A DNA stretch of 43,026 nucleotides, taken from NCBI GenBank assembly GCA_949878745.1, contig CATLBH010000022.1, forward strand, positions 1 through 43,026, given 5' to 3'. Positions 1-43,026 of the stretch are shown here, one piece after another. A program made the translations under genes and the position numbers. The notes under the pieces were generated by a model. It saw only the letters and a list, made by a program, of their open reading frames with translations. It was not told the DNA's origin and did not search any database. Each line of letters starts with the position of its first letter. Position 1 is the first letter of the stretch. Source of the stretch: an uncultured Ruminiclostridium sp. (GTDB lineage Bacteria > Bacillota > Clostridia > Oscillospirales > Ruminococcaceae).

Positions 1-121
1 ATATTTTCCGTCAGATTGCACAACTTCTCCTTGACGGGCGCTAGCCCGCCTGCGTCGAATTTGTACAATCTGACGAAAAATCTGCCGCGCAATATGCACA
101 CACCGATTTAATCAGCGGTTC
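1..121. repeat. Right part of an inverted-repeat element cut by the window edge
   Basis: No gene is seen in 1-266. Bases 9-18 (CGTCAGATTG) pair perfectly with 66-75, enclosing a smaller palindrome (CGGGC..GCCCG) around 35-48. The stretch ends at 107-121 with TTTAATCAGCGGTTC, which recurs inverted (15 of 15) at 1461-1475 and direct (14 of 15) at 1532-1546. I read it as the end of a small non-autonomous element whose other end lies before the window. Confidence 0.5.
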
Positions 122-122
122 C

Positions 123-226
123 CTAATCTTTGGTCAAGTTATAGACAAATATTTTGGATGACCAAAAATTAGTGCTTTGGGTGCAATCTTTAATCAAGTC
201 TAGAACTTGATTAAAGATTGGTATTA
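123..226 (-). repeat. Bipartite double-hairpin element, copy 1
   Basis: Two hairpins are separated by the 12-nt linker at 172-183 (CACCCAAAGCAC on the minus strand). The minus-strand first hairpin has stem AATCTTTAATCAAGT; the second pairs CTAATTTTTGGTCA with TTGACCAAAGATTAG. The outer ends carry the TAATACTAAT-like signature shared with the copies at 7289, 7384, 21643 and 27592. It lies just downstream of the GH5 gene stop. Confidence 0.7.
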
Positions 227-266
227 TCTGTTCAAAGTAAATCCGCGCTTAAGCCTCAAGCTCACC

Positions 267-1415
267 TCACGACTCCTGCTCATGAAGCTTCCCCGTGATA
301 TCCGCGATCATCTGCCGCTCGTCGTCCTTTTCTATCCTGTAAAGCGTACGCGAATAGAAATGCGCGTTTACGTCCCAGAGCACCGGTACGATATCGCTTT
401 CCAACAGCTTATTAAGCACAATGGCGACATATTTGGAGGAAGTTCTGTCCGTAACGCTGCTGTCAATGTTCTCGTCGGGATATCTCGATGAGGTTTCTCC
501 CATAAATACGGGAATCCCCTTATCCAAAAACGCACCCTTCAAAAGCGCGATCTGGTCGTCGATATACTGAAGCCATTCGTCGGTGCCCACTCTCTTGGCC
601 CAGAAGAAGGCGTTGTCCACATAGTGCACCGAAACCATAAGTCTGTTTTCGGCGGAATCGGTGGGAACAATAAATTCGGGCGCGGTGGTAAAGTCTATAT
701 TGGTCCAGTAGCCGGAAACTATCAGAACTCTCTCCGCGTTCTTTCCTCCGGTGGATCTTACCGCGTCCACAAAGGCCTGGTTAAGAGTATTGGTCAACTC
801 GTAGGCCTCGTCCTTGGGACGATCCTCCACCTTGCGCTTGGAATTCAGCTTTCCTCCTCCCAAATATTCGTTATATCCCTCAAACATCAGCTTGTAGGAA
901 TAATCCTTGAAATACTCCGCGATCTGCTTCCAGATTATGGTGAATATTTCCTTACATTCCTCGGTGGTGTGGCGGCGTATAATGAACTCGTCGAAATGGT
1001 GAATATTTATTACGGTATAAAGCCCCGCCTTCTGGCAGTAATCCACTACCTCCTTTACTCTTGCGGCGTATTCGGGGTTCAGCGTATAAGTGCCGTCGTC
1101 CTCCATCATATTGCCCCAATAAACGGGTACGCGTACGGTTTCAAAGCCGTCGGCCTTCATACCGTCGATTATTTCCTGAGTGGTCTCCACCGCGCCCCAG
1201 CAGGTTTCGTAGTCCTTGGGCGTGTTGCTTCCCACAACCGAAACCCAGTCTTTGTAGTCCGAAGTGGAGCAGCTTTCCAACGTGTTGCCCAGATTGATTC
1301 CCACACCCATTTTTTCGGCCGCCTCCTGCGCCGTCATACTGGTTTCGCTGTCACAGGCCGACATAGTCAGCAATATGGCGGCGCAAGTGATTCCCGCGAT
1401 TATTTTTTTTAACAT
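267..1415 (-). CDS. Glycoside hydrolase family 5 endoglycanase, lipoprotein
   Basis: This is a probable secreted endo-beta-glycanase of the cellulase/mannanase superfamily GH5, anchored outside the membrane. The N-terminus is a lipoprotein signal: MLKK, a hydrophobic run, then a lipobox-like MSAC with Cys21. The TIM-barrel signatures appear in order: GINLGNTLE (39-47), FETVRVPVYW (91-100), VINIHH (135-140), the acid/base Glu183 in YNEY, HY at 264-265, and the nucleophile Glu307 in FMGE. The length of 382 aa is normal for a single-domain GH5, and no carbohydrate-binding module is present. An AAAGGAAG ribosome site precedes the ATG. It follows the GH2 gene on the same strand but is separated from it by 163 bp with a hairpin element. 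The substrate (cellulose, mannan or xyloglucan) cannot be told from sequence. Confidence 0.9.
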   Translation of the reverse strand: MLKKIIAGITCAAILLTMSACDSETSMTAQEAAEKMGVGINLGNTLESCSTSDYKDWVSVVGSNTPKDYETCWGAVETTQEIIDGMKADGFETVRVPVYWGNMMEDDGTYTLNPEYAARVKEVVDYCQKAGLYTVINIHHFDEFIIRRHTTEECKEIFTIIWKQIAEYFKDYSYKLMFEGYNEYLGGGKLNSKRKVEDRPKDEAYELTNTLNQAFVDAVRSTGGKNAERVLIVSGYWTNIDFTTAPEFIVPTDSAENRLMVSVHYVDNAFFWAKRVGTDEWLQYIDDQIALLKGAFLDKGIPVFMGETSSRYPDENIDSSVTDRTSSKYVAIVLNKLLESDIVPVLWDVNAHFYSRTLYRIEKDDERQMIADITGKLHEQES

Positions 1416-1460
1416 TTATAACTCTTCCTTTCTTTAGAGGAAAGCCCGATGTTTTTTAGT

Positions 1461-1546
1461 GAACCGCTGATTAAAGCTCAGCGTAACACAATCATCCGCG
1501 TGAGTATGCTGCTTTGAACGGGGGATTGTGTTTTAATCAACGGTTC
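1461..1546. repeat. Small inverted-repeat element between GH5 and GH2 genes
   Basis: The ends GAACCGCTGATTAAA (1461-1475) and TTTAATCAACGGTTC (1532-1546) are inverted repeats with one mismatch; ACACAATC and GATTGTGT form an inner stem. The 86-bp unit looks like a miniature inverted-repeat element, and on transcription it would form a hairpin between lacZ and the GH5 gene. One arm matches 107-121 on the far side of the GH5 gene. Confidence 0.6.
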
Positions 1547-1578
1547 CTTAGGATCATATCGGGCTTATTACCTCGTTT

Positions 1579-4614
<3,036 letters not shown>

Positions 4615-4616
4615 TT

Positions 4617-4645
4617 ATTATAATATTACTTGACATCGGAGTCAA
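4617..4645 (-). promoter_or_regulatory. Promoter of the beta-galactosidase gene
   Basis: On the minus strand TTGACT (4640-4645) and TATAAT (4617-4622) are spaced by exactly 17 bp, 33 bp upstream of the lacZ ATG. The -35 box lies in the right half of the palindrome CTTGAC-N6-GTCAAG (4629-4646). Confidence 0.85.
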
Positions 4646-4658
4646 GAAATGATATTAT
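4629..4658 (+). promoter_or_regulatory. Promoter of the AraC-type gene with shared palindromic operator
   Basis: TTGACA (4630-4635), a 17-bp spacer and TATTAT (4653-4658) form a sigma-A promoter. Its -35 box is the left half of the palindrome CTTGAC-N6-GTCAAG, whose right half is the -35 box of the divergent lacZ promoter. The two promoters overlap, so polymerase binding at one should exclude the other. Confidence 0.85.
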
Positions 4659-4672
4659 GATTATATAACAAT

Positions 4673-5500
4673 ATGAAGATGGGAAGTGTTTTTTTGTTCT
4701 TCTGCGATTTCCCGATAATACGCGGCGAAAGCGAACTGCCCTTGTATCTTCTGCATATGGGACAGCACGTCTGTCAAAATTATATTATAAGGAACAGCGG
4801 ATATCCTCATAATCAGATACTGTACTGCACAAAGGGAAGCGGTATCCTTTTGACGGAGGGCGAAAAAATCCCGATACCTGCGGGCACCGCGATGTTTTTG
4901 CCAGCCCGCCGCCCTCACGAATATTATCCCGAGGGGGATATATGGGACATTCGCTGGGTCGTTCCCTCCGGCTACGCTCATGAGGATATTTTAAGGCACT
5001 TCGGACTCGCGGAAACCGAAGTTTTCCCTCTGAAAGACCCCCATGCGCTGGACCGTATTTTCAGAAAAATGCACGAAGCCTTAAGGACGGAGGGCGTTTT
5101 CGGAAATTACAGAGCTTCGGGTTATCTGTATGAATTTTTAATGGAATTTTACCGCCAAATTTCCGCCAAAGGCACCTCCGCCGCCCCCAATCCCGCACTG
5201 ATAAAGGCCGTGGATTATATAGAGCTGAATTACGCCCGCCATATCACAATGGAACACCTTTGCTCCGTCTCCGGCGTCTCCAAACAACACCTCTGTATGC
5301 TCTTCCGCACCACCTTGGGCCTTCGCCCCACCGAGCACATAACAAAACGAAGAATTCAAGCCGCGAAGGAGCTGCTTGCTTCCTCCGAAAAAACCACCGA
5401 AGAAATAGCTCTCCGCACCGGATTTTGCACTTCAAGCTATTTTTGTAAAATGTTTAGGAGGTATGAAGGGGTTACGCCGTCGGAGTTTAGGAAAAGTTGA
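4673..5500 (+). CDS. AraC-family transcriptional regulator
   Basis: A 275-aa regulator with an N-terminal cupin-like effector domain (about 20-160; GSGILLTEGEKIPIPAGTAM resembles the AraC arabinose-binding fold) and a C-terminal AraC DNA-binding domain with two helix-turn-helix units (about 190-215, MEHLCSVSGVSKQHLCMLFR; about 240-266, EEIALRTGFCTSSYFCKMFR, ending in GVTPSEFRKS). It is divergent from lacZ and is the obvious candidate to control lacZ and the GH5 gene in response to a sugar. Oddly, the predicted transcription start lies only about 8 nt before this ATG, leaving no room for a ribosome site. Translation may be near-leaderless or start at a later codon. Confidence 0.9.
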   Translation: MKMGSVFLFFCDFPIIRGESELPLYLLHMGQHVCQNYIIRNSGYPHNQILYCTKGSGILLTEGEKIPIPAGTAMFLPARRPHEYYPEGDIWDIRWVVPSGYAHEDILRHFGLAETEVFPLKDPHALDRIFRKMHEALRTEGVFGNYRASGYLYEFLMEFYRQISAKGTSAAPNPALIKAVDYIELNYARHITMEHLCSVSGVSKQHLCMLFRTTLGLRPTEHITKRRIQAAKELLASSEKTTEEIALRTGFCTSSYFCKMFRRYEGVTPSEFRKS

Positions 5501-5938
5501 AAAGGGGTGGGAAATGATAGTTTTTTTGAAAAGAGCGTTATGTGTTAATGCTAATGTAGGGTAAGGGCACTTATTGAGACGGTATTTTATGGGAACGAAG
5601 GTTATATTGGCAATATAACGCAAAAAAGGGGGAGAGAAAAAAAGGGGGAGGGGTAGACTTAATCGGGAGAGTTTGGCGGCGGCGCGGCGCAGCCGCGAAC
5701 GGAGCCGAAGGCGGAGTGAGCCGACGCGAAGCGAATGCGGAGCGTCGCCAAATTTTCCTAACGGAAAATTTGGGCTGCGCCCCCCGCTGTTGGGCAGCTA
5801 TCGGTGTAGGGACGGTTTTAACTGATGAAGCGGTTTGCGGAGTTTGACACGCAAAACAAAAACAAAGTTTTTCACGGGTACGCAATCATCGGCAATAACA
5901 TATAGGACATCAACTTAAACGGACGAAAAAGCTTTATT
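5501..5938. other. Gene-free GC-rich intergenic stretch
   Basis: No gene is supported here. It holds short palindromes, for example CCAAATTTTC..GAAAATTTGG (5749-5771) and TATATTGGCAATATA near 5602. A GC-rich patch at 5670-5760 looks like repeat debris. Open frames in it have low-complexity translations and no ribosome sites. Confidence 0.5.
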
Positions 5939-6293
5939 GGGAGCAGTTATATGAAAGAAACAGCCCAAGAGCAAAACAAAATACAATAATAGCACTCGTC
6001 GGCACAGCTTCTATGAGAGAGAAACCCATATTGACAATAAAACGCCCAGAGGGGGGGGTAAGGAAGGGATTCTTAAGGTGAAACCTAAGGGGGGGAGAGT
6101 GGGGGACAGGATTCGCCGAACCGGTACATTTCCGAAAAAAACAATCCACATTATAAGTCAAACCAACATTGCGAATCCTGTTCACCTTCTCCCCCCCTTT
6201 GGTGTCACCTTAAGCCCCCCGCGGGAGCGGTCCTGCACGGCCCGTGCATTAAATAAAGCATCAAATAAAGGAATCGACTTTCGATATAAACCT
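5939..6293 (+). repeat. ~350-bp structured repeat, copy 1
   Basis: It aligns over essentially its full length with the inverted copy at 29576-29922. The core is an imperfect hairpin of about 44 bp: one arm starts at CTTAAGGTGAAACC (about 6074) and the other ends at GGTGTCACCTTAAG (about 6213). The inner stem is ACAGGATTCGC/GCGAATCCTGT. A second small hairpin, TGCACGGCCCGTGCA, follows. No open frame is conserved between the copies, and the loop differs strongly, so this is a non-coding element. Confidence 0.7.
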
Positions 6294-6434
6294 TCAACCC
6301 CTTGCGGTAAGCAAAACCTATCTATCCCCACCACGTGAGCAGCCCTGCACGACAGTGCAATCAATAAAGCAGCATAGTAAAAAGGAATCGACTTTCGATA
6401 AAAACCTTTAACCCCTTGCGGTAAGCAAAGCCCC
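6225..6434 (+). repeat. Tail of the structured repeat, tandemly duplicated
   Basis: Bases 6225-6318 and 6337-6434 are diverged direct repeats. Both contain a GCAC..GTGC mini-hairpin, GGAATCGACTTTCGAT and ACCCCTTGCGGTAAGCAAA. The second copy runs up to the stop codon of the convergent F420-ligase-like gene, so it also forms that gene's 3' end. Confidence 0.65.
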
Positions 6435-7198
6435 TATTTCTCCCTCTCAAACCTAACCTTCTCCATCTCCGCCAAATCCCTATCCTTCCCCTCCAGCCTT
6501 TCAACCTTCCTCACTATAGCAAGCGGAGTCTGACAAAATCCCTGATCATGCGGATTATCCCTGTACAGCTGTTCGCAGAACTTGTCCGGAATATCCCTGC
6601 TGCTTTTCCCCAAAACATTACACCCCAAATCGTTGGCGTCCACAATAACCACCTCGACATTGGCGTGCTTCTTCATATCCGCCGCCGCCCCGTCGGGATC
6701 CTCGGGAGCCATTTTCGCGTATTCGTTATAAGGGGGAACATTGTACTCGCTGGGCCCGTCTATGGCTCTCGCCTTCATTCCCAGAATATTGTAAAACACC
6801 CCGCGTTTTCCGAACAACTTACAGATTCCCGCCACTACCGCCGCGAAAAGCACCTTTATCCTGCCGCACTCCCTTAAGCACAGCTCCATGGTGGAGGGCG
6901 CGCCTATTCCTATTCCCGCGTCGGATTTATAAACGAATTTTACGAGGAATTTCGCCAAACGGCTTATCTTGATATCGCTGACCTTAAGCGCCCGTCCTTG
7001 GGTAATAGCCACAATCTTTTCCGATATAAAGATCATGTCCCCTTCCTCAAGATATTTCATAACATACTGATCAAGAAGATCGTTCATAACGTCCTCTTTC
7101 ATGACCACATGGGTCTTGATGGGGAAGCGGGCATAGGTTCCCCATTCCGTTTCAATTGTAAGATTTTTGCCCTCGTTGGGCTTGAAAGGCATTTCCAT
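6434..7198 (-). CDS. Coenzyme F420-0:gamma-glutamyl ligase-like protein
   Basis: A 254-aa protein of the CofE/F420-0:L-glutamate ligase fold family: GDMIFISEKIVAITQGR, GIGAPSTMELCLRECG, an internal VVIVDANDLGCNVLG segment and a C-terminal DNPHDQGFCQTPLAIVRK. CofE proper adds gamma-linked glutamates to F420-0 using GTP. Clostridia of this type are not known F420 makers and no other F420 gene is in the window, so the real substrate is unknown. It is transcribed alone from a consensus promoter at 7248-7276. The ATG start lacks a strong ribosome site at ideal spacing (AAGGAG lies about 15 nt upstream). Confidence 0.8.
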   Translation of the reverse strand: MEMPFKPNEGKNLTIETEWGTYARFPIKTHVVMKEDVMNDLLDQYVMKYLEEGDMIFISEKIVAITQGRALKVSDIKISRLAKFLVKFVYKSDAGIGIGAPSTMELCLRECGRIKVLFAAVVAGICKLFGKRGVFYNILGMKARAIDGPSEYNVPPYNEYAKMAPEDPDGAAADMKKHANVEVVIVDANDLGCNVLGKSSRDIPDKFCEQLYRDNPHDQGFCQTPLAIVRKVERLEGKDRDLAEMEKVRFEREK

Positions 7199-7247
7199 GG
7201 TTTTTCAGTATTCTCCTTAACTTTATTATTCCTTGTTAACGCTTATT

Positions 7248-7276
7248 ATTATACCACTTAAGGCAAATTTAGTCAA
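7248..7276 (-). promoter_or_regulatory. Promoter of the F420-ligase-like gene
   Basis: On the minus strand TTGACT (7271-7276), a 17-bp spacer and TATAAT (7248-7253) lie about 50 bp upstream of the start codon. Confidence 0.8.
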
Positions 7277-7288
7277 TAATAAATCCTC

Positions 7289-7384
7289 ATACCAATCCCT
7301 TTTTAAACTATGGATAAAATCCATAGTTTAAAAAGGGTTGCACCCAAAACACTAATCCCACAGTTTTAAAAGGGATTAGTATAA
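7289..7384 (+). repeat. Bipartite double-hairpin element, copy 2
   Basis: Hairpin 1 pairs CCCTTTTTAAACTATGG with CCATAGTTTAAAAAGGG. The linker CACCCAAAACAC is at 7341-7352. Hairpin 2 pairs ACTAATCCC with GGGATTAGT. The stems differ wholly from copies 3 and 4 while the linker and outer TACTAAT/ATTAGTA signature are kept. It abuts copy 3 in tandem. Confidence 0.75.
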
Positions 7385-7499
7385 TACTAATCTTTAATCA
7401 TATTGTAGACGAAGTCGGAAATATGATTAAAGATTACACCCAAAACACCAATTTTTGGTCAACATTTTTTGTCTATAATCTGACCAAAGATTAGTATTA
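7384..7499 (+). repeat. Bipartite double-hairpin element, copy 3
   Basis: Hairpin 1 pairs TAATCTTTAATCATAT with ATATGATTAAAGATTA. The linker CACCCAAAACAC is at 7437-7448. Hairpin 2 pairs AATTTTTGGTCA with TGACCAAAGATT (one mismatch). It is nearly identical to copy 4 at 21643. It ends 20 bp before the metallo-hydrolase ATG, so it occupies that gene's promoter region. Confidence 0.8.
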
Positions 7500-7519
7500 A
7501 ATATACGCGAGGCGATTTT

Positions 7520-8101
7520 ATGATAAACAAGCTGAGATATGGCAATACAAACACATTTTTTATCGGGGGAGCAAGCGGCCTCCTTATCGACACCGACCTT
7601 CCCGGAACCTTACCCGCCTTTTATAAGTCGATTAAAGAACACAATATCAAAACAGGCGATATTTCTTATGTATTAGCGACCCACTACCACCCCGACCATA
7701 TAGGCTTAATAAGCGAGCTGACAAAACAGGGCACAAAGCTCTTGCTGATTGATATCCAGAAGCCGTACATACATTTTTCCGATGAGATTTTCAATAGGGA
7801 TAAACGGCTGAAGTACGAACCTGTAAATACCGATAATTCGGTAATAATCACCGTTAAAAACAGCCGTAAGTTTCTTAAAAGCATAGGTATCGAGGGAGAA
7901 ATTATCTTCACCCCAAGTCACAGCGAAGACAGCGTATCCTTAATTTTGGACAGCGGGATTTGTTTTGTGGGAGATTTGGAGCCTATTGAATATCTCGGAG
8001 CCTATGACGAAAATCTTAAATTAAAAGCCGATTGGGAGCTTGTTATGAGCTATCGCCCCAAAATAATTTACTACTCCCACGCAAATGAAAAAATAACGTA
8101 A
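7520..8101 (+). CDS. MBL-fold metallo-hydrolase
   Basis: A 193-aa metallo-beta-lactamase-fold hydrolase. The zinc-binding signature is THYHPDHIG (His55, His57, Asp59, His60), followed by His134 in PSHSEDSV, Asp152 in FVGDLEP and a His near the C-terminus in YYSHA. This set is complete for a dinuclear site. The family acts on thioesters, nucleic acids, phosphodiesters and lactones, and the substrate cannot be assigned here. GAGGCG precedes the ATG. The gene lies directly behind a bipartite hairpin element and 41 bp before a decarboxylase-like gene, with which it may be cotranscribed. Confidence 0.85.
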   Translation: MINKLRYGNTNTFFIGGASGLLIDTDLPGTLPAFYKSIKEHNIKTGDISYVLATHYHPDHIGLISELTKQGTKLLLIDIQKPYIHFSDEIFNRDKRLKYEPVNTDNSVIITVKNSRKFLKSIGIEGEIIFTPSHSEDSVSLILDSGICFVGDLEPIEYLGAYDENLKLKADWELVMSYRPKIIYYSHANEKIT

Positions 8102-8142
8102 CCGAAAAATAAAAAAACGGAAAGGCCACTGCGGAAAACAAT

Positions 8143-9429
8143 ATGAACACACCCATACACGACTTTTTATCCTCATACGCGGCGAAAAATCCCGTTCGCT
8201 GCCATATGCCCGGGGGAAAAACAACCCCCTTTGACATCACCGAAATAGAAGGCGCCGACAGCCTTTTTGAAAGCTCGGGAATAATAAGGGAGAGCGAGAA
8301 AAACGCCGCCCGCCTGTTCGGGGCGGGAAAAACGCTGTTTTCCTGCGGCGGGAGCACTCTTTCGATACAAACCATGCTGTCCCTCGCCAAGGCTTACCGC
8401 CCCGAAAAGAAACGGGTGGTCGCTTCAAGATACTGCCATAAAAGCCTTATTTCCTCCTGTGCGCTTCTGGGACTTGTCCCCGATTGGGTTTACCCGGAGG
8501 AATATCTCTCCTGTAAAATCACTCCCCAAGCCGTAAAAGAAAAAATTACCTCGGACACCCTGTGCGTTTTTGCCCAAAGTATAGATTACTACGGCGGCGA
8601 AAGCGACATCGGGGGAATCGCGCGGGTCTGCCGCGAAAAAAACGTGCCCTTGCTGACGGACAACGCCCACGGGGCCTATCTCGTGTTCACCGACAGACAC
8701 CCCCTCGGTCTCGGCTCGGACATGACCGCCGACAGCGCCCACAAAACCCTTCCCTGTCTCACGGGGGGCGCTTATCTTCACATAAACAAAAATGCCCCCG
8801 AAATATTCTTACGCGAAGCCAAATCCGCCATGTCACTTTTCGGAAGCTCAAGCCCCTCCTATCTGATATTGGACAGCCTTGACCTGTGCGGAAGCTTTAT
8901 CGAAGAGGAAAAAAAGCGGGCCGAAAGGGTTTTCGGGGAAATAAGCCGCCTTAAATCAACCCTGTCCGAGCTGGGCTTTACCCTTAAAAAAAGCGACCTT
9001 ATGCGCGTAACCCTTGACGCCCCCTCCTGCGGCTATACCGGTACGGAGCTTGCGGAAGTCCTTCGGAAAAGAGGGGTCGAAAGCGAGTTTTCCGACCGAA
9101 AATACACCGTCCTCCTGTTTTCCGCCGCTCAGCCCTTGGAGGACTTCGAAAAAATTGTCGAGGCGGCAAAGAAAATCCCCCCAAAAAAGCCCTTTATTCC
9201 GGAAAATCCCCCCATAATCCGCCCGAAAGCCGCCATGGAGCCGAGAGAAGCGCTTTTTTCCCCCGCCGAAACCGTTCCCTTGGAAAAAGCGGCGGGGCGG
9301 ATCCTCGCCGATATAAATACCCCCTGTCCCCCCTGCGTTCCTATTATTATGCCGGGTGAAATTATCGACGCCGAAGTTTTGGGGGCACTGTGCGGGTACG
9401 GAGTCGAAAGCTTAAGAGTTGTTAAATAA
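8143..9429 (+). CDS. Orn/Lys/Arg decarboxylase-family PLP enzyme
   Basis: A 428-aa fold-type I PLP enzyme of the group-I Orn/Lys/Arg decarboxylase family, short clostridial form. Visible residues: HMPGGK at 21-26 (family motif near the N-terminus), GGST at 69-72 (phosphate contact), DNAHG at 173-177 (Asp and His over the pyridine ring) and the Schiff-base Lys201 in DSAHKT. The C-terminal domain follows with PCPPCVPIIMPGE. Family members make polyamine precursors (agmatine, cadaverine, putrescine). In many Firmicutes such genes sit beside tmk and holB, but not here. The exact amino-acid substrate is not determinable. The codon use matches its neighbours. Confidence 0.88.
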   Translation: MNTPIHDFLSSYAAKNPVRCHMPGGKTTPFDITEIEGADSLFESSGIIRESEKNAARLFGAGKTLFSCGGSTLSIQTMLSLAKAYRPEKKRVVASRYCHKSLISSCALLGLVPDWVYPEEYLSCKITPQAVKEKITSDTLCVFAQSIDYYGGESDIGGIARVCREKNVPLLTDNAHGAYLVFTDRHPLGLGSDMTADSAHKTLPCLTGGAYLHINKNAPEIFLREAKSAMSLFGSSSPSYLILDSLDLCGSFIEEEKKRAERVFGEISRLKSTLSELGFTLKKSDLMRVTLDAPSCGYTGTELAEVLRKRGVESEFSDRKYTVLLFSAAQPLEDFEKIVEAAKKIPPKKPFIPENPPIIRPKAAMEPREALFSPAETVPLEKAAGRILADINTPCPPCVPIIMPGEIIDAEVLGALCGYGVESLRVVK

Positions 9430-9459
9430 GTAAAAATAAAGTAAAATATTTTTCCGCGG

Positions 9460-9488
9460 TTGCTTTTTTTCCCTTACTGTGATATAAT
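9460..9488 (+). promoter_or_regulatory. Promoter of uvrC
   Basis: TTGCTT (9460-9465), a 17-bp spacer and TATAAT (9483-9488) lie 34 bp upstream of the uvrC start. The -35 box is weaker than the others in this window. Confidence 0.6.
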
Positions 9489-9522
9489 AATCTAAAACAC
9501 TCAATAAGAAAGCCGAATTGCC

Positions 9523-11346
9523 ATGAACGAAAGACTCCCTTATCTCCGCGAAAAAGCCAATAAGCTGCCTTTAACCCCCGGAGTATACCAAATGAAGGAC
9601 AGCGGGGGGAAAATCATATATATAGGAAAGGCCAAGGCCCTAAAAAACCGCGTATCAAGCTATTTCCGCGCGGTGGAAAGCCATAATCCCAAAACCTATC
9701 GGCTGGTGCAGAATATAAACGATTTCGATTTTATAGTCACCCCCACCGAGCTGGACGCCCTTGTTCTGGAGGCCAGCCTTATAAAGCTTCACAGCCCAAA
9801 GTACAATATCCTCCTTAAGGACGATAAGGGCTACAACTATATAAAAATATCCGGCGGGGACTATCCCAAGATAACCTACGCCCTTCAAACCGACGACAAA
9901 ACCGCGGAATATATCGGCCCCTACACCAGCGGCTATACGGTGAAACAGGCGGTGGAGGAAGCGAACAGGCTTTTTATGCTCCCCACCTGCGCCCGAAAAT
10001 TCCCAAGGGATTTCGGAAAGGAAAGACCCTGCCTCAATTTTCACATAGGCCGCTGTATGGGAGTTTGCAAGGGGAAAATTTCCACCGAGGAATATAAACA
10101 AAGCGTAAACCGCGCCATAAGCTATATAAAAAACGGAAGCAAGCAGAGTATCGAGCGCCTTACCGAAGAAATGGAGGAATACGCGGAAAAGCTGGAGTTT
10201 GAAAAAGCGGCCAAAATAAGGGATCGCATAGCCGCCATACAGAAAGCGGAGCTGACCCAGCACATTTATTCCTCCAAAACCACAGATTACGACGTTGTGG
10301 CCGCCGCCGTCAATATGGATAAATGTAGCGTGGCGGTGGTAAAATATCGCGGGGGAAGACTTATCGACAAGGAAAACTTCTTTATAGGCGAGGAAGAGGA
10401 CAGCAGCCGCACCCGCGAGGAATTCCTCGTGGAATATTATTCCGACAAGGCGGAAATGCCCAAGGAAGTGTATCTTGACGCGGAAATAGAGGATAAGGAG
10501 CTTCTGGAAAGCTATTTCGGCGATAAATACAAGCACAAGGTATCCCTCACGGTGCCCAAAAGGGGCGAAGGCCTTACCCAAGTTACCCTCGCCAAAAGCA
10601 ACGCGGAGGAATACCTGTCCCTTCGTGTAGGAAGAACGGCCAAGGAAATCGCCGCCCTGGAAGATCTTAAAAACATTCTGGGGCTTCCGAAAACTCCCGA
10701 AATAATAGAAAGCTACGACATTTCCAATATGGGCGAGGAAACGAGAGTAGCGGGAATGGTGGTTTATAAAAACGGCCGACCCTTTAAACAGGGCTATAAA
10801 AAATTCAACATAAAATACGTTCAGGGCATAGACGACTACGCCTGTATGCAGGAGGTAATAGAACGGCGCATAAGGCGTTACCTCGATGGCGACGAGGGCT
10901 TTTCCCCACTCCCCGACCTTATCCTTCTCGACGGGGGCAAGGGTCATGTGGCGGCGGTAAAAGAAGTGCTGGACAAACTGAACGTGGAGATAAATCTTTT
11001 CGGACTTGTAAAGGACGACAAACACCGCACCCGCGCCATAGCCAAGGAGGGCGGGGAAATACAGGTGAACGGCAACAAAAATGTATTCAGCCTTATTACC
11101 GGAATACAGGACGAGGTTCACCGCTTTTCCATAAATTTTCAGAGAAAACAGCACAAAAAGAAACAGTATGAGCTGGAGCTTACCCGCGTTCGCGGTATCG
11201 GCGAGGCGAAAGCCATGGCTCTGCTCAAAGAATATAAAACCAAAAAGGCGATGAAGGAAGCCACCGCCGAACAGCTGGCTCAAACCGCCAAAATAAGCAA
11301 GGAAGTGGCCGAGGAGCTGTATCTGTTTATACAGGAAACCTTTTGA
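9523..11346 (+). CDS. uvrC: Excinuclease ABC subunit C
   Basis: UvrC makes both incisions beside a DNA lesion bound by UvrA/UvrB in nucleotide excision repair. The full 607-aa architecture is present: an N-terminal GIY-YIG nuclease (GVY at 20-22, YIG at 33-35, Arg43), a Cys-containing segment (CARKFPRDFGKERPCLNFHI), a UVR domain that binds UvrB (about 203-238, LEFEKAAKIRDRI), an RNase H-like 5'-incision domain (SYDISNMG and LILLDGGKGH) and a C-terminal helix-hairpin-helix pair (VRGIGEAKA). It is the first gene of a run with rsmD, coaD and a coiled-coil gene. Confidence 0.97.
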   Translation: MNERLPYLREKANKLPLTPGVYQMKDSGGKIIYIGKAKALKNRVSSYFRAVESHNPKTYRLVQNINDFDFIVTPTELDALVLEASLIKLHSPKYNILLKDDKGYNYIKISGGDYPKITYALQTDDKTAEYIGPYTSGYTVKQAVEEANRLFMLPTCARKFPRDFGKERPCLNFHIGRCMGVCKGKISTEEYKQSVNRAISYIKNGSKQSIERLTEEMEEYAEKLEFEKAAKIRDRIAAIQKAELTQHIYSSKTTDYDVVAAAVNMDKCSVAVVKYRGGRLIDKENFFIGEEEDSSRTREEFLVEYYSDKAEMPKEVYLDAEIEDKELLESYFGDKYKHKVSLTVPKRGEGLTQVTLAKSNAEEYLSLRVGRTAKEIAALEDLKNILGLPKTPEIIESYDISNMGEETRVAGMVVYKNGRPFKQGYKKFNIKYVQGIDDYACMQEVIERRIRRYLDGDEGFSPLPDLILLDGGKGHVAAVKEVLDKLNVEINLFGLVKDDKHRTRAIAKEGGEIQVNGNKNVFSLITGIQDEVHRFSINFQRKQHKKKQYELELTRVRGIGEAKAMALLKEYKTKKAMKEATAEQLAQTAKISKEVAEELYLFIQETF

Positions 11347-11385
11347 CAAAATTATACAAAGGTTCATACAACAAGGAGAAAAAAT

Positions 11386-11970
11386 TTGAGAGTTATTACA
11401 GGCTCCGCCAAGGGCAGGCGGCTTAAAACTTTGCCCGGTCTGGACGTTCGCCCCACCATCGAGGGAGTAAAGGAAGCGATATTCAGTATAGTACAGTTTG
11501 AGGTGGAGGGCGCCACGGTGCTGGATATGTTCGCCGGTTCGGGTCAGCTGGGAATAGAAGCCCTGAGCCGAGGCGCGAAAAAGGTTTATTTCGTTGATAA
11601 TTCCACCGAATCGGTAAAGGTGATAAGAGATAACCTTAAACACACCCGTCTTGAAGAAAACGCGGTGGTGTCCAATACGGCCAACAGCGCCTTTTTAAGA
11701 TCCGCGAGAGAAACCTTCGACATCGCCATTCTCGATCCCCCCTACAATCATAAGCTGATTCACAAGACCATGCCCATGCTGGTGGAAAAAATGGCGGAGA
11801 ACGGTATAATTATCTGTGAGCACGAAAGGGAAACCACCCTTCCGGAGCGCTTCGGCGAATTCGCCGTAAGCAAAATTTACCGACACGGCAGAGCGACCCT
11901 CACCGCCTACAGAAGAAGCGCGGGAGAGAGCGGGGAAGAGAAAGAAAAAGAGGAAGAGAACGAGGAATAA
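11386..11970 (+). CDS. rsmD: 16S rRNA (guanine966-N2)-methyltransferase
   Basis: RsmD methylates N2 of G966 in 16S rRNA using S-adenosylmethionine. The sequence opens with the family signature MRVITGSAKGRRLKTLPG. The SAM motif DMFAGSGQLGIEALSRGA is at 48-64 and the catalytic DPPY motif at 117-120. The start is a TTG, chosen because AAGGAG at 11373-11378 sits 7 nt before it and the protein then begins as the family does. An acidic Glu/Lys tail follows residue 180 and is unusual but not disabling. It lies upstream of coaD, the normal pairing in Firmicutes. Confidence 0.95.
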   Translation: MRVITGSAKGRRLKTLPGLDVRPTIEGVKEAIFSIVQFEVEGATVLDMFAGSGQLGIEALSRGAKKVYFVDNSTESVKVIRDNLKHTRLEENAVVSNTANSAFLRSARETFDIAILDPPYNHKLIHKTMPMLVEKMAENGIIICEHERETTLPERFGEFAVSKIYRHGRATLTAYRRSAGESGEEKEKEEENEE

Positions 11971-12016
11971 TCGGCCGATAACGCCCCATGAGACGGTCAA
12001 AGAAAGGACATAACCA

Positions 12017-12514
12017 ATGAGAACGGCAATTTATCCCGGAAGCTTCGATCCCGTCACCTGCGGTCATTTGGATATAATAAAACGAGCCGCCCGCCTTTTT
12101 GATAAGCTGATAGTGCTTGTTTCGGTGAACCCCACAAAATCCTCCTGCTTCACTCCCGCCGAAAGGGTCGACCTTATAAAAAGAGTCACGAAAAATATTT
12201 CAAATATAGAGGTGGACAGCTTCGACGGCCTTCTTATCGACTATTTTAACGCCAAAAACGCGGACGTGATCGTAAAAGGACTTCGTGCCATGTCCGATTT
12301 CGAATATGAGTTTCAGATGGCTTTGGTCAACAAGGATTTATGCTATGACGCGGAAACGATATTCCTCTGTGCCGACGCGGTAGGCACCTTTTTGTCCTCC
12401 AGTATGGTAAAGCAGATAGCCATGTTCGACGGCGACATAAGCTCCTATGTCCCCTCCGAAATAGAGTCGGATATAAAAAAAGGCGTTAAGCGGCTCATAC
12501 GGGTCGAGAAATAA
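12017..12514 (+). CDS. coaD: Pantetheine-phosphate adenylyltransferase
   Basis: CoaD (PPAT) transfers AMP from ATP to 4'-phosphopantetheine, the penultimate step of coenzyme A synthesis. The 165-aa length is typical. The nucleotidyltransferase motif T-x-G-H is at 14-17 in [14 protein letters not shown], and the C-terminal SSSMVKQIA matches the family ISSTxVR segment. An AAAGGA ribosome site precedes the ATG. It is cotranscribed with rsmD (46-bp gap) and probably with the coiled-coil gene downstream (30-bp gap). Confidence 0.97.
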
Positions 12515-12544
12515 TAAATAAAAAACGAAAGGAAGTATAAATAA

Positions 12545-12991
12545 ATGAATATTGACGACGCTCTGGAAGCAATGGACGAAATTCTGGACAAATCCATGCA
12601 GGTTCCCTTTTCCCAGAAAAAGGGAATGGTGGACGTAAGCGCCCTGAGAGACCTTATAGACGATATCCGTATGAATATGCCCAACGAGATCAAACAGGCG
12701 CGTAATCTCGTGAACGATCGAAAAACCATACTGAACGACGCGAAACAAGAAGCGGAGCGCATTATCCGCAAGGCCGAGGAAAGAGCGGAACGTCTGGTTT
12801 CCCAACAAGAGATCACGAGACAGGCCAACGAAAAAGCCACTCAGATACTCACCAACGCCCAGACAAAGTACACCGAGCTTTGCAAAACCACCAACGATTA
12901 TGTGGATTCAATGCTTTCAAGAGTGGAAGAGCTTCTGGTAAACGATTTGGCGGACGTGAAGAAGGCGAAAACCGCCTTGAAAAGGAAATGA
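12545..12991 (+). CDS. Coiled-coil protein of unknown function (ATPase-subunit-like)
   Basis: A 148-aa, highly charged, almost wholly helical protein. Residues 60-130 form a predicted coiled coil rich in Glu, Ala, Lys and Arg (DAKQEAERIIRKAEERAERL). It resembles proteins annotated loosely as V-type ATPase subunit H/E-like that follow coaD in many clostridia. No signal peptide, membrane segment or catalytic motif is seen. AAAGGAAG precedes the ATG. Its position suggests it is the last gene of the uvrC-rsmD-coaD run. Function unknown; a structural or cell-division scaffold role would be a guess. Confidence 0.75.
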   Translation: MNIDDALEAMDEILDKSMQVPFSQKKGMVDVSALRDLIDDIRMNMPNEIKQARNLVNDRKTILNDAKQEAERIIRKAEERAERLVSQQEITRQANEKATQILTNAQTKYTELCKTTNDYVDSMLSRVEELLVNDLADVKKAKTALKRK

Positions 12992-13010
12992 TTAGCCGAT
13001 AAAAAAGAGA

Positions 13011-13436
13011 AAAAAGCGGCGAAGCCGCGCACTGTCCTTTTCGCTTCCTTTTCGGACACCGAAAAGGAAGTGGGGTGTGGGGCAAAGCCCCACTGCTACC
13101 GGTTGAGATCGGAAAACAAGCTTATAAATCTGTCGCGTATACACTGACGTTAGAAGCGGGCGAAGCCTCCGCTTCGGGATAAAAATCAAAAACTTACGGC
13201 ATAATCCCCGCCAAATCCGTTTCAAAACGAAGTTTGGCGAGGTTTATGACGTAAGTTTGTTTTTTATTCCCGAAGCCCCGCTTCGCGGCTTCTAACGATT
13301 GATTTTACGCGACAAATTATCGGCTTGTTTTTTTACTCTTAAATAGCGGCAGTGGGGCTTTGCCCCACACCCCACTTCCTTTTCGGTGTCCGAAAAGGAA
13401 GCGAAAAGGACATTATGCGGCTTCGCCGCTTTTTTT
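13011..13436. repeat. ~430-bp nested palindrome between convergent genes, copy 1
   Basis: The whole gap between two convergent genes is one imperfect palindrome. The outer arms, 13011-13097 and 13351-13436, are nearly identical inverted sequences. Each contains its own small palindromes (GCGGCGAAGCCGC, GGGGCAAAGCCCC, CTTCCTTTTCGG). Inner arms continue to a centre near 13215. Terminal A and T runs on the outer hairpins make it a likely two-way terminator. The right end overlaps the stop codon of the minus-strand gene. Bases 13147-13436 recur at 32291-32577. Confidence 0.85.
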
Positions 13437-14178
13437 AATCATATTTATAAATGATGTTTTTCCTTATTTTCCTGAAAATAGGCGGCACCGTCAATATAAG
13501 CACAAACAGCACTATCGCCCCTGCTATCAGTAGAATGGTGGTAATAAAGCCGTCCGGGTCTCCCTCCACCGGTCCTGCTCCGTTTCCGCCTTCCGGGGGA
13601 AGTATCATAGGCGAAGTGGTATTCTCCCGTTCCTCCGTGGTAGTTTCTGCGGGAGGCTCGGTTTCCGAAGGCGTCGTTTCCGTTGCCTCGGGAGTGCTTT
13701 CCTCCGTCTCGGTGGGGGCTTCGGTGACTGTCTCGGTGGTTGTCTCCGTTACGGGCGGCTCTGTTTCCGTGGGAGGCTCGGCGGTCGTTTCCTCCGTGGG
13801 CGGGGCGGTGTCTAAGGATATTTGTGGCTCCTCCGTGGTGGTTTCCTCTTGTATTACGGAGGAATCGGAGGTGTCAGAGCTTTCATCCGGTTCCTCAAAG
13901 TTAAAGGGGTCGTTGGTTTGCGAGGTTTCCGGGGGAAGCGCGGTCGTGTCGGCAGTGCTGTCGGGAGTCGAAGATTCGGTATTCTCTGATTCGTCGGGAT
14001 CTGACGTGTCGTTTTCTCTGTCCGAAACCTCCACAGGTTCAGATTCGCTTTCTTCATCGTCGCTGTACCAAGGCACGACGATTATCGCGTCGTTGCCTGT
14101 TTCCGCAAAAACACAGGGCTGTATCGCCGCGGCAAAAACCGCCGCCATAATATATACAATAAATTTCTTTATCTTCAT
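13435..14178 (-). CDS. Membrane-anchored Thr/Glu/Pro-rich surface protein
   Basis: No enzymatic family is recognised. From ATG at 14178 it has a signal peptide (MKIKKFIVYIMAAVFAAA..VFA), a 180-residue low-complexity region of Thr, Glu, Ser, Pro and Asp repeats (ETTTEEP-, TETEPPVTETT-like), then one C-terminal membrane segment (ITTILLIAGAIVLFVLILTV) and a basic tail. This is the layout of an extended stalk or surface anchor. A GTG-initiated version 19 codons longer is possible, but ATG 14178 gives a clean signal peptide. AGGAG lies 13 nt upstream of that ATG. It is downstream of the polysaccharide ABC exporter on the same strand. Confidence 0.7.
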   Translation of the reverse strand: MKIKKFIVYIMAAVFAAAIQPCVFAETGNDAIIVVPWYSDDEESESEPVEVSDRENDTSDPDESENTESSTPDSTADTTALPPETSQTNDPFNFEEPDESSDTSDSSVIQEETTTEEPQISLDTAPPTEETTAEPPTETEPPVTETTTETVTEAPTETEESTPEATETTPSETEPPAETTTEERENTTSPMILPPEGGNGAGPVEGDPDGFITTILLIAGAIVLFVLILTVPPIFRKIRKNIIYKYD

Positions 14179-14273
14179 CTTTTTGTTTTCTCTCCTAAGA
14201 AAATAATTAACATTCTTTAAATAATTATACCTCACGGGCGATATTTTGTAAAGCCTTTTCAGCTAATTATCAT

Positions 14274-15008
14274 TTATAAACTATCGTAAAAATCATTATA
14301 AGCTTTGCATACGCTTTCCACCGAGTCCCACATCTTAACTTCACCCCCGTCCATCCACAACGCTTTTTCACACAGCCCGATTATCTGCTCCCCCGAATAA
14401 GAGACGAAAAGAACGGAAGCCCCCCTCTTTTTCATCTCCGACATTTTTTCCATACATTTATTGCAGAACTCTTCCCCGCAAACCGACAGCGCCTCATCCA
14501 GTATAAGTATGTCCGTTTTCACGAAAGCGGCAATGGAAAAAGCGAGTCGCGAAGTCATATCGGGAGTACATTTCCTGACTGCGGTATTGAACTGTTCACC
14601 CAATTCCGCGAACTCTATTATACTCTTAACGCGCTTTTTCATATATTCTCTTGAAAGGCCGCGCATCGAACCGGCCAAATAAACGTTGTTTTTTACCGAC
14701 ATTGAGGGGTTGAACCCTTTGCTTTCTGCGAATATCGTGGAAATACACCCTTTTGTTACGATTCTTCCCGATGTAGGGGTCATTATCCCCGAAACAAGCT
14801 TCAACAAGGTGGTTTTTCCCGCTCCGTTGGCTCCAATAAGCGCCATGGCCGATCCTTTTTCAAGGGTAAAGGAAATATCCTTAAGTATATTAAGCTCGTC
14901 GAAAAGCGGTTCCCTTTTTATAAGTCTTACTGCGTAGTCTCTTACTCCGTTTTTCGGGGGCATTTTATAAGTTAACGAAACATTTTCGGCTTTTATGGCG
15001 GTGTTCAT
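14274..15008 (-). CDS. Polysaccharide ABC exporter, ATP-binding protein (degenerate)
   Basis: The ATPase partner of an ABC-2 polysaccharide or teichoic-acid exporter (TagH/RfbE/Wzt type). ATG 15008 was preferred over an earlier in-frame codon because it has AAAGGA upstream and gives the usual start (MNTAIKAENVSLTY). Walker A GANGAGKTT is at 59-67 and Walker B ILILDE at 167-172, with the family ALSVCGEEF after it. Two conserved sites are altered: the LSSGM-type signature is replaced by CTPDM before SRLAFS, and the H-loop His is Tyr204 (VSYS for VSHS). Both usually matter for hydrolysis, so activity may be reduced. It follows the permease gene after 174 bp. Confidence 0.85.
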   Translation of the reverse strand: MNTAIKAENVSLTYKMPPKNGVRDYAVRLIKREPLFDELNILKDISFTLEKGSAMALIGANGAGKTTLLKLVSGIMTPTSGRIVTKGCISTIFAESKGFNPSMSVKNNVYLAGSMRGLSREYMKKRVKSIIEFAELGEQFNTAVRKCTPDMTSRLAFSIAAFVKTDILILDEALSVCGEEFCNKCMEKMSEMKKRGASVLFVSYSGEQIIGLCEKALWMDGGEVKMWDSVESVCKAYNDFYDSL

Positions 15009-15059
15009 TGATATAAACTTTTTCCTTTCCGAATTGTAAATTAAGAGCAATTAAAAAAA

Positions 15060-15160
15060 TAAAAAGGAGCGAATCGAGAAATGTCCTTTTCGTTTCCCTT
15101 TCGAACTTCGAAATGGAAGGAGGGGAGTCCGAAGGGCGGTGGCAGCGCCCCAAAATGCAC
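15060..15160. repeat. Decayed half copy of the nested palindrome
   Basis: Bases 15079-15120 (ATGTCCTTTTCGTTTCC, then TTCGAA and TGGAAGG) resemble the outer left arm of the 13011 palindrome, followed by a GGCGGTGGCAGCGCC hairpin where that element has its GGGGCAAAGCCCC hairpin. Unlike the other copies it lies between two same-strand genes (ABC permease and ATPase) and would sit in their mRNA. Confidence 0.45.
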
Positions 15161-15182
15161 TAACATCTTCAAACATAAGCTC

Positions 15183-15965
15183 CTAAACATACAGCAAAAA
15201 CCTGTTCTCCCTCGCCTTAAACACCGATATCCCCAGAAGCATCACCAAAAGCGAGTAAACGGAAGCCCGGATAAGCGCCGTTTCCGACGGCATACCGCCC
15301 CCGCAGCATATCGCCCTCATAATCTCCATATAGTGAACCGCGGGATTCACCCCGAAAATAAACCTAATCTTTTCCGGTATCATCTCCATTGGATAAAAAA
15401 CGGGAGACCCCATAAGCCAAACGACCGAAAATCCCAGATAAATCGGCCTAAGCCTCTTAATAATAGGCTTATACGCCGCCAAAATCAGCGAAAACCCGAA
15501 CGCAAACATAAACATAAGCGCTATAAGAAGCGGCAGCATAAATATAGCCGAAGAAAAAGGCGCGGAGGTAAAAAGCATAATCGGCAGCGCCAGCGCCGTA
15601 AAGAAAATCACCGAAACCGCGCTTTGAACCACCGAGGACAGCACGAAAAGGTGCTTCGGCATATACGCCGCCTTAATATAAGCCGCGTTTTCCTTCACCG
15701 CGTCCATGGCGGAATAGGCGGAACCGAAAAGAAAGAGAAAAATTATCTCCCCGCAGAAGAAAAACAAAGGATAGTTTTCTACGCTTTCCTCAAATTTCTT
15801 GGAGAAAAGAAGTGTGGACAGCGCCGTCAGCAAAAGCGGGCACAAGACCGTAAGCGCGGTTTTTAGCGGCGCTTTTATATATCTTTTCTTAAATCCCCGC
15901 TTTAATATACGCTTAAAAAAATCAAAATATTTAATCTCGTTTTCTATTTTTTCAACAATAAACAT
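15183..15965 (-). CDS. Polysaccharide ABC exporter, ABC-2 permease
   Basis: A 260-aa ABC-2 permease of the TagG/Wzm/KpsM type. About six hydrophobic segments begin with ALTVLCPLLLTALSTLLF. The conserved interior includes VKENAAYIKAAYMPKHLFVLSSVVQ (amphipathic helix and second membrane segment) and GSPVFYPMEMIPEKIRFIFGVNPAVHYMEIMR, which is highly characteristic of polysaccharide exporters. With the following ATPase it should export a lipid-linked glycan across the membrane. The nearby EpsG-like polymerase and GT4 transferase are candidate suppliers. The hydrophobicity and length are normal for the family. Confidence 0.92.
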   Translation of the reverse strand: MFIVEKIENEIKYFDFFKRILKRGFKKRYIKAPLKTALTVLCPLLLTALSTLLFSKKFEESVENYPLFFFCGEIIFLFLFGSAYSAMDAVKENAAYIKAAYMPKHLFVLSSVVQSAVSVIFFTALALPIMLFTSAPFSSAIFMLPLLIALMFMFAFGFSLILAAYKPIIKRLRPIYLGFSVVWLMGSPVFYPMEMIPEKIRFIFGVNPAVHYMEIMRAICCGGGMPSETALIRASVYSLLVMLLGISVFKARENRFLLYV

Positions 15966-16004
15966 TTTATTCCCCCCTTGACATATAAAATTGTTTATAA
16001 AAAG

Positions 16005-16080
16005 TAAAAAGCGTTTTCTTAAGGCAGCAGCGGAGCGTTTTTATTCCGATAAACACTAAAATGCGTCGCTTCGCCGCTCC
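16005..16080. repeat. Short imperfect inverted repeat
   Basis: CTTAAGG.AGCAGCGGAGCG (about 16020) is partly inverted at CGCTTCGCCGCTCCCTTAA (about 16066). It lies between the surface-protein terminator and the ABC permease start and resembles the GCGGCGAAGC outer hairpins of the large palindromes. Probably a relic. Confidence 0.4.
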
Positions 16081-16083
16081 CTT

Positions 16084-16115
16084 AAAAAACAATCCACTGC
16101 GTGGGCAGTGGATTG
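16084..16115 (-). terminator. Terminator of the 16143-17120 surface-protein gene
   Basis: CAATCCACTGC (16090-16100) and GCAGTGGATTG (16105-16115) form a perfect 11-bp stem with a 4-nt loop. On the minus strand it is followed by TTTTTT, 28 bp after the stop codon. Confidence 0.9.
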
Positions 16116-16142
16116 TGATTCAAGTTACTTCAACGAATGAAA

Positions 16143-17120
16143 TTACTTTCTCTTCTTGGAGATTACAACCGCGGCAGCAGCGATAGCGGCAGGAACTACG
16201 GCGAGAACTACGCCGGTAGCCTGGTTCTTATCGTTGCCTGTGCCGTTGGTGTCACCTGCATTGCCGTTGTCACCGCCGTTGGAGCCGTCACCGGGTTCGC
16301 CGTCGGCGGGAGCGTTGGTGGTATCATCAGAGGGAGCATTGGCATCGCCGTTGTTACCGCCGTTGTTGCCGTTGTCGGAAGTGTTGGAAGGAGCGGCAGT
16401 TGTGCCGTCTTCGGGCTTCTTGGTATCTTCGGTGGTCTTGTCACCGCCGCCGTTGCCGGGATCAACAAATCCGGGATCGGGAGTGGTAGCGGAAGTATTG
16501 TCAGATGAAACAGGGGGTTCGGGTTCACCCTCGTCTACATTACCAAGATAATACTTAGAGAAGTGGGGAACCGAGAATTGGAAAGTGTTGTTCTCCATAT
16601 TCTTAAGCTCATAAGCTTCTGCTGTATTACCGTCATCGCTGAGGTAAACAACCGTATTGTTTTTTTCGATAGTAGTGTTCTTTGAAATTGAAACGGTCAG
16701 AAGATTGTTAAACTCTGTAATCGAGTTACCTTTCTGATCATTGAGCTCAAGGGACATACCGTAAGTAACAAACGCAAGCTTTTCTTGATCATCAATTACA
16801 CCGTTTATTTTTGCGGTAATCTCTTCTACACGCTCTTCCTTAACTGCGCCGATATTAGCGGTAAGTTTAACTTTTGTTACGCCAGCAGGGAATGTGCCCT
16901 TGGGAGCTATAACCGCCAAACCGATATCGGTAACGATCCTTGTCTCCCCGTTGGGATTTACGTCAACTTCTATGCGGGCTTCGGTTCCGCCGACAATATC
17001 AGTCCAACCGGGATTGGTATCGGTATCGGTCTCGCCGATGGCGGCAGCGGCAAAAGCGCTGACGGAAAGTGACATTGCTGCTGCTAACGCAACAGCAGTA
17101 CTGAAAATACGCTTTTTCAT
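16143..17120 (-). CDS. Secreted surface protein with Gly/Asn-rich stalk and C-terminal anchor
   Basis: No known family is recognised for the folded part. ATG 17120 has GGAGG upstream and a classic signal peptide (MKKRIFSTAVALAAAMSLSVSAFA). A folded domain of about 180 residues follows, then a stalk rich in Gly, Asn, Asp and Thr (GNNGGNNGDANAPSDDT). It ends with NQATGVVLAVVPAAIAAAAV and SKKRK. That tail resembles the NPxTG-like sorting or membrane-anchor tails of Ruminococcaceae surface proteins, with A-T-G where they have P/G-x-T-G, so sortase attachment is possible but not certain. An 8-bp inverted repeat (ATTGATAA, TTATCAAT) lies at 17154-17181 in the leader. A strong terminator follows. 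Confidence 0.75.
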   Translation of the reverse strand: MKKRIFSTAVALAAAMSLSVSAFAAAAIGETDTDTNPGWTDIVGGTEARIEVDVNPNGETRIVTDIGLAVIAPKGTFPAGVTKVKLTANIGAVKEERVEEITAKINGVIDDQEKLAFVTYGMSLELNDQKGNSITEFNNLLTVSISKNTTIEKNNTVVYLSDDGNTAEAYELKNMENNTFQFSVPHFSKYYLGNVDEGEPEPPVSSDNTSATTPDPGFVDPGNGGGDKTTEDTKKPEDGTTAAPSNTSDNGNNGGNNGDANAPSDDTTNAPADGEPGDGSNGGDNGNAGDTNGTGNDKNQATGVVLAVVPAAIAAAAVVISKKRK

Positions 17121-17240
17121 AATTAATCCTCCAAATGAAAAATAAATTTTTTTATTGATAACGTCAGAGATATTTATCAATGACAGTTAATCCTATAAAT
17201 AAAGAACTACAGGCTTAAAGCCTTCAGACGAAAATCAACT

Positions 17241-18422
17241 CTAATCGTGGAAATAATAGTTTTTCTCGTCATACCGCGTCTGATAGGGCACGACCCCGTG
17301 AGCGCCGCCGTTGGCGATAGTCAGACCGATAATGTTGTGAACGAAGGCGAGAATTATAACCGCCGCTGTTACCAAAACCGAAGCGATATCCGTTCTTTTT
17401 TTAACTTTTCTCGAAAGACCGCGAAGCCCCGTTTCGTTTTCCGAATCCTCGGACAGATACTTTTCCTTTAAATTTTTCTTAAGCTGCCCCTTAAACGCCA
17501 ATATAAGCTCGGGCACTGCGAGAAGCGCAAACAGCATGGTGTAATAAGAAAAACGCTCGAAAAGAGAATGCTTTGTCATTACCACCTGCCAGAAGCCCAT
17601 TGCTAAGGTAAGGTGTATAAGTATCTCAAGGCTTCTCGGCTTATCCTTGATAAAATAGGAAGCTGCGACTGCCGCTACGGTAACAATAAGCGGAATGACC
17701 GCGAAGCGTGGGTGTACTCCCAGTCTTATATAGCGCGATCCCATATATTCGGTGTGGAATCCCGAAAGAAGAAATTTCAAGAAGCCGTCCGAAAGCATAA
17801 AGTAAAAGAACAGTCCGAATAAGTAAAGCAAAAGCGTTCGCGAATTGACTCTTAAGCGGCACACAAAATAAACGGGTATCATATATATGGCCGTAAAGTG
17901 AAAGGTCGCCGCAATAAGCACTAGCATCAAAAACCGCCAAAACTTTCCGTCTCTCAGAAATCCGTAAGCAAAGCAAATCACCGACATAGCCAGCGCCTGT
18001 CTTATGAAATTCATATCCATATAAAAAAGATAGAAATTCACGTACAAAAAAACCGAAAGAAACGCGTTTTTCGAATATTTCGCTATCAGATATCCGGGAC
18101 CGATAAAAGAAAGCACCGAGGTGACTATCATAATGGCTCCGGGCTGAGCGGTAAATTTTCCCACTATTTTATTGAGAAGAATATATCCTATCTCCCAGTC
18201 CTCATAAGTAAGGTTGGAAAATCCCTCCAATACCATCTGGAAAAAAGCCCTCGCGTATTGAGAATAATCGAATCCCACTCTGAACCTTATGGCTGATAGT
18301 ACACAGCACTGTAAAAAGCAAATCGACACGAAAAGTATCTGTTTCAGCTTCGTCTTTTTCCCTATACGGAAAATCAATGCCCATACGATAATCAGTAAAA
18401 TATTTAGCAGATATACAAGCAT
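17241..18422 (-). CDS. EpsG-family polysaccharide polymerase
   Basis: A 393-aa polytopic membrane protein of the EpsG family, which polymerises or modifies exopolysaccharide repeat units (Wzy-like role). About ten hydrophobic segments are visible. The family signature is AIRFRVGFDYSQYARAFF (about 44-61) with WEIGYILLNKIV after it, then FIRQALAMSVICFAYGFL and FHFTAIYMIPVYF. It has its own consensus promoter (18548-18576) and a 120-nt leader. It lies between the surface-protein gene and the GT4 gene, all on the minus strand, and probably works with the ABC-2 exporter downstream. The glycan made is unknown. Confidence 0.88.
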   Translation of the reverse strand: MLVYLLNILLIIVWALIFRIGKKTKLKQILFVSICFLQCCVLSAIRFRVGFDYSQYARAFFQMVLEGFSNLTYEDWEIGYILLNKIVGKFTAQPGAIMIVTSVLSFIGPGYLIAKYSKNAFLSVFLYVNFYLFYMDMNFIRQALAMSVICFAYGFLRDGKFWRFLMLVLIAATFHFTAIYMIPVYFVCRLRVNSRTLLLYLFGLFFYFMLSDGFLKFLLSGFHTEYMGSRYIRLGVHPRFAVIPLIVTVAAVAASYFIKDKPRSLEILIHLTLAMGFWQVVMTKHSLFERFSYYTMLFALLAVPELILAFKGQLKKNLKEKYLSEDSENETGLRGLSRKVKKRTDIASVLVTAAVIILAFVHNIIGLTIANGGAHGVVPYQTRYDEKNYYFHD

Positions 18423-18547
18423 TCGATTCCCACCTGACGCAGCGTTTCTTTTCCGTCTTACTCTTACCGGCTTTCTTTTTTTATCAAAAACAGCACTCCC
18501 CGCCGCCGTAAAACGCCGTGGGAAATAATTCGTTTTCGATTAACGTA

Positions 18548-18576
18548 ATTATATCACAAGCGTAAAAAACAGTCAA
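18548..18576 (-). promoter_or_regulatory. Promoter of the EpsG-like gene
   Basis: On the minus strand TTGACT (18571-18576), a 17-bp spacer and TATAAT (18548-18553). The predicted leader is about 120 nt. Confidence 0.8.
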
Positions 18577-18786
18577 TACCCAACCTGTAAAACGCGAAAA
18601 ATTTTGTAAAAATATATTACTTTTGTACATACTGTCACTATATATTTTGTTTATATTAACCTGAAACTTTTTCCCGCTTTTGAATCTCGAAGTCTTTTCA
18701 AATGCGGCTTCGCATTATATCGGCAAATCGACCCGCAAAATCGCGGAACCGAATTTGAATCGTTAAACGAAAAACGGTCATAACAC

Positions 18787-18815
18787 TGGACAAATATGCC
18801 GGTTTGGTGTATAAT
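18787..18815 (+). promoter_or_regulatory. Possible antisense promoter into the GT4 gene
   Basis: TGGACA (18787-18792), a 17-bp spacer and TATAAT (18810-18815) on the plus strand, 16 bp before the 3' end of the minus-strand glycosyltransferase gene. No plus-strand gene follows, so any RNA made would be antisense to it. Confidence 0.45.
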
Positions 18816-18830
18816 ATTGTTGGAACATTG

Positions 18831-19922
18831 TCAGAACATTTCAAGCCACCCGATATTTTCCGTAAAAACGTTTTTAAGAAAATATTTTGGGGGCAGTTTA
18901 CATTCTCTTGACTCCGTCCGCCGTGCTTTTTCCATAAGCTCCGCCAATCGGGAAAAGTCCCCGAAGGGAAACGTCTCCGAGCTTTCGGGAACCGCGGCGG
19001 CAAGGTCGCGATTCCCCTTAATATCGCTCACGATCACGTTTTCACCGCAGTATAACGCCTCCATCACGTTAAAGGGAAGCCCCTCGAACCGCCCCGCCGA
19101 AACAAGACAGTCACAGCTTCGGTATAGATTGTTCATATCGCGGCGGTGGCCTAAAAACACCGTTTTTTCCGCCACGCCCAATTGTTCGGCAAGACGTTCG
19201 CATTCTTCCCTCAGCGCGCCGTCTCCCACGAAGACCACCTTGCAATTCTTTTCGGAAAGCCTTAAAAGAGCTTTTATAACGGTTTTTTGACTCTTCCTTT
19301 CGGAAAATTCCGCCGCGCATAGGAAAAGAACGGTGTTTTTGTCCGCGCCCAGCGATTCCCTTGTGCTTTTTATCGCCTCGGCTTCCTTCCCCTCGTCGGG
19401 CGGCGGGAATTTCTCCGTGTCCAGCCCCATTCCGTTTATAAACACGATTTTTTTTCCGAGATAATATTTTTCCGCTATCTCAAGATCTTCTCCGTTCATA
19501 ACCGCCAGAAGGTCGGTGCGTTTTCTCAGAAGCTTTTCCGCCGCGAGATAGGTTTTCGCTCTCTTGCTCCCGTCGTCGCTGAAAAGATATCCGTGACATA
19601 TGTGTATCGTTTTTGTTTTTGAGCACTTTGACAGGATTGCCGCCAAGCGTCCCATCGCTCCCGCCAAAGTGGAATTGGTATATAATATGTCAAAGCGTTC
19701 TTTTCGGATAAGCTTCGCCAAATCCGCTATCACCCCTATATTTCCGAAAGAAAAAAGCTTTTTATGAAAGGGCAGGTTTATGTGCGTAACCCCCTCCATT
19801 TCAAAGTCCCCCTCCGAAACGGTAAAAACGGTGTTCCCGTTCTCTATGAGATATTTAATATAAGGTATATGGAAATTTTTAAAGTGCGAAGCTCTCGAAG
19901 CCGCCATTAAAATTTTTTTCAT
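18831..19922 (-). CDS. GT4-family glycosyltransferase
   Basis: A 363-aa GT-B fold glycosyltransferase of family 4 (CapM/EpsD-like) for cell-surface glycan assembly. The N-terminal acceptor domain begins MKKILMAASRASHFKNFHIPYI. HICHGYLFSDDGSKRAK and VLFLCAAEFSERK (domain boundary) follow. The donor-sugar motif E-x7-E is in EGLPFNVME, then NVIVSDIKGNRDL. ATG 19922 is preferred over a GTG four codons earlier, which lacks a ribosome site; a GGGGAC run precedes the ATG. It is divergent from the Ig-like domain gene with only 53 bp between. The sugar donor is unknown; GT4 members act on lipid-linked acceptors at the inner membrane face. Confidence 0.9.
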   Translation of the reverse strand: MKKILMAASRASHFKNFHIPYIKYLIENGNTVFTVSEGDFEMEGVTHINLPFHKKLFSFGNIGVIADLAKLIRKERFDILYTNSTLAGAMGRLAAILSKCSKTKTIHICHGYLFSDDGSKRAKTYLAAEKLLRKRTDLLAVMNGEDLEIAEKYYLGKKIVFINGMGLDTEKFPPPDEGKEAEAIKSTRESLGADKNTVLFLCAAEFSERKSQKTVIKALLRLSEKNCKVVFVGDGALREECERLAEQLGVAEKTVFLGHRRDMNNLYRSCDCLVSAGRFEGLPFNVMEALYCGENVIVSDIKGNRDLAAAVPESSETFPFGDFSRLAELMEKARRTESRECKLPPKYFLKNVFTENIGWLEMF

Positions 19923-19975
19923 AGCTGTCCCCACAATGATTTTTTTAAATTTTAAAATTTGATAAGGAAACGATT

Positions 19976-21502
19976 ATGCGCAGTAACAAAAATAACAAAA
20001 GAAAATCCGAAAGATCAGACAGATCCGCCGCATTCGCTGTCGTCGCCGCTGTCGTAGGAGTATCCGTTTTGGGAGCTATCGGCGCCGCCCATGACATAAA
20101 GGCCTTTTCCGCTTCCGATTTTGTAACCGGCTCCGACGATCTTATTTCTCCTATCCAAATTAATCCGGGCGGATACGAACCGACGCCGGATTACACGATC
20201 CCGGCCATAGGAACCTTTCCCAACGGATATGTCCCCCCCGAAACCACCGAGGCGGTAGTGGACGATCCCTTTAATATGGGGGGCGAAGTTTCGGAAACCG
20301 AGGAAACCACCTCCGGCGGCGGAATATTTTCCTTTGACGAGGAAACCGCTCCCCCAGAAGTGTCGGACTACCCCTCGGTAACCGACGTAACGGAGCCTCC
20401 ACCGCCCACTCTCTTCCTTACATATTATACCTTCGATCTAACCGTAGGTCAAGAGGCACAGATATATTGGTGGGTGGAAAACAGCGATTATAGCGGATAT
20501 CAGGAGTTATTTTCCGTGGACAACCCGAATGTGGCCTCGGTGAGCGAATCGGGAATAATTACCGCGCTGGGGGCGGGAACGGCGAATATCACCGTGACGT
20601 GGGGCGAGCTGACAGCCGAGGCCAAAGTGACAGTGGCCGCGGGCGAAACCTCCTCCGTTGTTCCCGCCACCGACCCCGTAACCAATCCCATCACCGACCC
20701 TGTCACGGAAAACACTTCCCAAGAGGAAACCTCACCCTCGCAATCGGAGTCAGTTCCCCTTCCCAAGGCTAAGCTGGAAGGCTGTCTCTATAACACGTCG
20801 GGAATCGCGATCCCCGACGTTGTTCTGAGAATCGGAGACAGAACGGCAGTAACCGACCGTAACGGCTATTTCTGCTTTACCGAAACGGACATGGGGGAAA
20901 TAAGGATTTTCTCCGCCCTTAACGAACGGCTGAGCTGTCCTATGAACCTTACCGGCAGCTCCACGGTGTTTCTTCTGTACGCCGGGGAATCGATGGAATA
21001 CTTTACCTCCTATGAGGAAATGGCGGCGCGCTTCGTCATAACCGATATCGAGCTGGAAACGCCCAACAAGCGTATTTACACGGGCGACGTGCTGATACCC
21101 TATTTTCAGTATGAGCCGAGGGACGCCGCCCTTACCGACGCCAGATACATAAGCTCCGACGAAAACGTGGCGGCGGTGGACGAAAACGGAGTGATTACCG
21201 CCAAGGCGGCGGGCGAGACCGTGATAACCCTTATACTTAACAACGGACAGGCACAGACCGCCTTCACCCTCACCGTCAACCCGCAGGAAATCGGAAAATA
21301 CAGCGGTATCATCGCGGCGGTGGAGATTCTGATTATCCTGATAGTCTTAGGCTCATGCTGGGCGGTATATAAAAGGTATAAGCGGAGGATAGGCGAGGAA
21401 AGCGCTCCCGCCTCCGCACCCCAAAACAGCTTTAATTACGCTTCGGTTACCGCCGAAAAAGACGGAAACAGCCGTGATGACGACGGCAGCGAAACCGAAT
21501 AA
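19976..21502 (+). CDS. Membrane protein with two Big_2 Ig-like domains
   Basis: A 508-aa surface protein of unknown role. Order: a basic N-terminus, a signal anchor (FAVVAAVVGVSVLGAIGAA), a Pro/Glu/Thr-rich linker, a bacterial Ig-like group 2 domain (about 143-222: LTVGQEAQIYWW, NPNVASVSESGIITALGAGT), a Thr/Pro linker, a carboxypeptidase-regulatory-like fold (about 260-300: LEGCLYNTSGIAIPDVVLRI, TDRNGYFCF), a second Big_2 domain (about 350-437: DENVAAVDENGVITAKAAGE), a C-terminal membrane helix (GIIAAVEILIILIVLGSCW) and a cytoplasmic tail. AAGGAAA precedes the ATG. Big_2 domains generally mediate adhesion or spacing at the cell surface. It is followed by a terminator. Confidence 0.85.
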   Translation: MRSNKNNKRKSERSDRSAAFAVVAAVVGVSVLGAIGAAHDIKAFSASDFVTGSDDLISPIQINPGGYEPTPDYTIPAIGTFPNGYVPPETTEAVVDDPFNMGGEVSETEETTSGGGIFSFDEETAPPEVSDYPSVTDVTEPPPPTLFLTYYTFDLTVGQEAQIYWWVENSDYSGYQELFSVDNPNVASVSESGIITALGAGTANITVTWGELTAEAKVTVAAGETSSVVPATDPVTNPITDPVTENTSQEETSPSQSESVPLPKAKLEGCLYNTSGIAIPDVVLRIGDRTAVTDRNGYFCFTETDMGEIRIFSALNERLSCPMNLTGSSTVFLLYAGESMEYFTSYEEMAARFVITDIELETPNKRIYTGDVLIPYFQYEPRDAALTDARYISSDENVAAVDENGVITAKAAGETVITLILNNGQAQTAFTLTVNPQEIGKYSGIIAAVEILIILIVLGSCWAVYKRYKRRIGEESAPASAPQNSFNYASVTAEKDGNSRDDDGSETE

Positions 21503-21533
21503 AGAAAATTCACTAAGCCTTGTATTATATGAA

Positions 21534-21577
21534 AACGCCGTTCTTGTGGTCTTTCACCGCTTGAACGGCGTTCAATT
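21534..21577 (+). terminator. Terminator after the Big_2 gene
   Basis: AACGCCGTTC (21534-21543) and GAACGGCGTT (21563-21572) form a perfect 10-bp stem with a 19-nt loop, followed by a short T-rich run, 31 bp after the stop codon. Confidence 0.7.
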
Positions 21578-21642
21578 ATTTCCCCCCGGTTATTTTGGTT
21601 CACGGGAGTGCTTTTCTCCGTCTTTTTCATACTATTCGTTTT

Positions 21643-21759
21643 ATACTAATCTTTAATCATATTGTAGACGAAGTCGGAAATATGATTAAAGACTACACCC
21701 AAAACACTAATCTTTGGTCAACATTTTTTTGTCTATAATCTGACCAAAGATTAGTATTA
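21643..21759 (+). repeat. Bipartite double-hairpin element, copy 4
   Basis: Nearly identical to copy 3 at 7384. Hairpin 1 has stem AATCTTTAATCATAT, the linker CACCCAAAACAC is at 21696-21707, and hairpin 2 pairs CTAATCTTTGGTCA with TGACCAAAGATTAG. Its last three bases (21757-21759, TTA on the plus strand) are the TAA stop codon of the minus-strand ParB-fold gene, so the element supplies that gene's end. Confidence 0.85.
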
Positions 21760-22356
21760 CACTGCCGTTTCCGTTTCGTCGCTTTTCTTTTGCTTGGGAG
21801 CAGCGGGGGGAACAGTTTCCTGCGAAAACCCTTCCCCAACGCTTTCCTCGGGTACCCACGCCTGACCGAAGTTCACGTCCTTAAACAGCGAAGCGAGACC
21901 GGTTATCTGTTTCAGCCTCAGTATTTCGTCCTTCTCCATTCCCAGATGCTTTGATATCCAGTCGTCGGACCGTCCCAGATCGTGAAGCTCTCTCACTATA
22001 TTCCCCATCAGATCAACGCTGTGACTTCCCCTGGCTCTGTTGTGCCTTACGGTGCTTGCCATTCGCTGTGCCAAAGGCTTGTTGATGACCGAAACGGGAA
22101 GAACGCCGCCCTCCCGTTCGTATATATCCTGATGCTCCAGCATAACCCGATACCTGTGAAAACCGTCGACTATTATGTACAGGTCGTCCTTTCGGGAGTA
22201 ATAACAGACTATCGGCATGGTGTAGCCGTCCTCTCTTATACTGTCGTACAGAAGATCAAGCTCAGGGGGAGCTACCGCGTTGGGGTTGTAGTTATTGGGC
22301 AGTATCTTTTCTATGGGAACGGGAGTTACGTTGTATACGGGACTCGAAAGTTTCAC
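21757..22356 (-). CDS. ParB/Srx-fold protein, IbrB-like
   Basis: A 199-aa protein with an N-terminal ParB-like nuclease/CTPase fold: VPIEKILPNNYNPN, DSIREDGYTMPIVCYY and the ParB-box-like VDGFHRYRVMLEHQ. A helical segment follows with RHNRARGSHSV and a helix-turn-helix-like GRSDDWISKHLGMEKDEILR. This matches IbrB, partner of IbrA. The start is GTG, immediately after the stop of the upstream gene, with GGAGG 8 nt before it inside that gene, so translation is coupled. Its stop codon is donated by the repeat element at 21643-21759, so the natural C-terminus may have been changed. The biochemical function of IbrB is not established. Confidence 0.85.
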   Translation of the reverse strand: MKLSSPVYNVTPVPIEKILPNNYNPNAVAPPELDLLYDSIREDGYTMPIVCYYSRKDDLYIIVDGFHRYRVMLEHQDIYEREGGVLPVSVINKPLAQRMASTVRHNRARGSHSVDLMGNIVRELHDLGRSDDWISKHLGMEKDEILRLKQITGLASLFKDVNFGQAWVPEESVGEGFSQETVPPAAPKQKKSDETETAV

Positions 22357-23676
22357 TTACAGCACCTCCAGGCTTTTGTATTTCTTTTTTATCCGATCGA
22401 TTCTTTCTTTTTGCTTTTTCGATTCGGAAAAACCCATGGTTTTACAGTTATGATCGTTTTTTAGTATGCATATGCACATACGCTTCCAGCTGGGGATTTC
22501 CCTTGTGCTGAGTATATCGTCGGTATCGTCGGGTATTTTCTCCGTGAAAATTATTCTCGTTTTTTTGTCCACGGTGTAATTCGACACTCCGTTGGCTTTT
22601 ATCTGATATCCCTTTTCTACAAGCTCGCATATGGTTTCCTCCGATAAGCCGCCGCCCGTTTCGTGCCAGAATTTTATAGAGGTTTTGAATTTTTCGATAT
22701 ATTTTTTTCTCAATCGGGCGGGAAGAGTGCTTAAAAGAAATTCCGTATAGCTTTTCCAGGTATGACCTTCGGGAAGCTTTATGCTGCGGTAGGCCATTGC
22801 GGTGGTGCGGCCGTAAATCGAGGCGAAATTCGTCCCCTGTACCCTCCCCAGAAGTCTCACCCAGGTATCCGGCTCCAGAACGCGGTAAAGGTGAAGGCTA
22901 TCCCTTGCGTAATCGTTGAAAGGGGAGGCCACCCGCATTTGGTTCGGTTTAAGACCCGCGCGGAAATACATATCGTAAAGGGCGTTGTATGTGTATCCGA
23001 ACTTGTAGTTGGCGGCCCAGATGTCGTTTACTGTCCAGTCGTAAATGGGAGAACCACACCAAACGTCCTTGAACATTTTGGATATCCAGCAGCTGCCCTT
23101 ATATCCGTGCTTCTTATTTATAAAGGAATTGTATCTCTGCAATGATTCGGCTGCCCTCACTCCCAAAAGGCACACTGTGCTTCCCCCGCCGTGAGTTTCC
23201 TTATACCAGCGGCCGAATTGCTTTGAAAGATTTTCCTGGTGCATTTTATAGCTGTAGTAATAAAAGGGATTGTTGCTCAGATTGATTACATAGGGCTTTT
23301 TCGGCATTGGCCTTACCCACATTTCCTCCTTCGTGTCGTCCCAGGGGTACCAGTATATCTGATAACTGCTCAGGGAGGTTCTTGCCGCCATGGGAAGACA
23401 GACCCAGTAGGGCTCTATGAATTCCCTGTTTTTTTCGAATACGGATTCTACATACTTGGTGGTAACGTCGTACTGGGCCTCAAAATCCAGATGAAACACA
23501 CCTAGCTTTTTTCCGATATTTTTTTCCTTCATATAATCCAGAACCAGATTGGTCAGAAGCCCGCTGTCTTTCCCTCCGCTAAAGGAAACGTAAACGTTTT
23601 CGAACTCTTTGAAAATATAGTCCATGCGCTTTCTAAAGGCTTCATGTACATTGATGTCAAGGTATTTTTTTGTCAT
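22357..23676 (-). CDS. PAPS-reductase-fold protein (DUF3440), IbrA-like
   Basis: A 439-aa member of the PP-loop ATPase / phosphoadenosine phosphosulfate reductase-like superfamily with a DUF3440-type C-terminus. The PP-loop SFSGGKDSGLL is at 31-41. Other family features are VFHLDFEAQY, KMFKDVWCGSPIYDWTVNDIW and SPFNDYARDSLHLYR. ATG 23676 has AAAGGA 8 nt upstream, so an earlier TTG was rejected. With IbrB it forms a coupled pair, like the ibrAB regulators of enterobacterial immunoglobulin-binding genes, though the molecular activity is unproven. The PP-loop chemistry suggests adenylation of a substrate before thiolation or reduction. It is transcribed from its own promoter, divergent from rpmH. 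Confidence 0.87.
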   Translation of the reverse strand: MTKKYLDINVHEAFRKRMDYIFKEFENVYVSFSGGKDSGLLTNLVLDYMKEKNIGKKLGVFHLDFEAQYDVTTKYVESVFEKNREFIEPYWVCLPMAARTSLSSYQIYWYPWDDTKEEMWVRPMPKKPYVINLSNNPFYYYSYKMHQENLSKQFGRWYKETHGGGSTVCLLGVRAAESLQRYNSFINKKHGYKGSCWISKMFKDVWCGSPIYDWTVNDIWAANYKFGYTYNALYDMYFRAGLKPNQMRVASPFNDYARDSLHLYRVLEPDTWVRLLGRVQGTNFASIYGRTTAMAYRSIKLPEGHTWKSYTEFLLSTLPARLRKKYIEKFKTSIKFWHETGGGLSEETICELVEKGYQIKANGVSNYTVDKKTRIIFTEKIPDDTDDILSTREIPSWKRMCICILKNDHNCKTMGFSESKKQKERIDRIKKKYKSLEVL

Positions 23677-23735
23677 TATGTCATTCCTTTTATCCAAAGC
23701 TGTCGAATTTTGTTAATAAATGAAGTCCGCATAAT

Positions 23736-23764
23736 ATTATATCACAGTAAATCGAAAAAATCAA
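23736..23764 (-). promoter_or_regulatory. Promoter of the IbrA/IbrB-like pair
   Basis: On the minus strand TTGATT (23759-23764), a 17-bp spacer and TATAAT (23736-23741). The predicted leader is about 50 nt. Confidence 0.75.
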
Positions 23765-23805
23765 CTTTAGCGAATTATATTTCCGTGAAATTTCGAAAAT
23801 ACCAC

Positions 23806-23834
23806 TTGACATACCGCGGCAAATGCGATATAAT
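23806..23834 (+). promoter_or_regulatory. Promoter of the rpmH operon
   Basis: TTGACA (23806-23811), a 17-bp spacer and TATAAT (23829-23834) form a perfect-consensus promoter, fitting a highly expressed ribosomal protein operon. The leader is about 60 nt. Confidence 0.9.
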
Positions 23835-23901
23835 AATAAGGCTATCATAGAAAAAGAATTACTGTTGCACGCCAACGATAATCGGAAAGGAAGGACAAAA
23901 T

Positions 23902-24036
23902 ATGAAAAGAACATACCAGCCCAAGAAGCGTCAGAGAAAGATGGAACACGGCTTCAGAAAAAGAATGTCCACAAGCAACGGCAGAAAGGTGCTTGCCAGA
24001 AGACGTGCCAAGGGCAGAAAAAGACTTTCTCACTAA
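23902..24036 (+). CDS. rpmH: 50S ribosomal protein L34
   Basis: A 44-aa basic ribosomal protein of the large subunit. It opens [20 protein letters not shown] and closes with [18 protein letters not shown], both diagnostic of L34. AAGGAAGGA precedes the ATG. It is the first gene of the rpmH-rnpA-yidD-yidC-jag cluster. In many bacteria this cluster abuts dnaA and oriC, but here the upstream neighbour is the divergent IbrA-like gene. Confidence 0.98.
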
Positions 24037-24039
24037 GCT

Positions 24040-24414
24040 GTGGATTACTCCAAAAAATACGTAAGCGTTAAGAATGACCGTGAGTTTAGGTTTCTTTTTA
24101 AAAAAGGGAAAAGTATCGTTAACAGCGCCTTTGTGTGCTATATGCGCCCCAATAAAAGGCGAGTGAACCGCTTGGGTCTTGTCACCTCGAAAAAAATAGG
24201 CGGCGCCGTCAAAAGAACCCGCGCGAGAAGAGTTCTTAAGGAAGCCTTCCGGCTGCTGGAGCCGGAGCTGAGACAGAAAAGCGGCAAGCGCTACGATTTT
24301 ATCTTCGTAGCCAGAGGACGCACCCCTTTTATGAAATCGAACAAGCTGTACGGAATTATGAAAAAGCTTATAACGGAGCAAATCGGCAGAGAAAATGACA
24401 AAGAAAAAGGATAA
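24040..24414 (+). CDS. rnpA: Ribonuclease P protein component
   Basis: A 124-aa basic protein that binds the RNase P RNA and helps process the 5' ends of tRNA precursors. The RNR signature region reads NRLGLVTSKKIGGAVKRTRARRVLKEAFR at about 42-70. The N-terminus MDYSKKYVSVKNDREFRFLFKKGKS is typical. It starts with GTG only 3 nt after the rpmH stop and has no clear ribosome site, so translation is probably coupled to rpmH. Confidence 0.96.
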   Translation: MDYSKKYVSVKNDREFRFLFKKGKSIVNSAFVCYMRPNKRRVNRLGLVTSKKIGGAVKRTRARRVLKEAFRLLEPELRQKSGKRYDFIFVARGRTPFMKSNKLYGIMKKLITEQIGRENDKEKG

Positions 24415-24415
24415 A

Positions 24416-24445
24416 AGACCGGACGGTTATGACCGTCTTTGTTTG
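24416..24445 (+). terminator. Weak hairpin after rnpA
   Basis: GACGGT (24422-24427) and ACCGTC (24432-24437) with a 4-nt loop, followed by a broken T-rich run (TTTGTTTGCTTT). It sits in the 197-bp rnpA-yidD gap and may attenuate transcription rather than end it. Confidence 0.4.
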
Positions 24446-24611
24446 CTTTACTGTTTTTCCGTATACCGCGCGCCTTTATTTATGACTAAGGGCATGTTTT
24501 CTTGTTTATACTCGTCACGTGCGGTTTCGAAAAACGGTTTTTCTCCTTTTCTATACCTTATTTTTAAATAGACCCGAAGCCAGAGTATGCGTTTCGGCAT
24601 TATTATGAAAA

Positions 24612-24935
24612 GTGAAATATATGAAATATATATTGATCGGGCTTATAAAATTGTATAGAATGACTTTGTCGGAAAGATTGCCGCGTTTATGCCGCTTTAC
24701 GCCAAGCTGCTCACAGTATGCGCTTACTGCTGTCAGCCGCTTCGGAGCGGTTAAGGGCGGCTTTTTGGCATTTTGGAGGATTTGCAGGTGCAATCCCTTT
24801 TCCGCGGGAGGGTGGGATCCCGTTCCCGAGGAATATTATTTTTTCCGCTCGCTTAAAAAACGGATAAAAAAACGATTGGGAAGAAAATCGGCGTCGGAAG
24901 AAAACAAAGACAGTGCTCAAGAAAAAAGAAAGTAA
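24612..24935 (+). CDS. yidD: Membrane protein insertion efficiency factor YidD
   Basis: A small (107 aa) membrane-associated protein that helps YidC insert membrane proteins. It carries the family core: an N-terminal amphipathic or membrane helix (YILIGLIKLYRMTLS), the Cys motif CRFTPSCSQYA, then GAVKGGFLAFWRICRCNPF and GGWDPVP. A charged C-terminal tail follows. The start is ambiguous: GTG 24612 or ATG 24621, neither with a strong ribosome site. Its place between rnpA and yidC is standard. Confidence 0.94.
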   Translation: MKYMKYILIGLIKLYRMTLSERLPRLCRFTPSCSQYALTAVSRFGAVKGGFLAFWRICRCNPFSAGGWDPVPEEYYFFRSLKKRIKKRLGRKSASEENKDSAQEKRK

Positions 24936-24978
24936 AAAGGTTGTGATTTAAATAGAATTTTTATACTCCATTATAGGT

Positions 24979-26442
24979 ATGCCCCTCGGTTATATTATGT
25001 GGGCATGCTATCTTCTGGTCAACAATTTCGGCTGGGCGATAATAATCTTTACCGTTATCATAAAGGCGGCTATGTTTCCTCTTACTTTAAAGCAGCAAAA
25101 GAATATGGCCAAGTCCCAGCTTTTCACCCCGAGAGTAAAGGAAATACAGCAAAAATACCGCAATAATCAGGAAAAAATGCAGGAGGAGATGGGAAAGCTC
25201 CAGAAAGAGGGATACAATCCCATGGGCGGCTGCGGCACCATGCTGGTGACCTTCCTTATTCTTTTCGGCGTTATCGACGTCGTTTACAAGCCCATGACAC
25301 ATATGGAACACCTTAACTGGGGCGACAGCGCGGCGGTTTCCACCATAGTGTCGAGAGCCAAACAAACGGATTACGCTCTGACCCTTCTGGCCAACGAAGA
25401 CGATCTTAAGGTATATCTGGACTATCTGAGCGATCCAAATACGCTTACCATACGCACTCAGAAGGACATCGACGCACTTACGGAGGAAGCCAAGGCGACC
25501 GCCGATATTCAGGAACAGATAGTTATCCCCGAAGAACGAGAATTCGACATCAACAAGGCAAAAGCCGACATCGTTTTTACCAAAAGCGATGTAATGACAA
25601 AATACGGTATTACCGAGGAACAGTGGAACAGACTTTCCTCTCTTACCGACGAAACGGCGGCTACCCTTGCCGACGGTAAGTCGAGACTTTCCGCTCCCGT
25701 AAAGAACGCCCTCAATATGGCGAAGAACGGAAGCTTTGTTTCATTAAGGCAGGAGCTGGCGGCGCTGAGGGTATACACCGACCACAAGGAAGCTTTTGCC
25801 GACATACCCGTTACTCAGGAAGCGATGGACAAACTGGACAACCTCAGCAACAATATGCAGTTTGCCGGACTTGATCTGGGCGCCACTCCCGGGTTTGAGC
25901 TTCCGCTTATCCTTATTCCCATATTATCGCTTATTATGTCTCTGGCTCAGATGATAATCTCCCAGATCATTCAGAAAAAGACAAATCCCGATATGCCCGA
26001 ACAGCCCGGCTGCGCCAAGTTTACGCTGTACATTATGCCGCTGTTTTCGCTGTACATTGCCTTTCAGGTACCGGCGGGCGTCGGCTTTTACTGGGCAATG
26101 AGCTATCTGTTCGGAATATTGCAGTCCCTGGTTGTTTATAAATTCTGGCCCACCGAAAAGCTTAAGGAACAGGCGCGGCAGGAACTGGAAAAGAAAAACG
26201 TCAACCTTACCGCCACCGCTACCGTTGTGGATATTGATGAAGAGGGCAACGAGATAAAGGTGTCCAGAAAAATGTCCGATATGTCCGCCAAGGAGATAAA
26301 GGAATATCAGCGCAAAAAACTGGAAGAAGCGAGAAAAGCCGACGCCGAAAAATACGGAGACGAAAACATTCCCGATTTGCCTCCCCTTGATGAGGACAGC
26401 AGCAGCGGTGATGACAGCGGCAAAAACGGCGGAGAAAACTGA
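24979..26442 (+). CDS. yidC: Membrane protein insertase YidC/OxaA
   Basis: A YidC-family insertase that integrates proteins into the cytoplasmic membrane. Order: first membrane helix (GWAIIIFTVIIKAAMFPL), the conserved cytoplasmic hairpin (KQQKNMAKSQLFTPRVKEIQQKY..NPMGGCGTML), a long extracytoplasmic insert (about 120-290) and C-terminal helices (LILIPILSLIMSLAQMI, LYIMPLFSLYIAFQVPAGVGFYWAMSYLFG). A charged tail ends it. The first ATG (24979) has no ribosome site and lacks the family start. In-frame codons from 24952 encode IEFLYSIIG ahead of it, with AAAAAGG at 24934-24940, so the true start may be the rare ATA at 24952. Confidence 0.95.
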   Translation: MPLGYIMWACYLLVNNFGWAIIIFTVIIKAAMFPLTLKQQKNMAKSQLFTPRVKEIQQKYRNNQEKMQEEMGKLQKEGYNPMGGCGTMLVTFLILFGVIDVVYKPMTHMEHLNWGDSAAVSTIVSRAKQTDYALTLLANEDDLKVYLDYLSDPNTLTIRTQKDIDALTEEAKATADIQEQIVIPEEREFDINKAKADIVFTKSDVMTKYGITEEQWNRLSSLTDETAATLADGKSRLSAPVKNALNMAKNGSFVSLRQELAALRVYTDHKEAFADIPVTQEAMDKLDNLSNNMQFAGLDLGATPGFELPLILIPILSLIMSLAQMIISQIIQKKTNPDMPEQPGCAKFTLYIMPLFSLYIAFQVPAGVGFYWAMSYLFGILQSLVVYKFWPTEKLKEQARQELEKKNVNLTATATVVDIDEEGNEIKVSRKMSDMSAKEIKEYQRKKLEEARKADAEKYGDENIPDLPPLDEDSSSGDDSGKNGGEN

Positions 26443-26504
26443 CAAGGTTTTGCGAAGATACCGATAATTACCCTATAAGAACGTTTATGAAAGGAAATAT
26501 AAAA

Positions 26505-27491
26505 ATGGAAAGAATATATTCCGCGAAACAGCTGGAGGACGCCAAGAAACAGGCGTACGAGGAATTTGAGGCGGAGGGCGCAGAACGCGACGAAATAGAG
26601 TTCACCATATTGGAACAGCCCGTTAAGAAGCTTTTCTCCACAAAGGGCGAATACAGGATTAAGGCGGAGTGGAATCCCGTAGAGGTTGATGTAAAAAGCG
26701 TTTTCGCTTCCTCGGTGGAAGCCGTAAGGGAAGAGGAGAAGGGTAAAAAAGCGGATCCCGAACCTGTCGGCGCGGCCGAAACGGAGCGGGAGGATAAGTC
26801 CTCGGCTTCGGAAAAGGCTGAAGACCCCGCGCTTACCTGCGCTAAAATCCAGCGAGCCACCGCTTATCTCACCGACGTACTCAAGAAGCTTGGCATGGAG
26901 AACTTCAGCATCACGCCCGTAAAGCGCGGCGAAACGGTGGTATTGGATATAGAGGGCAGCGACCTGGGCGTTGTTATCGGAAGAAGAGGGGAAACTTTGG
27001 ACGCTATTCAGTATCTGACTATACTTGCGGGCAACAGGGGCGAAGAAAATTACTGCCGCTTAAGCATAGACTGCTGCGGTTACCGCGAGAAGCGGAGAGA
27101 GGCGCTGGAAACCTTGGCGGTTAAGACCGCGAAAAAGGTGCTTAAGGCGGGAAGACGTATCACTCTGGAGCCTATGAATCCCTATGAGCGCCGGATAATT
27201 CACAGTAAGGTGGCGGAAATGGAGGGAGTAAGCAGCCGTTCCATGGGCGAGGAGCCTTTCAGAAAGGTGGTTATCAGCGCCAACGAGCCTCACAGAGGCC
27301 CCAGAAGATCGGGAGGAAACAGAAACGGAAGCTATTCCACCGATTCCTATAAGCGCAGCTCCGGTTTCTCCACTTCCTTTGAAAGAGAATACAAGAGGAA
27401 GGACGCGCCCGCTGTCGAGGCTTCCGAGTATTCCGAAGAGACGGTGGAGCTGGAGAAGAGCGTTAGCCTTTACGGAAAAATAGAGCTTTAA
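26505..27491 (+). CDS. jag: RNA-binding protein Jag/KhpB
   Basis: Jag (KhpB) is an RNA-binding protein linked to cell elongation and sporulation, usually encoded after yidC. The 328 residues comprise a Jag_N domain (MERIYSAKQLEDAKKQAYEE, to about 60), a charged linker, a KH domain (about 125-205, VVIGRRGETLDAIQYL), an R3H domain (about 205-270, YREKRREALETLAVKTAKKV, ERRIIH) and a variable Ser/Arg-rich tail. ATG 26505 is chosen because AAAGGA lies 8 nt upstream; the earlier ATG at 26487 lacks a site. In many Firmicutes mnmE follows; here a repeat-filled gap does. Confidence 0.94.
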   Translation: MERIYSAKQLEDAKKQAYEEFEAEGAERDEIEFTILEQPVKKLFSTKGEYRIKAEWNPVEVDVKSVFASSVEAVREEEKGKKADPEPVGAAETEREDKSSASEKAEDPALTCAKIQRATAYLTDVLKKLGMENFSITPVKRGETVVLDIEGSDLGVVIGRRGETLDAIQYLTILAGNRGEENYCRLSIDCCGYREKRREALETLAVKTAKKVLKAGRRITLEPMNPYERRIIHSKVAEMEGVSSRSMGEEPFRKVVISANEPHRGPRRSGGNRNGSYSTDSYKRSSGFSTSFEREYKRKDAPAVEASEYSEETVELEKSVSLYGKIEL

Positions 27492-27534
27492 AAGGATCTG
27501 TTCGGTAAATCTCCTTTTGGGAGAGAAACCGTGG

Positions 27535-27596
27535 TTTTAATACTATTTTCACATTAAAAAGATCGGATAATTCAGCGGATAATTTGAAATTATACT
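27535..27596 (+). repeat. 61-bp direct repeat, left copy
   Basis: TTTTAATACTATTTTC..ATTAAAAAGAT..GCGGATAATTT.AAATTA matches 27781-27843 in the same orientation, with about ten differences. Its ends, TTAATACTA and TATACTAA, show the same TACTAA signature as the bipartite hairpin elements. Confidence 0.7.
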
Positions 27597-27711
27597 AATA
27601 ACCATTTTGACACAGGATAAAATCAAAGTCAAAATGGTTATTACTCCCAAAGCACTATTAACCGATTAAAAACCATTTATCCAATTTTTAATCGGTTAAT
27701 AGTATTAGTAT
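27592..27711 (+). repeat. Bipartite double-hairpin element, copy 5
   Basis: Hairpin 1 pairs AATAACCATTTTGAC (27597-27611) with GTCAAAATGGTTATT (27628-27642). The linker CTCCCAAAGCAC is at 27644-27655. Hairpin 2 pairs TATTAACCGATTAAAAA with TTTTTAATCGGTTAATA. The stems share no sequence with the other copies, yet both are fully paired and the outer ATACTAAT/ATTAGTAT ends are kept. Confidence 0.8.
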
Positions 27712-27729
27712 CAGTATATCGTAAAAAGG

Positions 27730-27776
27730 ACTGCAATCATTTTCCTTTTGGGAATGATTGCAGTTCGCTTTTTTAA
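27730..27776 (+). terminator. Likely terminator of the rpmH-jag operon
   Basis: ACTGCAATCATT (27730-27741) and AATGATTGCAGT (27753-27764) form a perfect 12-bp stem, followed by TCGCTTTTTT. It lies about 240 bp after the jag stop, beyond the hairpin element. Confidence 0.85.
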
Positions 27777-27780
27777 GGGA

Positions 27781-27843
27781 TTTTTAATACTATTTTCAAA
27801 TTAAAAAGATTGCAAAATTGAGCGGATAATTTAAAATTAGTAT
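27781..27843 (+). repeat. 61-bp direct repeat, right copy
   Basis: Partner of 27535-27596 in direct orientation. The start TTAATACTATTTTCAAATTA and the end TAATTTAAAATTAGTATAA are imperfect inverted repeats of each other. Confidence 0.7.
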
Positions 27844-27844
27844 A

Positions 27845-27920
27845 AGATCCTGTCCGAGTAGGAACGGCGGGCGGTTTTTTCGGGGGATTTTGACGGGGAC
27901 AAGGGAAATTCTCCGATAAG
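27845..27920 (+). repeat. Diverged relic of the 38405 MITE end
   Basis: The order CTGTCC.AGTAGGAAC, GGCGGGCGG, a TTTTTCG run, ATTTTGACG and GACAAGG parallels the left end of the 38405-38721 element (CTGTTCC, ATAGGAAT, GGTGTGCGG, TTTTCG, ATTTTGTTG, GACAAGG). It is strongly diverged and no right end is seen. Confidence 0.4.
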
Positions 27921-27976
27921 TTCGGAAAAATTTCTTGATTTAAGTTTACGGGGGTGAAAGTTTTTTTGGGGGCGGG

Positions 27977-28525
27977 TCAGGGTTTTAAGGAGGCTTTTGA
28001 TGTGGCTTTCAATATGGCGAGCGAGGCGAAATAGGCGAGGACTACGCTTATCAGGTCTTTGATGAGATAGGGGGCGGAGACCAGTAAAAATGATTCTATA
28101 AAGCCGTTGGAGGTGAGCAGAGAATAGTGGAGGACTCCGAAAAAGTGAAGCACCGCAAGTCCCGATATACCCAAGAGGATTTTTATCGCTTTTTTTCCGG
28201 AGGATATTCCGCTTAGAAAGGCGAAGGGGAGAAAGCCGTAAATGAATCCGCCGGTAAAGGAGGCGAGACAGGCGACTCCGCCTTTAAAGCCGGTAAAAAC
28301 GGGGATTCCCACCGCGCCCAAGAGTATGTATACCAGAATGGCGGCCGTACCTTTTTTCGCGCCGAGGCAGTAACCGCACAGAGCCACCGCAAAGGTCTGG
28401 AGAGTGGCGGGAACCTGTGAGGGCATGGGGATCGCTATTTGTGACAATATCGCCGTTGCGGCGGCAAAGAGGGCGATCATCACCAGATCCGTTGTTTTGA
28501 TTTTTGTTTTTGCGTTTTCTTTCAT
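27977..28525 (-). CDS. bioY: Biotin transporter BioY (ECF S component)
   Basis: BioY is the membrane-embedded biotin-binding S component of an energy-coupling-factor transporter. The 182-aa length and about six hydrophobic segments fit. Diagnostic segments are IAIPMPSQVPATLQTFAVAL (about 30-50), GAKKGTAAILVYILLGAVGIPVF and GGFIYGFLPFAFL. AAAGGAC precedes the ATG. It follows birA by 20 bp in a two-gene operon, so uptake and use of biotin are encoded together. No biotin synthesis gene or ECF energising module (EcfA/EcfT) is in the window; the latter is commonly encoded elsewhere. Confidence 0.95.
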   Translation of the reverse strand: MKENAKTKIKTTDLVMIALFAAATAILSQIAIPMPSQVPATLQTFAVALCGYCLGAKKGTAAILVYILLGAVGIPVFTGFKGGVACLASFTGGFIYGFLPFAFLSGISSGKKAIKILLGISGLAVLHFFGVLHYSLLTSNGFIESFLLVSAPYLIKDLISVVLAYFASLAILKATSKASLKP

Positions 28526-28545
28526 TCTTTGTCCTTTCTTTGTGA

Positions 28546-29499
28546 TTATTGAAGTACTACCGATATTTCGCCGGAGTTCAGAGCCAGACGGCCTTCTTCG
28601 GATTCGACTATAAGCCGTCCTTTCATATCTATGTCCACCGCTTTTGCTTTATGGAGGCGGTTTTCTTTTGTAAATTCCACCTCCCGTCCGAGTACAAGGG
28701 AGCGGGATTTGTAATCGGCTATGTTTTCCTCTCTTGTTCTTCCCAAACATTTGAAAAGGAATTCGGTCACTTTTGCGGCAAGCTTCGCTCTTTCAATTGG
28801 GGCATTTACGGAGCCCGCCTTTTTTTCAAGGCCGTCGGGAAAAAAGGAGGTGGTTATGTTTATGCCTATTCCCACCACTATACTGTCCATTCTTCCCGCT
28901 TCGTAGTCGAAGGTGGCCTCGGAGAGGATTCCGCATATCTTTTTAGCGTCCAAATATACGTCGTTGACCCATTTTATCAGAGGACTTTTTTCGGTAAGCT
29001 CTTCTATGGCCAGACATACCGCGCATCCGGCGCAGATTGTTATAAGATCGGCGTCGCAGCCGTCAAGAGCGCGGTTCAGGATCAGGCTCATATAGAGACC
29101 CGTCCCGGAAGGTGAGTAAAAGCTGTTCCCGCGTCTTCCTCTTCCGCAGGTTTGTTCCTCCGATATTATGAGAGTACCGTTTTTCGCGCCGTCGGCGGCT
29201 TGCTTTTTTGCGAAGGTGTTGGTGCTGTCCACCGTTTTTAAGACCTTTATTTCGTTTTCGCGAAGTTCTTCGGGGAGATAAAGGCGAATCCGCTCCGCCG
29301 ACAGGAGATCGCCTGAATCCAGAAGCCTGTAGCCTTTCCCTTTTTCCGCTTCGATACGGTATCCGTCGCTGTTAAGGCTGTTTATTCCTTTCCATACGGC
29401 GGTGCGGCTTACTTTAAGCTTATCCGCAAGCGTTTGCCCCGACAGCTCGCGGCCGCCGCTTTCTTCGAAGATTTTTAGGAGGGATTCTTTTACGGTCAT
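28546..29499 (-). CDS. birA: Biotin--protein ligase and biotin repressor BirA
   Basis: BirA adenylates biotin and attaches it to a lysine of biotin carboxyl carrier proteins; the two-domain form also represses biotin genes. An N-terminal winged helix (about 1-60, LSGQTLADKLKVSRTAVWKGINSL), the ligase core with the biotinyl-AMP loop GRGRRGNSFYSPSGTGLYMS, the KWVNDVYLDAKKICGIL catalytic segment, and a C-terminal SH3-like cap are all present in 317 aa. AAAAGGAG precedes the ATG. It is the first gene of birA-bioY. I found no clear BirA operator palindrome in the 70 bp upstream, which run into a repeat. Confidence 0.95.
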   Translation of the reverse strand: MTVKESLLKIFEESGGRELSGQTLADKLKVSRTAVWKGINSLNSDGYRIEAEKGKGYRLLDSGDLLSAERIRLYLPEELRENEIKVLKTVDSTNTFAKKQAADGAKNGTLIISEEQTCGRGRRGNSFYSPSGTGLYMSLILNRALDGCDADLITICAGCAVCLAIEELTEKSPLIKWVNDVYLDAKKICGILSEATFDYEAGRMDSIVVGIGINITTSFFPDGLEKKAGSVNAPIERAKLAAKVTEFLFKCLGRTREENIADYKSRSLVLGREVEFTKENRLHKAKAVDIDMKGRLIVESEEGRLALNSGEISVVLQ

Positions 29500-30116
29500 T
29501 TTTTGCTCCTTTTTTGGATATTTTTTATCTTATGGGAAGGTGGGATTTAGGAGGTTTTTACTGTTGGGGGGGAAGGGTTTATATCAAAAGTCAATTCATT
29601 TATACAATGCTTTTTTTGCACGAGTCGTGCAGAGCCGCTCCCGCGGGGGGGCTTAAGGTGACACCAAAGGTGGGGAGAAGGTGAACAGGCTTCGCAATGT
29701 CGTTTTGCTTTATAATGCGGTTTCTTTTATCGTAAATTTACTTTGTCGGCGAAGCCTGTCCACCACTCTCTCCCCCTTAGGTTTCACCTTAGGAATCCCT
29801 TCCCCCCTCTGGGGGTTTTATTGTCAATATAGGTTTCACTCGGGGGAGAATATTGTTTCGATGATTGCTATTATCGTATGTTGTATTTTGCTCTTGGGTT
29901 AGTTCTTTTATATAACTGTTCCTATGAAAACCTGATCTTTGAAGAGTGGCAAGTAAGCTTTATTACGCGTTTATTAAAGATGTTATAGTTGTCGCTTTTT
30001 GTTTTTTATTGTCCGTTTCTGTTCATTAGTATAACATAAACAAGCACTTTTGTCAACCTTTTTTGGGGAGAGGTTAACAGGTTTTTTTGTTTTGGAAAAT
30101 ATTTTACTTTTTTGTA
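29500..30116. other. Repeat-bearing intergenic region before yerC
   Basis: No gene is supported. It contains the second ~350-bp structured repeat (29576-29922), then about 190 bp of AT-rich DNA with no clear signal before the yerC promoter at 30117. Confidence 0.5.
29576..29922 (-). repeat. ~350-bp structured repeat, copy 2 (inverted)
   Basis: The reverse complement matches 5939-6293 almost throughout, including the GGAGCAGTTATAT-like start, ATATTGACAATAAAA, the long hairpin arms and GGAGCGG..TGCAC. Its inner stem is ACAGGCTTCGC/GCGAAGCCTGT, where copy 1 has ACAGGATTCGC/GCGAATCCTGT, so both sides changed together. The mini-hairpin is TGCACGACTCGTGCA against TGCACGGCCCGTGCA: loop changed, stem kept. 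Confidence 0.75.
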
Positions 30117-30145
30117 TTGACTTTTACACTTTATTTTGATAAAAT
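30117..30145 (+). promoter_or_regulatory. Promoter of the yerC operon
   Basis: TTGACT (30117-30122), a 17-bp spacer and TAAAAT (30140-30145), about 64 bp upstream of the yerC ATG. Confidence 0.75.
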
Positions 30146-30208
30146 ACATATTGGCAAGGCTTTGGAAATATCTTTGATTTTAAATAAACAATGAAAGGAA
30201 AAATGTGA

Positions 30209-30520
30209 ATGAATATCAACGATAAGAATAAATCCAAGGATTTTGATTTTTTGTTTAACGCCATTCTTAAGCTTGAGACGGTGGAGGACTGTTACAATTT
30301 TTTTGAGGATCTGTGCACTATGCAGGAGCTTATCTCCATCGCTCAGCGGCTGAGGGTGGCCAAGCTTCTCACCGAAAAGAAAATATACAACGATATCGTT
30401 AAGGATACGGGAGCTTCCACCGCGACTATAAGCCGAGTTAACCGCACGCTCAATTACGGGAACGGGGGGTATACGCTGGCTTTCGACCGTATGGAAAAGT
30501 CGGAGGGCAAGGATTCCTAA
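30209..30520 (+). CDS. yerC: TrpR-like protein YerC/YecD
   Basis: A 103-aa DNA-binding protein of the TrpR-fold YerC/YecD family found across Firmicutes. The helix-turn-helix is visible in ELISIAQRLRVAKLLTEKK followed by YNDIVKDTGASTATISRVNR, with the family ending LNYGNGGY. The regulated genes and any ligand are not known. AAAGGA precedes the ATG. Its stop codon TAA is immediately followed by the ATG of the methyltransferase gene, so the two are coupled. Confidence 0.93.
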   Translation: MNINDKNKSKDFDFLFNAILKLETVEDCYNFFEDLCTMQELISIAQRLRVAKLLTEKKIYNDIVKDTGASTATISRVNRTLNYGNGGYTLAFDRMEKSEGKDS

Positions 30521-31288
30521 ATGAGCTATGAGGATTTTTCGCTTTTTTACGACAGGCTTACCGAAAATGTGGACTATGTGGGTTTGGTTTCCCGTTACTC
30601 GACAACGCTCAGGCGATACGGATTAAGGGGAGCAGGGGAAGAGCTTCTGGAGCTGGGCTGCGGGAGCGGTAATGTGAGCCTGCTCTTAAAAAAAGAGGGA
30701 TATAGGGTGACGGGGTGCGACCTGTCTCCCGATATGTTGGCCGCGGCGGCGGGGAAGGATCCGAAAATACGGTGGCTTTGTACGGATATGTCGAAGCTGG
30801 CTTTCGGGGAGGAATTCGACTTTGCGGTCTGCGCTCTTGACGGAATTAATCATCTTAAGAGCAGAGAGAGTATTTTTGAGACTTTTCGGGGGGTATATAA
30901 GGCGCTTAAGCCCGGTGGGGTGTTCGCCGCTGATATGAATACGATTTATAAGCACACCGACGTGTTGGGGAACAACGCGTTTGTTTTTGATTATGAGGGA
31001 TTGTACTGCGGTTGGCAAAACGAGCTTGAGGAAGGGGATCCCTTGTATCGGGTAGATATGTTCTTGGATTTCTTTCGGGAGAACGGGGACGGGAGCTATA
31101 CGCGATTCGTGGATTCCCTCAGCGAGATAGCGGTTTCGCCGGAGGAAACGAAGGAAATGCTTGAAGAATGCGGTTTTGAAGTGTGCGAGATAGGGGAGTA
31201 TATGACGGGGATCAAGCTGTCTGAGGCTCCGAGGGCGGAAAAGTTTATGTTCGCCGCAAGGAAAAAGGTTAGGAAGGAGATACTTTAG
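30521..31288 (+). CDS. Class I SAM-dependent methyltransferase
   Basis: A 255-aa soluble Rossmann-fold methyltransferase. Motif I is LLELGCGSGNVSLLLKKEGY (about 46-65), followed by the acidic end of strand beta-2 in GCDLSPDMLAAA and by FDFAVCALDGINHL. It resembles the large YqeM/CmoA-like group of clostridial small-molecule or tRNA methyltransferases, and the substrate is unknown. The start abuts the yerC stop with no gap. An AAGGA lies within the end of yerC. hslO follows after one base. Confidence 0.85.
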   Translation: MSYEDFSLFYDRLTENVDYVGLVSRYSTTLRRYGLRGAGEELLELGCGSGNVSLLLKKEGYRVTGCDLSPDMLAAAAGKDPKIRWLCTDMSKLAFGEEFDFAVCALDGINHLKSRESIFETFRGVYKALKPGGVFAADMNTIYKHTDVLGNNAFVFDYEGLYCGWQNELEEGDPLYRVDMFLDFFRENGDGSYTRFVDSLSEIAVSPEETKEMLEECGFEVCEIGEYMTGIKLSEAPRAEKFMFAARKKVRKEIL

Positions 31289-31289
31289 T

Positions 31290-32165
31290 ATGGGAAAGCT
31301 GGTAAGGGCACTATCCGCCGACGGGAGCGTACTTTGCAGCGCGGTGGACGCTACGGACATATGCAACGAGATAGTTAGGATACATCGGCCGTCTCCCGTG
31401 GCCACCGCCGCTATGGGCAGGCTGGCGGCGGCAGGGGCGCTTATTGGGGCGCTTATGAAGGAAAAAGAGGACGCGCTTACGCTTAGACTGAACGGCGGGG
31501 GACCCGGAGGGAGCATAGTTTGCGTTTCCGACTATATGGGAAACGTGCGCTGCTGCTGCGACAATCCGACGGCCGATCTTCCTCTTAAGGCCAACGGGAA
31601 GCTGGACGTGGGCGGCTTTGTGGGAAAGGACGGATTTCTGGCGGTTATACGCGACCTGGGGCTTAAGGAGCCGCATGTTACCCAATCGCCGATTATTTCG
31701 GGGGAGGTAGCGGAGGATATTACCTCTTATTACGCCATAAGCGAACAGATTCCCACGGTTTGCGCCCTTGGAGTGTTGGTGGACAGGGATCACAGCGTTA
31801 AGGCGGCGGGGGGGTATATTATACAGCTGGTGCCGCCGATTAACGAGGCCGCGATTGACTTTATAGAGAACAACATAAAAGGAATGCAGAGCGTTACGGA
31901 GCTGCTCACAGAAGGGAAAGGTGCGGAGGAGATAGCGCTTATGGGGCTTAAGGGTCTTGAGGGGGAGATACTGGACAGCTGGGAATGCGGTTATCAATGC
32001 AGGTGCAGTCGGGAGAGGACGGAGAGAATGCTTGTCAGCTTGGGGAGGAAGGAGCTTCTGGAGCTGGCGGAGGACGGAGGGGAAAAGACGGAGGTGTGCT
32101 GTCAGTTTTGCGGGAAGAGGTATTATTTTACGGCGGAAGAGTTAAAGGGGCTGGCGGGAGAGTGA
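31290..32165 (+). CDS. hslO: Redox-regulated chaperonin Hsp33
   Basis: Hsp33 is a cytosolic holdase chaperone switched on by oxidative unfolding. The N-terminal domain shows the family pattern (MGKLVRALSADGSVL, RLAAAGALIGALMK, GGGPGGSIV). The C-terminal redox switch keeps its four zinc-binding cysteines in the CxC (CRC) and CxxC (CQFC) motifs of QCRCSRERTERM and EVCCQFCGKRY. AGGAAGGAG precedes the ATG. It is the last gene of the yerC-methyltransferase-hslO operon and faces a palindromic element and the convergent rluB. Confidence 0.96.
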   Translation: MGKLVRALSADGSVLCSAVDATDICNEIVRIHRPSPVATAAMGRLAAAGALIGALMKEKEDALTLRLNGGGPGGSIVCVSDYMGNVRCCCDNPTADLPLKANGKLDVGGFVGKDGFLAVIRDLGLKEPHVTQSPIISGEVAEDITSYYAISEQIPTVCALGVLVDRDHSVKAAGGYIIQLVPPINEAAIDFIENNIKGMQSVTELLTEGKGAEEIALMGLKGLEGEILDSWECGYQCRCSRERTERMLVSLGRKELLELAEDGGEKTEVCCQFCGKRYYFTAEELKGLAGE

Positions 32166-32290
32166 GTTTTCGAGATAAATGGGGGAATTCTGCTTTCAAT
32201 GAGCGACTTCGGAGAGTTTGGGCGTTTTTTGTCGGGTGTGATTTTTAAAATGTGTTCAGAAAATGACACTTAATTCGACCACAAAGACAA

Positions 32291-32577
32291 ACGTTAGAAG
32301 CTGCGAAGCAGGGCTCGGGATAAAAGCAATTTTACGGTATAAACCCGCCAAATCTCGTTTTGAAACGGATTTGGCGGGTTTATACCGTAAGTTTTTTCTT
32401 TTTATCCCGAAGCGACGGCTTCGCCCGCTTCTAACGTCCCGTTTTACGCGACAAACTTATAATCTTGTTTTTTCTACTCTCACCTTGTAGCAGTGGGACT
32501 TTGTCCCACACCCTACTTCCTTTTTGGAGCCCAAAAAGGAAGCGAAAAAAGTAATCCGCGGCTTCACCGCTTTTTTA
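32291..32577. repeat. Nested palindrome, copy 2 (left arm missing)
   Basis: It matches 13147-13436 of copy 1, beginning abruptly at ACGTTAGAAGC. The central palindrome (CGGTATAAACCCGCCAAATC and its inverse) and the right outer arm (CAGTGGGACTTTGTCCCAC, CTTCCTTTTTGG, GCGGCTTCACCGC plus T run) are present, but the left outer arm is absent. Like copy 1 it fills a gap between convergent genes (hslO and rluB). Confidence 0.85.
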
Positions 32578-32624
32578 GTTTTTTTGCTCCTTAAAGCGGC
32601 GCTTTCGCCCTTTAGAATATGTTC

Positions 32625-33386
32625 TCATTTTTTCCTTTTTTTCGTTCTTTTAGCCGGATCCGCTTTTCCTATTGCGGCTCTGAGCGCCCTCATCTCCTCC
32701 GCCGTCAGATCCTTATACTCCCCCGGCCTAAGCATACCCAACTTAACCCCGCCCACACTTGTCCTTTTAAGCCTCGAAACACTTAACCCCGCTTTTTCGC
32801 ACATTTTTCTTATCTGTCTGTTTTTCCCCTCTTTTATGACAAACTCCAGAACGGTTCTCCCGCTCTCCGCCGTAATGACGTTTATAACGCAGGGCTGGGT
32901 AATAACCCCGCTGTCTATCTCCATTCCCACCGACATCAGCGCAATCTGCTCGTCGGTCACCTTTTCGGGTATTGTCACTCTGTAAGTCTTGGCCACATGT
33001 TTTTTTGGGTGCATTATATCATTGGCGAAATTCCCGTCATTGGTGAGCAAAAGAAGCCCCTCGCTGTTTTTATCCAGTCTTCCTATAGGATACACCCTTT
33101 CGTCTATGCCCTTAAGAAGGTCGGTGATAAGCTTATCCGAATGGGCGTCCTCCATAGATGTGAGGTACCCTCTGGGCTTGTACAGCTTTATATACCTTAG
33201 CGCTTTCGCTTCGGTATCTATTTTTTCTCCGCAAACGGTCACCGTATCCTTTTCGGTGTCGGCCTTGTCTCCCACTTTAACCGCCTTGCCGTTCACCCTC
33301 ACTAAGCCCTTTTCTATCAGCTCTTCCGCCTTTCGCCTTGAACAGTATCCGCTGTCGGATAATATTTTCTGAAGTCTTTTTTCCAT
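32625..33386 (-). CDS. rluB: Ribosomal large-subunit pseudouridine synthase, RluB/RsuA family
   Basis: This enzyme converts a uridine in rRNA (by family, 23S U2605 region) to pseudouridine. Its 253 aa include an N-terminal S4 RNA-binding domain (MEKRLQKILSDSGYCSRRKAEELI) and the catalytic domain with Asp105 in GRLDKNSEGLLLLTNDG, then the C-terminal GKNRQIRKMCEKAGL. AAAGGA precedes the ATG. It is divergent from the D,D-carboxypeptidase gene. The RluB versus RsuA versus RluE choice rests on similarity and context; RluB is the usual clostridial call. Confidence 0.92.
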   Translation of the reverse strand: MEKRLQKILSDSGYCSRRKAEELIEKGLVRVNGKAVKVGDKADTEKDTVTVCGEKIDTEAKALRYIKLYKPRGYLTSMEDAHSDKLITDLLKGIDERVYPIGRLDKNSEGLLLLTNDGNFANDIMHPKKHVAKTYRVTIPEKVTDEQIALMSVGMEIDSGVITQPCVINVITAESGRTVLEFVIKEGKNRQIRKMCEKAGLSVSRLKRTSVGGVKLGMLRPGEYKDLTAEEMRALRAAIGKADPAKRTKKRKK

Positions 33387-33520
33387 ATATAAAATTCCTT
33401 TTTATTATTTTTCGCAATTTTTTGTATAAAACAGTCGAAAAAAAAACGATTATTACGGACAAGAAAATCCTTACTTGCTCATATGCTGTACAAACTTTGA
33501 TAAAGGAAGGAACTGATACC

Positions 33521-34657
33521 GTGAAAAAGCTTATCCGATCCGCTTTATGTTTTTTGGGAGCACTGACCTTGCTTTCTTCGGAAGTCGCCGCCGTTTCTCC
33601 CGACTTTTCCGTATCCGCCCTATGCGCGGTGGTGATAAACGCCGACACGGGGAATATAGTATATGAGAAAAGCGCCTTCGCTCAGCGAGCCATGGCGAGT
33701 ACCACCAAAATAATGACCGCGCTTTTAACGATAGAAGCGGGGGACCTGGATACAAAATTCACCGTGGACAGCTACGCCATTCAGGTGGAAGGCACCTCAA
33801 TGGGCTTAAGTCAGGGGGATATAGTGACCCGCCGCGCTCTTCTCTACGGCATACTTTTGCCCTCGGGAAACGACGCCGCCAACGCCGCCGCGGTTAGCGT
33901 AAGCGGTTCTATTGGAAAATTCGTGGAGCTTATGAACAAAAAAGCGAAGGAATTGGGTCTGACCAACACCCATTTCGCCAATCCTTCCGGACTCGACGCG
34001 GAGGGGCACTTCACCACCGCCTACGACCTGGCAATGCTCACAAAAACCGCTCTCGAAAACCCCGTTTTCGCGGAAATCTGCCGCTGCGCCGACGCTCAGG
34101 TGGAGTTCGGCAACCCGCCGTACCTGCGACGTCTGGCCAATTCCAATAAAATGCTTTGGCAATACGAGGGCTGTTACGGCGTAAAAACGGGCTTTACCGA
34201 CAACGCCCGCCGCTGTCTTGTTTCGGCGGCGGAGCGCAGGGGGGTAAGGCTTATCTGCGTCACTTTAAACGCGCCCGACGACTGGGAGGATCACCGAAAA
34301 ATGCTCGACTATGGTTTTGAGCAGGTGAAAAGAACCGAAGTGGTGCTTCCCGCACCCGTCACTCTTCCCGTTATAGGCGGCAAGTTGGATAAAGTCCCCC
34401 TTGCCCTGAGCGACACGGTAATATTGCCCCTTTCACAGGACGAAATAAAATCCGTATCCTTTGAGATAAGCACGGAGCCGTTTCTTTACTCCGGCTTTGA
34501 AGCGGGGAAAAAGACGGGAAGCGTGGAAATATACCTTGACGGGGAATTTATAAGAAAAGTCGATCTTATAACCGCCGAGGGCGTGGGACGGGAGGAGGAA
34601 ACGCTTAATTTCTTTGAAAAGTTTTTAAAATTTTTGAGACTGTTTTTCTTCGGTTAA
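33521..34657 (+). CDS. D-alanyl-D-alanine carboxypeptidase (DacF/PBP5-like)
   Basis: A serine D,D-peptidase that trims the terminal D-Ala of peptidoglycan stem peptides, acting outside the membrane. GTG 33521 is chosen because AAAGGAAGG lies just upstream and a signal peptide follows (VKKLIRSALCFLGALTLLSS). Active-site motifs: Ser60-x-x-Lys63 (STTK), Ser115-Gly-Asn117 (SGN) and Lys222-Thr-Gly (KTG). A beta-rich C-terminal domain ends in an amphipathic or hydrophobic anchor (FFEKFLKFLRLFFFG). Such genes near scpAB and ytfJ are often sporulation-linked (dacF/dacB). The last 4 bp overlap the convergent gerW gene. Confidence 0.93.
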   Translation: MKKLIRSALCFLGALTLLSSEVAAVSPDFSVSALCAVVINADTGNIVYEKSAFAQRAMASTTKIMTALLTIEAGDLDTKFTVDSYAIQVEGTSMGLSQGDIVTRRALLYGILLPSGNDAANAAAVSVSGSIGKFVELMNKKAKELGLTNTHFANPSGLDAEGHFTTAYDLAMLTKTALENPVFAEICRCADAQVEFGNPPYLRRLANSNKMLWQYEGCYGVKTGFTDNARRCLVSAAERRGVRLICVTLNAPDDWEDHRKMLDYGFEQVKRTEVVLPAPVTLPVIGGKLDKVPLALSDTVILPLSQDEIKSVSFEISTEPFLYSGFEAGKKTGSVEIYLDGEFIRKVDLITAEGVGREEETLNFFEKFLKFLRLFFFG

Positions 34658-35064
34658 TCCTCGCCGCTTGTATTCTCGTTTTCATTTTCGGAAGTGTCGG
34701 GCTTCTTCGCGAAAATATCCTTTACCTTTGCCACTATTCCGGGAACGCCCTCTATAAGACTGTCCACGGGGCTGTCCTTTGCGCCCAGCTCAAGCATTTT
34801 AACGTCCCCGTCCCTTGTGATAACTATAAAGGCCTGGGGCTTAATGGAAATACCCGCGCCCGAGCCGCCCGCAAACACCTCCTTGGGTACGTTTGCGGGA
34901 ATGTCCGAGCCGCCCGCCACAAAACCGAAGGAAACCTTGGATACGGGTATTATAACCGTACCGTCGGGAGATTCCACGGGTTCGCCTATAATGGTGTTAA
35001 CGTCCACCAGCTCGCGAATTTTTTCCATTGATGTGCTCATAAGTCCTTCAAGATGCTGTGCCAT
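34654..35064 (-). CDS. gerW: GerW-family sporulation protein YtfJ
   Basis: A 136-aa member of the GerW/YtfJ family, which in spore formers is needed for normal L-alanine germination. The family core is visible: VNTIIGEPVESPDGTVIIPV, KVSFGFVAGGSD, GGSGAGISIKPQAFIV. A variable Glu/Asn-rich tail follows. AAAGGA precedes the ATG. It is downstream of the DUF2953 gene (ytfI-like), the conserved pairing. It is the best sign in the window that the lineage has a sporulation heritage, although non-sporulating clostridia also keep it. Confidence 0.92.
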   Translation of the reverse strand: MAQHLEGLMSTSMEKIRELVDVNTIIGEPVESPDGTVIIPVSKVSFGFVAGGSDIPANVPKEVFAGGSGAGISIKPQAFIVITRDGDVKMLELGAKDSPVDSLIEGVPGIVAKVKDIFAKKPDTSENENENTSGED

Positions 35065-35154
35065 AATTTTTTCCTTTCTTTCAGACGGTTATCCGCCCGT
35101 TTTACGTTTATTGTCGCTAATTTTCGTTTATTTGCGTTTACTTGAAAATATATT

Positions 35155-35946
35155 TTAAGCCGCCTTTTGCGGTGCGCTGCCGTCGGTCTCTTCGCTCGCG
35201 GCGGTAATATTCTTTAGTTCGCCGTAAACCGCCGCCGCGCCCCATATGCCGCTGTGCAAAAGCGTGGAAAGTCGGAGCTTTACCGTGGCTTTAGCGTAAT
35301 ATTCGCTTTTTTCCAGCGCGAAATCCGCTTTTATATCGATCTTCTCCGCTTTAAAGTTGATCATGCCGTCCAGAAACGCCGCAAGCCCGTTTACCGCCGC
35401 GCAGTGTACGCCGTAGCTGATTGCGGTTTTCGCCGCGTCCTCTCCGCCCACCGTTATGTCCGCGTAAACGCCGGTGACCCGTATTTTTTTAAAGAGCCTT
35501 TTAACATGAGGCTTTGCCTTGCCCCATATTCCGAATATAAGCTCCGGTGTTATCTTGGATTTTTTCTTTTGTTTTTTCTCCTCCGGCCGATTCCGTGTCA
35601 TATCCTTTTCCTTATTCATATCCTTTTCCGCCGAGGGTAAGGGCTGTTCCGATTCTTTTGTTTCGGGAGAATTGGTCTTTCCCGCCGCCGAAGAGCGTCG
35701 CTTTTTTTCGGCTACGTGCTTTCCCTGCTTTTTGGCCTTTTTATCCTCTCGGCGTTTTTTCTTTTCAGCCTTACGCTTTTTCTTTTTTTGCTCCCTCGGG
35801 GACAAAGGGTCTTTGGCAATGGTAAAAAACAAATATTTTATCTTGAATTTAAAAACTTGATCATATTCCAGCTCGGCGGTGATCGAAGACGCCAACAGGA
35901 CGAAAATCAAAAGGGTGATCGCCGCTATTATTATAAGCGCAGTCAA
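35155..35946 (-). CDS. DUF2953 membrane protein
   Basis: A 263-aa DUF2953 protein with an N-terminal membrane helix (LIIIAAITLLIFVLLASS) and a short beta segment, then a very basic stretch (KKKKRKAEKKKRREDKKAKK), a charged linker and a C-terminal domain ending LHSGIWGAAAVYGELKN. The start is a TTG supported by AAAGGAG 8 nt upstream. The family is the usual partner of gerW; its function is unknown. The gene follows scpB on the same strand. Confidence 0.85.
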   Translation of the reverse strand: MTALIIIAAITLLIFVLLASSITAELEYDQVFKFKIKYLFFTIAKDPLSPREQKKKKRKAEKKKRREDKKAKKQGKHVAEKKRRSSAAGKTNSPETKESEQPLPSAEKDMNKEKDMTRNRPEEKKQKKKSKITPELIFGIWGKAKPHVKRLFKKIRVTGVYADITVGGEDAAKTAISYGVHCAAVNGLAAFLDGMINFKAEKIDIKADFALEKSEYYAKATVKLRLSTLLHSGIWGAAAVYGELKNITAASEETDGSAPQKAA

Positions 35947-36041
35947 ATCAGCGTCTCCTTTCTGTGATTTCTGTTTTCGCTATCCTCGTCTTGATATCGG
36001 CTGAGTATTGCTTTTAAAACCGTGGGCTTGGCGTTTCGGCT

Positions 36042-36668
36042 CTATTCCTCTTCGCCGTCCATTTCATAAGTATCAAGCTGTCCCGCCAGTCTCTCCGCCT
36101 GTTCGTCTATCTCCCTTTGGTCGATTCCGTCCATATCGTCAAGACTCATCTGCCCCTCCTGTACGGGCAGCGGAGGCAGCTCTTCGAGACTTTTCAGTCC
36201 GAAGCACCTTAAAAACGTTTCCGTGGTGCGGTAAGCTATCGGTCTTCCCGGAAGCTCAAGCCTTCCCGCTTCCTCGATAAGCCCCTTTTCAACTAAAGTG
36301 TTGACAACTCCGGAGCTGTCTATACCTCTTATCTGCTCCACAAAGCCTTTAGTTACGGGCTGGTTATAGGCTATAACGGCAAGACATTCCAAAGCCGCCT
36401 GTGAAAGGGGCGTCTGTTTATGGGTATCCAAAGCCGATTTTACATAGGACGCCAGTTCCTCCTGGGTGGAAAGCTGAAACGCGTTACCTAATCTGATTAT
36501 CCTTAAGCCGCTTCCTATTACCGAATAACGGCGTTCAAGCTGAGCCAGTATTTTGGCGGTGGTGTCCGTATCTATTCCCGACGCCTCCGACAGCTTTTCC
36601 AGGGTTATCGGATCGCCGTAAGCGAAAAGTATCGCCTCCACTATCGCCATTCCTTCTACTATTTCCAT
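36042..36668 (-). CDS. scpB: Segregation and condensation protein B
   Basis: ScpB is a winged-helix protein that dimerises on ScpA in the SMC-ScpAB condensin and helps compact and segregate the chromosome. The 208-aa sequence has both winged-helix units: AIVEAILFAYGDPITLEKLSEASG near the start and LSQAALECLAVIAYNQPVTKGFVEQIRGIDSSGVV in the second. The C-terminal acidic tail (GQMSLDDMDG) is normal. AAAGGA lies 12 nt before the ATG. It lies 62 bp after scpA. Confidence 0.96.
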   Translation of the reverse strand: MEIVEGMAIVEAILFAYGDPITLEKLSEASGIDTDTTAKILAQLERRYSVIGSGLRIIRLGNAFQLSTQEELASYVKSALDTHKQTPLSQAALECLAVIAYNQPVTKGFVEQIRGIDSSGVVNTLVEKGLIEEAGRLELPGRPIAYRTTETFLRCFGLKSLEELPPLPVQEGQMSLDDMDGIDQREIDEQAERLAGQLDTYEMDGEEE

Positions 36669-36730
36669 TAAATCACATTTTCCTTTTTTACCTTAACCTG
36701 ATTTTCCTCTTAGAACCTGTTTTTATATTT

Positions 36731-37480
36731 TTATGAGTCCTCGTTCTCGAAACTCACTCGGTTTCTTTTAATACGCTCCGCCCTGTCCGTGGGATTGTAT
36801 TCCAACCACTCATTGTCCTCGGAAATATTCACGTATCCGTATTTGGAAAGCTCCAGGAGCGCCAGGAAGGTTGCCACCTGCTCCGAACGGTTCTGTCCCG
36901 CGTACAGGCTTCTCAGCTCTATTCCGCCGCCCTTTTTTATTTTTTTCAATACGTACAGTATTTTGGTGAATACCGTGACATAGCTTTTCGCCACGATAGG
37001 CTTCATGGACGGCGGCCGCGCGTTGAATTTGGCCATGGCCACACGATCGGTCATAGAGGCCACGGCGGCGTAAAGCTCATAAGGATCGTGATTAAGCTTA
37101 TAGGTGAAATCCGTTTCGATTTTCAAGGGGTCTCTTACGAATATCTCCGTTCCCTTCCACTTTTCCTTAAGCTTTTCCGCAATAACCTTACATAATGCGT
37201 ATTCCACCAGCGTACCCTCCAGCTCCTTTTTAAGCTGTTCCGCTTCGTGTTTTGGGAGCAGGGCGGAGGATTTTATAAGAATAAGATGAGCGGCCATTTC
37301 CATAAATTCTCCCGCTATCTCCATATTCGCTTCCTGCATTTGCTCCAGATAAAGCAAAAACTGTTCCAGAAGGACGGATATCTCTATATCTCTTATATTA
37401 AGCTTATGCTTTTGTATCAGGGTAAGCATAAGGTCGAGAGGACCCTCGAACACCCTAAGCTTAAAATTCAGTTCCTGCAT
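36731..37480 (-). CDS. scpA: Segregation and condensation protein A
   Basis: ScpA is the kleisin of the SMC-ScpAB complex; its N-terminus binds the SMC neck and its C-terminus the SMC head. The 249 aa start with the diagnostic FKLRVFEGPLDLMLTLIQKHKLNIRDIEIS and continue EFMEMAAHLILIKSSALLP. The C-terminal winged helix (VATFLALLELSKYGYVNISEDNEW) is intact. It follows the site-2 protease gene by 11 bp. Confidence 0.96.
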   Translation of the reverse strand: MQELNFKLRVFEGPLDLMLTLIQKHKLNIRDIEISVLLEQFLLYLEQMQEANMEIAGEFMEMAAHLILIKSSALLPKHEAEQLKKELEGTLVEYALCKVIAEKLKEKWKGTEIFVRDPLKIETDFTYKLNHDPYELYAAVASMTDRVAMAKFNARPPSMKPIVAKSYVTVFTKILYVLKKIKKGGGIELRSLYAGQNRSEQVATFLALLELSKYGYVNISEDNEWLEYNPTDRAERIKRNRVSFENEDS

Positions 37481-37491
37481 TTTTTATACAT

Positions 37492-38190
37492 CTACACTCC
37501 CATAAAAAATTCCACATAGCCGGTGGCGTAAGACAGCCCCTTGGATATCCATACCGAAAGAAAGCTCATGGGTATGCTGAATACCCCGAACAGGAACAAC
37601 AGCATTATAACCATCATAATGACCCTTTCGTATTTCATTATCCTGATAAAAAGCTTGGTGGGCAGGAAGGCCATAAAGAAACGCGATCCGTCAAAGGGCG
37701 GCACGGGAAGAAGATTTAATACGGCAAAATAGATGCTGACGCTCACTATCTGTACCGCTGTGTAATAAAGATACAGCTCCGCGCAGGCGTTGCCCGAGGC
37801 AATAACTTCGGTGTTTGAATAATATATAATCTTTTCCGCTATCACGGTAACATAAGCGATAAGAAGATTTGCTAGCGGCCCCGCCAAAGCTATCAGCGCC
37901 GTGGCGACGCGGGGCTTTGTCCTTGAGCAGCGAAAGGGGTTAACAGGTATCGGTTTTCCCCATCCGAAGCCGAACAGCACCACCGCCAGAGAGCCCATTA
38001 TGTCTACATGTAGAAAGGGATTAAGGGAAAGCCTTCCGCTTTTATCCGGAGTAGGATCTCCCAGCGCCTTGGCCGCCCAGCCGTGAGCGCACTCGTGCAG
38101 AGGAATTTCCACTAAGATTATTATCAAACAGACAAAGATTTCCACTACTATCATTGCGCTGTTTGCGGTTTGGTTCACAAGGTTTAACAC
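37492..38190 (-). CDS. Site-2 protease family membrane metalloprotease (M50)
   Basis: A 232-aa intramembrane zinc protease of the small M50/SpoIVFB-related group conserved before scpAB. The zinc motif HExxH is His32-Glu33..His36 (HECAH), and the third ligand is Asp167 in LNLLPVPPFDGSRF. Five or six hydrophobic segments are visible. The start is GTG with AGGCGGGG upstream. It has its own promoter (38303-38331) and a leader containing an 11-bp hairpin (ATATCCGAAAA pairing at 38225-38270). Substrate unknown; family members cleave membrane-bound regulators. Confidence 0.92.
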   Translation of the reverse strand: MLNLVNQTANSAMIVVEIFVCLIIILVEIPLHECAHGWAAKALGDPTPDKSGRLSLNPFLHVDIMGSLAVVLFGFGWGKPIPVNPFRCSRTKPRVATALIALAGPLANLLIAYVTVIAEKIIYYSNTEVIASGNACAELYLYYTAVQIVSVSIYFAVLNLLPVPPFDGSRFFMAFLPTKLFIRIMKYERVIMMVIMLLFLFGVFSIPMSFLSVWISKGLSYATGYVEFFMGV

Positions 38191-38224
38191 AAGCCCCGCC
38201 TTTCCGCTTCTATCGCACCGACGG

Positions 38225-38270
38225 ATATCCGAAAAGCCCCAATTTATACAATCGCTTGGTTTTCGGATAT
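38225..38270 (-). promoter_or_regulatory. Leader hairpin of the site-2 protease operon
   Basis: ATATCCGAAAA (38225-38235) and TTTTCGGATAT (38260-38270) pair perfectly over 11 bp in the predicted mRNA leader, with a 24-nt loop. No known riboswitch consensus is recognised, and no T run follows, so it is not an ordinary terminator. Confidence 0.4.
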
Positions 38271-38302
38271 GCCCTTAGCTTCTCAAAACAAGTTATTTTT
38301 TT

Positions 38303-38331
38303 ATTATACAACATTTTGGAATAAATTTCAA
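38303..38331 (-). promoter_or_regulatory. Promoter of the site-2 protease-scpAB operon
   Basis: On the minus strand TTGAAA (38326-38331), a 17-bp spacer and TATAAT (38303-38308). The predicted leader is about 105 nt. Confidence 0.75.
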
Positions 38332-38404
38332 GTGGTTATGTTTTTTCTCCCTTTTATCTTTCGTGTTGATGAAAGTCCGGTTTTTTTAGTTTTTCGTCAG
38401 AATA

Positions 38405-38721
38405 AGAAACTGTTCCAATAGGAATGGTGTGCGGATTTTCGAGCAAATTTTGTTGATGACAAGGCAAAAATCCGCAGACGTGCAGCTTACGCAATAAGCC
38501 CGTCAAGAATTTTTAACGCACGATGTGTTATACCAATCCCTTTTTAAACTGACGTAATACCCACAGTTTAATACTAATCCAACAGTTTAAAGAGGGATTA
38601 GTATTAGTCATTTGCCCAAAGTCGGCGCAAGGATGCGCCGACTTTGGGCAAATGACAAAACGCAAGTAAGCGGCAGAATATGCCGAAAAGACGTGCGCCT
38701 ATTCCTATTGGAACAGTTTCT
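38405..38721. mobile_element. MITE-like element with perfect terminal inverted repeats
   Basis: The first 21 bp (from AGAAACTGTTCC) and last 21 bp (to GGAACAGTTTCT) are exact inverted repeats. The 317-bp body has no open frame of note. Inside it lie a TACTAATCC-type hairpin related to the bipartite family (about 38551-38607) and a perfect 22-bp hairpin stem (GTCATTTGCCCAAAG.., 38607-38656). No clear target-site duplication is seen. A diverged relative of its left end is at 27845-27920. Confidence 0.75.
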
Positions 38722-38776
38722 AACTATGCGCGCAATTATTTGCAACGGATAACTGCCCGATAAAATGGAAGTTGTA

Positions 38777-39247
38777 TCAATCTTTTTTATAAAATACCAA
38801 CGTCATTTTTTCGTTTATTATTTTAGACTCTCCTGTTTGATAATAGCCCATTTTCTCATATAAATGACAGTTACCTTTTTCCTCCAATACGGTATCCAAT
38901 TCCCAATCCGAACATCCATGTTTTTCTTCTGCTAATTTTATTGCCCTTTGTGCCAAGCCTCTATTTCTGTACTCCGGCATTACAAAAACAGGTGATATGC
39001 GCTTAGCTCTACCATATTCATGTTTATCAACAACCCTTATAGCGCCTACCGCTACATTATCTTCCAGGATAAAATAGTAATAAGTAAATGTTTGATTTAG
39101 TCTCCTAATTATCTTGTCTATAGGCTCTGTTGCAGGATTAGTTTCCGTATCTTGATACTTGTCATATAATTCCCGAAAAGCTGTTATTTGCATCTTCCAC
39201 AACTTTTCCGCCGCTTCACAGCTTATTCTCTCCAGGCTTACTTCCAT
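38777..39247 (-). CDS. GNAT-family N-acetyltransferase
   Basis: A 156-aa single-domain GNAT enzyme, transferring an acetyl group from acetyl-CoA to an unknown amine. Motif D is in DNVAVGAIRVVDK; motif A is RISPVFVMPEYRNRGLAQRAIKLAEE (R-x-x-G-x-A acetyl-CoA loop); motif B is NCHLYEKMGYYQTGE. GAGGAG precedes the ATG. It is more AT-rich than the core genes around it, as is its neighbour, suggesting recent acquisition. No operon partner is obvious. Confidence 0.88.
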   Translation of the reverse strand: MEVSLERISCEAAEKLWKMQITAFRELYDKYQDTETNPATEPIDKIIRRLNQTFTYYYFILEDNVAVGAIRVVDKHEYGRAKRISPVFVMPEYRNRGLAQRAIKLAEEKHGCSDWELDTVLEEKGNCHLYEKMGYYQTGESKIINEKMTLVFYKKD

Positions 39248-39395
39248 AATTTTCTCCTCACAAATAAAGATTTATCGCTCTGATTATATAATAATATGTA
39301 TTTTTCGGCTTCAACCTATGATTCGTCAAATTGCCAGAGTTCTGGGCCGGCAACACGAAAGGCAAAAGGGACTGTTTTTTTCCGTTTTGTCAAAA

Positions 39396-39980
39396 TTATA
39401 ATATCTCAACAAAATGATTTTCGGATTCAATCCAATATTTTTTATAGATAAAATCTGTATTCTCGCCAAAGTTTAGCTGATACATTCTGAATACAACCTT
39501 AAAATCTTTCGGCTGCCACTGTTCTTCATAGGAATAGCAGTATTTCATTCCTACCTTTTTCATAACATTACCGCTTCTCGGATTGTTTTTATCATGCGTT
39601 GCCGTAATATATGGCAGCCCGTCTTTTTTTACTTGTTCCGTCACAGCTTTTCCCGCTTCCGTAACAATCCCTTTGTGCCAAAATTCCTTACGCAGCCCAT
39701 AACCAAAATCGTGGTGTTCTTCCATACTGACATTGATGTAGCCTATCGGAAAATTATTTTCCCTCAAACAAATAGCATACTCATACCCTCGGAGCTGCGC
39801 ATATTTTGAAGCATATCTTTCCTCATAAAAATTCCTTGTTTCCTCTATATTTTTCATAGGATACCATGGTAAAAATTTATTAGCTTCTTTATCTTTGAGA
39901 ATAAGGAAAAGAGCTTCCGTATCTTTTTCCGTAAACCTTCTTAAAATCAAGCGTTCTGTTTCCAATGCAGGCGTATTCAT
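39396..39980 (-). CDS. GNAT-family N-acetyltransferase (RimJ/RimL type)
   Basis: A 194-aa GNAT acetyltransferase of the RimJ/RimL subgroup that acetylates protein N-termini or small amines. It begins with the subgroup signature ALETERLILRRFTEKD. The acetyl-CoA motif is YGLRKEFWHKGIVTEAGKAV, followed by ATHDKNNPRSGNVMKKVGMKY, also typical. A GAGAGAGG run lies just before the ATG. The AT-rich codon use resembles the other GNAT gene. Substrate unknown. Confidence 0.88.
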   Translation of the reverse strand: MNTPALETERLILRRFTEKDTEALFLILKDKEANKFLPWYPMKNIEETRNFYEERYASKYAQLRGYEYAICLRENNFPIGYINVSMEEHHDFGYGLRKEFWHKGIVTEAGKAVTEQVKKDGLPYITATHDKNNPRSGNVMKKVGMKYCYSYEEQWQPKDFKVVFRMYQLNFGENTDFIYKKYWIESENHFVEIL

Positions 39981-40019
39981 CCTCTCTCCCCTCTCAATTT
40001 CCCTTTGTGGGCTTAAAAA

Positions 40020-40817
40020 TTATTTAACCCCGATTCTCATTCGGTAACAAAAATCAATATTAAAGCTTTGATCGGAATAAAGGGATTTGATTGTATCGGC
40101 AAATTCTTTTATATCCTTTTCTATCATTTCCGGAAAGCGCTTTAAAACAGCCTGAAGACTTCCCTGACTCATAATGAGTCCGATAAAACGCTCGGCTGTG
40201 CAATTTTCTCTGTTGGAAAACAGAAGTTCCCGTGAATATCTGAAATAACCGCTGTCGCGTATATTGCTCAAATGATTGTCTTTGCTGTATCTCATAAAGG
40301 TGCCGCTTATTTCCTCGACGTTTTTTTCAATATCGGAAATTTTATTGTAAAGCTTCATATACGCCTTTTCGGTCTGCCAAAGGGTTACCGGCGGCCAATC
40401 GCAGTCTATTGCGGCAAAAACGCCGACTGATTTTAAAATTCTGTTAATTTCCCTTAATGTTGCCGTGGGTTCCATCCAGTGAAAGGATTGTGAGCAAACG
40501 GCAACATCGGCGCAATTATCGGGAAGAGTTGTGTTATCGGCATAAGCCTGTAAAAATTTTACGTTTCCGCCGCTTTTGCCGCGGGCAATTGAGATCATAT
40601 CTTCGCTCGGTTCAATACCTATCACGTTTTCCGCCGCCGATTTCCAAACTATGGTGGAAAGACCCGTTCCACAGCCTAAATCAACGACGGTTTCCGGTTT
40701 TTTGCCGAGGTAATTTGATATTATTCCGATGGGATACTCCGGCACCGATGGACGCGATTTTTCATATATGTCCGCAAAGCCCATAAACCGTTCCGCGTTC
40801 TTTTCTTTATTTTCCAT
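40020..40817 (-). CDS. Class I SAM-dependent methyltransferase
   Basis: A 265-aa methyltransferase of the UbiE/methyltransf_11-like group. Motif I VVDLGCGTGLSTIVWKSAAENVIGIEPS (about 40-67) and the post-motif CADVAVCSQSFHWMEP (about 104-119) are clear. It begins with the common FMGFADIYEKSRPSVPEYP. An AGGAAGG ribosome site precedes the ATG. Its C-terminal half is helical and unassigned. It is divergent from the dCMP deaminase gene. The substrate is not determinable. Confidence 0.87.
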   Translation of the reverse strand: MENKEKNAERFMGFADIYEKSRPSVPEYPIGIISNYLGKKPETVVDLGCGTGLSTIVWKSAAENVIGIEPSEDMISIARGKSGGNVKFLQAYADNTTLPDNCADVAVCSQSFHWMEPTATLREINRILKSVGVFAAIDCDWPPVTLWQTEKAYMKLYNKISDIEKNVEEISGTFMRYSKDNHLSNIRDSGYFRYSRELLFSNRENCTAERFIGLIMSQGSLQAVLKRFPEMIEKDIKEFADTIKSLYSDQSFNIDFCYRMRIGVK

Positions 40818-40954
40818 TATTTATGTATACCTTCCTGCAATGTTTTTCAAAGTTTTTCCTGCTCTATTACTATTATATCACCTTTGTCAATAGGACACAG
40901 AAAAATTTGTATTTCAAAATTGTTTTGTATTACATAAATTAAAATTTTTTTCTC

Positions 40955-40983
40955 TTGACAGCCTACTCAATATATGTTAAAAT
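40955..40983 (+). promoter_or_regulatory. Promoter of the dCMP deaminase gene
   Basis: TTGACA (40955-40960), a 17-bp spacer and TAAAAT (40978-40983). The leader of about 110 nt contains a GACGC..GCGTC inverted repeat (about 41028-41055). Confidence 0.8.
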
Positions 40984-41098
40984 AATTTTGAAAAATACAA
41001 TAAACAAGCGTTCGGATTCAACAAACCGACGCCCGGCGGAAGCCCGAAAAGCGTCCCCCAAAAAAACAGTCTTAAAAACAGGAAAGGAACGGAAAAAG

Positions 41099-41578
41099 AT
41101 GAAACGTCAGGACTATATTTCATGGGAAGAATACTTTATGGGGATAGCCCTTCTCTCCGCGCAAAGAAGCAAGGACAGCTCAACTCAGGTAGGCGCATGC
41201 ATAGTCAGCCGCGATAAAAAAATTATTTCGGTGGGTTATAACGGAATGCCTATCGGGTGCAACGACGACGATATGCCCTGGGAAAGGGAAGGCGAAATGC
41301 TTGACACAAAATATGCCTTTGTGTGTCATGCGGAGTTGAACGCCATTCTTAACAACAACGGCGGCTCTTTAAAAGGCACCACTGTTTACACGACTCTTTT
41401 CCCCTGCAACGAATGCACGAAAGCCATTATACAGTGTGGGATCAGAGAGGTTGTCTATTTGGAAGACAAATACAGCGATACGGACAGCATAAGAGCTTCA
41501 AAGAAAATGATGGATATGGCCGGCGTAACTTACAGAAAATACATATCGGGAGAAAAGGAAGTCGCTTTGAGTCTTTAA
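41099..41578 (+). CDS. dCMP deaminase (ComEB-like cytidine/deoxycytidylate deaminase)
   Basis: Deoxycytidylate deaminase converts dCMP to dUMP, supplying thymidylate synthesis. The 159-aa zinc enzyme shows His77-Ala-Glu79 (CHAE) and Pro-Cys103-x-x-Cys106 (PCNEC), with the substrate segments SSTQVGACIV and GYNGMPIGCND. ATG 41099 is chosen because AAAGGA lies 10 nt before it. A longer reading from 40955 would start inside the -35 box and is rejected. The gene is followed by a strong terminator. Confidence 0.93.
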   Translation: MKRQDYISWEEYFMGIALLSAQRSKDSSTQVGACIVSRDKKIISVGYNGMPIGCNDDDMPWEREGEMLDTKYAFVCHAELNAILNNNGGSLKGTTVYTTLFPCNECTKAIIQCGIREVVYLEDKYSDTDSIRASKKMMDMAGVTYRKYISGEKEVALSL

Positions 41579-41593
41579 TATTATGTATACATT

Positions 41594-41632
41594 AAACAGC
41601 CCGCCGAAAACAAATGCGGCGGGCTGTTTTTC
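41594..41632 (+). terminator. Bidirectional terminator between dCMP deaminase and DUF378 genes
   Basis: AAACAGCCCGCCG (41594-41606) and CGGCGGGCTGTTT (41617-41629) form a perfect 13-bp stem with T-rich flanks on both strands. It serves the two convergent genes. Confidence 0.9.
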
Positions 41633-41636
41633 AGGA

Positions 41637-41867
41637 TCAATAACGGTTTTCTCTTACGTCGCGTTCATCTCCGATAAGCTCGTTTTTGCGGAAAAACAGT
41701 GAAATACACCATACCGCCGCCAGAGCCACTATTATATAGAGAATGCGGCTTATGACGCTGTCGTTTCCGCCAAATGCCCACGCTATCAGGTCAAAACGGA
41801 AAATTCCCACTAAGCCCCAGTTAAGGCCGCCTATGAGAAGGATCCAGAGAGCGATTTTATCCATCAT
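41637..41867 (-). CDS. DUF378 small membrane protein (YuzA-like)
   Basis: A 76-aa membrane protein of the DUF378 family. Two hydrophobic segments, ALWILLIGGLNWGLVGIF and ILYIIVALAAVWCISLFF, flank a short FDLIAWAFGG loop; the GGLNWGLVG motif is diagnostic. A polar C-terminal tail follows (DERDVRENRY). AAAGGA lies 13 nt before the ATG-ATG start. The function of the family is unknown. Confidence 0.9.
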   Translation of the reverse strand: MMDKIALWILLIGGLNWGLVGIFRFDLIAWAFGGNDSVISRILYIIVALAAVWCISLFFRKNELIGDERDVRENRY

Positions 41868-42082
41868 TTTTTATCATTCCTTTCTTTTTAAATCCGAATT
41901 TATTGAGGTGCCCTACTGTTCTTTAATTATTTGGGTCGGGTTATTTAAATGTTTTTTAATTAAAGAACAGTTTTAGTCATATTATTTGCAGGACAGCCGG
42001 CAATATTCTTTGTGCAAAAACTTCAATTTTATTTACATAATTTGTAAATTATTACAAATTAATAAAAAATTTAAAAAACGTA
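41868..42082. repeat. AT-rich gap with a 15-bp perfect inverted repeat
   Basis: No gene is supported. ACTGTTCTTTAATTA (41915-41929) and TAATTAAAGAACAGT (41957-41971) are perfect inverted repeats with a 27-nt loop. The remainder is AT-rich sequence leading to the tRNA promoter. Confidence 0.55.
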
Positions 42083-42111
42083 TTGACAAATCGTATCGGA
42101 TGATGTATAAT
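42083..42111 (+). promoter_or_regulatory. Promoter of the tRNA cluster
   Basis: TTGACA (42083-42088), a 17-bp spacer and TATAAT (42106-42111) form a perfect-consensus promoter, 13 bp upstream of tRNA-Val. Confidence 0.92.
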
Positions 42112-42124
42112 AAATAACGTTGTC

Positions 42125-42200
42125 GGGAGCTTAGCTCAGCTGGGAGAGCATCTGCCTTACAAGCAGAGGGTCACAGGTTCGAGCCCTGTAGCTCCCACCA
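42125..42200 (+). tRNA. tRNA-Val (anticodon TAC)
   Basis: A 76-nt cloverleaf with acceptor GGGAGCT/AGCTCCC, anticodon loop CTTACAA (TAC) and T-loop GGTTCGAGCC; the 3' CCA is encoded. First gene of the cluster. Confidence 0.97.
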
Positions 42201-42203
42201 ATT

Positions 42204-42280
42204 GGTCCGGTAGTTCAGTTGGTTAGAACGCTAGCCTGTCACGCTAGAGGTCGTGGGTTCGAATCCCATCCGGATCGCCA
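42204..42280 (+). tRNA. tRNA-Asp (anticodon GTC)
   Basis: A 77-nt cloverleaf with acceptor GGTCCGG/CCGGATC (one G-U pair), anticodon loop CTGTCAC (GTC), discriminator G and encoded CCA. Confidence 0.97.
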
Positions 42281-42368
42281 ACGGCGTGACACTGAACCGT
42301 AAATTTCCCAATAAAAAGGTGAATCCGAAGAGCCGTACAATTGAACACATTGATTTTCTGTGTAATAC

Positions 42369-42444
<76 letters not shown>

Positions 42445-42468
42445 GAGAGATTGAAAAATCTCTTTACT

Positions 42469-42544
42469 GCGGATTTAGCTCATCTGGTAGAGCGCCACCT
42501 TGCCAAGGTGGAGGTAGCGAGTTCGAGCCTCGTAATCCGCTCCA
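42469..42544 (+). tRNA. tRNA-Gly (anticodon GCC)
   Basis: A 76-nt cloverleaf with acceptor GCGGATT/AATCCGC, anticodon loop TTGCCAA (GCC), discriminator T and encoded CCA. Confidence 0.97.
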
Positions 42545-42550
42545 CAATTT

Positions 42551-42576
42551 ACGCTCCCTTGGGGAGCGTATTTTTA
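42551..42576 (+). terminator. Terminator-like hairpin inside the tRNA cluster
   Basis: ACGCTCCC (42551-42558) and GGGAGCGT (42562-42569) form an 8-bp stem, followed by ATTTTTAA. It lies between tRNA-Gly and tRNA-Ala, where no new promoter is seen. Confidence 0.6.
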
Positions 42577-42585
42577 AGTTAACCC

Positions 42586-42661
42586 GGGCTTGTAGCTCAG
42601 CTGGGAGAGCGCTGCGTTCGCAACGCAGAGGTCGAGGGTTCGAGCCCCTTCAGGTCCACCA
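42586..42661 (+). tRNA. tRNA-Ala (anticodon CGC)
   Basis: A 76-nt cloverleaf with acceptor GGGCTTG/CAGGTCC, which contains the G3-U70 pair that marks alanine tRNA. The anticodon loop is TTCGCAA (CGC, reading GCG), and CCA is encoded. Confidence 0.95.
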
Positions 42662-42666
42662 CATTG

Positions 42667-42701
42667 AAACCGCTTAAACAAAGGCCTTAAGCGGTTTTTC
42701 T
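42667..42701 (+). terminator. Terminator of the tRNA cluster
   Basis: AAACCGCTTAA (42667-42677) and TTAAGCGGTTT (42687-42697) pair perfectly, followed by TTC. Confidence 0.85.
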
Positions 42702-42783
42702 TATGTTTGCAATTCAATGAAAAAAGGTTAAAATCGGTTAAAAAATTGTAAAAATGGGGGCAGTTATGGGGGTAGTAAAAAAT

Positions 42784-42823
42784 AAAAACAGCCTTGCTTC
42801 GATTACGAAACAAGGCTGTTTTT
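42784..42823 (-). terminator. Terminator of the SH3-domain gene
   Basis: AAAAACAGCCTTG (42784-42796) and CAAGGCTGTTTTT (42811-42823) pair perfectly, with an inner TTCG..CGAA stem. T runs are present on both strands. It lies directly after the stop codon of the minus-strand partial gene. Confidence 0.85.
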
Positions 42824-42827
42824 CATG

Positions 42828-43026
42828 TCAGCAGTTTACCCACTGCCTGTCGCACCAACAAGACTTCCCATTATACAAGATTTCCGCCCAAGTATACCTG
42901 CCGTTCTTAACGGTTTTTCCCGTCATCTTAACCTCCGTCCCTTTGGGCAATTTGGTTATAATCTTTCCGCTTATACTCGCCGTTTCCCTAACATTAACAG
43001 GCGCGTTTGTTTTCCCTTTAACATAG
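42828..43026 (-). CDS. C-terminal SH3b domain protein (partial, N-terminus outside window)
   Basis: The last 65 residues of a minus-strand gene run off the window edge, ending in TGA at 42828-42830. The translation contains NVRETASISGKIITKLPKGT, then EVKMTGKTVKNGRYTWAEIL and WCDRQWVNC. This is the pattern of a bacterial SH3 (SH3b/SH3_3) domain, which binds peptidoglycan and often ends cell-wall hydrolases, including phage lysins. A strong terminator follows immediately. The enzyme domain, if any, is not visible, so it may be an amidase, a lysin or another envelope protein. Confidence 0.75.
   Translation of the reverse strand, partial: YVKGKTNAPVNVRETASISGKIITKLPKGTEVKMTGKTVKNGRYTWAEILYNGKSCWCDRQWVNC

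Follow-up and report, generated by a model that had tools for sequence, protein, structure and literature searches.

The window, the whole stretch of 43,026 nucleotides analysed here, carries five copies of a double-hairpin element, along with single-hairpin elements and a derivative of one of the double-hairpin types (Table 1). All five copies had been pointed out in a sequence-only reading of this DNA and were confirmed; they are members of a family of MITE-like, non-coding mobile elements present in many copies. The copies of type A and type B at 7290 and 7385 stand in tandem, with one TAA as their sole spacer. The linker of 12 nt, which the earlier reading took to be fixed, is CACCCAAARCAC in four of the copies and differs in the fifth (CTCCCAAAGCAC). 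Its statement that the stems differ wholly was overstated: the copies at 7385 and 21644 are of the same family, the copy at 121 has their second hairpin, and only those at 7290 and 27593 represent different families. Nearly every base had also been said to be compensated. The five copies do fold strongly as single-stranded DNA (z of -5.9 to -11.8 against their own shuffles), but an A.C mismatch is found at 21644, C.A and T.G at 7385, T.G at 121 and a bulge at 7290, so that single copies do show the mismatches expected of ordinary point mutation. The older single-hairpin element at 27541 is split at its TTA by the type F element, and the type A derivative sits within another repeat family. The TTA at 21757-21759 is also the stop codon of a minus-strand ORF (21757-22356).

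Table 1. Hairpin elements of the window with their linkers, flanking triplets and basis of assignment (bits, covariance-model score).
Feature	Position	Strand	Linker	Flanks	Basis
Double-hairpin, type C (hp1 CAATCTTTAATCAAGT, hp2 as type B)	121..223	-	172-183	GTA end absent; GGGAACCGCTGATT abuts there instead	95.6 bits
Double-hairpin, type A	7290..7381	+	7341-7352	TAA 7382-7384 (spacer)	57.7 bits
Double-hairpin, type B	7385..7496	+	7437-7448	TAA/TTA, mismatched	92.7 bits
Double-hairpin, type B	21644..21756	+	21696-21707	TTA duplicated, 21641-21643 and 21757-21759	98.9 bits
Older single-hairpin (TAC...GTA)	27541..27710	.		TAA and TCA, unmatched	direct reading; weak covariance-model match
Double-hairpin, type F	27593..27704	+	CTCCCAAAGCAC, 27644-27655	TTA duplicated, 27590-27592 and 27705-27707	95.1 bits
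Single-hairpin, related to type E hp2	27788..27842	.		TAA duplicated, 27785-27787 and 27843-27845	weak covariance-model match
Type A derivative	38531..38603	+	lost, with part of both hairpins	TTA at 38528-38530 and 38604-38606	near-chance covariance-model match

Copy number, ends and insertion

The search of related genomes with a covariance model that the earlier reading had proposed showed that 9 of 71 genomes from the genus carry the element, with at least 53 matches in genome G000 and at least 40 type F copies in G016, the latter at 99-100% identity and representing a recent burst. The carriers are probably short-read MAGs. The strict linker pattern under-detects them; G034, for example, has no match by pattern and four by covariance model. 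The genome contains CACCCAAARCAC at 71 sites and the reversed pattern at 2 only, and by a simple arm score both hairpins are present at 44 of 63 distinct exact-linker sites of the genome, compared with 0 of 63 with shuffled flanks. The elements are usually 80-125 bp long, are non-coding and fall into several stem families per genome. In a related 193-bp element the TIR lies outside a local hairpin. Some candidates were rejected: L136 and L188 match the pattern and have no hairpins, and of the loci considered for an autonomous partner, L172 is a solo hairpin next to unrelated genes and L235/L245 is a truncated 193-bp element. In viral contigs the linker pattern matched twice, both times without hairpins, and four other patterns had no match; no match was obtained in a plasmid search with type B or a phage search with types A and B.

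The ends read TAC...GTA in 120 of 142 elements, and the left and right end tetramers are identical in 96 of 123. An exact 3-bp target duplication of the form TNA flanks 99 of 113 elements, the 113 being the 142 less 29 that lack flank or do not have both TA-type ends. Twelve intervals were compared for empty orthologous sites, and two were clean (the other ten were not): at one, G001 is empty and G016 is occupied with TAA doubled; at the other, G016 is empty and G001 has a single-hairpin copy with TTA doubled. Nested insertions likewise doubled TTA (L023) and TGA (L225). Empty sites and nested insertions together confirm insertion. Among the 85 elements with a perfect duplication and flanks of at least 330 bp, only 31 lie inside open frames, compared with 2104 of 2827 background TNA sites. 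In the same set the target duplication closes an ORF of at least 80 codons in 10 of 85 cases, against 135 of 2827 background sites.

One process raised by the sequence-only reading is of the REP/Y1 type; in that case the elements would be REP/IS200-like and moved by a Y1 (HUH) transposase via single-stranded DNA. Hairpins close to both ends would suit it, and Y1 genes do occur in carriers: there is one in G000, one in G449 at 1.3 kb from an element with other sequence between, and a decayed, stop-ridden fragment in G008 that adjoins the element, between a truncated and a complete copy. To our knowledge, however, HUH/Y1 transposition makes no target duplication, whereas 3-bp duplications are seen here, at both empty sites as well, for a single-hairpin and a double-hairpin copy alike. 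Orientation has no GC-skew bias (31 of 63), and no Y1 gene was found in G016 (76% complete) despite its recent burst. The search for a linked HUH/Y1 gene gave Y1 matches in 4 of the 9 carriers and in 16 of the 62 other genomes, the carriers being drafts, so that each absence alone weighs little. With the target duplications and the unbiased orientation against it, we regard movement by Y1 as most improbable.

Searches with PF01609 in four genomes and PF13359 in G000, and end-pair scans of the fetched loci, revealed no transposase carrying these ends; all used draft genomes, in which contig ends cut several loci. Inspection by eye for end-like motifs yielded no matching end pair at six DDE_Tnp_1 loci and one overlapping DDE_Tnp_4 locus in G000 or at four DDE_Tnp_1 loci in G001, G008 and G016. 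At L193 in G001, a DDE_Tnp_1 fragment has a type E end some 185 bp away. One end-pair scan gave 10 pairs and another 17 pairs with an ORF of at least 120 codons. When the longest ORFs of 13 end pairs were compared with Pfam, 10 matched ordinary families, 3 (L084, L119 and L196) matched none, and no transposase was among them; the end pair within the window encloses a biotin ligase. TNATACTAATATCC sites were also read for an autonomous partner, and none was found.

Pairing between hairpin arms

The statistical test of covariation that the earlier reading had called for gave a score of 0.715, against 0.207 for shuffled sequence, on an alignment (A2) of 16 hand-chosen elements from which the short second hairpins of type A were omitted; 98.7% of 399 stem cells are paired. 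The 142 elements were chosen for their stems, which biases both a shuffle test on them and the claim that two hairpins are retained in clusters. The singleton, near-neighbour and exact-linker tests were not selected by pairing, although their loci were retrieved through the linker, an end motif, a sequence match or the model.

Such strong covariation, in elements that lie mostly outside long open frames, would also be expected of a transcribed structured RNA (terminator, attenuator or sRNA) under selection for RNA folding. G.U pairs, however, fill only 2 of the 399 stem cells, A:T to T:A swaps are many, and one-sided changes in single copies are common. Within families, a plain count of 48 G.T cells against 108 broken one-sided cells gives no sign that G.U is favoured. 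Rfam at gathering score found only tRNAs in the whole window, none of them on the elements, and all matches at 7250-7520 fell far short of the curated scores. Between 7150 and 7600 there are no terminator-like sites, and 4 promoter-like sites where 1.9 are expected. We therefore consider a conserved RNA very unlikely.

Between near neighbours, differences are one-sided in 109 cases and two-sided in 13, one of which is common to L158 and L160 (leaving 12 distinct changes), with 1.19 two-sided changes expected; the comparison covers pairs that differ at 1 to 8 positions. Single copies thus mostly change uncompensated, and the earlier expectation that stems would not drift without compensation holds only by half. 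The two-sided near-neighbour changes could also be inherited from unsampled source copies. Pooled singleton changes number 113 at the 306 sites in stems and 68 at the 145 sites in loops, omitting copies that contain N, cover less than 85% of the consensus or have the same 10-base flanks. Taken over all types, loops thus vary a little more than stems, which fits some constraint on the stems; the difference is clear in B and E and not in A. Inverted loops were absent among loops of at least 7 and present in wider tests. They occur in three hairpins of the 193-bp element (2 of 24, 1 of 19 and 2 of 28) and in type C (L028 versus L014); a three-base loop, AAA/TTT, is a weak case by itself. Inverted loops are footprints of template switching. 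The earlier reading had offered structural selection or a rewriting of one arm from the other; the excess of two-sided changes and the inverted loops support the rewriting idea in part.

Selection could also act through a transposase or host protein that needs the folded hairpins, as cruciform or single strand, with mobility selection on active source copies removing unpaired variants and template switching playing a minor part. This would account for the strong covariation between families, the matching left and right tetramers and the lower rate of singletons in stems, clearest in B and E. Two terminal hairpins are nevertheless not required, since a single-hairpin copy has moved and the TIR of the 193-bp element is not part of a local hairpin; the stems of type A change like loops, and inverted loops need copying. 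We put this explanation at a little less than an even chance.

Proposed mechanism and relation to known elements

The explanation we consider likely is that of a MITE-like, non-coding DNA transposon family whose arms are held complementary by template switching and by amplification of matching variants. A trans-acting transposase of DDE type, perhaps of the IS5/Harbinger kind, would recognise TACYRAT and the next few bases. The inner ends of double elements appear to be CAC rather than TAC/GTA, for which reason only the outer ends would be cut. Template switching during replication would copy one arm of a hairpin onto the other, now and then inverting the loop, and the variants amplified by transposition would be those in which the two ends still fit the transposase as well as each other. 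Pairing maintained in this way would be a property of the DNA and not of a conserved RNA. Template switching leaves the near-constant linker unexplained, a constancy that comes partly from fetching loci by linker.

We tentatively describe the family as hairpin-ended, multi-family MITEs moved by a candidate DDE transposase. Bacterial MITEs are non-autonomous IS derivatives of less than 500 bp, AT-rich, with inverted ends, target duplication and stable folds (PMC10969869). The present elements resemble them in being short, AT-rich, non-coding and multi-copy, with inverted ends, target duplication, a stable fold and a location mostly outside genes. They differ in having several stem families per genome with one architecture of two hairpins and a near-fixed linker, in arms re-matched across families, and in that no parent IS was found in the PF01609, PF13359 and end-pair searches. 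Duplications of the TNA type are made by the IS1031 and ISL2 groups, and the ends of IS5/PIF-Harbinger elements are G-rich. Canonical Harbinger elements make 3-bp duplications (PMC12730594). The 3-bp TNA-type duplication is thus shared with the IS5 family and PIF-Harbinger, whereas the ends here start with TAC and no such transposase is linked at the searched loci.

REP/REPIN sequences with RAYT are paired palindromes between genes in high copy, and integron attC sites combine variable sequence and conserved pairing with a tiny fixed core. By analogy, the present elements may be likened to the first in their paired palindromes, position between genes and copy number, and to the second in their variable sequence, kept pairing and tiny fixed core. 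Unlike REP/REPIN, they have target duplications and variable stems, and Y1 genes do not track them; the analogy with attC would likewise fail at the target duplication, which attC recombination, as far as we know, does not make. Template switching at quasipalindromes, described as a mutation process, homogenises arms and inverts loops (PMC7202029, PMC8604942). Both effects are paralleled here, where they would shape the ends of a mobile family.

A bolder version, which we think improbable, is that the recognition sequence of the transposon evolves by self-templating. Template switching would copy a new end arising in one arm to its partner, and recombination at the linker would bring the same tetramer into the other hairpin. 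All four arms and both ends would then shift specificity together, and the transposase may read the folded hairpins. If this is true, families would diversify their ends within one genome and stay mobile.

Compensated stem changes are normally read as a strong sign of selection for RNA structure. Here mobile DNA scores 0.715 for covariation with hardly any G.U, a signal partly attributable to a copying process. With many copies, defined insertion sites and countable one-sided and two-sided changes, the family is a natural test bed, and it would show how transposon ends can change sequence and yet keep matching.

Copies in the window and across the genome

The window corresponds to contig C22 in a draft genome of 2.67 Mb. 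Its five elements share one layout, running from TAC through the first hairpin, the 12-base linker and the second hairpin to GTA, apart from one lost end. The sequence-only reading had described five double hairpins with wholly different stems; the copies are confirmed, but three of the five form one related group, in which those at 7385 and 21644 belong to the same family and the one at 121 has hairpin 2 in common with both. The near-complete stem pairing it reported was overstated: four of the five copies have at least one mismatch or bulge.

Double-hairpin elements in the window, with stem families
Feature	Position	Strand	Type	Remark
double hairpin	121-223	(-)	C	GTA end lost
double hairpin	7290-7381		A	
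double hairpin	7385-7496		B	
double hairpin	21644-21756		B	
double hairpin	27593-27704		F	

Window 7287-7499 is a tandem pair of different families with only TAA in between, its flanking triplets (TCA, TAA, TTA) being unmatched. The sequence GGGAACCGCTGATTAA or its complement lies beside several elements (window 110-123; fetched loci L061, L062 and L066), so that a further repeat family apparently has insertion sites in common with the elements or provides them. Five tRNA genes are clustered at window 42125-42661.

Genome-wide, the linker CACCCAAARCAC has 71 occurrences versus 2 for the reversed pattern (193 versus 34 when one mismatch is tolerated). A simple arm score detects both hairpins at 44 of 63 distinct exact-linker sites, versus 0 of 63 with the flanks shuffled; truncated and decayed copies are among the failing sites. 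The 142 elements extracted from fetched loci, chosen by linker and stems, fall into 14 clusters. Mosaics combining a type A hairpin 1 with a type B hairpin 2 (L048) or a new hairpin 1 with a short A-like hairpin 2 (L187), and a three-hairpin element containing two linkers (L071), suggest modular behaviour of the hairpins. Because loci were retrieved through the linker, an end motif, a sequence match or the model, forms lacking them are under-represented, and part of the linker's constancy is a selection artefact; variants exist, including CACCTTAAGCAC (L291).

Distribution and relatives

A covariance model, R1, built from 16 elements and applied at an E-value of 1e-5 or better (its E-values are rough), was run on 71 genomes of the genus and detects the element in 9. 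Matches number at least 53 in G000, at least 52 in G016, at least 48 in G001, 33 each in G008 and G449, 13 in G437, 5 in G450, and 4 each in G427 and G034; no more than 53 candidates were scored per genome, which makes the high counts minimum values. The strict linker pattern is absent from 393 other sampled genomes of the order; since it also missed G034, despite the 4 model matches there, divergent forms may still occur elsewhere. The 'Oscillospiraceae bacterium' MAGs JAAVIF and JAAVIG are among the matches listed, and their contigs and match positions agree with G001 and G016.

Relatives in G001 have their ends in common with the double-hairpin elements and differ in the interior. They comprise a 193-bp multi-hairpin element, its deletion forms, one form with a single hairpin and, at contig ends, one with a long palindrome. 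The 193-bp element has ends TACTAATATCC, TTA duplications and many G001 copies (L226, L227 and others), and many G001 contigs break within it. At contig ends L277 and L287, a longer palindromic type with a TACTAATATCC end is cut off.

Transposition and the candidate mover

The double-hairpin element is a transposable element. Three-base flanks are identical in 99 of 113 elements with TA-type ends and flanks present (TTA 62, TAA 29, TCA 8); a 4-base match occurs once, and matches of 5 or 6 never. Clean empty sites were found in 2 of 12 orthologous intervals compared between genomes: an element lies between two TAA in G016 (L135) where G001 has a single TAA and no element (L143), and a single-hairpin copy lies between two TTA in G001 (L274) where G016 has one TTA (L150). 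One type A element doubled a TTA when it entered a type B hairpin (L023), and another doubled a TGA when it entered the 193-bp element (L225). At least 40 type F copies of 99-100% identity indicate recent activity in G016. Genes contain elements less often than they contain background TNA sites, the empty site lying inside an open frame of at least 150 codons for 31 of 85 elements versus 2104 of 2827 background sites.

For 10 of 85 elements a long ORF ends on the duplicated TNA as its stop codon, versus 135 of 2827 background TNA sites; the window ORF at 21757-22356 is one of the 10 loci. Different hairpin elements occupy the same intergenic TAA in G000 (L039, 1978) and G016 (L184, about 4136-4230). 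In several copies of a repeat, TTTTTAACACACGATGTG...GTCATTTGCCCAAAGTCGGC, the same TTA is occupied by a type A element (window 38510-38640 and 4371 (-); L027, L036, L067), and the repeat has an empty form in G427 (L332); this is a nested insertion, possibly amplified by the host repeat.

The 3-bp TNA duplication, also found in the IS1031 and ISL2 groups, points to an IS5/Harbinger-type DDE transposase as candidate mover. Canonical Harbinger elements make 3-bp duplications (PMC12730594). No mover was found: around six DDE_Tnp_1 loci with one overlapping DDE_Tnp_4 locus in G000, and around four DDE_Tnp_1 loci in G001, G008 and G016, no matching end pair was seen, contig ends truncating several of these loci. 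A DDE_Tnp_1 fragment (L193) has a type E end nearby. Pfam identified no transposase among 13 ORFs situated between end pairs. This absence carries little weight because MAG assemblies often lose multi-copy IS elements; the carrier genomes are drafts, probably short-read MAGs. As for a REP/Y1-type process, Y1 matches were found in 4 of the 9 carriers, compared with 16 of the 62 non-carriers. The Y1 gene 1.3 kb from an element in G449 looks like part of its own IS200-type unit, and a stop-ridden Y1 fragment flanked on one side by a truncated element end and on the other by a complete element of that type (L357, G008:C46:3300-5000) tentatively reads as a decayed IS200-type unit struck by elements.

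Pairing of the arms

In a structure-free MAFFT alignment of 16 elements, chosen for possessing hairpins, 98.7% of 399 cells are paired (73.5% shuffled), both sides change in 105 cells (31 shuffled), and the covariation score is 0.715 (0.207 shuffled; at most 0.173 with slid partners); further pair types show no excess (32 versus 33.3). Just 2 of the 399 cells hold G.U and swaps of A:T for T:A are frequent, a pattern that fits DNA-level pairing and is unlike RNA helices evolving through G.U. Left- and right-end bases at positions 5-8 are identical in 96 of 123 elements, and among 28 distinct end-tetramer combinations 83 of 112 positions agree, against 48.7 after shuffling and a maximum of 67 in 5000 shuffles. 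Thus one tetramer tends to be common to all four arms, as expected if one protein must read both ends.

The sequence-only reading offered strong structural selection or arm rewriting. Among copies collected by BLAST similarity irrespective of pairing (96 of type A, 34 of B, 45 of F, 13 of E and 8 of D), singleton changes total 113 over 306 stem sites and 68 over 145 loop sites, so single-copy stems are at best weakly protected.

Singleton changes per site, given for hairpin 1 and then hairpin 2
Type	Stems	Loops
A	0.86, 0.67	0.75, 0.64
B	0.26, 0.15	0.33, 0.42
F	0.19, 0.38	0.19, 0.50
E	0.33, 0.27	0.25, 0.70
D	0.47, 0.14	0.25, 0.38

Comparing each copy with its closest relative (1-8 differences, 118 comparisons) gave 109 one-sided and 13 two-sided Watson-Crick pair changes, 8 of the latter double transversions; random placement of the same substitutions yields a mean of 1.19 two-sided changes, with at most 6 in any of 2000 runs. 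Type B contributed 22 one-sided changes and no two-sided ones, and the two-sided changes may be partly inherited from unsampled sources. Inverted loops between otherwise matching hairpins occur in three hairpins of the 193-bp element (2 of 24, 1 of 19 and 2 of 28 copies; two in L263) and in type C (L028 versus L014). Arm homogenisation and loop inversion have been reported as marks of template switching between inverted repeats (PMC8604942), and arm homogenisation also as a mark of quasipalindrome mutation in E. coli (PMC7202029).

Bacterial MITEs are well known (PMC10969869), and neither this family nor arm rewriting in bacterial MITEs is described among the literature matches listed, which cover few subscription papers. 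We conclude that two processes act on the MITE-like double-hairpin family, low-rate copying between arms and transposition that amplifies matched variants.
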